Shown one piece after another: positions 1 to 52,482 of a stretch of 52,482 nucleotides of DNA. Under the pieces are notes generated by a model. That model was not told where the DNA came from. It saw only the letters and a program-made list of their open reading frames with translations, and did no database searches. Source of the DNA: Candidatus Zixiibacteriota bacterium (GTDB lineage Bacteria > RBG-13-66-14 > B26-G2 > WVWN01); the NCBI GenBank assembly GCA_030613505.1, contig JAUWLW010000019.1, positions 1 through 52,482 of the forward strand. Reading direction: 5' to 3'. A program made the position numbers and the translations under genes. Position 1 is the first letter of the stretch. Every line of letters starts with the position of its first letter.

Positions 1-83
1 CCGTTCACGTTGTCGACGTAGTACGTCGCCGCCCCGGCCACGCCGGCGACGGCGACCATAAACGCTATAATTATTTTACCCAC
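1..83 (-). CDS. N-terminal fragment of a secreted or membrane protein (cut by window edge)
   Basis: Reading leftward from a GTG at 83-81, 27 codons stay open to the window edge. They begin M-G-K followed by a hydrophobic stretch (I-I-I-A-F-M-V-A-V-A-G-V-A-G-A-A), which looks like a signal peptide or membrane anchor. A GGGGAC-type ribosome binding site lies just upstream. Too little remains to name a function. The start choice rests only on the ribosome binding site and the hydrophobic N-terminus. Confidence 0.45.
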   Translation of the reverse strand, partial: MGKIIIAFMVAVAGVAGAATYYVDNVN

Positions 84-235
84 GGCGCCCGTCCCCTTTC
101 TTAACCGCGCTACTTACACTTCGCCGTTAACCCAACCCTATCGTTGAACGCTGGGTTCCGATTTCTAAAAATATTCGTCAAACCGAACCGGCCCCGCAGA
201 ACGCAGCCACGGCCCGGCGCTCGCGCCGGCGCAGT

Positions 236-844
236 TTATTGGTACAGCGCCTTTATCCTTCCCAGACTTGTCGGCGCCACCGCGCCGTAGTATCCGGCCA
301 CTAGCCGCAACATGAGGTTGTTGGGAGCGACGGTCCTCGACCACACGCCGTCACAATTAAGCCATGTGTGTTTCCCGTTGCCGGAGTCGTTGTCGTCGAA
401 GCAGAAGGGGTCGCACTCGGGCCAATCGAAGAACTGCTCCTGGCCGACCAAAAATTCGCGCTTATCTCTGGGCGGCCACGCCACGGGGAATTCGTACCAT
501 CCGGAATTCCCGTCGCCCTCCGGGATAACCAACTTCGGCTGCCCGTTTTCCGGCCACAATATTTCGCCCGGCACGCTGGCGCTGAAGTCGAAAATCGCTA
601 TCCGGAAGCCGTCGAATTTGCCGTTGGCCTGGTCCTGGCTGCAATATATTCGTAAAGACTTTACGAAGAACTCTTGCATTCAATCGAAGGCCGAAACTTC
701 GAAATCGTTCGCGCACCAGGTATCGAACCCCTTGGCGTAGCCCAACTGGAAGCCGAACGTCCCGGTATCCCACTTGAGCTCGAATTCCTGACCGTAGGCC
801 GCCGCGGCCACAACGAAGCAGACGAGCAACACCTTTTTGTACAT
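236..844 (-). CDS. Secreted protein with C-terminal tag, interrupted by an in-frame TGA
   Basis: The ATG at 844-842 follows a strong AGGAGGTGG site and opens a clear signal peptide (M-Y-K-K then a hydrophobic run ending A-Y-G-Q). Translation stays open for 54 codons to a TGA at 682-680, then continues in the same frame for 147 residues to a true stop at 236. Both halves share good coding character, and the product ends in the tag P-T-S-L-G-R-I-K-A-L-Y-Q found on nine other proteins here. No enzyme family is recognised. The TGA may be a nonsense mutation, a sequence error or a recoded codon; a perfect hairpin lies just after it (649-667). Neighbouring genes stop with TGA, so a general code change is unlikely. 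An ATG directly after the TGA could restart translation but would lack the signal peptide. Confidence 0.6.
649..667 (-). other. Perfect hairpin just downstream of the in-frame TGA
   Basis: An 8-base inverted repeat (TTCGTAAA / TTTACGAA) with a 3-base loop starting with G begins 12 nt after the TGA at 682-680 in the reading direction. Position and loop size fall in the range known for bacterial selenocysteine insertion elements. The stem is AT-rich and codes for ordinary residues (F-V-K-S-L-R-I), so chance or a simple mRNA fold is equally possible. Confidence 0.35.
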
Positions 845-869
845 CTTCTCCACCTCCTTTTCGCGTCCT

Positions 870-897
870 ACCTTAACATTCGCGCCAAAATAGTCAA
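870..897 (-). promoter_or_regulatory. Possible promoter of the interrupted tagged gene
   Basis: TTGACT at 897-892 and TAAGGT at 875-870 are separated by 16 nt and lie about 26 nt upstream of the start codon. The -10 box is weak. The upstream region to about 985 is strongly AT-rich. Confidence 0.35.
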
Positions 898-1032
898 GAA
901 AAAAATATTGCACTATTATTATTTATCATATCAATTATGTTTAGAAACTTCCGCAGTTTTCGATATATTTTTATTTAATTAGGGCTCAAGAAAAACGGCC
1001 GCCGGCGCCGTTCGGAGGCGTGGCGTTTACGA

Positions 1033-1062
1033 TTGAAAACGGCGCCCGCCGTTTGGTATAAT
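1033..1062 (+). promoter_or_regulatory. Promoter giving a probably leaderless mRNA
   Basis: TTGAAA at 1033-1038, an 18-nt spacer and a perfect TATAAT at 1057-1062. Only 7 nt separate the -10 box from the GTG at 1070, so transcription should start at or next to the start codon. There is no room for a ribosome binding site. Confidence 0.7.
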
Positions 1063-1069
1063 CGGCCGC

Positions 1070-2125
1070 GTGGCGTGGCGCCTGGAGGAAATCGACGACG
1101 CGGGCCGGTGGGACGAATTCGTCCTCGCCCGGGCGGAGTACTCGATAACGCACAGCTTCGCCTGGGGCGAGCTGAAGGGCGCGTTCGGCTGGCGGCCGCA
1201 CCGCTTTATTTTACTGGAGGACGGCCGCGCGCGGGCCGGCGCGCAAATACTGAGCCGGCCTATCCCGGTCGTCGGCGGCGAGCTGTGGTACGCGCCGCGC
1301 GGCTTCCTCGTCGACTACGGCGACGGCACCGCGCTGGGCGAGCTGACGGCGGCGCTGCTCGAGCCGGCCCGGAAACGGGGCGCCGTCGTCCTCAAGATAG
1401 AACCGATGGCTCGCCTCGAGGCGGACTTGAGCAGGCTCGAGGCGCTGGGGTACGTGCGGCGCAGCCGCGGCGTCCAACCGCGGCGTACGCTCTACCTCGA
1501 GCTAACGCGCCGCGAGGACGAACTCCTCGCCGGCATGGACCGCCGAACGCGTTACAACGTTAAATTGGCAGGCCGCAAGGGCGTCATCGTGCGGGTCGGC
1601 AAAGAACCAGCGGACCTTCACGTTTTCTACGAGGTCCTCGAGGCCACGATCGAACGCAAGCACTTCCTCGTTCACAACCTGCCCTACTACGAGAAGGTGC
1701 TCGAGCTCTTCGGCCCCGCGAGCGCCGTATTGATCGCCGAATACGACGGCGAGCCACTGGCGGCGGCGTTCGTCCTCGGCTTCGGCAAGTACGCCCACTA
1801 CGCCCACGCCGCGTCGTCGTCGACGCGCCGCGAGCTCAAGGCCACGAACAAGGTCGCGTGGGAGGCGATTCGCTGGGCCAAAGGCGCCGGTTACCAAATC
1901 TTCGACTTCTGGGGTATCCCCCGCGAGCCGTCGCCGCGCAACCCGCTATACGGCGTCTACACGTTCAAGAAAGGCTTCGGCGGCGAGACGGTGGCGTTTG
2001 CGCCGCCGTACGACCTGCCGTTAAAACCAGTCCGCTACCGCCTTCTGAATGCCGCGCTCGCGTTCCAGGCCGCGTGGCGCAACGTGCGCGCGCGCGGGAC
2101 GTTCCGGGACCCGATGGGCAATTAA
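1070..2125 (+). CDS. FemAB/FemX-family aminoacyl ligase (GNAT fold)
   Basis: The 351-residue protein matches the FemAB group, which adds amino acids from aminoacyl-tRNA to peptidoglycan precursors or makes related amide bonds with a doubled GNAT fold. Supporting features are the T-H-S-F-A-W-G-E-L-K stretch near residue 27, a middle segment with basic residues (M-D-R-R-T-R-Y-N-V-K), and the C-terminal G-Y-Q-I-F-D-F-W-G-I-P and Y-T-F-K-K-G-F-G-G motifs typical of the family. The GTG start is fixed by the promoter immediately upstream. It heads a plus-strand run of envelope genes, with mgsA 21 nt downstream. The cell-wall role is a family inference; the substrate is unknown. Confidence 0.85.
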   Translation: MAWRLEEIDDAGRWDEFVLARAEYSITHSFAWGELKGAFGWRPHRFILLEDGRARAGAQILSRPIPVVGGELWYAPRGFLVDYGDGTALGELTAALLEPARKRGAVVLKIEPMARLEADLSRLEALGYVRRSRGVQPRRTLYLELTRREDELLAGMDRRTRYNVKLAGRKGVIVRVGKEPADLHVFYEVLEATIERKHFLVHNLPYYEKVLELFGPASAVLIAEYDGEPLAAAFVLGFGKYAHYAHAASSSTRRELKATNKVAWEAIRWAKGAGYQIFDFWGIPREPSPRNPLYGVYTFKKGFGGETVAFAPPYDLPLKPVRYRLLNAALAFQAAWRNVRARGTFRDPMGN

Positions 2126-2146
2126 TTTTTATACACGGAGGCCGAA

Positions 2147-2560
2147 TTGAAAAAGAAAATCGCCTTAGTCGCACACGACGGCCGCAAGCAGGACCTGCTG
2201 GAATGGGTGAAGTTCAACGTCGGGACGCTTCGCGAGCACGAGCTCTACGCTACCGGGACCACCGGCCAAGTCATCGCCGAGGAGACGGGCCTCGACGTCC
2301 GGCGCTTCCGCTCGGGCCCGCTGGGCGGCGACATGCAGCTCGGCGCCGCCATCGCCGAAGATAAGCTCGACATCCTCGTCTTCTTCTGGGACCCGATGAC
2401 GCCCCACCCCCACGACGTCGACGTGAAGGCATTACTCCGCATCTCGGTCCTCTACAATATACCGACCGCCTGTAACCGTTCTACCGCGGACTTCGTAATC
2501 TCGTCGCCGTTGTTGAAAGAGGATTACGTACGAACGAGCAGATACGTCGATTTACAATAG
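2147..2560 (+). CDS. mgsA: Methylglyoxal synthase
   Basis: Converts dihydroxyacetone phosphate to methylglyoxal and phosphate, a bypass of lower glycolysis. The 137-residue length is usual for the family. Hallmarks are V-A-H-D-G-R-K near residue 8, the phosphate loop T-G-T-T-G (36-40), G-P-L-G-G-D (57-62, with the catalytic Asp at 62), and D-P-M-T-P-H-P-H-D-V-D starting at 82. The start is a TTG preceded by a good GGAGG site. It sits between a FemAB-like ligase and an envelope lipoprotein, which gives no functional link. Confidence 0.95.
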   Translation: MKKKIALVAHDGRKQDLLEWVKFNVGTLREHELYATGTTGQVIAEETGLDVRRFRSGPLGGDMQLGAAIAEDKLDILVFFWDPMTPHPHDVDVKALLRISVLYNIPTACNRSTADFVISSPLLKEDYVRTSRYVDLQ

Positions 2561-2601
2561 AACGTCGCGTAGGACGTAACCCAAAACCGCGGGGTATTTT
2601 T

Positions 2602-3474
2602 ATGAAAAGATATATCGTTATACTATGTATACCGCTGCTCGTCGCGGCCGTCGCGGGTTGCGGTAAAAAGGAGAAAAAGGCCGAGCCGGTTCCGCCGGCG
2701 ACGACGGTCGAAAAGGCCGGCGAAAAGGCCTCGCCCGTGCCCGAAACGGCCCGCGTGACCGCCGGACCCTTGAACTTGCGCGATAAACCGAACCTCGACG
2801 GCGCCGTAATCGGGAGGCTGAGCGAAGGAGAGAAGGTCCTCGTCCACGGCAAGAGCGACGCCGCCGAGACCATCGACGGCAAGGCGGCGTACTGGTACGA
2901 CGTCGAGACCGTCGACAAGAAGCGCGGCTGGGCCTTCGGCGCGTACCTGGACGTGGCGGCGGAGGAAGCACCCTCGACGGGTGAAAGCGCGCCCACGGCC
3001 GAAGCGGCCGCGGACGCCCCGCTCGCCGCCATCAACGTCACCGCCGTAGCCGACGTCCCGGCGTGGAAGGCCGGCGATTATTTCGAACGCGGGAAAGAGC
3101 TGGCCGGAGCGAAAGAGTACGGCGAGGCGTTGTTTTACTACAAGGCCGCGACGGAGCGCTCACCCCAGACCGGCCCATACTGGTTCGATTTCGGCCTCGC
3201 GCTCCAGGAAGTGGGCCGCCACATCGAAGCCTCGACGGCGTACGAGCGCGCCGTCGTCCTTATGCCGGACGACTTCTGGGCCCACAACAACCTCGGCCTG
3301 GCCTGCATCCGCGCCCGGCGCCCCCGCCGCGCCGTAGAGGTCCTGGAGAAAGCGCTGACGCTCCAGCCCAAGGGGCCTATGGACCCGGCGGCCGCCAAGG
3401 ACATCGCCCGTAGGAACCTGGCCACGGCGTACGAGCTGAACGGCCAACCGGAGAAGGCCGCGGCCTTACGCTAA
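2602..3474 (+). CDS. Lipoprotein with SH3-like and TPR domains
   Basis: A lipoprotein signal (hydrophobic run, then V-A-G-C) is followed by a Lys/Glu-rich linker. A bacterial SH3-like domain spans about residues 50-115 (L-N-L-R-D-K-P pattern and a late G-W-A-F-G). Tetratricopeptide repeats cover about 155-285 (paired helices with Y-F-E-R-G, W-F-D-F-G, W-A-H-N-N-L-G). Family knowledge suggests an envelope scaffold that may bind peptidoglycan through the SH3 part, which fits the M23 peptidase encoded next. The start ATG at 2602 has only a weak upstream GGGG. The exact partner is unknown. Confidence 0.8.
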   Translation: MKRYIVILCIPLLVAAVAGCGKKEKKAEPVPPATTVEKAGEKASPVPETARVTAGPLNLRDKPNLDGAVIGRLSEGEKVLVHGKSDAAETIDGKAAYWYDVETVDKKRGWAFGAYLDVAAEEAPSTGESAPTAEAAADAPLAAINVTAVADVPAWKAGDYFERGKELAGAKEYGEALFYYKAATERSPQTGPYWFDFGLALQEVGRHIEASTAYERAVVLMPDDFWAHNNLGLACIRARRPRRAVEVLEKALTLQPKGPMDPAAAKDIARRNLATAYELNGQPEKAAALR

Positions 3475-3532
3475 CGTCCCCGGAGATAACGCCGGCTTTG
3501 ACTCAAACACCGATTTGGTTTGGAAGTCGAAT

Positions 3533-4945
3533 ATGACGGCCACTAAAGCACCCATACCTACGCCCCGCGACGAGATCGTGATCCCCCGGCGCCGCTTCGG
3601 CGGCCGGCTCGCGGTAATCGTCGTCGTAGTCCTGGCCGCCGCCGCCGCAGTTTTCCTCGGCCTCGCGGCATGGGGCGGCATCTTCAGCAAAGACGAGACG
3701 GCACCCCGCGTCACGCTCGACGTCCCGGCCGAGGGGGCGAAGTATGAGGGCGTTATCGAAATTACCGGCAGCGTCGCGGACCAGTCGAAATTGTCCGAAT
3801 TCTCGCTGGTCCTCGACGGCGCCGACTGTACGCCGGCGTTCGAGCTTGGCGGAAGGCGAACCGTCAAGTTCCGCTTCAAGCTCGACACCGGGTTGCTTGC
3901 CGACGGCCGCCACGAGCTGGCCGTCGCCGCCGCGGACGCGCGCGGCAACCGCGCCGGCACCCAGGTCACGTTTTACGTCGAGAACCACGCCACCGTCGTC
4001 GAGCTCGCGTTCGAGCCCGGCCGCGTCGACCAGGGCCGGACGCTCGTCGTCAAACTCAACGCCAATAAAAAGCTCTACGACCTGGAGGGCAAGCTCTGGG
4101 ACCAGAAGTTCCCGTTCTATAAAACGGCCGACGGCTTTACGAGCATCGTCGGCGTTCGCGCGTCCTGTCCGCCGGGCGAGTACCCGGTAGTCGTCGCCGG
4201 TTACGACGTTTACGACGAGGCCGTCGAGCTTAAGGGGACGGTAACGGTCGCCGACGGCGGCTACATTAAAGAAAAAATCGTAATCACCGCGCCGGACAAG
4301 AAGAAGATCTTCGACCCCGCGCTCGAGGAGAAGAAGATGCTCGAGTACCGCAAGGTCCAGGGCATCATCACGCGGCGCCGCGACGAGCAACTCTGGGCCG
4401 GGACCTTCGCGATGCCGGCGGAGGGGCGTATAACGTCGCCCTTCGGCACGTACCGCACCTTCAGCACCGGCGGCGAGTCGCGCCACCTCGGCGTCGACAT
4501 CGCCAACAAGGAGGGGACGCCCATCCGGGCCTCCAACCGCGGCGAGGTCATGCTGGCCGAGGGGCTCATCGTGCGCGGCAACACGGTTATACTGGACCAC
4601 GGCCGCGGCGTCTTCTCCATCTACAATCACCTCTCGGCCGTCGCCGTCGAGCCCGGTCAAACGGTCGAGAAGGGCCAGGTCGTCGGCTATATGGGCTCGA
4701 GCGGCCTGGCCACCGGCCCGCACGTCCACTGGGAGATGCGCGTCTTCAAGTGGGTGGTGGCCCCGCTGCAGTGGACAAAGACCACGTTCACGTACCGCCC
4801 GCCCGAGGACGAGGAGAAAGCGCTGCAGGAGGTAGAGCGCGGTTACGAGGAAGCGCTGGCCGCGGCGCCGCCGGAGGCCAAGGAAAGTACCGGCGGCCAC
4901 TTCAAGGCCGGCGAGCTTATACCCGATATGGAGGGCGCGGATTGA
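3533..4945 (+). CDS. Membrane-anchored M23 metallopeptidase
   Basis: A LytM-type peptidase, of the family that cleaves peptidoglycan cross-bridges or activates amidases. The 470-residue protein has a short cytoplasmic start, one membrane helix (about 29-50), an Ig-like region (about 60-150), further beta-rich sequence, and the M23 domain in the last 170 residues. Zinc ligands are visible: H-L-G-V-D (H318, D322) and H-V-H-W-E (H397, H399). The domain also contains S-P-F-G-T-Y and G-x-S-G-x-A-T-G-P-H-V-H. The ATG at 3533 follows GGAAG at good spacing and is preferred over a TTG six codons earlier. The stop overlaps the start of the next gene by one base. Confidence 0.9.
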   Translation: MTATKAPIPTPRDEIVIPRRRFGGRLAVIVVVVLAAAAAVFLGLAAWGGIFSKDETAPRVTLDVPAEGAKYEGVIEITGSVADQSKLSEFSLVLDGADCTPAFELGGRRTVKFRFKLDTGLLADGRHELAVAAADARGNRAGTQVTFYVENHATVVELAFEPGRVDQGRTLVVKLNANKKLYDLEGKLWDQKFPFYKTADGFTSIVGVRASCPPGEYPVVVAGYDVYDEAVELKGTVTVADGGYIKEKIVITAPDKKKIFDPALEEKKMLEYRKVQGIITRRRDEQLWAGTFAMPAEGRITSPFGTYRTFSTGGESRHLGVDIANKEGTPIRASNRGEVMLAEGLIVRGNTVILDHGRGVFSIYNHLSAVAVEPGQTVEKGQVVGYMGSSGLATGPHVHWEMRVFKWVVAPLQWTKTTFTYRPPEDEEKALQEVERGYEEALAAAPPEAKESTGGHFKAGELIPDMEGAD

Positions 4946-5607
4946 TGGTAGAAAAGTTGGCGTACGACCCCGCGGCCGAAGCGCCGCGGCTCCTAAAGGA
5001 ATTGGCGCCGTACAACGTCCACAAGATGAAGCTGGCCGTGCCGGCCGCGGCCTTGCTCGTCGTCGACATGCAGAACGCCTTCATCCATCCTGACGGCTCG
5101 ATCTACTTGCCCGCCGGCGCGGCGATCGCGGACGCCGTCGCCGCGGTGGCCAACGCCTTCCGCGCCGCGGGCCGCCCCGTCTTCTTCACCCGACACGCCG
5201 AGGACCCGGCGGGCGGCAACGCCGGCATGATGGCCTTTTGGTGGGAGGACTCGTCGCCCAAGGAGGGTACATGGGAGGCCGCGATCTTCGAGGGGCTCGC
5301 GCCCCGGCCGGGCGACGTCGTAATTCCCAAAATCAGGTACAACGCGTTCGTCGCCACCGACCTCGAGCTCAGGCTGCGCGAGGCAGGCGTAAAGGACCTG
5401 GCGATAACAGGCGTAATGACCAACCTATGCTGCGAGAGCACCGCGCGCGACGCGTTCATGCGCGACTTCCGCGTCTTCTTCGCCGCCGACGGCACCGCGG
5501 CGCCGTCGCTCGAGTTTCACAGGGGTTCGCTTCTCAACCTGGCGTACGGCTTCGCGTACGTCCTCACGTGCGACGAGCTCGTCGCTATGGTTAAGGGTAA
5601 AAAATAA
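4945..5607 (+). CDS. Isochorismatase-family cysteine hydrolase
   Basis: The 220-residue protein shows the isochorismatase-like catalytic triad: Asp in L-L-V-V-D-M-Q-N (D41), Lys in I-P-K-I-R-Y (K129) and Cys in G-V-M-T-N-L-C (C162). The family includes nicotinamidases, N-carbamoylsarcosine amidases and ureidoacrylate hydrolases; nothing here decides the substrate. The ATG overlaps the stop of the M23 gene (TGATG) and has GGAGG upstream, so the two are probably translationally coupled. It ends the plus-strand run. Confidence 0.88.
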   Translation: MVEKLAYDPAAEAPRLLKELAPYNVHKMKLAVPAAALLVVDMQNAFIHPDGSIYLPAGAAIADAVAAVANAFRAAGRPVFFTRHAEDPAGGNAGMMAFWWEDSSPKEGTWEAAIFEGLAPRPGDVVIPKIRYNAFVATDLELRLREAGVKDLAITGVMTNLCCESTARDAFMRDFRVFFAADGTAAPSLEFHRGSLLNLAYGFAYVLTCDELVAMVKGKK

Positions 5608-5624
5608 GGCCCGCGCCGCGGGCC
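5601..5624 (-). terminator. Hairpin terminator for the minus-strand nitrilase gene
   Basis: A GC stem of 7 bp (GGCCCGC / GCGGGCC) at 5608-5624 with a 3-nt loop is followed, reading the minus strand, by a T-rich run. On the plus strand no T-run follows, so it serves the minus strand better. Confidence 0.55.
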
Positions 5625-5644
5625 TCTACTAAACCAGGCCGCAA

Positions 5645-6448
5645 TTATTTCGGTTTTAGTAGTTCGCTGTAGAGGTCCACGCGCCGGTCGGCGAAGACGT
5701 CGTTTTGGGGGGTGACGAATTTGTCGTCGGCTTCGGCCGGGTTTACGTCGATCGAGACCGCGGCCCCCTCGTCCTCCAGCCGGAGTAACACTTCGCCCCG
5801 CGGGTTCACGATCTGACTTTGGCCTATGAACGTCATCGCCTCGTCCCACCGGTCCTCGATCCCCGTGCGGTTCGCGGTGACGGCGAAGACGCGGTTCTCG
5901 AGGCAGCGGGTGACCATAGCCGCCGGGCAGTCCGGCAAAACCAGATTGGCGGGATGCAAGACGATCTGCGCGCCTCGCAGCGCCAAGATGCGGACGACCT
6001 CGGGGAATATCCAATCGAAGCAGATCATCATCCCCACCCGGGCGAGGCCGACGTCGTACACCTCGAACGCGTCCTCGCGGGCCGCGTCGAAGAGGTCCTT
6101 CTCGCGCCAGAAAAGGTGGACTTTCCGGTAGACGCCGCGCAGGCCGTCGGGACCCATAAGGACCGCGCTATTGTACAGGGCGTCGCCGTCGGCTTCCGGG
6201 ATGCCGGCGCAGGCAAAAGCGCCGCGGCGACGGCACCACTCGGCGAGGCGCTCCACCGTGGGGCCGCCCGTCGCCGGCTCGGCCAACTCCTTCAGCTCTT
6301 CGCGGTCCTTGAATTGATAACCGCTCGCGAAGAGCTCCGGGAACACGTACAGGTCCGCCTCGACGCCGTCCGCCAGCGTCAGCGCCTGGGAAATATTTTC
6401 GGAAACCTTGCCGAATGAGGGCGAAAATTGTACGAACGCCAGCCGCAT
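5645..6448 (-). CDS. Carbon-nitrogen hydrolase (nitrilase superfamily)
   Basis: The 267-residue protein carries the nitrilase triad: Glu in V-F-P-E-L-F (E38), Lys in Y-R-K-V-H-L-F (K109) and Cys in M-I-C-F-D-W (C143). It also has the late H-P-A-N-L-V and N-R-V-F-A-V-T-A-N-R segments. The family hydrolyses C-N bonds in amides and ureides (omega-amidase and N-carbamoylputrescine amidase types). The substrate cannot be told from sequence. It faces the isochorismatase-like hydrolase across a short terminator region, so it is a separate transcript. Confidence 0.88.
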   Translation of the reverse strand: MRLAFVQFSPSFGKVSENISQALTLADGVEADLYVFPELFASGYQFKDREELKELAEPATGGPTVERLAEWCRRRGAFACAGIPEADGDALYNSAVLMGPDGLRGVYRKVHLFWREKDLFDAAREDAFEVYDVGLARVGMMICFDWIFPEVVRILALRGAQIVLHPANLVLPDCPAAMVTRCLENRVFAVTANRTGIEDRWDEAMTFIGQSQIVNPRGEVLLRLEDEGAAVSIDVNPAEADDKFVTPQNDVFADRRVDLYSELLKPK

Positions 6449-6485
6449 AAATCCCGACTACAGCTTTGTTAGCGGAGGTAAGAAA

Positions 6486-6926
6486 TTGTACGACTTCAAA
6501 ACGGACCCACACTTCGAATGCGTAGGCCACCTCACGACGCGCGAGGCCGACGTCGTCGTCCGCGTCGAGGGGTGGCAGCCCGAGGCCGACGGCCGGACGC
6601 TTCTATGGTTCGGCCGCCACCAATATTTCAGCCGCACGTACAAGAGCCACCTCATCGCCGAAGTCGCCGCCGACGGCGCCGAGCGCGTAACCTACCACGA
6701 CATGCTGGCCGACAACGTCGCGGTCGAGCCGGGCAAGTCGTACCACGTGTGGATTATGGCCGCGGCCGCGACGCCCGGGCCGGACGGCAAATTAGTAGTC
6801 GAGAAAACGCGCTCCGGCCATGGCCACGTCAGACTCTACCGCCGCCTCCACCCGGACGACGTCGACCTCCCCCCTAAAAAAGAAAAGAAGAAATCGCTCT
6901 GGGCCAAACTGTCGGGTCGGAAGTAA
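6486..6926 (+). CDS. Conserved hypothetical protein, 146 residues
   Basis: I do not recognise a family. The best start is a TTG at 6486, because a strong GGAGGT lies 6 nt before it; earlier in-frame starts would overlap the divergent nitrilase gene. The protein is soluble and mixed alpha/beta-looking, with no signal peptide. It contains W-F-G-R-H-Q-Y-F-S-R and Y-H-V-W-I-M-A-A-A, and ends in a lysine-rich tail (P-P-K-K-E-K-K-K-S). It converges on the SAM hydrolase gene with a 12-nt gap. Confidence 0.6.
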   Translation: MYDFKTDPHFECVGHLTTREADVVVRVEGWQPEADGRTLLWFGRHQYFSRTYKSHLIAEVAADGAERVTYHDMLADNVAVEPGKSYHVWIMAAAATPGPDGKLVVEKTRSGHGHVRLYRRLHPDDVDLPPKKEKKKSLWAKLSGRK

Positions 6927-6938
6927 CCGCTAGTCGGC

Positions 6939-7739
6939 CTACTTCGTCGCCGCCACCCGCACGTCGTCACCGGCCTTGATGCCCAACGCGACGGCGGCGT
7001 TACCCTGGGCGATGGCGAGCTCGAGGCGCCCCATGGAGTTGATGAGCGCCAACGGCGCGCCGGAGACGACCTCGGTATAGTGCCGCTTCAACGTCCCGAA
7101 GTCGACGTCGCAACAACGCACGTAGTAAGCCTCCCACGGCGGGAGGTCTTCCTCTTTTATGGACGTTATGCAGTTGCCGAAGTGGTCGACGTGGAGTACG
7201 ACGCCGGCGAGCTCGTCGCCCTCCATCGACGCTCGCGGCCACGGGAACTTCACCGGGTCTTCGAGCGACGGCCCCAGCGAGCGGTAGTCGGCGCCGCGGG
7301 CGATGTGCGCCGCCGCGGGTGCGAAGAGGTCGCGGCCGTGGAAGGTGCTCGAGTACGGCTTCAGGCGGAAGCGCTCCTCCTCGATCGCGACGGCACCGGC
7401 CATTACGTCCTCTTGTAAAAAGGGCGTGAAGACGCCGTTGTCGGGGCCGACGAAGTATTGCCCGACCGCGGCCAACGCGAGCGCCCGCCGCCTCGAGCCG
7501 ACGCCCGGGTCGACGACGACCAGGTGGATCGTATTCGAGGGGAAATACGGGGCCGTGGCCTCGATTATCAGCGCCGTCGGCAGGATCTCGTGGGGCGGAA
7601 CGTCGTGGCTGATGTCGACCAGTCGGGCGCCGGGGCACAGCTTCAACAGGACGCCCCTCATACTCGCCACGTATCCGTCCGACACGCCGAAGTCGCTGGT
7701 GAGCGTTATGATAGGCTCTTTAGCTCGAGCGCCCGTCAC
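6939..7739 (-). CDS. S-adenosylmethionine hydrolase (SAM hydroxide adenosyltransferase, DUF62)
   Basis: Family members hydrolyse S-adenosylmethionine to adenosine and methionine, or use halide in the related fluorinases. Hallmarks in the 266 residues are T-S-D-F-G near 14-18 with D21 following, S-H-D-V-P-P, V-V-D-P-G-V-G-S, G-P-D-N-G-V-F, F-H-G-R-D-L-F-A-P and H-V-D-H-F-G-N. The GTG start overlaps the stop of the upstream flavin reductase gene by 4 nt, suggesting coupling. Confidence 0.92.
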   Translation of the reverse strand: MTGARAKEPIITLTSDFGVSDGYVASMRGVLLKLCPGARLVDISHDVPPHEILPTALIIEATAPYFPSNTIHLVVVDPGVGSRRRALALAAVGQYFVGPDNGVFTPFLQEDVMAGAVAIEEERFRLKPYSSTFHGRDLFAPAAAHIARGADYRSLGPSLEDPVKFPWPRASMEGDELAGVVLHVDHFGNCITSIKEEDLPPWEAYYVRCCDVDFGTLKRHYTEVVSGAPLALINSMGRLELAIAQGNAAVALGIKAGDDVRVAATK

Positions 7740-8299
7740 TTGGGCTTACCCGCCTCCCGCGCCGGCCCGCCGAGGGGCGCGAAGAAATTGCCGGTGAGGT
7801 GATGTATCGTAGTCGGTTTCCCCGCGCCCGGGCCGAAGCGGTTCATCGCCGCTTCCTCGTCCGCGACGACGCGAACGACGCGCATTATGAACGCCGTGTG
7901 GTCGCCGGCCCCAAAGCTATTCTCCCACACGCACTCCAACGTGGCCAGGCATTGCTCTATGCCCGGCGGCTTGACCCGCTCGGACGGCGCGGGCGTCAAT
8001 GCCGTCTCGGCGAACTTGTCCACGTCGCGGCCCGAGACGCGGCCGCAGAACGCGACCTCCTCCAAAAGCGACCACGGCGGGACGTTTATCGTAACCTCGC
8101 GCCCCGCTTTTATCAGGCCGTAGCTGTAGCGCCGCGGCGACACCGATATCATCACGAGCGGCGGGTCGTGGCTCACCGGCGCCGCCCAAGCCAGCGTAAT
8201 GATGTTGGGGGAACCCTCGTGCTGTGCCACGGCCAGGACCGCGGGGCCGCAGTTAAGAAACCTGTTAAAAAACGCCGGTTCGAATTCTATCTTGTGCAT
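7736..8299 (-). CDS. Flavin reductase family protein (FMN-binding split barrel)
   Basis: The 187-residue protein resembles the flavoredoxin or flavin-reductase-like family, which binds FMN noncovalently. Typical pieces are N-I-I-T-L-A-W near 32-38, P-P-L-V-M-I-S-V near 46, R-Y-S-Y-G-L-I, E-V-T-I-N-V-P and a late D-H-T-A-F-I-M-R-V. The electron partner is not indicated. The gene lies 9 nt after the NIF3-like gene and overlaps the SAM hydrolase gene, forming a three-gene minus-strand unit. Confidence 0.85.
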   Translation of the reverse strand: MHKIEFEPAFFNRFLNCGPAVLAVAQHEGSPNIITLAWAAPVSHDPPLVMISVSPRRYSYGLIKAGREVTINVPPWSLLEEVAFCGRVSGRDVDKFAETALTPAPSERVKPPGIEQCLATLECVWENSFGAGDHTAFIMRVVRVVADEEAAMNRFGPGAGKPTTIHHLTGNFFAPLGGPAREAGKPK

Positions 8300-8308
8300 A
8301 TAGCCCCG

Positions 8309-8638
8309 TTAAAAATCCTCGAGGCGATAGACGTCGTAGGCCACTTCCTCGTAGGGGTGGGCTCCTTTCATCGCCGCGACGACGGCCTCGACGACGTCGC
8401 CCCGCGCGACCATCTCCAGCCGCCACTCGGGTACCTCCTCGAGGCGGCCGGCCCGGCCCACCGTGGGCGACACGCCCTCGCCGCCGCGGAAGGTCCCCCG
8501 GCCCTTGGTCGCGAACGAGCACCAGTCGTATTCGCCGATGACGCCGGCGCCGGCTCGAGCCATCGCCGCGCGCACGACGTCGAGCGCCTCCCACGGAACG
8601 AAGACGACGACCTTGTAACGCTGCTTCTCATCCCCCAT
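8309..8638 (-). CDS. Stand-alone NIF3 C-terminal-like (YqfO insert/CutA-like) protein
   Basis: The 109 residues match the small PII/CutA-like domain found inside or beside NIF3-type proteins: V-F-V-P at the start, G-T-F-R-G-G-E-G near 48, a glutamate-rich V-P-E-W-R-L-E, and H-P-Y-E-E-V-A-Y-D (94-102). The rest of NIF3 is absent, so this is the separate-domain form. The function is unknown; metal or nucleotide sensing is often suggested. The ATG sits 8 nt after a consensus -10 box, so the mRNA is probably leaderless. It heads the unit with the flavin reductase and SAM hydrolase genes. Confidence 0.82.
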   Translation of the reverse strand: MGDEKQRYKVVVFVPWEALDVVRAAMARAGAGVIGEYDWCSFATKGRGTFRGGEGVSPTVGRAGRLEEVPEWRLEMVARGDVVEAVVAAMKGAHPYEEVAYDVYRLEDF

Positions 8639-8646
8639 CGCGCCGC

Positions 8647-8675
8647 ATAATAACAGCGCGTTAGTAAGCTGTCAA
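8647..8675 (-). promoter_or_regulatory. Consensus promoter, probably leaderless start
   Basis: TTGACA at 8675-8670, a 17-nt spacer and TATTAT at 8652-8647. Eight nt separate the -10 box from the ATG at 8638. There is no Shine-Dalgarno sequence in between. Confidence 0.8.
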
Positions 8676-8702
8676 GCGGTTGCCCGACGTGGCCATTGTA
8701 CC

Positions 8703-8731
8703 TTGTAAAATTCTGAATATCGCGATAACAT
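8703..8731 (+). promoter_or_regulatory. Probable promoter of the nuclease gene
   Basis: TTGTAA at 8703-8708, a 17-nt spacer and TAACAT at 8726-8731, leaving a leader of about 45 nt with a GGGAGA ribosome binding site before the ATG at 8783. The -10 box is imperfect. Confidence 0.45.
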
Positions 8732-8782
8732 GCGATATGGAGAAAACATCCCTTAAGCAAGGTAAAAATCCGGGAGAAAGTA

Positions 8783-9742
8783 ATGTCGGGTTACCGAAAA
8801 AATCTCATCCGTCGCTTCTGGGAATACCGGCGGGCTCACTTCGCCGACGCCGACGACCTTTTTGACGATAAATATACTGACGACGGTTCGCCACCCGTCT
8901 TCAAAAAGGAACACGCGTCGGAAAACGTATTAGTGAGACCCCGCGCAAACGAAGAGGAAAAGGAAAAAGTACTCCAAGACATACCGCCAAAGGGGCGGCA
9001 CAGGTGGTTTCGGAGTATGACAAGCTCGCAGGCACTCGCACAGAGCGTTTTCGCTAACCTAAAATTCTACGGCAAGCTGGACTTATTAAGAAGTATTCGC
9101 GACGAGGAGGGCCAACCTCTTTTCATTAAGGAACCAGCTGCGAAGGTCAATTGCTCCTTAGAATACGACGTGGATTACCTAGGCGAACCGCGGCCTACGA
9201 ACGTGGACGTATTTTTTGACGCCGACTATCGCGTCGCCGTCGAGTGTAAACTTAGCGAGACCGACATAGGAACTTGCTCCCGGCCTCGCCTCTCGCTAAA
9301 AGACGATAATTACGAACGCGAACATTGTGACGGCAATTACGCGCGCCAGCGCGACCGAAGCGACCGGTGCTCCCTAACCGCTATCGGGGTCAAATATTGG
9401 AAGTACATTCCTGATTTATTACGCTGGCCGGCCGACGAGGACCACGTCCCTTGTCCGTTAATGCATACATATCAGATTGTCCGGAATATTCTCGCCGCTT
9501 GCGTCAGAGTGGACGGAAAACTTTACCGTGAGGGCGGACACGCGGTCTTGCTTTATGACGAACGAAATCCGGCTTTTCAGGAGGATGGCGCCGTATGGAA
9601 CGCGTACGAAGCCGTAAAGAAATCGCTGACGAACGACACCCTTCTCCGACGGTGTACTTGGCAAGCTCTCGTGACGCGGCTGCGCGCCGACGGCGAAACG
9701 TCTTGGCTCGCCGAGGGCCTACGTACTAAATACGGTATCTAA
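8783..9742 (+). CDS. PGN_0703-like PD-(D/E)XK putative restriction endonuclease
   Basis: The 319-residue protein carries a nuclease core: V-D-V-F-F-D (D142) then V-A-V-E-C-K-L-S-E (E154, K156), fitting D-x11-E-x-K. Flanking it are S-S-Q-A-L-A-Q-S-V-F-A-N-L (81-93) and the cysteine-containing T-C-S-R-P-R-L, as in the PGN_0703 family. No methyltransferase or specificity gene is nearby, so it is an orphan. Third codon positions are noticeably more AT-rich than in neighbouring genes, which hints at horizontal acquisition. The ATG has GGGAGA upstream. Whether it cuts DNA has to be inferred from the fold. Confidence 0.75.
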   Translation: MSGYRKNLIRRFWEYRRAHFADADDLFDDKYTDDGSPPVFKKEHASENVLVRPRANEEEKEKVLQDIPPKGRHRWFRSMTSSQALAQSVFANLKFYGKLDLLRSIRDEEGQPLFIKEPAAKVNCSLEYDVDYLGEPRPTNVDVFFDADYRVAVECKLSETDIGTCSRPRLSLKDDNYEREHCDGNYARQRDRSDRCSLTAIGVKYWKYIPDLLRWPADEDHVPCPLMHTYQIVRNILAACVRVDGKLYREGGHAVLLYDERNPAFQEDGAVWNAYEAVKKSLTNDTLLRRCTWQALVTRLRADGETSWLAEGLRTKYGI

Positions 9743-9811
9743 TATAAACTAGCCTCTTTATTAGTTAAAATTGTACTGAACGTCGGTTTATATGCGGCTC
9801 GCTAAGCAGCG

Positions 9812-9906
9812 CTCTTATTGACGCCTTGCGAGGCGTGTGCTAATATTATTTCGTCGTGATACGAGCGAGTACCGTCGTCGGCGTTATTATATTTACCTCC
9901 GCAACG
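9812..9906 (+). repeat. Left copy of a promoter-leader direct repeat
   Basis: This segment aligns without gaps to 10806-10900 (constant offset 994). It covers a -35 box, the spacer, TAATAT, and the first codons of a signal peptide. By eye about 60 of the 75 positions from 9831 agree, the rest being substitutions. The tagged gene at 9938-10738 lies between the two copies. Confidence 0.75.
9818..9846 (+). promoter_or_regulatory. Promoter in the left repeat copy
   Basis: TTGACG at 9818-9823, a 17-nt spacer and TAATAT at 9841-9846. Nine nt separate the -10 box from a GTG at 9856. This is probably also the promoter for the tagged gene at 9938. Confidence 0.7.
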
Positions 9907-9924
9907 GCGGCCCCGAAACCTTAG
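9856..9924 (+). CDS. 22-residue leader peptide, truncated copy of a neighbour's signal peptide
   Basis: GTG at 9856 to TAG at 9922-9924. The peptide starts V-I-R-A-S-T-V-V-G-V-I and matches the start of the protein at 10850 (M-I-R-V-S-T-V-V-G-V-I), then ends after A-A-P-K-P. It is either a vestige of a duplicated gene start or a translated leader; it stops 13 nt before the ATG at 9938. Its translation would start on a leaderless mRNA. No evidence of function. Confidence 0.4.
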   Translation: MIRASTVVGVIIFTSATAAPKP

Positions 9925-9937
9925 GAAAACGAGTATT

Positions 9938-10738
9938 ATGCGTAGAATAATAATCGTTATGCTTGTGTCCGCGCCGTTTTTCCCCGCGTTCGTATTCGGC
10001 ACTTACCCCGGCAGCGTAGTATCGTCTTTCTACGCGGGAAGCATAGAAGCGTACTGGCCTTTTGGCGTAACGTACGGGGGGGGATACGTTTGGGTAATTT
10101 ACGCGCACGATGTAGTAACTAAGAGGTCCCCTACTACGGGCTCCATCGTCGCTTCGTTCCACCTCGAGTCGTGGGGTCGGCAATTAGCGTGGGACGGTAA
10201 TAGAAAATATTTATACGATATAAATTGGCGCGACCGGGTAAATTGGTCCGACCCCAAAACCGGCTCGAGGATAGGTTCCTTCCCTAACCCGGGTACCGGG
10301 GTCTTATACGGCATAGATTACTACGAAGGCCACCCATCAAACCCTATATGGTTAGGTCAAAGGTTACCGCCTTTAGCTTGGAACCTTACTACGACGGGGT
10401 CGGTGGTAGCTTCTTACGACCTTGGTTCTTGGCGGTACTTACCATCTGCTCTAGCTTACGCCGATACGCCGCTAGGCGAATATATATTTTTCGGAATGAA
10501 CTCCGCACCGGCGTATATCTTCACAGTCAAACCCAACACGTTTTCTATAATCTCTTCCTTCGTAGCACCGGTCGGCAATTGCGGCATAAGCGATCTGAGC
10601 TGGGACGGCAGTTACCTATGGGTCCTCGAGAACGGGCCGCCGCCGATAGAACCGGGGTGGGTTTATCGTATTGTGGCCTATACGGCGCCCGCTATCTCAC
10701 CCGCGTCTTTGGGCAAAATAAAGGCGCTTTACCGTTAA
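9938..10738 (+). CDS. Secreted propeller-like protein with C-terminal tag
   Basis: The 266-residue protein has a signal peptide (M-R-R-I-I-I-V-M-L-V then A-F-V-F-G). It contains repeated units around G-S-[IV]-V-A-S-[FY] about every 45 residues, suggesting a beta-propeller. It ends P-A-S-L-G-K-I-K-A-L-Y-R at the stop codon. No enzymatic motif is visible. The ATG has AGGAAAACGAG upstream. It sits between two copies of a promoter-leader repeat, so it may be an insertion or the product of a local duplication. Relatives with the same repeats and tag lie at 17606-20976 and 22180-22929. Confidence 0.75.
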   Translation: MRRIIIVMLVSAPFFPAFVFGTYPGSVVSSFYAGSIEAYWPFGVTYGGGYVWVIYAHDVVTKRSPTTGSIVASFHLESWGRQLAWDGNRKYLYDINWRDRVNWSDPKTGSRIGSFPNPGTGVLYGIDYYEGHPSNPIWLGQRLPPLAWNLTTTGSVVASYDLGSWRYLPSALAYADTPLGEYIFFGMNSAPAYIFTVKPNTFSIISSFVAPVGNCGISDLSWDGSYLWVLENGPPPIEPGWVYRIVAYTAPAISPASLGKIKALYR

Positions 10739-10760
10739 CGGTTTGCCGCCCGATTCAAAA

Positions 10761-10790
10761 CAAAGGCCGGCGTCGCCGGCTTTAAATATT
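10761..10790 (+). terminator. Terminator after the tagged gene
   Basis: A GCCGGC / GCCGGC stem with a 3-nt loop, preceded by AAAG and followed by TTTAAATATT, 25 nt after the stop at 10738. Confidence 0.55.
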
Positions 10791-10805
10791 ACCAAATACG
10801 TGTAG

Positions 10806-10900
10806 CATTTATTGACCCGCTAAACGGCGTGTGCTAATATCGTCGCGTCGTGATACGAGTGAGCACCGTCGTCGGCGTTATCGTCCTTACCGTCGCAACA
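10806..10900 (+). repeat. Right copy of the promoter-leader direct repeat
   Basis: Ungapped match to 9812-9906. Here the repeat runs into an intact gene, so this copy is probably the original and the left one the derived copy. Confidence 0.75.
10812..10840 (+). promoter_or_regulatory. Promoter giving a probably leaderless mRNA
   Basis: TTGACC at 10812-10817, a 17-nt spacer and TAATAT at 10835-10840, with 9 nt to the GTG start at 10850. Confidence 0.75.
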
Positions 10901-11941
10901 ACCGCGGCATACGCGCTGACGGTCGAGGGCCGCCAGCTCCGCCTGGAAGGCGGCGCCTTCATACCAGAGGATGCGGAGTGGCTCGCGGCCCGGGCGCGGT
11001 ACCTGCTCAAGCAACACGAGTACGGCCGCGCTAACGACGTCGCGACGCTGCTCGCCGGCGCCGCGCCGCCGGCGATAGCCCTCGAGGCCGGCGCCCTCGC
11101 CGCGCGAACTAAGTACTTCGCCGTAGGGCACAAAGAATCTTATCTGGCTTTCCGGGAATTATACCGCGAAGAAAAGAAAAGGATTGACGCGACGGCCGCG
11201 CCGCCCACGGAAGAAGACCTGGCGCGGCTGGCGGTTATTTCGCGGGACGCGATAGCCGCGTTGGGAACGGCCTACGGCCCCGGTGCCGTCCCTGGCGCCA
11301 GGACTATTTCACGATACGACTCGCCCACCGCCAACACCGGCGCCGCCGAACCGCAGGTCACGAAATACGACTTGCGGTGGTCGGTCAACCTCGTCTTCCT
11401 CGTCCGCGAGTACGACAAGGCCAACTTGGCCGACGCCAAGGCCGCGGTTAAAAAGGCTATGGATGAAAAGAGAACGTACGAGGCGTTCTTCCGCGACGTG
11501 AGTATGCCCAAATCGACGAAGGCGCGCGCCGTCGACGACGTCCGCGGCAGCGTCCGCGACCGGGCGCGCAACATGCTGCCCGGCGCCGTTGCCCGCGAGA
11601 TCCAAACCACCTATAACCTGGAGGGTTTCAAATTTTGCTTAAAAAAACCCGTCGGCATCCCTGACCTCACGATTTACGCCGGCCGGATTTTGGAGACTTC
11701 CGAAAACGAGGAGATAAAAGTCGAACGGTACGAAGACGCGGGTTACGTCGCCTACCGAGCGACGGCCACCGCGCGTGCCAAGGCCACCATTTCCCTCGCC
11801 GACGCGCTGCGCTACCTGGGCGTCGACCCGTACGTATGGCGCCCTTTCGTAGGTAAATTGGAAGGAGACGAAAAATCGAAAGTCGGCGCCGAAGAAGGCT
11901 CTCCTCCCAAGATGCATACCGGCGGCATACCTGAGGATTAA
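10850..11941 (+). CDS. Secreted protein of unknown function
   Basis: The 363-residue protein begins with a signal peptide (M-I-R-V-S-T-V-V-G-V-I-V-L, cleavage near A-Y-A). The remainder is soluble, rich in Lys, Asp and Ala, with helical stretches (for example around 175-240). I recognise no family. It lacks the C-terminal tag and the type IX domain, ending in G-G-I-P-E-D. The GTG start is fixed by the promoter 9 nt upstream. The next gene begins 1 nt after its stop, so the two are co-transcribed and perhaps act together outside the cytoplasm. Confidence 0.7.
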   Translation: MIRVSTVVGVIVLTVATTAAYALTVEGRQLRLEGGAFIPEDAEWLAARARYLLKQHEYGRANDVATLLAGAAPPAIALEAGALAARTKYFAVGHKESYLAFRELYREEKKRIDATAAPPTEEDLARLAVISRDAIAALGTAYGPGAVPGARTISRYDSPTANTGAAEPQVTKYDLRWSVNLVFLVREYDKANLADAKAAVKKAMDEKRTYEAFFRDVSMPKSTKARAVDDVRGSVRDRARNMLPGAVAREIQTTYNLEGFKFCLKKPVGIPDLTIYAGRILETSENEEIKVERYEDAGYVAYRATATARAKATISLADALRYLGVDPYVWRPFVGKLEGDEKSKVGAEEGSPPKMHTGGIPED

Positions 11942-11942
11942 A

Positions 11943-13964
11943 GTGTACGGTACCTGGAAGAAGCTAGGTTGGATTACGTTCGTCGCGCTCGCCGCGGCGG
12001 CTTCGGCGCAAGCCGCGTGCCCGGACGCGGCGACGGCCGAAAAGATATTCCTCGCAGAAATAAGCGAACGGTACGGCGAGCCGGAGGGCGTTACGACGAG
12101 CGCGTTCGTCGAGGGCGAAACTTCCGGGCAAGCGCTGGCCGCGGTCCGCGTCGCGTACGGTTACTACACGGAGGTGTACGTCGCGCTGTTCGTCCACGAC
12201 GGCCGGGGCTGGCGCGTAGCCGATTCCGACGGGCCCGTCAACTATATGCCCGAGTTCGGCGGCGACGAGGGAACCGTCGCCCGGGCCCGACTCGGCCCCT
12301 GGACGTACTATGTCTTTACGTGTACCGAGGCCTCGTACGGCTCGGGGATGGGTACTGAATACGACTACTTCAAATTGTACAGGGTGGACGGCGAAAAGCT
12401 CGTCAAGGCCTTCGAGGGTGAAACCGGCTCCCGGGAGGACTACTATTCGCGCTGGTACGGCGGCGACGACTCCTCGGCCTGGGAATACGGCGCCTACGTC
12501 GAACGGACTACCGAGTTCGCCTTCGACGACGTGGACGGCGACGGCGCGTTCGAGCTTTGGGCCTTCACTCGCGAGCGCCCCGCCGAGGAAGGTCCGTACA
12601 CGTACGTCGACGCCGCGTTATATGCTCCGGACGACTCCGGCAACCTCGCCGCCGCGGACGTCGGAAGGTTCCGCGTATTTTTAGAACGGGACGATTCCTC
12701 CGCCGTCAGGCTCGTACTGGCCGGCGCGGCCCTACTCGACGAGGGCGACGTCGCGGCAGCCTTGGAATACCTTACACAGGCCGCGGAGCTTGACCCCTCG
12801 CTCGAGGCAGCGGTAGAGCGACGCCGGGAATTTCTGCGCCGACTTATGGGCGACCCCGCCGAGGCGATACGGCTTTTCTACGCCGGCGGCAGCGACGAAC
12901 ATCGCGCGCTCATCGACCAATACCCCGAGTCTGCGGCCTCGGCCGAGGCGACGATCCGAATGGGTACTTCCGACGAGCTGACGGCCTTTTTGAAAAAAAA
13001 CCGCAACCATCCCCGCTGGCCGGAGGCGTACGCGTACGCGATACGGGAAGCGCTGTACGACATAAACTACGAGGAGAGCGGCGGCCTGAGCAAGAAAGAG
13101 CTAAGCCGATTAAAAAAAGACCTAAAACGCTACCGAAAACTCGCGGCCGACGCCGAAGAGCGGGCGCAAACGCTGACTCACTTAGCGGATTGTTTCTACC
13201 ACCTCGGCGAGTTTAAAACCGCGGCGCGATTGTACGAAGACTCGCTGGCCGAATTCCCGCGCGGCGTATTCGAGGGTTACGATTATTTAAGGTTGGGCGA
13301 TTGCGCCGCCGCGGTCGGCGACCACGGCGCGGCGATCGCGTACTACGTGGAATGCGCGGACCTCGTCGATTGGTGGAGTGACGACGCCGCCGACACCCTT
13401 ATAGGCTACGCCGCGATCCGCGAAGGCGGCAAACGCCGCCACTTCCTCGACTACCTGGACGAGCGTGGCGGCTACGGTTACCTGACGCTGGAGACCGGCG
13501 ACCTGGACGGTGCCGGAAACGCCGACGTCGTAGCGCTCGTGCAGCGTGACGACGAGCCGGACGAGCTCTATTACTTCCTGAGAACCGGCGACGAATTCGT
13601 AGGCGAATTCTTGACGCGCGGGCGGCCGTCGCTGTGGCTCGTCGAAGGCCGGGGAGTATTCGACGTCGGCCCGGCGCTACTATCTTGCCGCGAAACGGTG
13701 GACGCCGAGGGAGGCCGCGCGGCGTACGAAGTCCTCTACCGCTACGACGGCTCGAGCATGCGCGAGGTAGGTCGCGTTAAAACCGAGGAAACGCGGGACG
13801 GCGAACCGGCATACGAATATAAAGCGACGCTCGCGTTCGCCGACGCGCCCCGGCCGATATTAACGGTCGAGGGTACGATTAAGACGAAGGAGAGCGAAAC
13901 GACTTTCGCGGAGGAATACGTATGGGACGACGAGAGCTTCGCGTTCGTTCGCCGAAAACCATAA
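11943..13964 (+). CDS. Large secreted protein with TPR-like repeats
   Basis: The 673-residue protein has a signal peptide (about 1-25, ending S-A-Q-A). The first third contains segments resembling FG-GAP-type repeats (D-D-V-D-G-D-G-A near 198). The middle has tetratricopeptide-like helices (about 270-300 and 395-480: A-D-C-F-Y-H-L-G-E-F-K-T-A and Y-D-Y-L-R-L-G-D-C). A second D-L-D-G-A-G-N-A-D-V occurs near 519. No catalytic motif is seen. It follows the preceding unknown secreted gene by 1 nt and starts with GTG under GAGGATTAA. A role in binding or assembly is a guess from the repeats. Confidence 0.7.
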   Translation: MYGTWKKLGWITFVALAAAASAQAACPDAATAEKIFLAEISERYGEPEGVTTSAFVEGETSGQALAAVRVAYGYYTEVYVALFVHDGRGWRVADSDGPVNYMPEFGGDEGTVARARLGPWTYYVFTCTEASYGSGMGTEYDYFKLYRVDGEKLVKAFEGETGSREDYYSRWYGGDDSSAWEYGAYVERTTEFAFDDVDGDGAFELWAFTRERPAEEGPYTYVDAALYAPDDSGNLAAADVGRFRVFLERDDSSAVRLVLAGAALLDEGDVAAALEYLTQAAELDPSLEAAVERRREFLRRLMGDPAEAIRLFYAGGSDEHRALIDQYPESAASAEATIRMGTSDELTAFLKKNRNHPRWPEAYAYAIREALYDINYEESGGLSKKELSRLKKDLKRYRKLAADAEERAQTLTHLADCFYHLGEFKTAARLYEDSLAEFPRGVFEGYDYLRLGDCAAAVGDHGAAIAYYVECADLVDWWSDDAADTLIGYAAIREGGKRRHFLDYLDERGGYGYLTLETGDLDGAGNADVVALVQRDDEPDELYYFLRTGDEFVGEFLTRGRPSLWLVEGRGVFDVGPALLSCRETVDAEGGRAAYEVLYRYDGSSMREVGRVKTEETRDGEPAYEYKATLAFADAPRPILTVEGTIKTKESETTFAEEYVWDDESFAFVRRKP

Positions 13965-13996
13965 ACGCATAAAGACGTCGCCGGGAGGAACCCGTC

Positions 13997-15646
13997 ATGT
14001 TTAAGCGCAACCTGATAATAACCTTAACCGCCGTTGCGGCCGCCGCGACGGGAACTTTCGCCACCGAGTTCTGGACCGCGGAGGAGCTGGCCCGGCCGCC
14101 CGGGCCGCCGCTCGAGCCGCGTCTGGGCTACGACGCCCGCGCCGAAAAATACGACGCCGAGGAGGTATTCGGGAAGGCGTGCGCCTTCATCGAGTACTGG
14201 CAGGTCAAAGACCCCAACGACCCCAACTACGGCGGCATCCGCGAGGGCGAAGATTTGCCGCACATCGTCCAGACCGACAACACGTCGGAGTCGGTTTGGG
14301 TATGGTCGCGGTGGCGCCAGCTCACCGGCAGCCGCGAGTACGACGACGCCGTCGCGCGTTCCTGGGTCTATATAAATAAATACCCGGCGTGGGAAGAGGA
14401 AGGCTGGGAAAACCCGGCCTCGAAATACTACCGCATATACAATTGCGGCTGGGGTATGCGCGCCGAGATGATGTACCGACAGACGACCGGCGACAACTCG
14501 CTTAAAGACTACGGCCTTACATGCGCGCGCTTCGTGGCCGACAACCTCATCGACATTAAGAACATGTCGTACTTAAACAACTACCTCTGCACGGCGTGGG
14601 CCGTCGGCAACCTCTACGAATACGCGGAGGACGTCGGCGACGCCGGCCTGAAGGCCAAAGCGCTGTCGCTGGCGTCGGAGGTTAAATCGCTGGCGGAGGA
14701 AGCGCCGGGTTGGCGGATCGGATATTACGCCTGGGCCATGTCCGGCGGCGTTACGGTATGGGGCCTCCACAACTCTTATTTCAAGGAATACCCCAACGAC
14801 GAAAAGCTCTGGATGACAGAATACGGCCCCTACCTCCAAACGCTGGTCAAACCGGGCGCCGGGACTTGGGACAATGCCTGGAACGCGTGGTACATGTTCG
14901 GCCACCACAGCTGCTATCACGCGACGGGCGACGAGTCATACTGGCTCAAATTCGACAACGTCGCGGCCAACCTCGTCGCCCAGGACACGGACGACGACGG
15001 CGGCATCCCTCCCAGTCAAGCCGGCACCGAAAAAGGCGACCATACCTGGGTCACGTCGTACCTGTGCATGATGGGTATGGACCGCATCATCCGCGACTTG
15101 AGCGTAAAGAACTTCGTCGCGGTCGCCGAGCCGGGGACGATCGTCTTAAAGTGGGACCCCGCGTACGAGACGCACGCCCTGGCTTACAATCTCTACCGCG
15201 AGACCGAAGGCCGGCCCGGGCGCGTAAAAATTACCGACACGCCGCTAACGGGCGAGCCGCCGTACTCTTTCGTCGACGCGGACGTCGTCCCGGCGACGAC
15301 GTACCGCTACTGGCTCGAGGCCCTGAGCCCGACCGACCACGTCCGTATCCACGGGCCGATAGAGCGCAAGGCGGGCGCGCTCAAGGCCACCTTCGCGCTG
15401 GGCCAGAACTACCCCAACCCGGCGACGTACGGCCGCACCGCGGTTCCGTTCGCGCTGGCGCGCGCCGGCAAGACGTCCTTCCGCGTCTACGACCTCGCCG
15501 GCCGCGAGGTATACCGGACGCAGCGTGATTATAGCGCCGGCAAGCACGTGCTCGATCTCGCGTTCGACTTCGCCCCCGGCGTCTACGTGTACAACCTCCG
15601 GGCGGGCGGCGACGAGGCGGCTAAAAGGATGGTAATAACGAAGTAG
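13997..15646 (+). CDS. Secreted protein with alpha-barrel-like domain, Fn3 and type IX sorting domain
   Basis: The 549 residues comprise a signal peptide (about 1-22), a region rich in W, Y and paired helices (about 55-370) resembling (alpha/alpha)6 glycosidase-type barrels, an Fn3-like segment (about 372-455), and a C-terminal domain from residue 466 (F-A-L-G-Q-N-Y-P-N-P, then F-R-V-Y-D-L-A-G-R-E-V and G-V-Y-V-Y-N-L-R). The last part is the type A sorting domain recognised by the type IX secretion system. The barrel's substrate is not evident and catalytic residues cannot be assigned. It has a GGGAGGA ribosome binding site and is followed by a terminator. Confidence 0.78.
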   Translation: MFKRNLIITLTAVAAAATGTFATEFWTAEELARPPGPPLEPRLGYDARAEKYDAEEVFGKACAFIEYWQVKDPNDPNYGGIREGEDLPHIVQTDNTSESVWVWSRWRQLTGSREYDDAVARSWVYINKYPAWEEEGWENPASKYYRIYNCGWGMRAEMMYRQTTGDNSLKDYGLTCARFVADNLIDIKNMSYLNNYLCTAWAVGNLYEYAEDVGDAGLKAKALSLASEVKSLAEEAPGWRIGYYAWAMSGGVTVWGLHNSYFKEYPNDEKLWMTEYGPYLQTLVKPGAGTWDNAWNAWYMFGHHSCYHATGDESYWLKFDNVAANLVAQDTDDDGGIPPSQAGTEKGDHTWVTSYLCMMGMDRIIRDLSVKNFVAVAEPGTIVLKWDPAYETHALAYNLYRETEGRPGRVKITDTPLTGEPPYSFVDADVVPATTYRYWLEALSPTDHVRIHGPIERKAGALKATFALGQNYPNPATYGRTAVPFALARAGKTSFRVYDLAGREVYRTQRDYSAGKHVLDLAFDFAPGVYVYNLRAGGDEAAKRMVITK

Positions 15647-15665
15647 GAGAACCGGCATAAAAAAG

Positions 15666-15691
15666 CCCCGGCCTTGAAGCCGGGGTTTTTT
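15666..15691. terminator. Bidirectional rho-independent terminator
   Basis: A perfect 7-bp stem CCCCGGC / GCCGGGG with a 6-nt loop, followed by six T on the plus strand and preceded by a run of A that serves the minus strand. It separates the converging genes ending at 15646 and 15705. Confidence 0.9.
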
Positions 15692-15704
15692 ACGTAACTA
15701 TCCT

Positions 15705-16085
15705 TTACTTAATCGAGATCTCGACGCGCTCGTCCTTATCTTCGTCGTGGACCGTTATAATCTCGCCGACGCCCTCGCCGAGTAGGGTGCCGAGCTCGTC
15801 GAGGTCTATCTCCTTGTCACCCATCCGCGCCTTCGCGTGCTCGGGCGCGAACTTGAGCGCCCACTTCGCGAGGCTGAGCGGGATGTTGACGTTGACGTTG
15901 GGGCGCTCGCTGTCGCCGCGAAAGACGCGGATGTGAAGCGTCCTGCCACGGCCTTTGGTCGTCGCGGCCGCCTCGGCTTCCGCGCCGCTTCCTCCCACGG
16001 CCTCCAGAAGCCGCGCCGCCTCGTCCGCTTTGATCTTGCCCTCCTCGAGCATCTTCAATATTTTCAAGCGCTCCGCGGTTACCAT
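15705..16085 (-). CDS. SHOCT-like domain protein
   Basis: The 126-residue protein opens with a SHOCT-like helical hairpin (E-R-L-K-I-L-K-M-L-E-E-G-K-I, residues 5-18, then A-D-E-A-A-R-L-L-E-A). After a variable linker comes a conserved region with V-N-V-N-I-P-L-S-L-A-K-W-A-L-K. Similar proteins accompany DUF4097 proteins in stress-response cassettes; the biochemical role is unknown. An AAGGAGG site precedes the ATG, which overlaps the previous gene's stop by one base (TAATG). Last gene of the cassette. Confidence 0.8.
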   Translation of the reverse strand: MVTAERLKILKMLEEGKIKADEAARLLEAVGGSGAEAEAAATTKGRGRTLHIRVFRGDSERPNVNVNIPLSLAKWALKFAPEHAKARMGDKEIDLDELGTLLGEGVGEIITVHDEDKDERVEISIK

Positions 16086-17020
16086 TATTTATCCTCCTTG
16101 ACCTTTATTTCAACCTTGCTATGGGCGGCGTTGATCTTCACGTTGGCCTTGGCCTCGCCGTCGGCGTAGATCATCGTCGTCCCCTTCTTATCGAAGGGTA
16201 TATCCGTATCCAACTTGCCGGCCAGCGACTCAATTTTAATTAAACAGGCGGTGGGCTTGCGGCCGAACTCGGCCGACACCTTGCCGTTGCCGAAGTTAAA
16301 GGCATAGTCCGCGTTCTCGGGCAGACGGGTTTGTTTTAAATCCACGGCGCCGTTGCCGACGTTTAAACGGAACTTCTCCAGGGCGTCCGCCTCGTCGACG
16401 AACACTTTCAAATTGCCGCCGTTGACGTCCAGCTCGCGCGCGCCGCGGCTGAGCAACTTGCCGTTGCCCAGGTTGACGTCGACGTACGCGGCGTCGGTCT
16501 CGACCTTGCCGTTGCCGCCGTTGGCTCCCACGCGCGCGATGCCCTCGGTGGCGAGCTTGCCGGTGCCGTACGAGGCGACGAACGGAACGTCGGCGGGTAC
16601 CGTGACGTCGAAGTCGACCCACACCTTGGCGCCGCGGAAGAGGTCGAGGATGCTCTTCGTCATGTCGGCTTTAACGTGGGCTTTCCCGTCCTTCTCGTCG
16701 AACGTCAGCTCGACCTTGTCGAAGAGGTTCTTGGCGTCGGCGGCATTTTTCGCCCGCGCCTTGACGGTCGCGACCACCAGCGTCTGCTCGCCCGCCCGGG
16801 CGACGACGTCGCCGACGAAACTGCTGAGCCTCAACTCGCTGATGGGGCCGTCGGGCGACCATTCCGTTATGTCGGTTATCACCTTGCCCTCGACCTTGGC
16901 CTCCGGCGGTTCGACGTCGACGCCGGCGTCCAGCGCCTCGAGCATCTCCTCGGCCCGGGCGGCGCTAATCTCGCCCTTTTCGAGTTTTTTCAGGATCTCC
17001 ATCCTCTCGTCTTCGGCCAT
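16085..17020 (-). CDS. DUF4097-type beta-helix protein with N-terminal SHOCT-like helix
   Basis: The 311 residues begin with a SHOCT-like hairpin (M-E-I-L-K-K-L-E-K-G-E-I-S near 7-19). A parallel-beta repeat region follows, with G-N-G-K and G-G-N steps (about 155-260), as in the DUF4097/bactofilin-like fold. No signal peptide is seen, so it is likely cytoplasmic or membrane-associated. Related firmicute cassettes use such proteins in envelope-stress sensing, which makes that role plausible but inferred. The ATG follows AGGAGG, 21 nt after the regulator gene. Confidence 0.8.
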   Translation of the reverse strand: MAEDERMEILKKLEKGEISAARAEEMLEALDAGVDVEPPEAKVEGKVITDITEWSPDGPISELRLSSFVGDVVARAGEQTLVVATVKARAKNAADAKNLFDKVELTFDEKDGKAHVKADMTKSILDLFRGAKVWVDFDVTVPADVPFVASYGTGKLATEGIARVGANGGNGKVETDAAYVDVNLGNGKLLSRGARELDVNGGNLKVFVDEADALEKFRLNVGNGAVDLKQTRLPENADYAFNFGNGKVSAEFGRKPTACLIKIESLAGKLDTDIPFDKKGTTMIYADGEAKANVKINAAHSKVEIKVKEDK

Positions 17021-17041
17021 CGTTCCTCCTACGATTTAAAA

Positions 17042-17422
17042 TTAAAGCTTCTTGAGCGCGTCGGCGGCCTCGGCCGCGGTCATCTCGCCCTTCTCGACCG
17101 CCGCCAACACGCCGGCGCGTCTGGCGCGCGCTTCCTCCGCCGCGGCGGCGTCCTCGGCGACCTTAAAACCTAAGGCGCGGATGACGTCGTCCAGGCGAGC
17201 GCGGACCGTCGGGTACGAGACGCCCAGCTCGCGCTCGAGCTCTTTGATGTTGCCGCGGCTGCGCACGAACGCCAGGACGAACTCGGCCTGCGCCGAGCTT
17301 AAAGCCGCCAGCTTATTCGGGGCGAAGCGGCCCTCGACGGCGGCGTCGCAATCGCGACAGGCAAACGCCGTAACGTCTATGGCGCCGCCGCAGAACGGGC
17401 AATTTCCAGGTAACGTCGGCAA
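17042..17422 (-). CDS. DUF2089-like zinc-ribbon HTH regulator
   Basis: The 126-residue protein has a zinc ribbon (C8-x2-C11 and C22-x2-C25), a helix-turn-helix segment (about 57-85: G-N-I-K-E-L-E-R-E-L-G-V-S-Y-P-T-V) and a C-terminal SHOCT-like tail (A-V-E-K-G-E-M-T-A-A-E-A). The TTG at 17422 is chosen because a near-perfect AAGGAGGTGA lies just before it; the earlier in-frame ATG lies between the proposed promoter boxes. It heads the operon with two SHOCT-like proteins and probably controls it. The shared tail suggests the three products co-assemble. Confidence 0.82.
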   Translation of the reverse strand: MPTLPGNCPFCGGAIDVTAFACRDCDAAVEGRFAPNKLAALSSAQAEFVLAFVRSRGNIKELERELGVSYPTVRARLDDVIRALGFKVAEDAAAAEEARARRAGVLAAVEKGEMTAAEAADALKKL

Positions 17423-17448
17423 ACCGGTCACCTCCTTAGTCTGGTATA

Positions 17449-17477
17449 ACGTTAACACAATACCTCCCATAAGTCAA
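17449..17477 (-). promoter_or_regulatory. Probable promoter of the SHOCT cassette
   Basis: TTGACT at 17477-17472, a 17-nt spacer and TAACGT at 17454-17449. The resulting leader of about 20 nt carries the strong ribosome binding site of the TTG start. The region upstream (17480-17560) is AT-rich with no gene. Confidence 0.5.
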
Positions 17478-17560
17478 TATTAAAATGAATATATTTTATC
17501 AATTTCTTCATATTATTAATACTATATTTATAAATACAGGTATATGTTGAAAATAGTTGC

Positions 17561-17585
17561 AAAAAAAGCCGGCCCGCGGGCCGGC
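17561..17585 (-). terminator. Terminator of the tagged-gene array
   Basis: An 18-base perfect palindrome (17568-17585) is followed on the minus strand by seven T. It lies 20 nt after the stop of the gene ending at 17606. Confidence 0.8.
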
Positions 17586-17605
17586 TCTTCGTTTAATCCG
17601 ATAAT

Positions 17606-18439
17606 TCACCTAAATAAGGCTTTTATCCTCCCGACCGACGCGGGCGCGACGGCGACGCCGTTGCCGAGAGACACTTGGTAGACGCAATCGCGGTCCCACG
17701 GCGGCATACGGTCCGTCAAATGCGCCCAGAGGGTAGTATTACACTCAGCGGGGTAGCCGGGGCCGCAAACAGCCGTGTCGTGTCTGAAGTACGGCGGCCT
17801 GGACACGGCGAACGTGCGCACCAGCGAACCGCCGCCCGAATATACTTTAACGGCGCCGTCTGCGGCGACGATAACGAATTCGCCGGACCGCCCCGCGAAG
17901 CGGTCGCTCGCCGCTAAAGATTTCCCCCACCCTACGGCGAAAGAACTTACCAAACTTCCGGTCACTGTGAAGCGGAATACGGTCCCACCCTCGACCAATA
18001 CGTACTTATATGCGCCGCCCGGGATATAAGCGTAGCCGTACATATTGGCGAGGGGTGACCACGAGCTTAAGACGGAACCCGTGGCTATATTAATGTCCCG
18101 GATCGAGGTCTCGCCGTAAATAATGGCGAAATAACCGGCCCCTAACGTACTGTGGTCTGCGTCGCCGTATAGGGGGTACGGCCCCAGTAAGAGACGGGCC
18201 CAGCCGACGGAGGATCCGGAAGGTGTATACTTCCGAAGTTGAATAATCCGGTTATTTGTATAATCGCCGACTACGGTATATACGTAACTGGCGTCGCGGT
18301 AAATACCTTGGACGTACATACGATAACCGGGGCGCGCGTCGAAGGAGCTGATGACGTACCCGGGGCCGGCGTACGTAACCGTGTTACTTCCCCACGCGAT
18401 AATTAAACCGGTGAATAATGCGACAGCTTTAATTTTAAT
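17606..18439 (-). CDS. Tagged secreted propeller-like protein with a probable ATT start
   Basis: The protein has a signal peptide (I-K-I-K-A-V-A-L-F-T-G-L-I-I then T-V-T-Y-A), repeats of the V-I-S-S-F and G-S-L-V-[SR]-[ST]-F type, and ends P-A-S-V-G-R-I-K-A-L-F-R. No ATG, GTG or TTG occurs between the upstream gene's stop (18475) and the signal peptide. An AGAGGA site sits 6 nt before an ATT at 18439-18437, giving 277 residues, close to its paralogues (258-272). ATT is a rare start codon and often limits translation; a mutated ATG is the other reading. Last of four tandem paralogues. Confidence 0.72.
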   Translation of the reverse strand: MKIKAVALFTGLIIAWGSNTVTYAGPGYVISSFDARPGYRMYVQGIYRDASYVYTVVGDYTNNRIIQLRKYTPSGSSVGWARLLLGPYPLYGDADHSTLGAGYFAIIYGETSIRDINIATGSVLSSWSPLANMYGYAYIPGGAYKYVLVEGGTVFRFTVTGSLVSSFAVGWGKSLAASDRFAGRSGEFVIVAADGAVKVYSGGGSLVRTFAVSRPPYFRHDTAVCGPGYPAECNTTLWAHLTDRMPPWDRDCVYQVSLGNGVAVAPASVGRIKALFR

Positions 18440-18474
18440 AAGGATTCCTCTTAATTTACTAAAATAATCGCAGG

Positions 18475-19293
18475 TTAACGATAAAGCGCCTTTATCCTCC
18501 CCACCGACGCCGGCGCGACGGCGGTTGTATTGCCGAGGTCTATTTGGTACACCCAGCACCCCGACCAGCCCTCGTACCGCCAGTACGTCGTACCCCAACT
18601 CGCCGGGTAACCGGGGCCGCAGACGCATCCGCGGCCTATCACATCTCGCCCGTTAGGGCCTATCACATCCCGCCCGTTAGGGAAAGTACCGACCAAAGAC
18701 CCGTCACCCGTATACACGCGCGCCGGCGTAGAATCGACGATGACGTAATCGCCCGGGCGGCCTTTATACCGGTCCGTCGCGGCGAGCGCCCCGCCCGTTT
18801 TAAAGGAGCTTACTACGCTCCAGGAAGCATCGTATTTAAATATGAATTCCGAGGAGTCTTCCGAGGCGAAAGCGTACCTGGCTCCCGGTCGATAAGCGTA
18901 ACCCCAGATGTCGTATAGCCCCAGGTTTATCGACTCTACGCGATAACCTGTCGACAGATCAAAGGTGAATAAAAAATTGGCGTCCGTGGCGATCGTCACG
19001 TACCCGGCGCCCCGGCGGCTGTGGTCGGCGTCCGTAAGAGGCCAGTGGGCCCCGGGGGGACCGAGATGGAGAACGCCGACGTAACTCCCAGCCGGCGTAT
19101 ACTTCTTAAGGTAATAACTAGGTTGAGTCGAATAAAACGCGACGTAGACGTACGCGGCGTCCCGGTAAACGCCCCCGGCGTAATCGGGTCCGCTTGTCGC
19201 TCGGAAAGAGGATATTACGTCGCCCACGCCGGCCCAAACGGCCGCCGCAAGAACGCTCGTAGCCGCAATCAAGCGTATAACCACCCGCGTCAT
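18475..19293 (-). CDS. Tagged secreted propeller-like protein
   Basis: The 272-residue protein has a signal peptide (M-T-R-V-V-I-R-L-I-A-A-T-S-V-L, cleavage near A-V-W-A). Repeat units include V-I-S-S-F, a conserved Y-R-D-A-A-Y-V-Y and a D-A-D-H-S step, and it ends P-A-S-V-G-R-I-K-A-L-Y-R. A late C-x-C-G-P-G-Y-P segment is shared with the next paralogue. The ATG has GGGAGG upstream. A 24-bp tandem duplication near its 3' part repeats eight residues (18635-18682). Function unknown; the fold is inferred from repeat periodicity. Confidence 0.78.
   Translation of the reverse strand: MTRVVIRLIAATSVLAAAVWAGVGDVISSFRATSGPDYAGGVYRDAAYVYVAFYSTQPSYYLKKYTPAGSYVGVLHLGPPGAHWPLTDADHSRRGAGYVTIATDANFLFTFDLSTGYRVESINLGLYDIWGYAYRPGARYAFASEDSSEFIFKYDASWSVVSSFKTGGALAATDRYKGRPGDYVIVDSTPARVYTGDGSLVGTFPNGRDVIGPNGRDVIGRGCVCGPGYPASWGTTYWRYEGWSGCWVYQIDLGNTTAVAPASVGRIKALYR
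18635..18682 (-). repeat. 24-bp tandem duplication inside a tagged gene
   Basis: Two 24-bp units (18635-18658 and 18659-18682) differ at one base. They duplicate eight residues (N-G-R-D-V-I-G-P / N-G-R-D-V-I-G-R) that are single or absent in the paralogues. In-frame and recent. Confidence 0.85.
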
Positions 19294-19341
19294 AATCTTA
19301 CCTCCCCGCGCTTAACGTCAAGCCCTAACTAACCCCTATAT

Positions 19342-20118
19342 TTACCGATACAGCGCCCTCAACCTGCCTAAAGACGTCGGCGCTACGGCCACGTTCGTAT
19401 TGCCGAGGTCTATTTGGTAGGCGTAGAAATCGGTCCCCCTGCGCAGGTTGCACCAGTACGTCGTGCCGTGGGTGGAGGGCGCGCCCGGGCCGCAGATGCA
19501 GCCGTACGTCACCGCCGGTAGAACGAAACTCGTCACCAGGGACCCCGTGCCGGTATAGACCATGGCGTAGAATGAGAGCCTCGAGCCCACGACGACGTAA
19601 TTACCGGCGCGGTTCCTAAAACGGCTCGTCGCAGCGATGGGCCCGGCGGAATAACTCACCGTAAAGCTACTCACCAGGCTCCCGGCCTTCGTATAACGGC
19701 GGACGTCCGCGCCGCTGTGGACGAAATAATAGGCGCTGCCCGGGAAGTACGCGAACCCGGTAGTGCTCGGCGGCGCCGCGTACGACCGTATCAACGAGCC
19801 GTTGGAGGTCCGGTATTCGAAGATGCGGTTGCCGCCGCCCAAGACCGTCATGCGGCCCGCGCCGGCGACGCAGTGGTCGGCGTCGGCCGCGGCCGTCAGG
19901 CCGCTTAGCGCCACGGTCCCGACCAGCGAACCGCCGACGGTGTACCGACGTAGCGTATTCGTGCCGACGACGCAATATACGTAACTGCCGTCGCGATATG
20001 CGTCGCGGGCGCTCGGCCACGGGAAAGAACTGATCACGTCGCCTACGGCGCCCAAGGCCGGCGCCGCGGCGATTAACGTCGCGGCCGCTGCGACTAAGCT
20101 CAATACCTTACATCCCAT
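19342..20118 (-). CDS. Tagged secreted propeller-like protein
   Basis: The 258-residue product starts at an ATG with AGGAGGGG upstream (20118-20116); an in-frame ATG nine codons earlier lies before the ribosome binding site and is rejected. The signal peptide is followed by V-I-S-S-F, the paired Y-R-D-G-S-Y-V-Y and D-A-D-H-C steps, and G-S-L-V-[TS]-S-F repeats. The end is P-T-S-L-G-R-L-R-A-L-Y-R, the most divergent tag in the array. C-I-C-G-P-G-A-P resembles the neighbour's cysteine segment. Function unknown. Confidence 0.78.
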   Translation of the reverse strand: MGCKVLSLVAAAATLIAAAPALGAVGDVISSFPWPSARDAYRDGSYVYCVVGTNTLRRYTVGGSLVGTVALSGLTAAADADHCVAGAGRMTVLGGGNRIFEYRTSNGSLIRSYAAPPSTTGFAYFPGSAYYFVHSGADVRRYTKAGSLVSSFTVSYSAGPIAATSRFRNRAGNYVVVGSRLSFYAMVYTGTGSLVTSFVLPAVTYGCICGPGAPSTHGTTYWCNLRRGTDFYAYQIDLGNTNVAVAPTSLGRLRALYR

Positions 20119-20166
20119 CGCCGCCACCCCTCCTTGCTTATGCATATACAGCCGCCCGTCGGTACT

Positions 20167-20976
20167 TTAGCGATAGAGCGCCTTCACCTTTCCGAGCGAA
20201 GCCGGCGCCACCGCCGGCGCCGTGGCCTCGACGTCGACCTGGTACGCCCAACGGTCGGTGCCTATTCGCTGGACGCACCAGTACGCCCGTTGATACTTCT
20301 TCGGGTTGGCCCGACCCACGATCGACGCGTACGTACCGGTACCCGGCACTACAAACGAATCCACCAGCGAGCCGCCGCCGGTGTAAACGTACGAATAGCC
20401 GCCCACGCCGGACCGGCCTATGATCACGTATTCGCCGTTCTTGCCGTCGTATACGGGCGTAGCGGCCAGGCCGCCGATGTACCCACCGACGTAGAACTTG
20501 TTTACCAATACGTCGTTGGTGGTGTAACGGAAGACCATCTCGTCGCGGGCGACGAAGTACTTCGACGAGCCCGGTATATAGGCGTACGCCGTGGTATCGG
20601 AGGGCAACGGCTTCGCCTTCACGAATTCCGCGTTCTTCTTGTACGTCAAGAGCATCTTCTTGCCGAAATCAAAGACGTCGACGTAGCCACTGCCCAGCGT
20701 GCTGTGGTCGGCGTCGCGCGGCGCTTGGGCCCGCGACAACGTCGCTGAACGCACTACCGAACCGGCCGGCGTGTACGTCGTCAGATAATCCGGGCCGGCG
20801 GAATACAGGATGCCGTAGACGTACGTCCAATCGCGATATATCCCGGTCGCCTTCGGCGTCTCGGCGCCCGTCATCTTGAACGAACTGATTACGGACCCCA
20901 CGGCGGCTTGCGCCGCAAACGCCGCCGCTAAAAAGGCCGCGGCAACGCAAATAATTATCATAGACCGCGCCTTCAT
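20167..20976 (-). CDS. Tagged secreted propeller-like protein
   Basis: The 269-residue product starts at the ATG at 20976-20974 behind GAGGAG; the ATG 15 codons earlier lacks a site. It has a signal peptide (M-K-A-R-S-M-I-I-I-C-V then A-A-Q-A), a V-I-S-S-F start of repeats, Y-R-D-W-T-Y-V-Y, D-A-D-H-S, and ends P-A-S-L-G-K-V-K-A-L-Y-R. It is the first gene of four tandem paralogues separated by 35-48 nt. Function unknown; the order suggests expansion by tandem duplication. Confidence 0.78.
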   Translation of the reverse strand: MKARSMIIICVAAAFLAAAFAAQAAVGSVISSFKMTGAETPKATGIYRDWTYVYGILYSAGPDYLTTYTPAGSVVRSATLSRAQAPRDADHSTLGSGYVDVFDFGKKMLLTYKKNAEFVKAKPLPSDTTAYAYIPGSSKYFVARDEMVFRYTTNDVLVNKFYVGGYIGGLAATPVYDGKNGEYVIIGRSGVGGYSYVYTGGGSLVDSFVVPGTGTYASIVGRANPKKYQRAYWCVQRIGTDRWAYQVDVEATAPAVAPASLGKVKALYR

Positions 20977-21071
20977 AACAGACTCCTCATGTCGCACGCG
21001 CGCCAACGTTCGCCACTTCATTTAATTAAATTATAACCCCTTCCGCGCGGGCCGTCAAGGCACATAACTGA

Positions 21072-21093
21072 AGAAGCCGGCCGCAAGGCCGGC
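21072..21093 (-). terminator. Possible terminator after an NHL gene
   Basis: A 7-bp stem GCCGGCC / GGCCGGC (21076-21093) with a 4-nt loop, followed on the minus strand by a pyrimidine-rich CTTCTTC. There is no pure T-run. Confidence 0.4.
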
Positions 21094-21123
21094 CCGTTAC
21101 CCCGGCCTAACGGCCGTTCGCCC

Positions 21124-22092
21124 CTACTTAAACAACGCCTTAATCCGGCCTACGGACGACGGAACGACCGCGGGAAGCGACTCGCGGAAGTATTGGATGC
21201 GGTGGTTATTATAGTCGGCGACGTATACCCGGGCACCGTTCGCGGTGACGGCAACTGCAGAAGGCCAATTAAACTGGCCGTTACCGCTTCCCAGCGACCC
21301 CCATTTACCGAGGAACGACCCGACCGGGGTAAAATATTGGACCCGATGGTTTCTCCTGTCAGCGACGTAAACGATACCGCCCGGGCCGTAGGTCACGCCC
21401 GACGGGTCGTAGAATTGGCCGTCGCCGCTCCCTCGCGAGCCCCACATGCCGAGGAACGAACCGCTGGGCGTGAAGTATTGTACGCGGTCGTTGTCGCTAT
21501 CCGCTACGTAAACGTTACCGTTTGGCGCGACGGCGATTTGAAGGGGAAACATGAACTGGCCGCTGCCCCGTCCCCACGAGCCCCACTTACCGAGAAAAGA
21601 CCCGGCCGGCGTGAAGTATTGAACGCGGTGATTGCCGACGTCGGTCACGTACCAATTCCCGTTGCGGGCAAACGCTATCCCGTAAGGCCCGCGGAACTGG
21701 CCGTTACCAGAACCTACCGAGCCGTGGAAGCCCAGGTAAGACCCCGTTGAAGTGAAGTATTGGATGCGGTGGTTACGGTAATCCGTTACGTAGACGTTGC
21801 CGCTCGAGGCAAACGCCAAGCCCCGCGCAAGGCCGAATTGCCCCGCGCCCGAGCCCTCCGTTCCCCATTTACCGAGGAATGAGCCGCTCGAGGTGAAGTA
21901 TTGTACGCGGTGGTTGTAGGCGTCCGCCACGTATACGTTGCCGTTGGTTGCTATAGCTACATCTTCCGGGCGGTAGAATTGGCCGTTACCTGTACCTTCG
22001 GAGCCCCATTGGCCTTCGTAGACCCAAACACCCGAGGCCGGGGCCGCGGCAACCACAAACGCGCCAACTATGTATAAGGCGTAACGTTTCAT
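21124..22092 (-). CDS. Tagged secreted NHL-repeat beta-propeller
   Basis: The 322-residue protein has a signal peptide (M-K-R-Y-A-L-Y-I-V-G-A-F) and about six NHL units, each with G-N-V-Y-V-A-D then N-H-R-[VI]-Q-Y-F-T, a G-S-F-L-G-K-W-G turn and a G-x-G-[NS]-G-Q-F turn. NHL propellers bind proteins or glycans; no active site is expected. It ends P-S-S-V-G-R-I-K-A-L-F-K right after the last blade, so the tag is extra to the fold. An AGAGGGG site precedes the ATG. Close relatives lie at 33421 and 34700. Confidence 0.88.
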   Translation of the reverse strand: MKRYALYIVGAFVVAAAPASGVWVYEGQWGSEGTGNGQFYRPEDVAIATNGNVYVADAYNHRVQYFTSSGSFLGKWGTEGSGAGQFGLARGLAFASSGNVYVTDYRNHRIQYFTSTGSYLGFHGSVGSGNGQFRGPYGIAFARNGNWYVTDVGNHRVQYFTPAGSFLGKWGSWGRGSGQFMFPLQIAVAPNGNVYVADSDNDRVQYFTPSGSFLGMWGSRGSGDGQFYDPSGVTYGPGGIVYVADRRNHRVQYFTPVGSFLGKWGSLGSGNGQFNWPSAVAVTANGARVYVADYNNHRIQYFRESLPAVVPSSVGRIKALFK

Positions 22093-22179
22093 AGTATTAC
22101 CCCTCTTTTAGGATTTCTATCAAAGAATAAGGGGCCGCATTTACGCGGACCCCTATTTTACCGCCGAACTGTCGGGCAT

Positions 22180-22929
22180 TTACTTAAACAACCCTTTGAC
22201 CCGGCCGAAGGACGCCGGGTTTATGTTCTCCCCGCCGGAATAACATAGTTGGAATATATAGTTAGTCGCGGCGTCAACAACCCACACAAAAGTATAAGGG
22301 GGTTCGTGGTCGTTATCGCACGTTTTACGGTCCGCCCATACGCCAGCGGGAGCGCCTAACGGAAAACCGCCGAAACCAATAAAGTATACTCTATGCGTCG
22401 CCGCGTCGCCTATAACACCGTCGTTACTAGAATAAGCCTCTATGGCGGTTAAACGATTCCCCGGCCCGCGGAAAGAACTTACGACCGAACCGGTGGTTGT
22501 GACCTCGACCGCAAGGTTCTCTTCCGGGATGGCGACGTATTTTCGGTAGATCCCTCCCCCGCCGCTTAAATCGGCCGGGTGCGCCTTGGGACACTGGAAC
22601 GAGGATATAACCGAACCCGTTGTCGTCAATTGGTAAATGTAGCTATTATTGTAATTAGAAACGGTAATAATATCCTGTCCCCAACTACTCAATCCCCAGG
22701 CGCCCCTTGGAATAGCTAGATTTATATATTCTGAAGGCTCGCCCAATTTGTATATACGGGGCGGGGAACCGTCGCAAAGTATAGAATAACCGCCAGGGGT
22801 ATGCAAATTTATACCCCGGGCATTGGGCGCGGGCGCGGGGTAAGACGCTGCAATAGACCACCCGCTGGCGCCTGCCGTCGGCGCTAACGAAACAAACGCC
22901 GCGAGTAAAAATACTGTCGACACTCTCAT
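22180..22929 (-). CDS. Tagged secreted propeller-like protein
   Basis: The 249-residue protein has a signal peptide (M-R-V-S-T-V-F-L-L-A-A-F), repeats with T-T-[TG]-x-x-S-V-[IV]-S-S-F, and the end P-A-S-F-G-R-V-K-G-L-F-K. That tail shows the same anchor positions (P, S, G, R/K, K, L, F) with Phe and Gly replacements. No known family beyond repeat similarity to the array at 17606-20976. It is separated from the NHL gene by 87 nt. Confidence 0.72.
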   Translation of the reverse strand: MRVSTVFLLAAFVSLAPTAGASGWSIAASYPAPAPNARGINLHTPGGYSILCDGSPPRIYKLGEPSEYINLAIPRGAWGLSSWGQDIITVSNYNNSYIYQLTTTGSVISSFQCPKAHPADLSGGGGIYRKYVAIPEENLAVEVTTTGSVVSSFRGPGNRLTAIEAYSSNDGVIGDAATHRVYFIGFGGFPLGAPAGVWADRKTCDNDHEPPYTFVWVVDAATNYIFQLCYSGGENINPASFGRVKGLFK

Positions 22930-23205
22930 CTTAGAACCGCCTTAGCGAAAATCACTACGGAATATTCAGGTCCGTCTTGTAGGCCGGTACGGAATTTCGT
23001 TTGGTGGCTGTTATAGGCGCGCGCAAAATACAAAACCGCCGCTACCGCGAACGGCGCGCCGGCTGAGTTTGATTACCAATAAACCATACTCCTCTCCTCG
23101 TTGCCGCGTTAATAATATAAACCAAAACCGCCGCCTTGTCAAGGAATTTTTACAAAAGAAAAAAAGCCGCCCGAGCGGGCGGCCTTTTACACATATTAGC
23201 CATAG
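22930..23205. other. Intergenic region
   Basis: No gene is supported here. The left part presumably carries the promoter of the tagged gene starting at 22929, though no convincing boxes are seen. The right end holds the terminator at 23157-23183. Confidence 0.5.
23157..23183 (-). terminator. Terminator of the SPFH gene
   Basis: A perfect 7-bp stem GCCGCCC / GGGCGGC (23166-23183) with a 4-nt loop is followed on the minus strand by a T-rich run. It lies about 22 nt past the stop at 23206. Confidence 0.8.
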
Positions 23206-24315
23206 CTATTTTTTCATCTTCTCGCCGCACTCCGGGCAGAACTTGTCGCCCTCGTCGATGGCCTCGCCGCACTTGGGGCAGTGGCCGGCGACTAGCAGCT
23301 CCTCGCCGCACGAGGCGCAGAACCGCGCCTTCGCCGGATTATCCGCCTGGCACTTCGGGCAGATGATGAGCGTCTCGTCGGGCAGGCCGATTTTATTGCC
23401 GCAGCCCGGGCAAAAGTTGGAGCCGGTAGGCATGGGCTTGTTGCACTTGGGGCAGGGCTGCTCGGTGGTGGTACGCATCGCGCCCCCCATCATCTGCGCC
23501 ATGGACATGCCCATGCCCAGGCCCACGCCCAAGCCCATACCCTCGCCCGCGCCGCCGCCGGTCTGCTCCGCGGCCTTTTCGACCGCCCGCGCGGCTTTAA
23601 AGCGATAGTACTGGTTGAGGTCGCCGACCGCGGCCATGCCGGTGCGCTCGTCGATTACCTTCTGGACCTCGGGAGGCGGCGTGATGGCGTTGACGTAAAA
23701 GTCGGTAATCTCCAGGCCGTACTTGCCGAAGTCGTCGCGGACCTTGCTCTTCATCGCCGCGCCGATCTCGTCGTACTTAGCCGCCAGGTCGAGCACCGTC
23801 GTCAGGACTTCGCCCAGCACGTCCTGCATCCGCGCGACGATTATCGCGCGCAGGAACCCCTCGACGTCGCGCGTCTCCAGCCGGCCCTCGGTCCCCACGA
23901 CCTTGTTGACGAAGAGCATCGGGTCCGTCACGCGGATGGAGAAGATGCCGAAGGAGCGGAGGCGAACCATCGCCAGGTCCTTGTCGCGGAAGATGACAGG
24001 CTCGGCGGTGCCCCATTTTAAATCCCGGATGGGCCGCTTTTTGACGAAATAGACTTCCGTCTTGAAGGGGCTGCCGTCGGTAATATGCTTGCCGACGAAG
24101 TCTATAAGGAGCGGCACGTTGCCGGTAGTGAGGGTATGGCGGCCGGCGTCTAAGACGTCGTAGCCCTTGCCGTCGCGGAAGAAGACGGCCCACTGGTTCT
24201 CGCGTACGATGAGCTGGCTGCCGAGTTTAATCTCGCCCGAGCCGACCGCGGGCCACCGCTGCACGATGGCGTCGGGGCCCATGTCCACCGATTCGATAAC
24301 GTCGAATATGGCCAA
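23206..24315 (-). CDS. SPFH (band 7) protein with C-terminal zinc ribbons
   Basis: The 369-residue protein shows the SPFH/virion-core-like domain (about 1-240: I-V-R-E-N-Q-W-A-V-F-F-R-D-G-K then L-L-I-D-F-V-G), a Gly/Met-rich linker (250-280), and paired zinc ribbons with repeated C-P-K-C, C-P-G-C-G, C-A-S-C-G and C-P-E-C-G knuckles (288-369). SPFH proteins form membrane-associated oligomers; the zinc ribbons probably bind a partner. The TTG start directly follows the stop of the upstream gene behind a GGGGGTGA site, so the pair is coupled. Confidence 0.87.
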   Translation of the reverse strand: MAIFDVIESVDMGPDAIVQRWPAVGSGEIKLGSQLIVRENQWAVFFRDGKGYDVLDAGRHTLTTGNVPLLIDFVGKHITDGSPFKTEVYFVKKRPIRDLKWGTAEPVIFRDKDLAMVRLRSFGIFSIRVTDPMLFVNKVVGTEGRLETRDVEGFLRAIIVARMQDVLGEVLTTVLDLAAKYDEIGAAMKSKVRDDFGKYGLEITDFYVNAITPPPEVQKVIDERTGMAAVGDLNQYYRFKAARAVEKAAEQTGGGAGEGMGLGVGLGMGMSMAQMMGGAMRTTTEQPCPKCNKPMPTGSNFCPGCGNKIGLPDETLIICPKCQADNPAKARFCASCGEELLVAGHCPKCGEAIDEGDKFCPECGEKMKK

Positions 24316-24828
24316 TTACGTCACCCCCAGGATGGCATCTTTGCGCTTGTCCAGTTTATCCCCGAACGCGCGGAGCTCCGCCTTCAACTCGCCGAGGGGT
24401 TTCTTGAAATCTTCGCCCGCGGCCGCGACAGCTTCGGCCTTAGCCAGGACGCCGTCGACAGCCTTCGCCAACCCCTCGTCGTACTCGTAGAGGCGGTCTA
24501 GCGCTTCCTCGTCCACGCGCGCCGCGTCGAAGAAGCCGGCGTAGCCGTACGAGGCGAATCCCAATCGGTCGACGACGGTCTCGAAGATGAGGTCGACGCG
24601 GTCGACGTCGTCGAGGTTATCCAGCTTCGTCTCCTCGACCAACTTATCGCGGACGTCGCGGAGCTTGTCGCGGCCGCCCCGCAACCGACCGGCGAGGTGT
24701 TCGCGCAAGAACTTGTCGGCCTCGCGCCTGGTCTCTTTTTCAGCGTAGCCGCGGTACCCGGGGACGTACTTCATCATCCAATCGATTATGCCCCGGCGTT
24801 TCCCGGCCACTTCGTCCCGATAGTCCAT
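24316..24828 (-). CDS. Conserved helical partner of the SPFH protein
   Basis: The 170-residue protein is almost entirely helical and charged, with no signal peptide. Near the start is K-Y-V-P-G-Y-R-G-Y-A-E-K-E-T-R-R, which resembles a motif in small proteins often found beside SPFH/zinc-ribbon genes; I cannot name the family. The ATG at 24828 follows GGGAG; an earlier ATG by 16 codons lacks a site. Its stop abuts the SPFH start, so the two products probably interact. Confidence 0.7.
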   Translation of the reverse strand: MDYRDEVAGKRRGIIDWMMKYVPGYRGYAEKETRREADKFLREHLAGRLRGGRDKLRDVRDKLVEETKLDNLDDVDRVDLIFETVVDRLGFASYGYAGFFDAARVDEEALDRLYEYDEGLAKAVDGVLAKAEAVAAAGEDFKKPLGELKAELRAFGDKLDKRKDAILGVT

Positions 24829-24951
24829 AGCGTACGCTCCCGCGTTGAGGTGGTGGGTGATTTCCAGAAATTCCATTTACAAGCCGAATGGTCAACGGCG
24901 AAGCGGCAAAGAGCAACTTTCTCCTACATCCGGCAATAAACGAGTTTTTTT

Positions 24952-25839
24952 TCAACCGAGCTTTTTAACCAGCGCGACGCGCCGGCGCCCCGGCTTCATG
25001 CCGAACGAAGCGGCCAGTTCGGCCGCGGCCACGTTCTCTTCCGAGACCTCGCACTCGACCACGCGCGCGCCCCCCTCCCGCAAGACGTGCAGCGCCTGCT
25101 TCAAAAGTTTGAGCGCCAGGCCGCGGCGGCGCGCTTCAGGCCGCGTACCGACGTGCTGCATGTACGGCTTGCCCTCGCGGTCGGTCGTGAACAGGAACGC
25201 CAGCACGCGACTGCCCTCGGCGTACGCCAGCGACGCCCACGGCCCCCACTGCGACTGCGTAACGAGGGCGTGGAGGTCGTCCTGCGTGCGCGGCATATCC
25301 GGGAAGCACTCGTTGAAGGCGTCGGTAACTTCGCTCAGCGGCACGTTGACCAGGGGAACGACGCGCTCATCTTCCGGCGCCTCCATCGGCTCGTCGCCCC
25401 GCACCCACGAAACGACCTTCCCGGCCTCCCTCAGGCCGAAACCCTTCGCGAACTCGACGAAACGAGCGTCCTCCTCCGGCGTCTCGGCTGCGACGAGGCG
25501 CTCAAGGCCCAGCGCCCGGGCGTTCTTCTCCCAGGTCTCCATCAACACGCGCCCGATGCCGAGCCCCTGCGCCGCCTCGTCCACGACGATAAGGCAAATG
25601 GTCGCGCTCCCCTCCTCCCGGTAGTTATGGAAGACGAGCGCGCCGCGGACCTCGCCCCCCGCTTCCGCCACCGACGAACCCTCGCGACACGCGCGCGGGT
25701 GAAGGAACGCCGCACGCTGGAGCTCGAGGCTGCCCGTCGGCCACCCGGGGGGCGCGAACTCGGGCTTGTTATTTTCGAGCAATTGCCAGACGACGCGAAG
25801 GTCGCCGTGCTCCATGGGACGTACCTTGACCTCTTCCAT
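24952..25839 (-). CDS. Tandem GNAT acetyltransferase
   Basis: The 295-residue protein contains two GNAT domains, one in each half. The first has I-V-V-D-E-A-A-Q-G-L-G-I-G-R (acetyl-CoA loop near 84-97). The second has H-V-G-T-R-P-E-A-R-R-R-G-L-A (near 227-240). Two-domain GNATs include mycothiol-synthase-like enzymes; the substrate is not decidable. The start is an ATG with AGAAGAGG upstream. It is a separate minus-strand gene with a leader region of low GC (25870-25910). Confidence 0.85.
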   Translation of the reverse strand: MEEVKVRPMEHGDLRVVWQLLENNKPEFAPPGWPTGSLELQRAAFLHPRACREGSSVAEAGGEVRGALVFHNYREEGSATICLIVVDEAAQGLGIGRVLMETWEKNARALGLERLVAAETPEEDARFVEFAKGFGLREAGKVVSWVRGDEPMEAPEDERVVPLVNVPLSEVTDAFNECFPDMPRTQDDLHALVTQSQWGPWASLAYAEGSRVLAFLFTTDREGKPYMQHVGTRPEARRRGLALKLLKQALHVLREGGARVVECEVSEENVAAAELAASFGMKPGRRRVALVKKLG

Positions 25840-25948
25840 TTTTCGGCCTCTTCTTAAACGCCCTCCTTTCCTACCTAATTTAAAATAATATATCCGCCCC
25901 GCCGCCGCAAGGTTAAATAGCTTTTACGCGACCGTACCCGGAAGCCGG

Positions 25949-28354
25949 TCAGGGCCGCGGCATAGGTTTATTCCACGACGTGTTTATCAACGCTTTGTCC
26001 GAAGTCCGATAACTCTCCCCGTCGCCGGCACTCGCGACCAGGAACACGACGAAACGCGATTTAGCCGGGTACGCCCACCAATCCTCGATCGCGCGGTACG
26101 GGATACTCAACGTCGTGCCGTATACCGGGTTTTGGAAATTCGAGTAGACTTCCCCGGTGCCCGGCGCCGTAAAGCGGTCCAGCCGGTCCGCCGGAACCAC
26201 GAACACGACGTACCCGCCCGCGGCGTTCTCCACCGGGTCCCAGGACACCTTCAGCGCGTCGGCGCCGGTACCGAGAACCAACGCCGGCGGCGGCTCGAGC
26301 TTACGGACCGCCAACCCGGGCGACTCCGCCGCGGTTACTTCGACGCGGTTGCCGCGGCGGTCCTCGGCCCAAACGGTCACATCGCCGCCGGTCAAACGCG
26401 CCAATTCGTCGCCGCGGTACTCGCGGCTGAAGGTGAATACGCCGTCGCCGCCGGCGGCGTCCGGCGGTACGCCGTCGTCGGCGAGCTCAACTTCCTCGCC
26501 GTTCGGGAGCGTGGCCCAGATGCGTTCGAGGTCCATGTCGCGGTCGCGCGCCGCCACGGACACGGTGAGTACGGCGCGCGCCTCGCCCCCCGGGCCGGCG
26601 GCGAAGTTGTGAAGGCGCGCGTTGGCCGACGACAACGACGGCCCGTACGTCAGAATTACGTTTACCCGCCGAGCCGAGGCCGTCGAAACGTCGACCGACC
26701 TCGCCGCCACGCCCTCGGGCTCGCCCTTTCGCCACCGGCCGTCTTCATCTTCGTCGAGGGTGACCGCGACTTCGTATTTTCCGGCGGCCAGGTCTTCTAA
26801 AACGTACGTACCCGACTTGTCCGAGACGGTTATGGCGCTCGGCGCCTCCTCTCCCTCCGCCGTTGCTTTGACCAAAGCGCTCTCGGCCGTCAACATCTCG
26901 AACGTCACCGTTCCTTTTATCGTACGCGCAGGTTTAGGAGAGCTTGTCACTTCGAACGGTAACTCGAAGAACTCGCCCCAATTCCCGGCCGCGTCTTTGG
27001 CGTGGAAGTACGCGGCGTGTTTGCCTTTCTTTTTTACGCCCGCCCGGGCGAGGTCCAACACGTAGCGCTCGGCCGTAACGAACGAACTCATATTCCAATC
27101 GGCGCCCACGGCGTACATCTTAACGCCCGTACCGTCGGACCATATCTCGTCGAAGAAGACTTCGGCGCCGGCGACGAGCGAGCCCTCCGCGTCGGCGAAG
27201 GACGCCCGGACGTAGCACGCCGGCTGGCCTTCAGTCGGGTCCGGCGACAAAAGCGCCGCCGTCACGTCGGGGCCCTTCACGTCGGCCCGGGTAATTACGA
27301 CTTCCAAGTTCTCGAACCTATCGCCGCCGAGAATAGTGGGTAAGGCCGCGGCCTTCCCGGCCGAGAAGCCGTAACCGCCGACCAATTCGGCGACGCCGTC
27401 TTCGTCCTCATCGACCGCGGCGACCAAGTGATAGCTGGCCTTGGACTCGGAGTTGGGCGGCACGCCGCGCAATATGAAGTTACCTTCTTCGTCCGCCCGG
27501 GCGTAGCCGACCAACCGCCCCCCCTCCGCGACCGGGTCCGGCGAGAGCGACAGCCGGACTTCGACGCCGGCCGGCGAAACGCCTTCCTCCAGGATGCGAA
27601 CGCGGCCCGAAACTACCGCCTCTTCGGTGTCCTCGATGGTGACGAACGTGAACCTGCTCTCGCGGTAGAGCACGTTGCCCGCGAGGTCGGTCGCGGTATC
27701 CTTGACGACCGCGGTATACCGCGTAGCGTAGTCGAGCCGCCGCGCCGGCCTGAAGCGAAGAAGTTGCTCCTCGAAGCCCCCTTCGCCGGAAACCTCGGCG
27801 CCCAGATCGTCGTATAACGCCATCACGTCGGCGACGTCGGCCGCGGGCGTCATAACGTCGGTGAATTCGACCAGTATCTCGGGGTAAAGGCCTACTTTTT
27901 CGGCGCCGTCAGCCGGAAAAGTCGCCGCCACGGCCGGCGGCTTGTCGTCTTTCTCCTTCGATCCCTTAAAGCTCTTACTGTTGTCGCGCTCGATGCGGTT
28001 GCCGCCCGAGGCGTCGGCGACGTTACGCGCAACGAGTGTATACTTTGTACCGGCTTCCTGGTTGGCCGTAATTAAAGTCACCGAGTCCGCCCGGGTCACG
28101 ACGGCGGCCTCCACGTTCAACGTTTCCCCGGCATCGTCCACGATGGAATAATTACCGGATTCCCGCACCGTCGTCCCGTCCATCCCCTCGGAGAAGTATA
28201 TCTCGAGGTGGTTCGCGTCCACGGTCTCGACCTTCTTGAGCCGCGGCGGTTCGTCGTCCTCGACGCGGTCGCGGCCGGGTGGCAAGCCTACGCGGGCGCA
28301 GTTTCCTAGGAGAAACGCCGACAAAACGCCGGCGACGTATACCCGTCGGTTCAT
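25949..28354 (-). CDS. Large lipoprotein with Ig-like domains
   Basis: The 801-residue protein starts M-N-R-R-V-Y-V with a lipobox (F-L-L-G-N-C, Cys about 19). Two Ig-like (Big_5-type) domains follow (about 35-125 and 128-245, each with a P-P-x-[LV] start and E-I-[YL]-[VF] strand). Carboxypeptidase-regulatory or CNA-B-like segments come next (V-S-G-R-V-R-I-L-E-E-G and I-K-G-T-V-T-F). It probably sits on the outer membrane; no enzyme motif. The ATG overlaps the mutM stop (ATGA), so it is the last gene of the lptF operon. Confidence 0.8.
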   Translation of the reverse strand: MNRRVYVAGVLSAFLLGNCARVGLPPGRDRVEDDEPPRLKKVETVDANHLEIYFSEGMDGTTVRESGNYSIVDDAGETLNVEAAVVTRADSVTLITANQEAGTKYTLVARNVADASGGNRIERDNSKSFKGSKEKDDKPPAVAATFPADGAEKVGLYPEILVEFTDVMTPAADVADVMALYDDLGAEVSGEGGFEEQLLRFRPARRLDYATRYTAVVKDTATDLAGNVLYRESRFTFVTIEDTEEAVVSGRVRILEEGVSPAGVEVRLSLSPDPVAEGGRLVGYARADEEGNFILRGVPPNSESKASYHLVAAVDEDEDGVAELVGGYGFSAGKAAALPTILGGDRFENLEVVITRADVKGPDVTAALLSPDPTEGQPACYVRASFADAEGSLVAGAEVFFDEIWSDGTGVKMYAVGADWNMSSFVTAERYVLDLARAGVKKKGKHAAYFHAKDAAGNWGEFFELPFEVTSSPKPARTIKGTVTFEMLTAESALVKATAEGEEAPSAITVSDKSGTYVLEDLAAGKYEVAVTLDEDEDGRWRKGEPEGVAARSVDVSTASARRVNVILTYGPSLSSANARLHNFAAGPGGEARAVLTVSVAARDRDMDLERIWATLPNGEEVELADDGVPPDAAGGDGVFTFSREYRGDELARLTGGDVTVWAEDRRGNRVEVTAAESPGLAVRKLEPPPALVLGTGADALKVSWDPVENAAGGYVVFVVPADRLDRFTAPGTGEVYSNFQNPVYGTTLSIPYRAIEDWWAYPAKSRFVVFLVASAGDGESYRTSDKALINTSWNKPMPRP

Positions 28355-29187
28355 CTCGCGTTCGGCTCCGGTTGACATGACGGGCAATAATAGGTGCTCC
28401 GGCCGGGAGGCCACCGCAATCGTTTAATCGCCGAGCCGCATTTGCGGCAGCATTCGCCCTCGCGGCCGTAGACGGCCAGGGAGTTGCCGAAATCGCCGCT
28501 CGCGCCCGTCGGCGTGACGTAGTCGCGGAAGCTGGTTCCGCACGCTTTAACAGCTTTCTTGAGTACGGCTTTCGTGGCGCGGTGGACGCGGCGCAGCGCC
28601 TCGGCCGACAGGTCGACGGGCCTCGCCTTCGGGTGGACGCCGGCGCGGTGGAGGACCTCGTCGGCGTAGATGTTGCCGACGCCCGCGATTACCCGCTGGT
28701 TCAACAACAACGGTTTGAAAGCGCCGCGGCGCAACGCGAGCCGCGCGCGGAACTCGGCCCAGGAAACGTCGAGAGCGTCCGGCCCGAGGCGGCCGTCGCA
28801 CCAGCGCGCTACCTCTCGGTCCGGCGCGAGCATCGTCGTCGCGACGCGGGAAGGCGTCAAACGGCCCAGTCGCCGGGGGTCAACGTAAAGCAAGTCCAAT
28901 CCTTCGAACCTCAAAATCATGTGAGTATGTTTCGGCAACGGGCCGTTCGGACGGCGGCGCAATTGGCCGCTCATCCCGAGCGACACCAAAAGCGCCGTTC
29001 CTTCGTCGAAGTGGACGAGGACCTTCTTGCCCCGCCGGCTTACGCCGGACACGCGCGCGTCGACGGGGTACTTCGAAAGCCGCTCGCAAATACCTTTCGT
29101 TAAACTCCGAGCGCCCAGGAGCCGGCGGCCGCGTATCAGCGCATCGAGCCCGCGGGCTATGGTCTCGGCTTCGGGAAGCTCGGGCAT
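28351..29187 (-). CDS. mutM: Formamidopyrimidine-DNA glycosylase
   Basis: A base-excision repair enzyme removing oxidised purines such as 8-oxoguanine. The 278-residue protein starts M-P-E-L-P-E (catalytic P2 and E3), has L-G-M-S-G-Q-L-R-R, H-T-H-M-I-L-R-F, D-P-R-R-L-G and G-V-G-N-I-Y-A-D-E-V-L, and ends with the zinc finger C247-x2-C250-x17-C268-x2-C271. The ATG immediately follows the pyrD stop (TAGATG), and its own stop overlaps the lipoprotein start. Placement in an LPS/pyrimidine operon is unusual. Confidence 0.95.
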   Translation of the reverse strand: MPELPEAETIARGLDALIRGRRLLGARSLTKGICERLSKYPVDARVSGVSRRGKKVLVHFDEGTALLVSLGMSGQLRRRPNGPLPKHTHMILRFEGLDLLYVDPRRLGRLTPSRVATTMLAPDREVARWCDGRLGPDALDVSWAEFRARLALRRGAFKPLLLNQRVIAGVGNIYADEVLHRAGVHPKARPVDLSAEALRRVHRATKAVLKKAVKACGTSFRDYVTPTGASGDFGNSLAVYGREGECCRKCGSAIKRLRWPPGRSTYYCPSCQPEPNAR

Positions 29188-30111
29188 CTACTTCCTGTCT
29201 CCCCGCAACTTCCCCACCAGGAAGCTCAAGCCGTCGAACATCTCGCGCTTGACGTATTCTTTCAAACCGGCGACGATTTCGGCCGGCGCCCCAGGATTGT
29301 CGAACAGCGCCGTTCCCACCTGTACCGCTCGGGCGCCGGCGAGGATATAGGCCGCGGCCGCTCGCCAGCCGTCGACCCCGCCCGACGCGATTAAGTCGGC
29401 GCCGGTCTCCTTGTAAACGACGTGGACGAGCCGTAAATTTATAGGCCTGATAGCCGGGCCCGAAAGGCCGCCGTAGACGTTGCCCAGGACGGCCCGCCGC
29501 GCTTCCACATTCACCGCCATCGCCGGCACGGTATTGGCTATGGTAAGCGCGTCCGCGCCACCGTCCAGCGCGGCCCGGGCGACGGCCACTATATCCGTTA
29601 CCATTGGCGCGAGCTTAACCCACAGCGGCTTCCCCGCAACGTCGCGACAATCGGCGACCAGGTCGCGGAGCCCTTCCGCATCGGCGCAGAACGCCATCCC
29701 GCGCGCTTCGACGTTGGGACACGATACGTTCAGCTCGAGCGCGTCGACGCGTCTCTCCGCCGCCAACGCGGAACAGACGTCGCGGTACTCGTCCCGGCTC
29801 CGGCCGACGACGTTGGCGACGACCTTACACGGAAGGCCGTCGAGGGCCGGGAGTTTCTCGCGAACCAACGTGTCCAAGCCGACGTTTTCCAAACCCACGG
29901 CGTTGATTACGCCGGCCGGCGCTTCGGCGATGCGCGGCGGGGCGTTGCCCGGCCAGGGCTCGAGCGAAACGCCTTTCAAAACCACGGCGCCCACGGCGTC
30001 GAGGTCCACGAGCTCGAGCCACTCGTCGCCGTACCCGGCGCAGCCCGACGCGAGGACGACGGGCGTCGCCAACTCGAGGCCGCCCGCTTCGACTTTGATT
30101 TCGGCGTTCAA
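29188..30111 (-). CDS. pyrD: Dihydroorotate dehydrogenase, class 1B catalytic subunit
   Basis: Oxidises dihydroorotate to orotate in pyrimidine synthesis, passing electrons through PyrK to NAD. The 307-residue protein has V-V-L-A-S-G-C-A near 18, the substrate loop I-N-A-V-G-L-E-N (69-76), the catalytic cysteine in E-L-N-V-S-C-P-N-V (C131, typical of class 1B), and the FMN-site G-G-L-S-G-P-A and I-A-S-G-G-V motifs. The TTG start at 30111 overlaps the pyrK stop (TTGA) and follows AGAGGA. Confidence 0.93.
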   Translation of the reverse strand: MNAEIKVEAGGLELATPVVLASGCAGYGDEWLELVDLDAVGAVVLKGVSLEPWPGNAPPRIAEAPAGVINAVGLENVGLDTLVREKLPALDGLPCKVVANVVGRSRDEYRDVCSALAAERRVDALELNVSCPNVEARGMAFCADAEGLRDLVADCRDVAGKPLWVKLAPMVTDIVAVARAALDGGADALTIANTVPAMAVNVEARRAVLGNVYGGLSGPAIRPINLRLVHVVYKETGADLIASGGVDGWRAAAAYILAGARAVQVGTALFDNPGAPAEIVAGLKEYVKREMFDGLSFLVGKLRGDRK

Positions 30112-30932
30112 ATTTCCTCTCCGAGGCGGCCCCAGTCGACCGCGGCCGCGTCGACGAGCGGCCCTTCCTCGCAAGCGGCCACGTACGACCCGGCCGGCTC
30201 GCGGACGGGGACGGCGCACGAACGGCAGGCGCCGACGCCGCACGCCATCCTCTCCTCCATAAGGGCGTACCACCGCGCGTCGTCGCCTAGGATTTTGTGA
30301 AGTGCGACGTACATCGCGCGCGGGCCGCAAGCTATCACGGCCCGGCGGTACGGCGGCAAATCCTCTTTCAACGCCCTCGACATTAATTTCGTCTCGGCGG
30401 AGGGAATTCCCGGGATGAAATCGGCAGCGAGACCCTTAAGGCCGCTCGAGCCGTCCTCGGTTACCGAAGTTACGTCGACGGCTAAATCGCCTAGTTGGCG
30501 GCCCGCGTACAGCTGGGCCCCGGTCCGCGCGCCGTATACCAACGCGGCCTTACGCCCCGACCGCGCCGCCGTAGCGAGCGCGAAAAATATACCCGCGACG
30601 CCTATCCCGCCCGCGACGAACACGGAATCCTCGGGGACGTCGAACTCGCGGCCGAACGGGCCCGTAAGGTCGCAGCTTTCGCCCGGGGCCAGGCGGCAGA
30701 GCCTCCCGGTGCCTTCGCTTACCGGCCTAATCAGCAGCTCTATCTCTTCGTCGCCGGCGTCGAAGATCGAGAGCGGCCTGCGCAGCATAAAACCCGCGGC
30801 CGGGACCTTGGCGAGTACAAACTGGAAAGGTCGCGCCGCGGCGGCTATGCGGAGTGCGCCGAGCCGAAGCATACGCGCGTCGCCGTCGGCGTCGTTGGCG
30901 ATAACGGTCGCGATTTCCCTCACGTACGTCAT
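30108..30932 (-). CDS. pyrK: Dihydroorotate dehydrogenase electron-transfer subunit
   Basis: Partner of class 1B PyrD, carrying FAD and a 2Fe-2S cluster. The 274-residue protein shows the FAD motif R-R-P-L-S-I-F-D (51-58), the NAD-site G-G-I-G-V-A-G (108-114), C-G-P-R-A-M and the cluster cysteines C231, C236, C239 and C254. It lies 3 nt after the lptG stop and overlaps pyrD by 4 nt. Confidence 0.93.
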   Translation of the reverse strand: MTYVREIATVIANDADGDARMLRLGALRIAAAARPFQFVLAKVPAAGFMLRRPLSIFDAGDEEIELLIRPVSEGTGRLCRLAPGESCDLTGPFGREFDVPEDSVFVAGGIGVAGIFFALATAARSGRKAALVYGARTGAQLYAGRQLGDLAVDVTSVTEDGSSGLKGLAADFIPGIPSAETKLMSRALKEDLPPYRRAVIACGPRAMYVALHKILGDDARWYALMEERMACGVGACRSCAVPVREPAGSYVAACEEGPLVDAAAVDWGRLGEEI

Positions 30933-30935
30933 AGG

Positions 30936-32027
30936 TTAAGTCCGCGCCCGATAGAGCATCCCCAGACCTATCAGGCCGAATATCGTATCCGGGAGGAACG
31001 CCGCGACCAGGGGCGACAGCGTCCCGTCCTGGCCGAAGGCGCGCCCTACCGCCAACGCGCCCCATAACATAAAGCCGAGGAGAATCGCCAGGCCGAAGCC
31101 GTACGCCAGGCCGGCGCGGTGGCTCTGCAGCGCCAGCGGCGCCCCCAGGAAGATAACGATGAAGTTGGCCAAAGGCACCGAAATTTTTAAATAGAGCTCG
31201 ACCCGCTCCTTCGTGGCGCCCCCCCCCGACGACTCCAAATTGGAGATGTACGTCGCGAGCTCTTTGAACTTCATCGCCTCCGGGCTTTTCTCCTCGCGCA
31301 TGAAATCCTCGGGCGTCTCCAGGACGTCGAAATATTCCTTGTCGAAATATGAAATTGATATGTCGCCCGTCGCACGGAAAGTGCGCACCGAGCCATCGCG
31401 GAACTGCCACCGGTCGCCCCGCCATATCGCGACGCGCGCGACGATGAGGCGGCGGAGCTCCCCCGCCTCCGACTTCTCGATGATGCGGACGTCGCGCATC
31501 TGGTTGCGTATGCCGTCAAAGACGCGGATGTAATAAAAACGCCCCTCCTTGCCGCGGTAGGCGAGGTTGATGCGACGGATAGTTTTCAACAACGGTAACC
31601 TTTTAATATATACCGTCTCGATCTCTTCCTTGCGGGTATCGGCGTACGGTACCACGGTTTCGCCGAAGACGAAAACCCCCGCGCTTATGGCGAAGCCGAG
31701 CACGATAACCGGTAATATTATCCGCCGCAAGCTGATCCCCGCGGCGGTCATGGCCGTAATCTCCAGATTGCGCGACAGCGCCCCCAACGAAAACAGGACC
31801 CCGAGCAAGACCGCGATGGGGTTCATCCACTTGACGATGTACGGTATCATGCAGAGGTAGTACTTGACGACGACGCCCACGGGCACGTCGTACTCGAGGA
31901 ACTTCGAAACTTTCTCGAAGAGGTTTACGACCAGGAAGATCACGACGAACGCGAGGAGCGCGGTGAGCCACATCCGGAAGAACTCGAACGACAAATAGCG
32001 GTCGAGTATGCGGGGCCCTATCTTCAC
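30936..32027 (-). CDS. lptG: LPS export ABC transporter permease LptG
   Basis: Inner-membrane permease of the Lpt bridge that extracts LPS for transport to the outer membrane. The 363-residue protein has three N-terminal membrane helices (from L-D-R-Y-L-S-F-E-F-F), a periplasmic beta-jellyroll domain (about 130-270) and three C-terminal helices. The GTG at 32027 follows GGAGG and overlaps the lptF stop (GTGA). Assignment as LptG rather than a second LptF rests on order and on its D-R-Y-L start. Confidence 0.88.
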   Translation of the reverse strand: MKIGPRILDRYLSFEFFRMWLTALLAFVVIFLVVNLFEKVSKFLEYDVPVGVVVKYYLCMIPYIVKWMNPIAVLLGVLFSLGALSRNLEITAMTAAGISLRRIILPVIVLGFAISAGVFVFGETVVPYADTRKEEIETVYIKRLPLLKTIRRINLAYRGKEGRFYYIRVFDGIRNQMRDVRIIEKSEAGELRRLIVARVAIWRGDRWQFRDGSVRTFRATGDISISYFDKEYFDVLETPEDFMREEKSPEAMKFKELATYISNLESSGGGATKERVELYLKISVPLANFIVIFLGAPLALQSHRAGLAYGFGLAILLGFMLWGALAVGRAFGQDGTLSPLVAAFLPDTIFGLIGLGMLYRART

Positions 32028-33331
32028 CGGCCACCCTCCGCCGCGGAGCCGGCCTCTTCCTCCCGGGCCCAACGCGGCCGTCGCTTTTTCAAAATGGTCC
32101 GGATAAAAGGCCACCGGCGGACGTCGAGGAACCGGAGGGCCGCGAACGATACCCTACCGCGGACCGCGCGCGTCAAAAGCCACGCGCCCAACGCCGTGAG
32201 CAGGATGTTGGGGAGCCACATCGCCAGGAAGGGCGGCATCATGCCGCGGTCGCCGAAGGCCTCGCCGGCGAGGAGCATAATGTAATACAAGAGGAAAAAG
32301 CCGATGGAGAAGCTGAAGCCGGCTCCCTTGCCGCCGCGGCGGATGATTGCCCCCATCGGCGCGCCCACCAGGACCAACGCCGCGCAGGCGAACGGTATGG
32401 CGGTCTTCTTGTATATCTCGACCAGGTACTCGTTCTTGCGTCGCTCCAGCAACTCTATTTGCTGCAGCTGGTATTTCTCCTCGATGAACGTCGCCGTCCC
32501 CTCCGCCCGCGTCATAGCTATACCCTCGGCCAGCTTGTTTACCGCGGCGCGCATTTCGGCAGTCGTCATCTCGCGGTCGCCCTTGGCGGCGTGGGCGGTG
32601 CGGACCAGCGCCGATTCGAACTCCAGGTTGACGACCTGCTTGTCGAAACGTAGGCGCCGGTAGGTGTCGGGGGCGTCGGGCGAAACCTCGTGCATCTCGC
32701 CGTCGTAGAGTTCCAGTACGACGAGGCCGCGCACGTTGCGGGAGGCGACGCGGCCCCGGTCGGCGACGATCGTGCTTTTAAGGCGGCCGCCCTCCATCTG
32801 GAATATGGTTACGTTGCGCATCTCGCCCGTCCGGTCGTCCATCTTCTCGATGTACAGCTCGTAGCCGGGAAAGTCCTGGATGAAGACGCGCTCCTTGAGC
32901 TCGAGGTCGGGACGCTTCATGCCGATGGAGAGCATGAGGTCCTTGAAGCGCAGGTTGGAGGCGGGGACGACGCGGTCGATGAAGAAGAACATCCCGACGG
33001 CCATGATAAGCCCCACGACCAGCACCGGCCAGATAAGCCGGTAGAGGCTCACGCCGACGCTCTTGAGGGCCGTTATTTCGTTGTCGGAGGACAGGCGGCC
33101 GAAGGCCATCAGCGACGCGACCATCACCGCCATCGGGACCGTCATAGCGAGGAGGGAAGGCATGAAGTAGGAAAAAAGCTCCCCCACCGTCAATACGTCG
33201 ATGCCCTTCGAGATGATGAGTTCCATCATCTTGAAGATGCGCGCGAGTAGCAAGACCAGCGTCGCCGTAAAGACGGCGAAGACGAACGGCCCGACGTGCT
33301 CGACGATTATGTATCGGTGCAGGATCTTCAT
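32024..33331 (-). CDS. lptF: LPS export ABC transporter permease LptF
   Basis: Partner permease of LptG. The 435-residue protein begins M-K-I-L-H-R-Y-I and has N-terminal helices with S-Y-F-M-P-S-L-L-A-M-T-V-P and S-S-D-N-E-I-T-A-L-K-S-V-G (the coupling region to the LptB ATPase, not encoded here). A long periplasmic domain follows, then C-terminal helices (V-L-V-G-A-P-M-G). A C-terminal extension of about 40 basic residues is unusual. The ATG is 21 nt after a good -10 box. Confidence 0.9.
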   Translation of the reverse strand: MKILHRYIIVEHVGPFVFAVFTATLVLLLARIFKMMELIISKGIDVLTVGELFSYFMPSLLAMTVPMAVMVASLMAFGRLSSDNEITALKSVGVSLYRLIWPVLVVGLIMAVGMFFFIDRVVPASNLRFKDLMLSIGMKRPDLELKERVFIQDFPGYELYIEKMDDRTGEMRNVTIFQMEGGRLKSTIVADRGRVASRNVRGLVVLELYDGEMHEVSPDAPDTYRRLRFDKQVVNLEFESALVRTAHAAKGDREMTTAEMRAAVNKLAEGIAMTRAEGTATFIEEKYQLQQIELLERRKNEYLVEIYKKTAIPFACAALVLVGAPMGAIIRRGGKGAGFSFSIGFFLLYYIMLLAGEAFGDRGMMPPFLAMWLPNILLTALGAWLLTRAVRGRVSFAALRFLDVRRWPFIRTILKKRRPRWAREEEAGSAAEGGR

Positions 33332-33351
33332 AGCAGGCGCCTAATCGGCGA

Positions 33352-33380
33352 AGTATACAATAAAGCCGCGGCCCTGTAAA
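33352..33380 (-). promoter_or_regulatory. Promoter of the lptF operon
   Basis: TTTACA at 33380-33375, a 17-nt spacer and TATACT at 33357-33352, giving a leader of about 14 nt before the lptF ATG. Confidence 0.7.
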
Positions 33381-33420
33381 CGTCTAACGCCGCGGCCTAA
33401 AGTTACACTCTATTACAGAG

Positions 33421-34389
33421 TTATTCAAACAACGCCTTGATTTTTCCGAGCGAAACCGGCATTACGGCGCGGTTTTGCTCTGCGAAGTATTGGACGCGGT
33501 GGTTTCCGCAATCCGCCACGTAGACGCGGCTACTACCACTGACGGTTACGCCGAACGGTTGGTTAAATTCGCCGTTTCCGGAACCATGCAAACCCCACAT
33601 GCCGACCCAATAACCTTCCCACGTGAAGTATTGCACCCGGTTATTGTGGCGGTCGGCGACGAAGACGTTCCTATCGGGCGCTACCGCTATCTCCGAAGGG
33701 CCGCTAAACTGGGCGTTGTAACGCCCGTGGGTTCCCCAAAAACGTAAAAAGGACCCGGCGAGGGTAAAATACTGGACGCGGTCGTTGCGGAAATCCGTTA
33801 CGTAAACGATTTCTTCGGTGGAAATGTCTACGCCTAGGGGGCCGTCGAATTGGCCGTAACCCTTGCCGGTGGAACCCCATTTGCCTATCAACGAGCCGTC
33901 CGGTGTAAAGTATTGGATCCGATCGTTGCCCGAATCGGCGACGTAAACGTTGCCGTTCGGCGCGACGGCGACGCCCATAGGATTATAGAAATCGCCGTCG
34001 CCGGAACCCAGCTTACCCCACGTGCGCACGAAAGACCCGTTCGTGGTAAAGCACTGAACGCGGTGGTTGTATAAATCCGTGACGTAGATATATCCGCCGG
34101 ACGCGAAAGCTAAGCAAACAGGCCGGTCGAACTGGCCTTTGCCGGAACCCTGGCTGCCCCACTTTCCCAAGTAAGAACCCGTCGGCGTGAAGTATTGAAC
34201 GCGATGGTTCAGCTGGTCCGCTACGTAAACGTTCCCGTTATCCGATATTTCGACGCCGCAAGGGTAGTAGAACTCGCCATCCCCCGAACCTCGTGCGCCC
34301 CACTGTCCCTCGTAAACGTACGTAGGCGGCGTTCCAAAAGCGGCAACGACCATTACGACCGTAATTAGGCCAAACGTTGTAACCTTCAT
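33421..34389 (-). CDS. Tagged secreted NHL-repeat beta-propeller
   Basis: The 322-residue protein from the ATG at 34389 has a signal peptide (M-K-V-T-T-F-G-L-I-T-V-V) and about six NHL units with G-N-V-Y-V-A-D, N-H-R-V-Q-Y-F-T and W-G-x-x-G-S-G turns. It ends P-V-S-L-G-K-I-K-A-L-F-E, the only tag here with an acidic last residue. A GGGAGG site precedes a GTG-ATG pair; the ATG is preferred. It lies directly beside a remnant of another gene (34429-34632). Confidence 0.87.
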   Translation of the reverse strand: MKVTTFGLITVVMVVAAFGTPPTYVYEGQWGARGSGDGEFYYPCGVEISDNGNVYVADQLNHRVQYFTPTGSYLGKWGSQGSGKGQFDRPVCLAFASGGYIYVTDLYNHRVQCFTTNGSFVRTWGKLGSGDGDFYNPMGVAVAPNGNVYVADSGNDRIQYFTPDGSLIGKWGSTGKGYGQFDGPLGVDISTEEIVYVTDFRNDRVQYFTLAGSFLRFWGTHGRYNAQFSGPSEIAVAPDRNVFVADRHNNRVQYFTWEGYWVGMWGLHGSGNGEFNQPFGVTVSGSSRVYVADCGNHRVQYFAEQNRAVMPVSLGKIKALFE

Positions 34390-34428
34390 CACCGATCCTC
34401 CCGATCATTTAAAACCTACGGCGAATAA

Positions 34429-34632
34429 CGTACGGGGCCCGGCATCTCAGCGAACGCCGGCGCCGACGTCGCCTTCGACGACGGCCGCGCGTACGTTGAC
34501 GTCTCCACGGGCAAGATGTACCCGCTGCTCGACGCCGAGAAGTACGACGCCGCCGACCTTTCGCTGCACCCGGCGAGGGCGGGCGTCTCTTTGTTTGCTT
34601 TCACGTTCGGGTCCTGTGTCGCGAACCCTTAA
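34429..34632 (+). pseudogene. C-terminal remnant of a lost secreted-protein gene
   Basis: This lies in the gene-free gap 34393-34699. From an in-frame TAA at 34426-34428 the plus strand stays open for 67 codons to a TAA at 34630, with strong G/C bias at third positions as in real genes here. The peptide includes A-F-D-D-G-R-A-Y-V-D-V and L-L-D-A-E-K-Y-D-A-A-D-L-S. It has no start or ribosome binding site, but a good terminator follows at 34657. It looks like the end of a gene whose 5' part was lost or replaced by the adjacent tagged NHL gene. The original family is not recognised. Confidence 0.55.
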
Positions 34633-34656
34633 CCTCCTCTCACCCTCCTGAACAAG

Positions 34657-34681
34657 GGCCGTCCGGAGGGGCGGCCTTTTT
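34657..34681 (+). terminator. Rho-independent terminator after the remnant
   Basis: An 8-bp stem (one G-T pair) with a GGAG loop and five T at 34677-34681. It supports a former plus-strand gene ending at 34632. Confidence 0.8.
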
Positions 34682-34699
34682 ATATGCTCGCGTCGACGA

Positions 34700-35668
34700 T
34701 TAGCGGAACAAAGCCTTAACCCTCCCCAGCGAGGCCGGCGCCACGGCCGGGTTCCCATATTTGAAGTACTGGACGCGGGCGTTGCGGAGGTCCGCGACGT
34801 AGACGCGCGCGTCCGACGGGAACGCCGCGGCGACCGGGTCCGTAAACTCGCCCTCGCCCTCGCCCCGCCGGCCCCACTCTCCCACGAAGCTCCCGGTCGG
34901 CGTGAAGAACTGCATGCGGTGGCGGTCGGTGACGAAGACGTACGGCCGCGGCGATACCGCTATCCCTATCGGCAGCGTGAACTGGCCGGCCGCGGTCCCG
35001 TACGAGCCCCACTTGCCGAGGAAGCTGCCGGCCGCGGTGAAGTACTGGACGCGGCGGTTGGTGCTGTCCGTGACGTAGACGCGGCCGTTGGGGGCGACCG
35101 CGACACCGCGCGGGAAGAGGAACTTGCCGTCGCCGGTCCCGGCGGAGCCCCACTTAGCCAGGAAGCTTCCCGCCGCGGTAAACCGCTGGACGCGGTTGTT
35201 GCCGGCGTCGGCGACGTAGACGTTGCCGTTCGGCGCGACGGCCAAGCCCTCGGGATACTTGAACCGGCCGTTGGCGGTCCCCTCCGCGCCCCACTTGCCG
35301 AGGAAGCTCCCGCTCGAGGTGAAGTATTGGACGCGGTGGTTGAACGAGTCGACGACGTAGAGGTTACCGCTCGAGGCGACGGCGACGCCCACCGGGTTCT
35401 GGAACTCGCCGTCGCCGGTCCCGGCCGTGCCCCAAGCGCCGCGGTAGCTACCCGTCGCCGCGAAGTACTGGACGCGGTTGTTGCCGGAGTCGACGACGTA
35501 CACGACGCCGCCGGCGCCGACGGCCACGCCGGTGGGGAATATGAACTGGCCTTGGCCGGAGCCTTCTTTGCCCCACTGCCCCTCGTATACGTACCGGGGC
35601 GGCGACGCCGCGGCGGCCAGGGGAACGAATACCACAAGAACGGCCAGTACGATTGCGCTTTTTGCCAT
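34700..35668 (-). CDS. Tagged secreted NHL-repeat beta-propeller
   Basis: The 322-residue protein has a signal peptide (M-A-K-S-A-I-V-L-A-V-L-V), six NHL-type units (G-N-V-Y-V-A-D, N-N-R-V-Q-[YR]-F, G-S-F-L-G-K-W-G), and the end P-A-S-L-G-R-V-K-A-L-F-R. Third positions are more GC-rich than in the NHL genes at 21124 and 33421, so the copies are not very recent duplicates of one another. It has a GAGGAAAAT site and a consensus promoter (35711-35740), and is divergent from the SprA-like gene. Confidence 0.88.
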   Translation of the reverse strand: MAKSAIVLAVLVVFVPLAAAASPPRYVYEGQWGKEGSGQGQFIFPTGVAVGAGGVVYVVDSGNNRVQYFAATGSYRGAWGTAGTGDGEFQNPVGVAVASSGNLYVVDSFNHRVQYFTSSGSFLGKWGAEGTANGRFKYPEGLAVAPNGNVYVADAGNNRVQRFTAAGSFLAKWGSAGTGDGKFLFPRGVAVAPNGRVYVTDSTNRRVQYFTAAGSFLGKWGSYGTAAGQFTLPIGIAVSPRPYVFVTDRHRMQFFTPTGSFVGEWGRRGEGEGEFTDPVAAAFPSDARVYVADLRNARVQYFKYGNPAVAPASLGRVKALFR

Positions 35669-35710
35669 ATTTTCCTCGATCCTTTTCGCGGGGATTTGAT
35701 ACTAATTAGC

Positions 35711-35740
35711 ATTATACCCTAAGCTGCCGAACGGCGTCAA
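35711..35740 (-). promoter_or_regulatory. Promoter of the tagged NHL gene
   Basis: TTGACG at 35740-35735, an 18-nt spacer and TATAAT at 35716-35711, with a leader of about 35 nt containing the ribosome binding site. Confidence 0.8.
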
Positions 35741-35768
35741 TTATTATGAAAGGGGGCGCAACTTGCCC

Positions 35769-35798
35769 TTGCAACGTTTTTCGACGTTGTGGTAATAT
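35769..35798 (+). promoter_or_regulatory. Promoter of the SprA-like gene
   Basis: TTGCAA at 35769-35774, an 18-nt spacer and TAATAT at 35793-35798. The GTG at 35811 is 12 nt past the -10 box, so the leader is about 5 nt and lacks a ribosome binding site. Confidence 0.6.
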
Positions 35799-35810
35799 AA
35801 GCATGGGAAA

Positions 35811-38800
35811 GTGGATAAAAGGCGCGTAAAGGCGGCCGCGTGGGCGGTTACCGCCGCGCTCGCGGCCTATATGCTGTGGCCGGCGTGGGTCGCCGCCGTA
35901 GACGAGTTCCTCGGCCCCCTCGAGGAGGAGGAGGCCGAGGAGGCCGCGGCGGAAGAAGCTCCGGCCGAAGAGGCCCCGCCCGGCGAAGAGGCCGTCGCCG
36001 AAGAGGCGGAGGAGCCGGTATTGCTCCCCCTCCGCGAACGCGACGGTTGGCTCGACGTCGGGACCCTCGCGCTGGCGGACGAGGTCGGCGAGGACTTCCC
36101 GCTCCGCTTCCGGAGTTGGGTCCTGCTGGAGGACCTCGAGCCGGCGCCGTGGCTCGGCGACTGGCGCGAGATAGCCCGCGCCGCGCGCTACTACTACGCC
36201 TCCGGCTTCGAGCAACCCTTCGACCGCGACGTAATGGAATACTCCTACCGCACCATCCGCGAGGAGGAGGAGTTCTACGCCTGGGAGCAGGAGCGCGGCC
36301 TCATCCCCGACGTCGAGCTGGGCCGCGAGTCCGACATCAAGTTCGAGGGCCGCAAGCTCTTCACCGCCGGCTACTCCAAGACGACGTACCCCGGCGGCAA
36401 CCCGTATTATGAGAATGAGCAGCCCGCCGCCGACATCACGATGGAGGGCGAGCTCCAGCTCCGCATCGAGGGGACGGTCCTCCGCAAGACCCACGTCTAC
36501 GTCGACTACGACGACACCCGCGAGAACGAGACCCGCAACCAGGTCTCGGTGGTCTACAAGGGCGACCCGGACGAGTTCGTCCAGGAGGCCGCGTTCGGCG
36601 ACATCATGCTCTCGCTGCCGGCGACGGATTTCGTCTCGTACTCCTCGAGCCGGGCCGTCTTCGGCGCCAAGGTGGACTTGAAGTACAAGTGGGCGCGCCT
36701 TATGGCCGTGGCCTCGCGCGAGAAGGGCCAGACCGAGAAGGCCACCTTCACCGGCGGCGCCGAGCTGACCAGCCTCAAGGTCGAAGATACCGGCTATACC
36801 CGGCGCAGATTTTACCTGCTTAATACCTACCACGAAGAGGGCACGGAAACTTTATACTTCGACAAACGAAAAATACACAAAGAAGGGGGCCAACCGAAAA
36901 TAGAAGTGTTCTTATATAGCGGTACCCTTTATTTCCCCAAAGGCAGGACGAAGTATTTTTTGACGGCAGAAGAATTCGACGACAAGGACGACGACGGCGA
37001 AGCACCCGTTAGCCCCACTGAGAAATATATCGACGACGACGCGTGCGATAAATTAAACAGAGGTACGGATTACACGGTCGACGTGGAAAAAGGAATCATA
37101 ACGTTCAATAAAACTATAGGCCCGGACGACTTCCTGGCCGTGGCGTACATTATCGAAAAAAACGGCAAAATAGTGAATAGCATCGGTTACGCGGACAACA
37201 AACTCGAGTATAAGTATAACGAAGTAAGAGGCGGCTACGTATTCAAAGACTCTTTAAAATGCATAAAGAAGGAGCGCTACGGCGGCCCGCTGCAGCGCTA
37301 CGAGCAAAAGAACTACTATTTCCTGGGGAGCACCAACATAAGGCCGGGGTCGCTCGTCGTCAAGATATTGGATAAAACCGGTAAAGAATACGTCGAGGGC
37401 GAGAGTTACCTTTACCTATACGGCCTCGACCGAGAAAAAACAGGCCGCGTCGAGCGCGGCGTCCTCGACACCACCAACAGCTACATCATCGTCCCGGATT
37501 ACGACCTTGATTTAGTTAAAAAAGAAGGTAAATTCAAAAGGCACGACAGAGGCGGTTACCCGCCTAATAAACCGGCAATACCCGACGGCTATTTCGACAA
37601 TTTGCCTTTTGATTACGACGGTAACGGAGTCGTTGAATGGGCAGACGCGTACGAACCGGAAACAGAAAGCAAATTCACGCTCCACTTCGAGTTCCGGTCC
37701 GAGAAGCCGTCGTTCTTCCTGAGGCCCAACATCATCCCGGGCTCGGAGACGGTTACGCTCAACGGCCGCGTCCTCGTCCCCAACCAGGACTACTGGCTCG
37801 ACTACGACTCCGGCTTCCTCGAAATTCTGGCGGAGGGGGCCGACGACCCGGGCGCGGTGCTGGACGTCACGTACGAGTACAAGCCGTTCTTCGCGCTGTT
37901 GACGAAGTCGCTGGTGGGCGGCCGCTTCCAGTTCGGCCCCGACGACGACCGCTTCCTGGGCACCACCCTCGTCGCCGAGTTCTCCACCAAGCCGCCGAGC
38001 GACGTCATCCCCAAGGTGGAGGAGGCGCCGGCGGACCACCTCGTCTTCGACGTCGACGGCCGCTACCGCTTCTACCCGGAGTTCATGACCAGGCTGGCCG
38101 ACGCGGTCCCCGGCGCCCACACCACCGAAGGCTCGGCGGTGGACGTGGAGGCCGAGTTCGCGCGCTCGCGCAAGGACGTCAACACCGTGGGCGAGGCGCT
38201 GATAGACGACATGGAGGGCGCGCGCCAGCTCTCCACCGTCTCGATGAAGAAAACCGCCTGGAAGCACGCCAGCGCGCCCGCCGTCGGCGGCCTGAACCAG
38301 CGCAACCGCGGCGGCGAGCTCCTCGGCCTTGAGACGGAGACGTTTTTCCTGAACGAGGTATACGACGAGTGGCCGGCGGACCAACTCGAGGTGCTGGAAA
38401 TAACGCGCCTCCCGCGCAATCCGGAAGGGGGCCCGGAAAAAGTCCACAAGTGGAGCGGCATCCACCGCGTCCTCTCCCCCACCGGCCTGGACTTCACCGA
38501 GTCGCGCTTCGATTACGTCGAGATAATGATGAAGCTCGTCGGCGTAAACAGCGGGACCCTCCACCTCGACCTGGGCGCCGTGGACGAAGACGCCGACGGC
38601 AACTCCGTCCTGGGCCAGGAAGAACTCGTAGATGGAAGGTTGACAACGGATACCGACAAAGGGTATCAGTTTAATAACACCCCCGACCAAACAGAACGGG
38701 GTGCGGAACCGCCGGACCCATCGGGCCGTATAGATACGCCAATAGATAACCCAAACATCTTCGACTCCGAGGACAACAACCTCAACGACCGACTCGACAC

Positions 38801-41672
38801 GGCCAACGACTACTTCACGTACGATATACCGCTGGACGAGGTATTGAACAGGCGCTCGCCGTACGTCGTCCGAGGCGCGAAGGACCCCAAAGACCCGCTC
38901 AAGGCCGGGTGGTACATACTGCGGGTGCCGCTCAACTTCGACGCCGCGGACACGGAGGGGACGCCGGACGCCACCGGCATCCAGATCGTACGATTCTGGT
39001 TCGAGGCCCAGGCCAGCGGCGACTTCCCGCAGGGCTCGTACGTCTTCCTGGCGACGGTGTCGTTCGCCGCGATGAGGTGGGACAAGCCGGAGCTCAATCC
39101 CGACAAGGGCCTTAACGAGATGAGGATCTCCACCAAGGACAGCCGCCACGACGCCGACTACGTCCCGCTGCGTAAGGTCGAGGACCCGGAGACGAAGACG
39201 CTCGAGCGCGAGCAGGCGCTCGTCATAAATTACATCCTCACGGACTGGGAGGACATAGGCGTAAAGGCGGAGGGCGGGTTCGTCGTGTGGGGCGCCGGCA
39301 ACGACGAGTACGACACCGAGGACGCCAACCACAACGGCATACTGGACCCGGGCGAGGACATAGGCGTCGGCCCGTACCACGTCGGCGCCGCCAACGGCCG
39401 GCTGGACGAGGAGCCCGCGCCGGAGGGGTCGACCCGCTACACCACCTACCAGGGCCAGGATTACACCCACTACCGCAAGATGCGCTTATACTACTTCAAC
39501 CGCACGCCGCAGGACCGCGGCAGCCCCCCCTCCGACAACGACATCTTCTTCGTGCGTTTCGGCGCCGACGAGAACAACTACTACGAGTATTTGACGCAGA
39601 TGCGGGGGTTGCAGGCGTGGGAAGAGGTGACGGTGGACCTGGAGCGCTTCCTGGGCCTGCAGGCCAAAGGGCAGTCGTTCATCGAGGCCGACGAGGCGGT
39701 GGTCGGCGAGCACTACCGCGTCGTGGGCGACCCGTCGCTCATCAACGTCATCGAGACCCGGGTGGGAGTACGCACCAAGCTGCCCCGCGACGGCGGCTCG
39801 GGGGGATTCCTCGCCTATCGCGAAGTGTGGGTGAACGACATTCTACTGCTCGAGCCCGAGGCTTTAATAGGAAGGGCGATGCGCGTTAGAACCTCGCTCG
39901 ACTTCGGCAACTTCATAAAGGTGAGCGGCGGCTTCCGCAACGTGGGCGCCGGCTTCGAGAGGATCGGCACCACCGCCACGGCCCGCTCCACCACGACCGG
40001 CAAGAACGCGGAGGCCACGCTCGAGCTCGCGAAATTCATGCCGGACCTGTGGAACGCGCGGATGCCGCTCTCCGGCTCGACGAGCAAGTCCGAGACCATC
40101 ACCGAGGAGAAGTTCGACCCCAAGCGATCCATCTACGCCCAGGGACGCACCATCGGCGTCTCGCGCCGCTTCGCCATCGCGTTCTCCAAATACAAGCTGC
40201 CCGGCGGCGACTTCTCCTTTAAGAACTCGGACTCGGTCAACTACAAGTACGGCCGCACCGTCGAGTCCGACGCCTACGCCGGCGGCATAGACTACGAAAT
40301 CTACCCCCGGAAGAGGTACTTGCCGACCAACGTCCGGAGCGACTTCGACCGCGATTTCCGGAAGACGACTTACGCCGAGGAAGAGAAGCAGAGCACCAAC
40401 ACCGACTGGGTGACGGACGACAGCCGGAGCTCGGTGAAGTTCGAGCCCATCGAAGATTTGGAGGTCGCGCCCTCCTACGATTACGGGTACACCCGCGACC
40501 GTATAGACAAGACGGAGGAATCGTTCGACGAGACGTACGGCCTGCGCGCCAACTACTTCTACGTCAAGGGCCTCCGCCCCGGGACGTCCTACACAAGCAG
40601 CTACCGCGAGATCGTCCTCCTGGGAACCGAGGAGGAGGAGCCGCCGGGGCTGGACCGGGGCCCCAACCTCGGCCAATACGAGACGATCGACATGTCGCTC
40701 TCCACCTCGTACAATTTCTCGGTGCCGGTGGACGTGGGCAAACTGACCGACGAGCGCGCCCGCGGCATCAACAAGTGGTCCATTACGCCCAGCTACGACC
40801 TCATCCGTTCGTCGAGCTACAAAGATATGGCGGGGCGGGCGCCGACGTGGTATCGGATGGGCCGCAACCACGTCCTGCCCGAATTCGCCGACACCGACAA
40901 ATTCGTCAACTCGCGGCGCCGCTACAGCATAACCGTCAACAACCGCTTCCACCCGCTCGAGTTCCTGGGCTACCGCGAGGGGACGAAGTGGGAGAACTGG
41001 GACTTCGTCCAGGCCGACTTCGATTACTCGTACTCCAACGAGCTCTCGATCATTACGGGCTTGCCCGTGCGCACTACAAGCACGACCTTCCCGGACGTGA
41101 CGTGCCAGCTCTACGGCACCAAGAACTTCCCCCTCGTCGCGGCCTACCTCAGCCGCTCGACGGTAGTAGTCAACTACGTCAGGAGGCGGGGTTACCAACA
41201 GGATACCGACATAGAGGTGCAGCAGAAGCCCGGCGTCTCGTGGCGGGCGACGTGGACGCGGAACTTCCGGACGCGAGCGGACTACAACTATACCCACACC
41301 AAGACCCAAGACCTCGAAGACGGCGATAAGCCGACCGACACGCTGCACGTCCTGACGGAAAGGAACCCGTCGCTGACGCTGTATTACGACGTGGCGAATC
41401 CGCGCGGCTTCAAGATACCGATTTTGGGGACGCTGCGTTGGCGCAACGAGCTAAACCTGACGGCGGGCGTTTCCTTCAACCAGGTCCGCGGCGTCGAGGC
41501 CACCCAGGACGACACCGACGAGTGGGAATATTCGGTCTCGGGCGGCTACTACGTCACGACCAACCTCCGCGCCGACGTGACGGGGACCGTGACGCGCTTC
41601 CAGAATTATTCCTTCGCAGGGCGAGATTACCTTACAATAGGCATAAACGGTAACTTCGAGATAATATTCTGA
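35811..41672 (+). CDS. sprA: SprA/Sov-like outer-membrane translocon of the type IX secretion system
   Basis: The 1953-residue protein matches the SprA family, the giant 36-strand barrel through which type IX cargo crosses the outer membrane. It has an N-terminal anchor or signal (about 1-30), an acidic Glu/Ala-rich stretch (about 33-65), several P-G-S-E-x-V-x-L-N-G-R-x-L type segments (one near 643) followed by Y-x-[IL]-D-Y-x-x-G-x-L, a L-I-D-D-M-E-G-A motif near 797 characteristic of SprA, and a long run of alternating strands ending in I-I-F as outer-membrane barrels do. Bacteroidota SprA is usually longer (about 2,400 residues). Three inner stretches are more AT-rich than the rest. Energy may come from the ExbB/ExbD proteins encoded next. 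Confidence 0.85.
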   Translation: MDKRRVKAAAWAVTAALAAYMLWPAWVAAVDEFLGPLEEEEAEEAAAEEAPAEEAPPGEEAVAEEAEEPVLLPLRERDGWLDVGTLALADEVGEDFPLRFRSWVLLEDLEPAPWLGDWREIARAARYYYASGFEQPFDRDVMEYSYRTIREEEEFYAWEQERGLIPDVELGRESDIKFEGRKLFTAGYSKTTYPGGNPYYENEQPAADITMEGELQLRIEGTVLRKTHVYVDYDDTRENETRNQVSVVYKGDPDEFVQEAAFGDIMLSLPATDFVSYSSSRAVFGAKVDLKYKWARLMAVASREKGQTEKATFTGGAELTSLKVEDTGYTRRRFYLLNTYHEEGTETLYFDKRKIHKEGGQPKIEVFLYSGTLYFPKGRTKYFLTAEEFDDKDDDGEAPVSPTEKYIDDDACDKLNRGTDYTVDVEKGIITFNKTIGPDDFLAVAYIIEKNGKIVNSIGYADNKLEYKYNEVRGGYVFKDSLKCIKKERYGGPLQRYEQKNYYFLGSTNIRPGSLVVKILDKTGKEYVEGESYLYLYGLDREKTGRVERGVLDTTNSYIIVPDYDLDLVKKEGKFKRHDRGGYPPNKPAIPDGYFDNLPFDYDGNGVVEWADAYEPETESKFTLHFEFRSEKPSFFLRPNIIPGSETVTLNGRVLVPNQDYWLDYDSGFLEILAEGADDPGAVLDVTYEYKPFFALLTKSLVGGRFQFGPDDDRFLGTTLVAEFSTKPPSDVIPKVEEAPADHLVFDVDGRYRFYPEFMTRLADAVPGAHTTEGSAVDVEAEFARSRKDVNTVGEALIDDMEGARQLSTVSMKKTAWKHASAPAVGGLNQRNRGGELLGLETETFFLNEVYDEWPADQLEVLEITRLPRNPEGGPEKVHKWSGIHRVLSPTGLDFTESRFDYVEIMMKLVGVNSGTLHLDLGAVDEDADGNSVLGQEELVDGRLTTDTDKGYQFNNTPDQTERGAEPPDPSGRIDTPIDNPNIFDSEDNNLNDRLDTANDYFTYDIPLDEVLNRRSPYVVRGAKDPKDPLKAGWYILRVPLNFDAADTEGTPDATGIQIVRFWFEAQASGDFPQGSYVFLATVSFAAMRWDKPELNPDKGLNEMRISTKDSRHDADYVPLRKVEDPETKTLEREQALVINYILTDWEDIGVKAEGGFVVWGAGNDEYDTEDANHNGILDPGEDIGVGPYHVGAANGRLDEEPAPEGSTRYTTYQGQDYTHYRKMRLYYFNRTPQDRGSPPSDNDIFFVRFGADENNYYEYLTQMRGLQAWEEVTVDLERFLGLQAKGQSFIEADEAVVGEHYRVVGDPSLINVIETRVGVRTKLPRDGGSGGFLAYREVWVNDILLLEPEALIGRAMRVRTSLDFGNFIKVSGGFRNVGAGFERIGTTATARSTTTGKNAEATLELAKFMPDLWNARMPLSGSTSKSETITEEKFDPKRSIYAQGRTIGVSRRFAIAFSKYKLPGGDFSFKNSDSVNYKYGRTVESDAYAGGIDYEIYPRKRYLPTNVRSDFDRDFRKTTYAEEEKQSTNTDWVTDDSRSSVKFEPIEDLEVAPSYDYGYTRDRIDKTEESFDETYGLRANYFYVKGLRPGTSYTSSYREIVLLGTEEEEPPGLDRGPNLGQYETIDMSLSTSYNFSVPVDVGKLTDERARGINKWSITPSYDLIRSSSYKDMAGRAPTWYRMGRNHVLPEFADTDKFVNSRRRYSITVNNRFHPLEFLGYREGTKWENWDFVQADFDYSYSNELSIITGLPVRTTSTTFPDVTCQLYGTKNFPLVAAYLSRSTVVVNYVRRRGYQQDTDIEVQQKPGVSWRATWTRNFRTRADYNYTHTKTQDLEDGDKPTDTLHVLTERNPSLTLYYDVANPRGFKIPILGTLRWRNELNLTAGVSFNQVRGVEATQDDTDEWEYSVSGGYYVTTNLRADVTGTVTRFQNYSFAGRDYLTIGINGNFEIIF

Positions 41673-41699
41673 CGAGACGGCCGCGCGGTAAAAAAATAC

Positions 41700-41728
41700 T
41701 TGACATATACGCGCGTTTATCCTAATTT
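41700..41728 (+). promoter_or_regulatory. Promoter of the exbB-exbD operon
   Basis: TTGACA at 41700-41705, a 17-nt spacer and TAATTT at 41723-41728, with a leader of about 20 nt carrying AGGAAGGAG before the ATG at 41755. Confidence 0.85.
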
Positions 41729-41754
41729 TTTTAAAAAGGAAGGAGAATCGACGG

Positions 41755-42414
41755 ATGGATATGATCTACCAGGCCGGCCCCTTGGTGGCCGTTTTGTTCT
41801 TCGTCTCGATACTGACTATCGCCTTCGCGTTGGAGCGCTTTTGGGCACTTAACCTCGCGCGCGGGAAAATACCCTCCGAAAAAGTATTACCTCGGATAAA
41901 AGAGTCCATCGAAGATAGAGACCTGGACGCAGCTGAGGAAACGGCGGAAGAACAGCTGGGCTCCGTGGGCCGCGTCCTCGCCGCCGGCATCAAGAAATAC
42001 AAAGCGCTTACGGGTCGGCTGGCCGAACGGGGCCTCCGAAACGAGCTCAACCTGGCGCTGCAGGAGGCGAATGTCATGGAGGGCGCGCTTCTGGAGCGCA
42101 ATATAATCCCCATCGCGACCATCGGGTCCATCGGCAACCTCATCGGCCTGCTCGGGACGGTGGTCGGTATGATCCAGTCGTTCGCCGCCATCTCGGCCAC
42201 GGGCGTGGGCGAGAAGATCGCGGCGACGAAACTGGCCCAGGGCATCGCGACGGCCCTCATCAACGCCGCGGGGGGCCTTATCGTCGCGATCATGGCGGTA
42301 ATGTTTTACAACTACTTCCTAAGTCGCATCGATAAGCTGGTCTTTTCGATGGAAGAAGCTTCGGCAAACTTGGTCGATTACTGTTTACTGTCGGAGCGTA
42401 AGTTAAAAAGCTGA
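41755..42414 (+). CDS. exbB: MotA/TolQ/ExbB proton-channel protein (first copy)
   Basis: The 219-residue protein has an N-terminal membrane helix (about 8-26), a cytoplasmic loop (L-L-E-R-N-I-I-P-I-A-T-I near 110), and two helices around G-L-L-G-T-V-V-G-M-I (about 128-137) and A-L-I-N-A-A-G-G-L-I-V-A-I (about 165-177), as in ExbB/TolQ. These proteins form a pentamer around ExbD dimers and use the proton gradient to drive periplasmic work. It heads a four-gene operon directly after the SprA-like gene. Confidence 0.92.
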   Translation: MDMIYQAGPLVAVLFFVSILTIAFALERFWALNLARGKIPSEKVLPRIKESIEDRDLDAAEETAEEQLGSVGRVLAAGIKKYKALTGRLAERGLRNELNLALQEANVMEGALLERNIIPIATIGSIGNLIGLLGTVVGMIQSFAAISATGVGEKIAATKLAQGIATALINAAGGLIVAIMAVMFYNYFLSRIDKLVFSMEEASANLVDYCLLSERKLKS

Positions 42415-42461
42415 ACTCTGCAGCTTGGAAGAGGTAACCCCGTTAGGAGAGGACGGAAAGA

Positions 42462-43289
42462 ATGAGAAGGATAATAATTACCATCTTCGTCGTGCTGTTC
42501 GCAATCTACCTCGTTTGGTGGGTAATCTGGTTCTTCGTCATGGGCCGTAACCTGTCGTTCGTCTTCGACACTTTGGCGAGCATGGGCGGCGCGGTCCGGC
42601 TGGAAGAGAACATCTACAACACGGACAACGCCAACGTCCTGGGACACGGCGGCGCGGTGGTGGCGCGCGGCGGCGGCCTGGTCGACATGCTCTTCTTCCT
42701 GTTGCTCTTGACGGCATTCTACATCGTCGAACGCGCCACGTTCTACTACACGGCGAAGGGGAAGATGGGCCACGTCCGATTACTCGGCATTATTAAGGAG
42801 CGCGTCAAGGATGGCGACTACGACGGCGCCGTCGCCGCTTGCCGAAACCAGAGAGGCGTGGTGGGCCGAATACTGGCCGCCGGCCTCGAGAAATATAAGC
42901 TGATAAAAGGCCAATACGACGCCGCGACGACGAGGGCGGAAATCCAGCAATCCATATCCGAAACCAACGCCATGGAAGCGTCGCTTCTGGAGCGCAACCT
43001 CATCTTCATCGCTACCATCGCCTCCATCGCGACCATGACGGGCCTGCTGGGAACGGTCATCGGGATGATCCGGGCGTTCTCGGCCCTGGCGGCCAAGGGG
43101 CGGCCGGACCCGAACAAACTCGCCACCGGCATCTCGGAAGCGCTCCTCAACACCGCCGGCGGCCTTACCGTCGCCATCATCTCCATCGTCGCATATAACT
43201 ACTACCTCAACCGGATAGACAAATTCAACTTCGTGTTCGAGGAATCGTCGAACGAGCTGTTGGCCCTCCTGGCGACGAAGGAGGAATAA
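42462..43289 (+). CDS. exbB: MotA/TolQ/ExbB proton-channel protein (second copy)
   Basis: The 275-residue paralogue has an extra N-terminal membrane helix (about 5-28: a run including V-W-W-V-I-W-F-F-V) and a short periplasmic loop before the usual core: L-L-E-R-N-L-I-F-I-A-T-I, G-L-L-G-T-V-I-G-M-I and A-L-L-N-T-A-G-G-L-T-V-A-I. The extra helix distinguishes it from the first copy. An AGGAGAGG site precedes the ATG. The following exbD starts 3 nt after its stop. Confidence 0.9.
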   Translation: MRRIIITIFVVLFAIYLVWWVIWFFVMGRNLSFVFDTLASMGGAVRLEENIYNTDNANVLGHGGAVVARGGGLVDMLFFLLLLTAFYIVERATFYYTAKGKMGHVRLLGIIKERVKDGDYDGAVAACRNQRGVVGRILAAGLEKYKLIKGQYDAATTRAEIQQSISETNAMEASLLERNLIFIATIASIATMTGLLGTVIGMIRAFSALAAKGRPDPNKLATGISEALLNTAGGLTVAIISIVAYNYYLNRIDKFNFVFEESSNELLALLATKEE

Positions 43290-43292
43290 CAT

Positions 43293-43796
43293 ATGGCCGG
43301 GGCAGATATTCCAGGCGGGGGAGGAGGTAAGGGCGCTAGAAGAAGGATCAGCATCTACATCGACATGACGCCGATGGTGGACGTCATCATACTACTGCTC
43401 ATCTTCTTCTTTATGACCTCCCAGTTCAAGGAACCGGCCGCGGTGGAGGTAACGCTGCCCAAGCCGGGGGCCGGCGAGAAGTTCGTCAAGGTCAAAGAAT
43501 CCAACGTCCTGACCATAAAGGTCGACGACGCCGGTATGGTCTCGGTCGTCGATACGCGGTACCGGGACGGAAAAGAGGTATCGCTCAAGGAGCTGGGCAA
43601 GTACATCGGCGCCCGGCAAACCGAAAACCCCGACCTCATCACGATCATCGACGTCTCGCCGGAGGCGAAATACTCCCGGATGATGGACGTCTTGGACGAA
43701 TTTAAGATGGCGTCGGAGCAAACCGGCGTTAGAAAGGTCTCGCTCCAGCTCGAGGAAGTACCCGAGACGGCGGCGACGGCCGAGGCGGGCGGCTAA
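43293..43796 (+). CDS. exbD: ExbD/TolR biopolymer transport protein (first copy)
   Basis: The 167-residue protein has a short Gly-rich N-terminus, one membrane helix with the proton-carrying Asp in D-M-T-P-M-V-D-V-I-I (D30), and a periplasmic domain of the ExbD/TolR fold (I-I-D-V-S-P-E-A-K-Y and a late L-Q-L-E-E-V). It works with ExbB in the inner membrane. Confidence 0.93.
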   Translation: MAGADIPGGGGGKGARRRISIYIDMTPMVDVIILLLIFFFMTSQFKEPAAVEVTLPKPGAGEKFVKVKESNVLTIKVDDAGMVSVVDTRYRDGKEVSLKELGKYIGARQTENPDLITIIDVSPEAKYSRMMDVLDEFKMASEQTGVRKVSLQLEEVPETAATAEAGG

Positions 43797-43820
43797 GAGC
43801 GCGAAGGGGTACTAAATAAC

Positions 43821-44261
43821 ATGCTACGGAAAATGCAGCGGCGGGTACAGATTCGCATCGACATGACGCCGATGGTGGACGTCATCATACTGCTGTTGAT
43901 ATTCTTCTTCATGACGGCCACCTTCAAAGAACCGGACGCCGTAGAGGTTACGCTACCGTCCGCGGCCGCCGGCGTAAGGATCCCCAAAGACGTCGACATC
44001 GTCTCGGTCGTCATCGACGGACGAGGCGTCGTCTACGTCAATAACGTCGCCATCGAGCACCGGGGCGACGTTACCGAGAAGGTTAAGAAAGCACGCATCG
44101 ACGCTTTGCACGCGGGGGCCCCGCTGAATAAAATAATTACGAACGTGCGCGCCGAGGAGAACGTCGAGTACGGCGTACTTATATCGGTTATGAAGGAGTT
44201 GCAGGCCGCCAACATCCTCGTCTTCAACCTGGAAGTCCAAAAAGAAGAAGGCGCCTGGTGA
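43821..44261 (+). CDS. exbD: ExbD/TolR biopolymer transport protein (second copy)
   Basis: The 146-residue paralogue shares the D-M-T-P-M-V-D-V-I-I helix (D20) and K-E-P-D-A-V-E-V-T-L-P with the first copy, but its periplasmic part differs (V-S-V-V-I-D-G-R-G-V, V-R-A-E-E-N-V-E-Y-G). No TonB-like gene is in the operon. Two B and two D subunits could form one mixed motor or two separate ones. A strong terminator follows. Confidence 0.92.
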   Translation: MLRKMQRRVQIRIDMTPMVDVIILLLIFFFMTATFKEPDAVEVTLPSAAAGVRIPKDVDIVSVVIDGRGVVYVNNVAIEHRGDVTEKVKKARIDALHAGAPLNKIITNVRAEENVEYGVLISVMKELQAANILVFNLEVQKEEGAW

Positions 44262-44293
44262 CGGCCAGACGCTAAAGTGCGAACGTGACGGAA

Positions 44294-44323
44294 CGGCGGG
44301 GTCGCAACCCCGCCGTTTTTTTT
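44294..44323 (+). terminator. Strong terminator of the exbB-exbD operon
   Basis: A 9-bp stem (CGGCGGGGT / ACCCCGCCG) with a 4-nt loop and eight T at 44316-44323. It also overlaps the end region of the converging gmhB gene. Confidence 0.92.
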
Positions 44324-44324
44324 A

Positions 44325-44867
44325 TCAGCCCGCCCGGAGTCTCGTGATAATTTTAGCTACCTCCCCCACGTTATCCGCGACGACGTCGGCGGGCGGCTCT
44401 AGCCCTTTCGCCTCGCGAGCGGTCAACCGGCCCGTAAGCACGACCGCGGTGCGGCACCCGGCGCGCCGGCCGGCCTCGACGTCGCGCGCACTGTCGCCTA
44501 CCATCCAACATTCTTCGACCGGGCCGACGTCGGCGGCCGCCGCGAGGGCCTGGAGCAACAAACCCGGCTCGGGTTTGCGACATTCGCAGCCGTCTTCGGG
44601 TTTATGGTAACAATAAAATACGCCGTCGACCGGCCCGACCTCGCGGATTAATTTAGAAGTCGCTCCGTCGACGTCCCCTCGTGAAGCGAGGCCCCGCGCG
44701 ACGACGGACTGATTCGATACGACGTAGACCAACCACCCGGCGGCCTTGAACGTTTCCACCGCGTCCCGGGCGAACGGGAATACCTCCAGCTCACCCGCGT
44801 TTTTGATATAATCGGGGCGGTCCCGATTGAGGACGCCGTCGCGGTCCAACAACGCAACGTTCACCAT
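44325..44867 (-). CDS. gmhB: D-glycero-beta-D-manno-heptose 1,7-bisphosphate 7-phosphatase-like HAD phosphatase
   Basis: A HAD-IIIA phosphatase acting in ADP-heptose synthesis for the LPS core. The 180-residue protein has the nucleophile motif L-D-R-D-G-V-L-N (D8, D10), the second motif V-V-S-N-Q-S, the zinc site C86-x-H88-x5-C94-x-C96 typical of GmhB, K98-P-E-P-G, and M-V-G-D-S-A-R-D for the metal. Histidinol phosphatase is the nearest alternative. The ATG at 44867 follows AGGA; murJ diverges 20 nt away. Confidence 0.85.
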   Translation of the reverse strand: MVNVALLDRDGVLNRDRPDYIKNAGELEVFPFARDAVETFKAAGWLVYVVSNQSVVARGLASRGDVDGATSKLIREVGPVDGVFYCYHKPEDGCECRKPEPGLLLQALAAAADVGPVEECWMVGDSARDVEAGRRAGCRTAVVLTGRLTAREAKGLEPPADVVADNVGEVAKIITRLRAG

Positions 44868-44887
44868 ACTCAAATCCTAAGATAATC

Positions 44888-46492
44888 GTGGCAGCAGAGC
44901 AAGTTTTTAAAAAGCCGGAGGAGAGCGGCCGCGGCCGCTTCTTCCGCGCCGCGGGCGTAATCGGCGTCGCCACCGTCGCGAGTCGCATCCTCGGCCTGGC
45001 CCGTGAGATCGCGTTCGCCGGTATCTTCGGCGCCAACTGGGTCACGGACGCCTTCCGGATCGCGTACGTCATACCGTACCTCCTCCGGCGCCTGCTGGGC
45101 GAGGGCGCGATGTCCGCCTTCTTCGTCCCGGTGTTCACCGAACAGCTCGAGCAAGAAGGCCGCGACGGCGCGTTCCGTTTCACGCAAACCCTCTATACGC
45201 TATTCCTCACGTGCGTCTTAATCGTCGTCACCCTGGGAATTCTGGCGATGCCGGCGGTGGTCGCCGTAATCGCGCCGGGTTTCGTGCGCCAACCCGCGAC
45301 CTTCGACTTGACCGCCAACCTGGCCCGCATAATGCTCCCCTACATGTTGTTCATGATGACGTCGGCGCTCGCTATGGGGGTCCTGAACTCGTTCTACCGC
45401 TTCGCCGTCCCGGCATCCGCGCCTATAGTTATGAACGTCTTCGCGCTGGCATCGCTTTTCATCCTCGTTCCCCTCTTCGGCAAAACCCCTCAAGAGCAGA
45501 TATACGCCCTTACCGTCGGCGTGTTGGCAGGCGGCGTGGCGCAAGTTTTAATCCAAGTCCCGAGCCTGCGCAAAGTCGGCTTTCGCTTCCGGCCGCGCTT
45601 CAACTTCCGCCACCCGGCGATCAAAAAAGTAGGCATTTTAATGGTCCCGGCGCTGTTCTCCATCGGCGTCATTCGCATCAACCTGTTAATCAGTACTGCC
45701 ACGGCCTCATTCGTCGGCGTCGGCGTCGTATCTTTCATTATGTACGCCGAAAGGTTGTTGCAGTTTCCGATGGGCGTCTTCGGCTTCTCTCTCGCGAACG
45801 CGCTACTGCCGCGCATCAGCCGGCACGCGGCGCGCGGCGAGATCGATACTTTTAAGGACCTCGTCTCTTTCGCGCTAAGGGCGTCGCTCTTCATATCGCT
45901 CCCCGCGACCGCGGGCCTCATCGTTCTGGGCGAGCCGTTGGTACGGGTGATTTACGAGCGCGGCGCGTTCACCGCCGCGGACGCCGCCGCCACGTCGGTC
46001 ATCCTCGGCGCCTTCGCCGTCGGCCTCTTCGCTTTCGTCGGGATGCAAATAGTGATGCCGGCGTTCTACGCCCTCAAGCTCCCCAAAGAACCGATCCGGG
46101 GCGGCGTCGTAGCGCTGGTTAGCAACCTGGTCCTTACCGTCATCTTAGCCTTACTGTTAAAAGGGCCCGGGATTGCCCTCGCGATTTCGATATCGACTAC
46201 TTGTACGCTGGGTTACCTACTCCACCGCTTGCGCCGGGCCGTAGGGCCCATCGGCTTCCGGCGGATAGCCGTCGCCGGCCTGCGCTTCGGCGGCGCGAGC
46301 GTCCTCCTGGCCGCGCTGCTCGTGGCGGCCCGCGTCGCGCTCGAGCGCTTCGTACCGGCGGCGACGCTGCCGCAGGCCGGCGCGCTCCTGCTGGTGGTCG
46401 CCGCCTCGCTCCCTACCTACGTCCTTTTCGCCCGCCTGCTGGGCGCGGCCGAAGTGGGAGAGGTTATAAATATCGTCTTAAGGCGGAAATAA
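44888..46492 (+). CDS. murJ: Lipid II flippase MurJ
   Basis: A member of the MVF/MOP family that moves lipid II across the inner membrane for peptidoglycan synthesis. The 534 residues contain about 14 membrane helices. Family features are the first-helix S-R-I-L-G-L-A-R-E, D-A-F-R-I-A-Y-V-I-P, G-E-G-A-M-S-A-F-F-V-P-V-F and the F-P-M-G-V-F-G-F-S segment in the middle. A GTG start is used; no ribosome binding site is obvious and the intergenic region is very short, so initiation may be leaderless, but no clear promoter was found. Confidence 0.92.
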   Translation: MAAEQVFKKPEESGRGRFFRAAGVIGVATVASRILGLAREIAFAGIFGANWVTDAFRIAYVIPYLLRRLLGEGAMSAFFVPVFTEQLEQEGRDGAFRFTQTLYTLFLTCVLIVVTLGILAMPAVVAVIAPGFVRQPATFDLTANLARIMLPYMLFMMTSALAMGVLNSFYRFAVPASAPIVMNVFALASLFILVPLFGKTPQEQIYALTVGVLAGGVAQVLIQVPSLRKVGFRFRPRFNFRHPAIKKVGILMVPALFSIGVIRINLLISTATASFVGVGVVSFIMYAERLLQFPMGVFGFSLANALLPRISRHAARGEIDTFKDLVSFALRASLFISLPATAGLIVLGEPLVRVIYERGAFTAADAAATSVILGAFAVGLFAFVGMQIVMPAFYALKLPKEPIRGGVVALVSNLVLTVILALLLKGPGIALAISISTTCTLGYLLHRLRRAVGPIGFRRIAVAGLRFGGASVLLAALLVAARVALERFVPAATLPQAGALLLVVAASLPTYVLFARLLGAAEVGEVINIVLRRK

Positions 46493-46512
46493 CGCGCGTT
46501 ACCCGCCAATAG

Positions 46513-46545
46513 AAAAAGCCCCCCTCGCACAAGGGGAGCTTTGTT
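46513..46545 (+). terminator. Probable terminator after murJ
   Basis: A stem of CCCC/GGGG extended by AAAGC / GCTTT around a loop, ending in TTTGTTT, about 20 nt after the murJ stop. It has a bulge, so it is weaker than the other terminators. Confidence 0.5.
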
Positions 46546-46546
46546 T

Positions 46547-46620
46547 AGCCAGGAGGGAGACTCGAACTCCCGACCTGCTAATTACGAATCAGCTGCTCTG
46601 ACCAACTGAGCTATCCTGGC
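46547..46620 (-). tRNA. tRNA-Thr (anticodon CGU)
   Basis: A full cloverleaf reads on the minus strand: a 7-bp acceptor stem (GCCAGGA / TCCTGGC), D arm AGCTCAGTTGGTCAGAGC, anticodon loop TTCGTAA with CGT, T arm GGGAGTTCGAGTCTCCC, discriminator T. The CCA end is not encoded. It lies 6 nt after the stop of the small secreted-protein operon. Confidence 0.93.
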
Positions 46621-46626
46621 GTCTTC

Positions 46627-46962
46627 CTAGTCAGTATCGGACCACTCCGCGGCCCAGGCGCCGACGCCGCTTACGCTGTACACCTCGAGGAAGAAGAGGC
46701 CGCCGCCGGTCAAATTGATGGTGTCGCCCTCGGTCAGGTCGAAGTCATCCAACTCGTTGTGGTCCCGGCCGTAGACGGTAACCCAGAACTCGGTTCCCGC
46801 CGGCCAGTCGAAGATGACGTCGATATCGGCCGAGTCACCTAAAACGGCGAATTCGTCCTCGTCGGTATTATCTTTAATATAACCGCTGACGCTTCCGTCG
46901 AAGGCGTACGCCGCCGCTGCGACCGCGACCACCGCGGCCAGTACCCATGCCATCCTTTTCAT
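46627..46962 (-). CDS. Small secreted protein, PPC-like, third of three paralogues
   Basis: The 111-residue product starts at the ATG at 46962, correctly spaced from GGAAGGAA; the ATG two codons earlier is too close. It has a signal peptide (about 1-20), then a compact beta-rich domain with G-Y-I-K-D-N, D-F-D-L-T-E-G-D-T-I and a final A-W-A-A-E-W. The pattern resembles bacterial pre-peptidase C-terminal-like beta sandwiches, but I am not certain. The two upstream genes share the same motifs. Confidence 0.65.
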   Translation of the reverse strand: MKRMAWVLAAVVAVAAAAYAFDGSVSGYIKDNTDEDEFAVLGDSADIDVIFDWPAGTEFWVTVYGRDHNELDDFDLTEGDTINLTGGGLFFLEVYSVSGVGAWAAEWSDTD

Positions 46963-46984
46963 CGCCATTTCCTTCCGTTGGGGG

Positions 46985-47332
46985 TTAACGTTCGTAGAAA
47001 GCGGTCCACGCGCCGCCGCCCGATTCGGTATATATGACGAAAGTGAACTTACCGCCGCCCTTGAGCTGTATTACCGGCCCCTCGGCCAGCGCGAAGTCGC
47101 CCAACTCTTTGCCGGTTTGGCCGAGCACCTTGACGTGAAAGTCGGCCGTCGCCGGGTACGTAAACGTCACGTCGAGGAGCTGCGTCTCGGTGTATACGTC
47201 GAAGCGCGCCTCGGTCCCCTCGTCGTAGAGGTAGCCGGAGAAGTCGACGGCTTCGGCTAAGGCGGCCACAACGGAGACGGCAACCAAAACCGTCACAAAG
47301 GCCGGTAGCTTAGTTAACGCCGTCCTGTTCAT
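46985..47332 (-). CDS. Small secreted protein, PPC-like, second of three paralogues
   Basis: The 115 residues have a signal peptide (M-N-R-T-A-L then a hydrophobic run ending A-L-A-E-A) and the shared domain: G-Y-L-Y-D-E-G-T, V-L-G-Q-T-G-K-E-L-G-D-F, G-G-G-K-F-T-F and G-G-G-A-W-T-A. The ATG overlaps the stop of the first paralogue (ATGA), so they are translated together. Function unknown. Confidence 0.65.
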   Translation of the reverse strand: MNRTALTKLPAFVTVLVAVSVVAALAEAVDFSGYLYDEGTEARFDVYTETQLLDVTFTYPATADFHVKVLGQTGKELGDFALAEGPVIQLKGGGKFTFVIYTESGGGAWTAFYER

Positions 47333-47667
47333 TCTATCAACGTCGCCGCCCAGTAGCCGCTATCGCCGCGCGAATACATTTCTAAGGAGAATTTCCCGCT
47401 CCCGGTTAATTCTATCGTGTCGCCTTCTTTTAAATCAAAATCGCCCAGTAAATTACCGGCCTTGCCGTAGACCCGGCAGTAGAAATGGGATTCCGCCGGG
47501 ACTTTAAACTTAATCGGTACGAGGTCGCTGGGAGCTATAAGGTCGAACCGCGTCTTTGTCGTTTCGTCGTAAATATACCCGGTCCACGTCGGCCCCTCAA
47601 CGCTTGGCGTTGCCGCACAGCCGAGTACTATCGTAAAAACTATTATAATTAAGAACGCCGGCCTCAT
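47329..47667 (-). CDS. Small lipoprotein, PPC-like, first of three paralogues
   Basis: The 112-residue product starts at the ATG at 47667 with GGCGGGG upstream. It has a lipobox (I-V-L-G-C, Cys about 16), then the shared domain (G-Y-I-Y-D-E-T-T, V-Y-G-K-A-G-N-L-L-G-D-F, G-S-G-K-F-S-L-E, and a final Y-W-A-A-T). A longer reading frame upstream runs through tRNA-Phe and is not real. It is the only one of the three with a lipid anchor, which suggests it holds the others at the membrane; that is a guess. Confidence 0.68.
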   Translation of the reverse strand: MRPAFLIIIVFTIVLGCAATPSVEGPTWTGYIYDETTKTRFDLIAPSDLVPIKFKVPAESHFYCRVYGKAGNLLGDFDLKEGDTIELTGSGKFSLEMYSRGDSGYWAATLIE

Positions 47668-47690
47668 AATCCCCGCCGGTATTAAAAATT

Positions 47691-47763
47691 TGCCGCAGGC
47701 CGGAGTTGAACCGGCGACACCTGGATTTTCAGTCCAGTGCTCTACCAACTGAGCTACCGCGGC
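47691..47763 (-). tRNA. tRNA-Phe (anticodon GAA)
   Basis: A full cloverleaf reads on the minus strand: acceptor GCCGCGG / CTGCGGC, D arm AGCTCAGTTGGTAGAGC, anticodon loop CTGAAAA with GAA, T arm GCCGGTTCAACTCCGGC, discriminator A. The CCA is not encoded. A T-rich stretch follows, then the first small lipoprotein gene 24 nt away. Confidence 0.93.
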
Positions 47764-47870
47764 TTACCCCGTATATAATATATAAAAGCGCGACTCCAAG
47801 TCAAGTTAAAACTCGGCCGCGTTTTACTCGCGAACCGGATGACCCGTTCTTACCCCCCCTCACGTATCGT

Positions 47871-47898
47871 TTGCAACCAGACCCTATTATATTATAAA
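47871..47898 (+). promoter_or_regulatory. Promoter giving a probably leaderless mRNA
   Basis: TTGCAA at 47871-47876, a 16-nt spacer and TATAAA at 47893-47898, with 9 nt to the GTG at 47908. Confidence 0.6.
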
Positions 47899-47907
47899 AT
47901 CGCGGAC

Positions 47908-48600
47908 GTGAACGCCGGCCGCAGATCGAGGCGCTACCGCGAATACGCCGCCGGTTTAGGTCGGGCGCTGGCCGTCGGCGCGCTCCTCGTGGTCGCGCTC
48001 GCGTACAGCTACGCCGTGTGGCGCGTCGCCGCGTACGCGTGGATGAGGGGCCTGCGCTTCTACCATTCCCACCTCTTCTCCGGCGACGCGTTGCGGGACG
48101 GCATACACCTTTTCCTCCTGGCCGTCGGCGTCCTATTATTCAGACGGTTCACCGGCGTCGGCGTCCCCCGGATGAAAGGAGCCGGGTGGCCCCTATACGG
48201 CTACGTGGCCCTGGTCGCCGTCGCCGCGGCCGCGGTGGCCGTCAACCACGTCAAGCCGTTCTACTCGAGCCCGTTCGCGGGAATCGGGCCACTCTTCTTC
48301 ACGCTCGGGCCGCTGGCGTGGGAGCTCCTGTGGCCGGGATTCGTATACGGCTTTGCGACGGCGATCGCCGGGCCGCGGGCGCCCGCGGCAGCCAACCACG
48401 TACTCGTCGCGCTTTTAACGTTGGCTGGCACCGTCTGGTACGCCCCGTTCCTCCCCGGCCTGAACGCGCTCGAGGCGGCGACGTTCATCGGCCTAACCCT
48501 CGCGATTAGCTTCCTCAGCTTGACGTTACGCCGCCGGACCGGCAGCATCTGGCCCGGCTTTATAGGTCACGTCCTGGTGGAATTTTTACTTACTTGGTGA
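47908..48600 (+). CDS. CPBP-like intramembrane protein with a degenerate first motif
   Basis: The 230-residue product starts at the GTG placed 9 nt after a -10 box; a longer frame upstream has no support. About seven membrane helices are visible. The C-terminal half follows the CPBP/Rce1 layout: W-E-L-L-W-P-G-F (only one of the two usual glutamates), N-H-V-L-V-A-L and a late G-S-I-W-P-G-F-I-G-H. Active members are glutamate-dependent intramembrane proteases; loss of one Glu makes activity doubtful. Confidence 0.6.
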   Translation: MNAGRRSRRYREYAAGLGRALAVGALLVVALAYSYAVWRVAAYAWMRGLRFYHSHLFSGDALRDGIHLFLLAVGVLLFRRFTGVGVPRMKGAGWPLYGYVALVAVAAAAVAVNHVKPFYSSPFAGIGPLFFTLGPLAWELLWPGFVYGFATAIAGPRAPAAANHVLVALLTLAGTVWYAPFLPGLNALEAATFIGLTLAISFLSLTLRRRTGSIWPGFIGHVLVEFLLTW

Positions 48601-48630
48601 ACACGGCGCTCAAGTGCGTAAAAGCTCTAT

Positions 48631-48659
48631 TTGAGGAATTTCGCGCCGTTACTTATAAT
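48631..48659 (+). promoter_or_regulatory. Promoter that fixes the start of the PP-loop-like gene
   Basis: TTGAGG at 48631-48636, a 17-nt spacer and TATAAT at 48654-48659. An ATG at 48662 would lie before the transcription start, so the ATG at 48686, about 20 nt into the message, is the likely start. Confidence 0.65.
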
Positions 48660-48685
48660 TAATGGCCAGCTCAAAGGGTACTTTT

Positions 48686-49528
48686 ATGGACCCGCGCTAC
48701 CGCGATATTTTATTAGATAGGCCGGAGTTAGTTACGTCTTTCCCGGCGTGGATGCTCCCGGCCGAAACCGTAGAGCACCTCCGCGCCGCGGCCGAGCCGG
48801 CCGTAGTAGAGATCGCAGGCCGCGACAGCCTGGCCGCGGCCTTGCGCGCCGCCGCGGACGCCGACCACGACCTCTTACTCCCCACGATCGCGTATACGGG
48901 CACCGAGTTCGGCGATTGGCGACTGCCCTTTAAAAAGGTCGAGTACTTAAGGGAGTGGCTACGCGCCGTCAAGGCCGACGTAGAGGTCCTCGAGCCGGTC
49001 GTTATGGGCGCGCCTGAGCTGTGGCGCCTGCTCTGTGGTCGGTACGTCCTCGCCCAATACCGGCGCTTCGGCTTCTACACTCCCTGCATCGGCTGCCACG
49101 TCTACCTCCACGCCGTCCGCGTCCCGCTGGCGAAGATGACGGGATGCCGCGTAGTCGTGGCCGGCGAGCGGGAGAGCCACGACGGCCTCGTCAAGCTCAA
49201 CCAGATACCGACGGCGCTGGACGCGTACGTCGAACTCCTCGCGCGTTTCGACGTCGAGCTGTCGCTGCCGCTGCGGCAGGTCTCGTCGGCCGCCGAGATA
49301 GAAGAGCTCGTCGGCGGGGGCCGGCGCCGGAGCGAGGGTCAGCTCGAGTGCGTCCTGAGTCAAAACTACCGCGACGCGGACGGGGCCGTCCCGTACGACG
49401 AAGGCGCGGTGCGCCGCTTCCTCGACGAGTTCGCGCTGCCGCTGGCCGAACGCGCCGCAAACGCGTACCTCGCCGGCGAGCGCCCCGATTATAGTACCCT
49501 AGCCGACGGCCTATGGCAGACGAGCTGA
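48686..49528 (+). CDS. PP-loop-like protein with CxxC motif, function unknown
   Basis: The 280-residue protein has a nucleotide-loop-like V-E-I-A-G-R-D-S (41-48), similar in position to the PP-loop of ATP pyrophosphatases used in tRNA modification. It also has C-I-G-C (134-137), G-E-R-E-S-H-D-G (160-167) and a later lone Cys (about 222). These features suggest an ATP-dependent enzyme acting on a nucleotide or thiol substrate, but I cannot name the family. The phosphatidyltransferase gene starts inside its last codons, so the two are translated together. Confidence 0.6.
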   Translation: MDPRYRDILLDRPELVTSFPAWMLPAETVEHLRAAAEPAVVEIAGRDSLAAALRAAADADHDLLLPTIAYTGTEFGDWRLPFKKVEYLREWLRAVKADVEVLEPVVMGAPELWRLLCGRYVLAQYRRFGFYTPCIGCHVYLHAVRVPLAKMTGCRVVVAGERESHDGLVKLNQIPTALDAYVELLARFDVELSLPLRQVSSAAEIEELVGGGRRRSEGQLECVLSQNYRDADGAVPYDEGAVRRFLDEFALPLAERAANAYLAGERPDYSTLADGLWQTS

Positions 49529-50187
49529 AATCCTGGGACGGCAGGCCGCTCGACTGGCGCAACAAGGCCACCGACCGCTTCGTCCTCCGGTGGATTAAGC
49601 GCTACCTCAGCGCGCCGGTAAGTCTACTGCTTAACCGCGTTCCGGGGGTCCGGCCTTGGACGGTAACCGCGGCGTCGGCCGTCTCGGGTGCCGCCGCCGG
49701 CGTCATCTTGGCGCTCGGCCACGGTTGGCAGGCCGGCGTCGTCGCCGCCGCGGCCCAAATCCTCGACGGCGTGGACGGCCAGCTCGCGCGCTTGAAGGGG
49801 ACGTCGAGCCGGTGCGGCGCGTACCTCGACTCGGTGCTCGACCGCGTCGTCGACGGCGCCATGGTCCTCGGAACGACGATATACCTCGTTCGGACGCCGC
49901 CGCCGTTCGCCCTCTACGTGCCGACGGTCCTCGCGCTCGGCGCCGTAGCCGTCGTCGCCTCGGGCCTGGTAAGTTACTCGGGCGCTCGAGCGGGCGAACT
50001 CGGCCTGAAGCTACCCGGCAGACCCACTCTCGCGAGCAAAGGGACGCGGATGGCCGTAATGGTACTTTGCGCATTTGCGACGCTCTTTTGGAAACACGCC
50101 CCCCTCGTGGCGTTGGCGTACCTCGCGGTGCATCCCGCGGCAACCGTCATCAACCGCGTCGCGCGCGCCCGTCTACCGGCTGAATAA
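49513..50187 (+). CDS. CDP-alcohol phosphatidyltransferase family membrane protein
   Basis: The 224-residue protein has the full family signature D-G-V-D-G-Q-L-A-R (D85, D88, G89, A92, R93) followed by G102, D106 and D110, with several membrane helices. These enzymes transfer a phosphoalcohol from a CDP-linked donor; the acceptor here (glycerol phosphate, inositol phosphate or other) is unclear. It overlaps the upstream gene by 16 nt in a different frame and has only a weak ribosome binding site, fitting coupled translation. Confidence 0.88.
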   Translation: MADELKSWDGRPLDWRNKATDRFVLRWIKRYLSAPVSLLLNRVPGVRPWTVTAASAVSGAAAGVILALGHGWQAGVVAAAAQILDGVDGQLARLKGTSSRCGAYLDSVLDRVVDGAMVLGTTIYLVRTPPPFALYVPTVLALGAVAVVASGLVSYSGARAGELGLKLPGRPTLASKGTRMAVMVLCAFATLFWKHAPLVALAYLAVHPAATVINRVARARLPAE

Positions 50188-50290
50188 GCTCCCCCTGCGC
50201 AATCCCGATTTACTGAAAAAACCCGGCAACTCTCCCCGCGAGCCGGGCCGACGTCCCGTAAATACCGCCGGCGCCCCGCCTAACTTTATA

Positions 50291-50320
50291 TTGGAACAAT
50301 TCGCATATTTAAATTATAAT
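50291..50320 (+). promoter_or_regulatory. Promoter of the M1 peptidase gene
   Basis: TTGGAA at 50291-50296, an 18-nt spacer and TATAAT at 50315-50320. The leader of about 50 nt ends in GGAGAA before the ATG at 50380. The flanking region is AT-rich. Confidence 0.65.
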
Positions 50321-50379
50321 TATTGTCTGGAAGCGAATTCACACCGCGCAAACAATGCTTAAATAGCTACGGAGAATCC

Positions 50380-52482
50380 ATGTCAACGTATAGAACGATA
50401 TTAATCGCGCTCGTATCTACGGCCGCCGCGGCCGCCGTCGCCACGCCGCCACCCCCCTACCTACCGAGCGCGCAGGACGAGCTGTTCTACGGTCACCTCT
50501 TCGAACCCCAGGCCCGAGGGCCGCTACTCCCGTCGAAAGCGTCGGGAAACTACGACGTCCGCAAATACACCATCACTATGACTATAGACGACCGGGCTCT
50601 GACGGTCGACGCGAAGACGACGACACGGGTACGGAGCAAGGAGGCGTCGCTCACGACGTTTTCGTTCGACTTCACGACGCTGCTAAAGGTAACGCGCGTC
50701 GCCCGGGCCGGCACGCCGCTCGCGTTCACCCACGCAAACGACCTCTTGACGATAACGCTCGACCGACCAATGGCCAACGGCGAAGATTTCGACGTCGACG
50801 TCGAGTATAACGGCAAGCCGGGCCGCGGCTTCTTCTTCACTACCGGCGGCGTCTTCACCTCCACCGAGATGAGCTACTCGCGCAACTGGTTCCCGTGCAA
50901 CGACCGCCCCGCCGACAAGGCCGACGACGGCGTCGAGCTCTACATAACGGTCCGCGACGACTGGTACGTGGCCTCCAACGGCCTTCTCGCCTGGAGCGCG
51001 CCGGCCGGCAAAGACAGCAGCCTCTTCCACTGGGCGTCACGTTACTCCATAGCTACCTACCTGGTCGCCATCGCCTGCGCCGATTACTACACCAGCTTCA
51101 ACCAAACGTGGCGAGGCATGCCCGTAAATTATTTCATTTACGGTCATCAAGTAAGTGCGGCGCCGATTTTCTTCGAACACCAACCCGACATGCTCGACTG
51201 CTTCGCCGCCAAGTTCGGCGACTACCCGTTCAAGGCGGAGAAGTACGGCGTGGCCGCGGTGAATATGACCAACTTCGGCGGGATGGAGAACCAGACCTGC
51301 ACCTTCATCCGCGCCAGCTACATAGGCCCCCACCACAACGGCGACCACCTCCTGGCCCACGAGCTCGCCCACGCCTGGTGGGGCGACATGGTAACGTGCG
51401 GCACGTGGAAGGATTTATGGTTGAACGAAGGCCAGGCTACCTACGCCGACGCGCTCTACACCGAGTATCGCTACGGCGACGCCGCGTTCCGCGGCCACAT
51501 GCGCTCGTACGCCAACAGCTACTTCCGTGAAGACGCGTCGCGCCGCTTTCCCATCTACGACCCGACGTACCCGTGGAGCGCGACCGTCTATCAAAAAGGG
51601 GCGTGGGTATTGCACATGCTCCGGCACCTTATGGGCGACGAAGACTTCTACCGCGCCTGGAACGATTACGGCGCCGCGCACAAGTACGGGACGGCCGTCA
51701 CCGACGACCTACAATACGAATTCGAGAAAGTGTACGGCGCCGACCTCGATTGGTACTTCGACCAGTGGGTCTACAAAGCCGGCTACCCCGAGTTTAAATA
51801 TTCCTGGGTCAAATCGGGCGGCAAAACCGTAAAAATAACCCTCGAGCAAGTGCAGGAGGTAACGCCGCTGACGCCGCTTTTTAAATGCCCGGTGGACCTC
51901 ACGTTCGCCACCCAAAGCGACGAAGAATATACCAAGACCGTGTGGGTTAGCGAGCGCAACCACACCTTCGAGTTCACGTTCCCCGAAGAGATATACTGGG
52001 TGTACTTCGACAAGGACGTCTGGTTGCTGCAGAAAAATACGGTCAATATCGGCATCGCCCTCGACTACTTCCGCGCGCGGCCGGCGGAAAGAGGCGTAAC
52101 TCTCTCGTGGGCTACTTCGGCCGAGAAGAACTTCGCCGGCTTCAACCTCTACCGGACGGAAGCGTCGGCCGCGGGAGATGATAACCGGTTAAAACTCAAC
52201 GCCGAACTCATAAAAGGTCGCTCGCCTTATCTCTTCGTAGACGAAGACGTCCAACCCGGCAACGAATACCGCTACTGGCTCGAAACCTTAGACCTGAGCG
52301 GGGCCCGGGAGACGTTCGGGCCGGCGGAAGTCCGGCTGCCTACGAAGCCGGCGGCCTTCGCCCTCTACCAGAACGCACCCAACCCCACGCGCGGGAAGAC
52401 GACGTTCACGTTCTCGCTAACCGCGGCGGGCCCGGGAGAGCTGGCCGTCTACGACCTCGCGGGCCGCGAGGTCTGGCGCCAC
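50380..52482 (+). CDS. Secreted M1-family metallopeptidase with type IX sorting domain (cut by window end)
   Basis: From the ATG at 50380, 701 codons stay open to the window end. They encode a signal peptide (about 1-21), an N-terminal beta domain, the substrate motif G-G-M-E-N, and the zinc site H-E-L-A-H (H327, H331) with the third ligand in N-E-G-Q-A (E350). An Fn3-like segment and the start of a type IX C-terminal domain follow (F-A-L-Y-Q-N-A-P-N-P, then V-Y-D-L-A-G-R-E-V-W). M1 enzymes remove N-terminal amino acids. The sorting domain matches that of the protein ending at 15646 and implies export through the SprA-type system. Confidence 0.9.
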   Translation, partial: MSTYRTILIALVSTAAAAAVATPPPPYLPSAQDELFYGHLFEPQARGPLLPSKASGNYDVRKYTITMTIDDRALTVDAKTTTRVRSKEASLTTFSFDFTTLLKVTRVARAGTPLAFTHANDLLTITLDRPMANGEDFDVDVEYNGKPGRGFFFTTGGVFTSTEMSYSRNWFPCNDRPADKADDGVELYITVRDDWYVASNGLLAWSAPAGKDSSLFHWASRYSIATYLVAIACADYYTSFNQTWRGMPVNYFIYGHQVSAAPIFFEHQPDMLDCFAAKFGDYPFKAEKYGVAAVNMTNFGGMENQTCTFIRASYIGPHHNGDHLLAHELAHAWWGDMVTCGTWKDLWLNEGQATYADALYTEYRYGDAAFRGHMRSYANSYFREDASRRFPIYDPTYPWSATVYQKGAWVLHMLRHLMGDEDFYRAWNDYGAAHKYGTAVTDDLQYEFEKVYGADLDWYFDQWVYKAGYPEFKYSWVKSGGKTVKITLEQVQEVTPLTPLFKCPVDLTFATQSDEEYTKTVWVSERNHTFEFTFPEEIYWVYFDKDVWLLQKNTVNIGIALDYFRARPAERGVTLSWATSAEKNFAGFNLYRTEASAAGDDNRLKLNAELIKGRSPYLFVDEDVQPGNEYRYWLETLDLSGARETFGPAEVRLPTKPAAFALYQNAPNPTRGKTTFTFSLTAAGPGELAVYDLAGREVWRH

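Follow-up and report, generated by a model that had tools for sequence, protein, structure and literature searches.

A short C-terminal tag on exported proteins of Coatesbacteria and several other phyla, with a possible link to type IX secretion

The window, by which we mean the whole 52,482-nucleotide stretch analyzed here, belongs to a 2.86-Mb Candidatus Coatesbacteria MAG and encodes both a set of proteins with a shared ending and genes of type IX secretion (Table 1). As the earlier note reported, the ten proteins finish at the stop codon with the motif P-x-S-[LVF]-G-[RK]-[ILV]-[KR]-[AG]-L-[YF]-x, and we found it at the expected stop codon in 10/10 cases. Sov/SprA is a candidate exit channel for these proteins. 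The TolQ/ExbB- and TolR/ExbD-like genes that follow it were considered as a lead to an energizing motor and set aside; their order is not kept in the four relatives examined, so a link to SprA is doubtful. The neighbors of SprA in general are not conserved among these four genomes.

Table 1. Tagged proteins and type IX-related genes of the window
Feature	Coordinates	Strand	Remarks
Exported protein, ~225-aa family	236..844	-	C-terminal tag PTSLGRIKALYQ; in-frame TGA at 680-682
Exported V-I-S-S-F propeller-type protein	9938..10738	+	Tag PASLGKIKALYR
Exported protein with classical type IX C-terminal domain	13997..15646	+	PF18962, residues 472-547; alternative C-terminal signal, same genome
V-I-S-S-F propeller-type protein	17606..18628	-	Tag PASVGRIKALFR; start codon uncertain
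V-I-S-S-F propeller-type protein	18475..19293	-	Tag PASVGRIKALYR
V-I-S-S-F propeller-type protein	19342..20145	-	Tag PTSLGRLRALYR; AlphaFold2 model
V-I-S-S-F propeller-type protein	20167..21021	-	Tag PASLGKVKALYR
Exported NHL propeller	21124..22092	-	Tag PSSVGRIKALFK
V-I-S-S-F propeller-type protein	22180..22929	-	Tag PASFGRVKGLFK
Exported NHL propeller	33421..34392	-	Tag PVSLGKIKALFE
Exported NHL propeller	34700..35668	-	Tag PASLGRVKALFR
Sov/SprA, type IX outer-membrane translocon	35811..41672	+	TIGR04189: 202.6 bits (first part), 116 bits (second part)
TolQ/ExbB-like and TolR/ExbD-like genes (two of each), following SprA	41755..44261	+	Order not kept in the four relatives; link to SprA doubtful

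Signal peptides, claimed for all ten proteins, are ordinary in eight and less plain in the other two. In the protein ending at 236, the signal peptide lies upstream of the in-frame TGA, with a start at 844, and the length of 202 residues given to this protein is reached only by reading through that codon. In the protein ending at 17606, no ATG, GTG, or TTG directly precedes the signal-like segment, so its start is uncertain. The earlier count of three unrelated architectures needs a similar correction, as the V-I-S-S-F family is itself predicted to form a beta-propeller, with an NHL domain as its best match in the PDB; tagged proteins of unrelated fold do, however, occur elsewhere in this genome and among other phyla. 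The model of the protein at 19342..20145 is a beta-propeller in which most blocks reach a pLDDT of about 85-94. Its tail (residues 255-267) falls below pLDDT 50, is drawn as a short helix at 259-265, and is predicted to be disordered, free, and unpacked. The model of the ~225-aa family (mean pLDDT, 44) was too poor to be used for assigning a fold.

A search of the whole genome with a degenerate codon pattern, as the earlier note had suggested, returned 150 such ends, and the same pattern reversed returned 0. The general consensus is [ST]-[W/L/V/I/F]-G-x-[IV]-K-[AGS]-[LMI]-[YF]-x-COOH. Lysine or arginine stands exactly 4 residues before the C-terminal end in 104/104 distinct tags of this genome and in nearly all tags elsewhere. 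All but two positions are constrained, up to the penultimate residue, at a fixed spacing to the free end, and conservation starts ~7 residues ahead of the core (V-x-P in Coatesbacteria and P-V-E in Eisenbacteria). Because the codons are free to vary and information content drops to ~0.05 bit immediately after the stop, the conserved entity is a peptide, and a DNA-level repeat or recombination site is ruled out. Many copies occur within tandem paralogue clusters. Chance is ruled out by the reversed-pattern controls in this genome, in the same genus, and in Eisenbacteria-type genomes. That no named family was known still holds: no NCBIfam model matched the ten isolated tails (E up to 10, in a search whose filters can lose very short models), and a literature search with literal motif strings found no paper naming the motif. 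We conclude that the tag is an undescribed ten-residue tail on many exported proteins in several poorly studied phyla.

The association with export is strong. Signal peptides were called on 76/90 tagged proteins of the Coatesbacteria genome versus 126/298 others (Fisher p=6e-13) and, in Eisenbacteria-type genomes, on 33/35 versus 47/161 (p=3e-13), so that the tail does not occur equally on cytoplasmic proteins; among complete tagged genes, a signal peptide is nearly always present. The exceptions include several genes that are interrupted by an in-frame TGA or whose signal peptide is visible but escaped the rule. The tail is also not an internal feature, as the strict motif lay inside a protein just once among roughly 840 genes checked. 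Nor is it limited to one homologous fold, given a cargo of propellers, beta-helices, cupredoxins, starch- and sugar-binding domains, PKD domains, and choice-of-anchor domains; unrelated folds bear the tag in at least seven sequence-independent groups, and also across phyla. With these three contrary outcomes tested and none of them found, the proposal of a sorting, processing, or anchoring signal is supported. In one tagged 201-aa protein, choice_anch_V spans residues 14-175 (108 bits; cutoff, 42), and the tag occupies the space behind it, which in other organisms holds a known anchor signal. Distant MXAN_6652-like proteins are also among the carriers.

The tag is not confined to Coatesbacteria, where relatives in the same genus have 98-155 copies each. 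In the form [ST]-W-G-x-[IV]-K-[AGS]-[LMI]-[YF]-x-COOH, it was found in 20/20 Eisenbacteria-type genomes (6-32 copies; control pattern, 0) and also in Latescibacterota, Fermentibacteria, Krumholzibacteriota, and Delongbacteria. Of the GTDB Bacteroidota sampled, about a fifth carry a single copy, on one small exported protein, and most have none or exactly one. This carrier is an orthologous exported protein of ~135 aa in which T-W-G-S-I-K-A and F are invariant and the body is 23-56% identical; matches in G035 (Phocaeicola) and G036 (Bacteroidales) are without its T-W-G-S form. Its PDB relatives were weak matches only (best E, 0.12), and its neighbors in 4-kb stretches (MatE, SpoIID, Maf, LPG synthase, and tRNA synthetase) were uninformative and included no type IX genes. 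Such single-copy use in Bacteroidota is as compatible with a specific contact between proteins as with a general sorting signal. Isolated matches in Gammaproteobacteria, Moraxellaceae, Clostridiales, and similar groups are mostly tiny frames and were counted as chance.

The earlier note compared the tail with PEP-CTERM, GlyGly-CTERM, and type IX domains. Like PEP-CTERM, GlyGly-CTERM, and MYXO-CTERM, it is a short C-terminal homology common to many otherwise unrelated exported proteins. Those signals combine a signature with a membrane helix and a basic end, whereas a membrane helix (mean hydropathy of at least 1.6 over 17 residues) occurred in the last 45 residues of 0/169 tagged proteins; the same measure was positive in the first 45 residues of 91/97. 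The class of membrane-anchored CTERM signals is thus ruled out, and the likeness to it is functional only. The C-terminal signal of type I secretion works without a Sec signal peptide, unlike the tagged proteins. NCBI choice-of-anchor families (e.g., NF041895) include tagged proteins, with the tag in the anchor position; their models cover the cargo domain and not the tag.

Type IX secretion is the better comparison, because the window encodes its translocon. Like C-terminal domains of type A (PF18962/TIGR04183) and of types B and C, the tag is C-terminal, occurs in many copies on diverse cargo behind a Sec signal peptide, and shares its genome with Sov/SprA, PorV-family, and PorU-type proteins; its basic and hydrophobic last residues provide a merely suggestive likeness. 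The type A domain is an Ig-like beta-sandwich of ~70-100 residues with motifs B, D (GxY), and E, and type B has 150-235 residues (PMC10202324, PMC12618676). In contrast, the tag has ~10-13 residues, none of these motifs ahead of its end, and no clear motif in common with type IX domains (no GxY motif D). Short domains of Prevotella intermedia show that a type IX signal of reduced size can still undergo cleavage, with modeled binding to PorV (PMC11969387); these still have 40-55 residues, three strands, and motifs B, D, and E, and their sequence is unrelated to the tag. Classical type IX domains of ~75 residues are present in the tag-bearing genomes on proteins other than the tagged ones, and number 33 in the Coatesbacteria genome of the window; PF18962 was absent from the 43 tagged proteins scanned by Pfam and from the ten of the window.

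Co-occurring transport genes, which the earlier note had proposed to look for, were found: Sov/SprA is present in 36/37 tag-bearing genomes checked and in 0/6 genomes with chance matches alone, a correlation that is confounded by phylogeny because the carriers all come from the FCB group and its neighbors. The tag-bearing genome lacking a match (G053; 1.7 Mb) is possibly incomplete, and the matches in G023 and G049 are weak. PorV-family proteins occur in 23/23 genomes checked, and at G000:C8 PorV adjoins a PorU-type C25 peptidase. Type IX is insufficient to account for the tag, since most sampled Bacteroidota have no copy or exactly one.

We consider a sorting or targeting role very probable, and a type IX route for the tagged proteins about an even chance. 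What we infer, as distinct from what we observed, concerns the receptor, the route, the final location, and the removal of the tail. Their Sec signal peptides would take the proteins across the inner membrane, and folding would follow in the periplasm; the flexible tail would then dock by its last ten residues onto an envelope receptor, most likely a PorV-family shuttle at the Sov/SprA translocon, that directs the proteins onward to the outer membrane or cell surface. The tag may thus be a very short stand-in for the ~75-100-residue type IX C-terminal domain, perhaps equivalent just to its terminal motif E. On balance, our reading of a minimal position-locked C-terminal sorting signal, read by type IX machinery through a PorV-type shuttle, could equally well prove right or wrong. 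If it is right, the smallest known type IX signal drops to about 10 residues from about 40; if the tag is not read by type IX, this implies a new route of export or attachment. The tag would put a name to a surface or secretion signal carried by hundreds to thousands of unannotated proteins from uncultured phyla (Coatesbacteria, Eisenbacteria-type, Latescibacterota, Fermentibacteria, and others) and give an easy way to predict the surface proteomes of these phyla; through the single-copy carrier of Bacteroidota, the receptor could be approached in cultivable relatives.

Tentatively, the tag may also be a superphylum-wide sorting code, a free ten-residue C-terminal peptide with neither fold nor membrane anchor, used by up to ~150 exported proteins per cell and read by a receptor outside classical type IX recognition. 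Such a code might derive from the peptide contact of a single-copy exported protein of the Bacteroidota type, turned into a general address label. It is rather unlikely that the tag serves as a docking or retention peptide by which many exported proteins bind one outer-membrane, peptidoglycan, or surface-layer receptor, a common envelope scaffold with no relation to type IX, in an interaction limited to one small protein in Bacteroidota and extended to many in Coatesbacteria and Eisenbacteria. The invariant residues of the Bacteroidota carrier amid a divergent body, the lack of adjacent type IX genes in the 4-kb stretches around it, and the constraint and fixed spacing expected of a bound peptide all suit a scaffold, whereas Sov/SprA occurs in every secure tag-bearing genome group tested, and the cargo (starch-binding, cupredoxin, beta-helix, and choice-of-anchor domains) resembles that of known surface sorting signals. 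Improbable as an explanation of its own is a processing signal, before or within which a protease or sortase-like C25 peptidase (PorU type) would cut, joining the new end to a surface molecule. Three C25 matches in the Coatesbacteria genome of the window, at least two in every Coatesbacteria genome, a linker after the last strand, and conservation ahead of the core that could include a cleavage site are consistent with it; however, C25 copy number does not track tag number (family f5 has 2-5 C25 matches and few tags), and the constraint on nearly all positions to the penultimate residue goes beyond the needs of a cut-off leader. Processing would be compatible with sorting as a later step. Finally, a structural end cap or domain-shuffling remnant that spread with duplicated genes and aids folding of the preceding domain would suit the tandem paralogue clusters but is very improbable, given the unrelated folds within the genome and across phyla, the unpacked tail of the propeller model, and the fixed spacing to the stop together with the linkage to signal peptides.

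The ten C-termini that the earlier note had reported in the window were all found at their stop codons, and the tail recurs in the genome and its relatives, where the note had suggested searching. Scanned with a degenerate codon pattern that encodes the tail and its stop, the genome that carries the window (2.86 Mb, 100 contigs) yields 150 matches, compared to none for the reversed pattern; all other statistics for this genome derive from short loci and about 530 kb of longer stretches. The conserved element is a peptide signal locked to the C-terminal end. Across 111 tags of this genome, codons are free to vary, third positions are weakly conserved, and the information content falls to ~0.05 bit immediately 3' of the stop. 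Gly is invariant, Lys or Arg stands exactly four residues before the end in 104 of 104 distinct tags, and conservation starts about seven residues earlier with V-x-P; only the residue after Gly and the final residue are unconstrained. The Eisenbacteria-type form is P-V-E-x-x-[TS]-W-G-x-I-K-[AG]-L-Y-R.

The proposed tie to exported proteins is upheld. Signal peptides, called from hydropathy with a simple rule instead of SignalP, are present in 76 of 90 tagged genes versus 126 of 298 others in this genome (p=6e-13); for Eisenbacteria-type genomes the figures are 33/35 versus 47/161 (p=3e-13). Among the tagged negatives, several are interrupted by TGA or have a visible signal peptide that the rule overlooked. 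The strict motif is internal to a protein in a single case, possibly through a lost stop. The claim that the tail follows unrelated architectures needs correction, as a propeller underlies both the NHL and the V-I-S-S-F class, but the argument for fold independence survives because other, unrelated folds carry the tag. Once their last 15 residues are trimmed off, the tagged proteins of this genome separate into several independent sets: propellers, families of ~210 and ~225 aa, beta-helices, a cupredoxin, and two sets labelled by eye as jelly-roll-like. Pfam matches from the wider range of phyla extend the list to starch-binding and pullulanase X25 modules, plastocyanin, PKD, and NosD beta-helix.

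The tag is most probably a C-terminal sorting tag. Choice-of-anchor domains, as NCBI uses the name, are cargo domains paired with differing C-terminal anchoring signals in different bacteria. Three adjacent Eisenbacteria-type tagged proteins match choice_anch_V with scores of 88 to 108 bits against a cut-off of 42, while further ones hit choice_anch_X or give a weak choice_anch_J match; the domain stops ~25 residues before the stop codon, and the tag occupies the remaining slot. The earlier note knew of no named family for the tail, and none was found here: NCBIfam models gave no match to ten isolated tails, and the literal motif strings tried were absent from the papers searched. A membrane-anchored CTERM signal is ruled out by the lack of a hydrophobic segment in the tagged tails. 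What is new about the tag is its size, the absence of a fold or membrane anchor, the fixed distance to the end, and its distribution. In an AlphaFold2 model of one window protein (19 sequences, mean pLDDT 81.6), the body is a propeller, and the tag is drawn as a short helix with pLDDT below 50, which fits an exposed peptide that would gain order upon binding. Gly/Ala spaced four apart, with aromatic or aliphatic residues on one face, would suit a helix.

The genome belongs to the phylum Candidatus Coatesbacteria, which includes the MAGs bin961, bin3, and CSMAG_1259. Tag copies number 98 to 155 in the same genus, 14 in the same order, and 15 in another family of the class. A further family (f5), with 0 to 2 copies by the first pattern, has a W-form tag (e.g. 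SWGEIKAAF, TSWGMIKALD, TTWGAIKAVEF) on signal-peptide-bearing proteins. Beyond this phylum, a tight-pattern GTDB scan matched MAGs of Eisenbacteria, Latescibacterota, Fermentibacteraceae, Krumholzibacteriota, and Delongbacteria; in the phylum of Eisenbacteria CSMAG_1489, all 20 genomes examined have 6 to 32 copies (control, 0). Among GTDB Bacteroidota, 65 of 296 genomes match, 64 of them exactly once. The 17 tag genes that were clustered, from 20 loci read, represent one orthologous, single-copy exported protein of ~135 aa, the best-conserved part of which is its T-W-G-S-I-K-A-x-F end. This protein would be a good place to begin experimental work. The MAG A-C077, labelled Candidatus Zixiibacteriota, matches Coatesbacteria in its tag and protein families, and the tag coordinates listed for it are those of G004, a Coatesbacteria genome of the window's own genus. 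This MAG, to which locus L104 and other WVWN01 records relate, is probably mislabelled.

The window itself encodes Sov/SprA, the type IX translocon, and the genome has 33 PF18962 domains, 3 Peptidase_C25, and 10 PorV-family proteins. Sov/SprA occurs in 36 of 37 tag-bearing genomes (2 matches weak; the sole exception is a small genome), a set separate from the Bacteroidota with the single-copy protein, and in 0 of 6 genomes whose lone tag match looked like chance, a co-occurrence that is confounded by phylogeny. No classical type IX domain was found on the ten window proteins or on the tagged proteins scanned by Pfam, as expected if the two are alternative signals. Type IX signals known so far span 40 to 235 residues (PMC11969387, PMC10202324, PMC12618676). 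In Flavobacterium, different signal classes are served by specialised shuttles (PMC12618676), and it is therefore plausible by analogy that a dedicated PorV-family shuttle reads the tag. PorV-family paralogues number about ten per Coatesbacteria genome (5 to 18 across 23 genomes), which suggests several specialised shuttles.

Locations of features discussed in the text (G000, genome carrying the window; C, contig; L, locus read)
Feature	Location	Detail
Modelled propeller	window 19342-20145	tag at residues 255-267
Sov/SprA frame	window 35811-41672	1953 aa; TIGR04189, 202.6 + 116 bits in two parts
PorV-family paralogues	G000:C95, C23, C80, C8, C97	
C25 peptidase and PorV-family gene together	G000:C8	
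Bacteroidota ~135-aa protein	L234-L253	
tRNA-Sec	G000:C62:50539-50632	66.7 bits
~210-aa family with TGA	L066 (G000:C56), L053:1488-2006, L061:4006-4488	
Beta-helix proteins with TGA	L062 (two genes), L068:18239, L138, L159	
In-frame TGA in a tagged gene	window 680-682 (minus)	gene 236-844

In-frame TGA codons occur in several tagged genes. The one in the window may reflect a pseudogene, an error, or recoding; paralogues have neither Cys nor Trp there. Eight paralogues of the ~210-aa exported family have TGA at one conserved column, mostly as G-C-TGA-G, and other paralogues have different residues or a gap at that column. Since the genome encodes a tRNA-Sec, these members look like undescribed selenoproteins; quick folds gave no clear SECIS. 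Tagged beta-helix proteins share an in-frame TGA in NYMYWCPG-TGA-GGGSW, and the same downstream frame start is seen in other genomes, at L138 (bin961) and L159.
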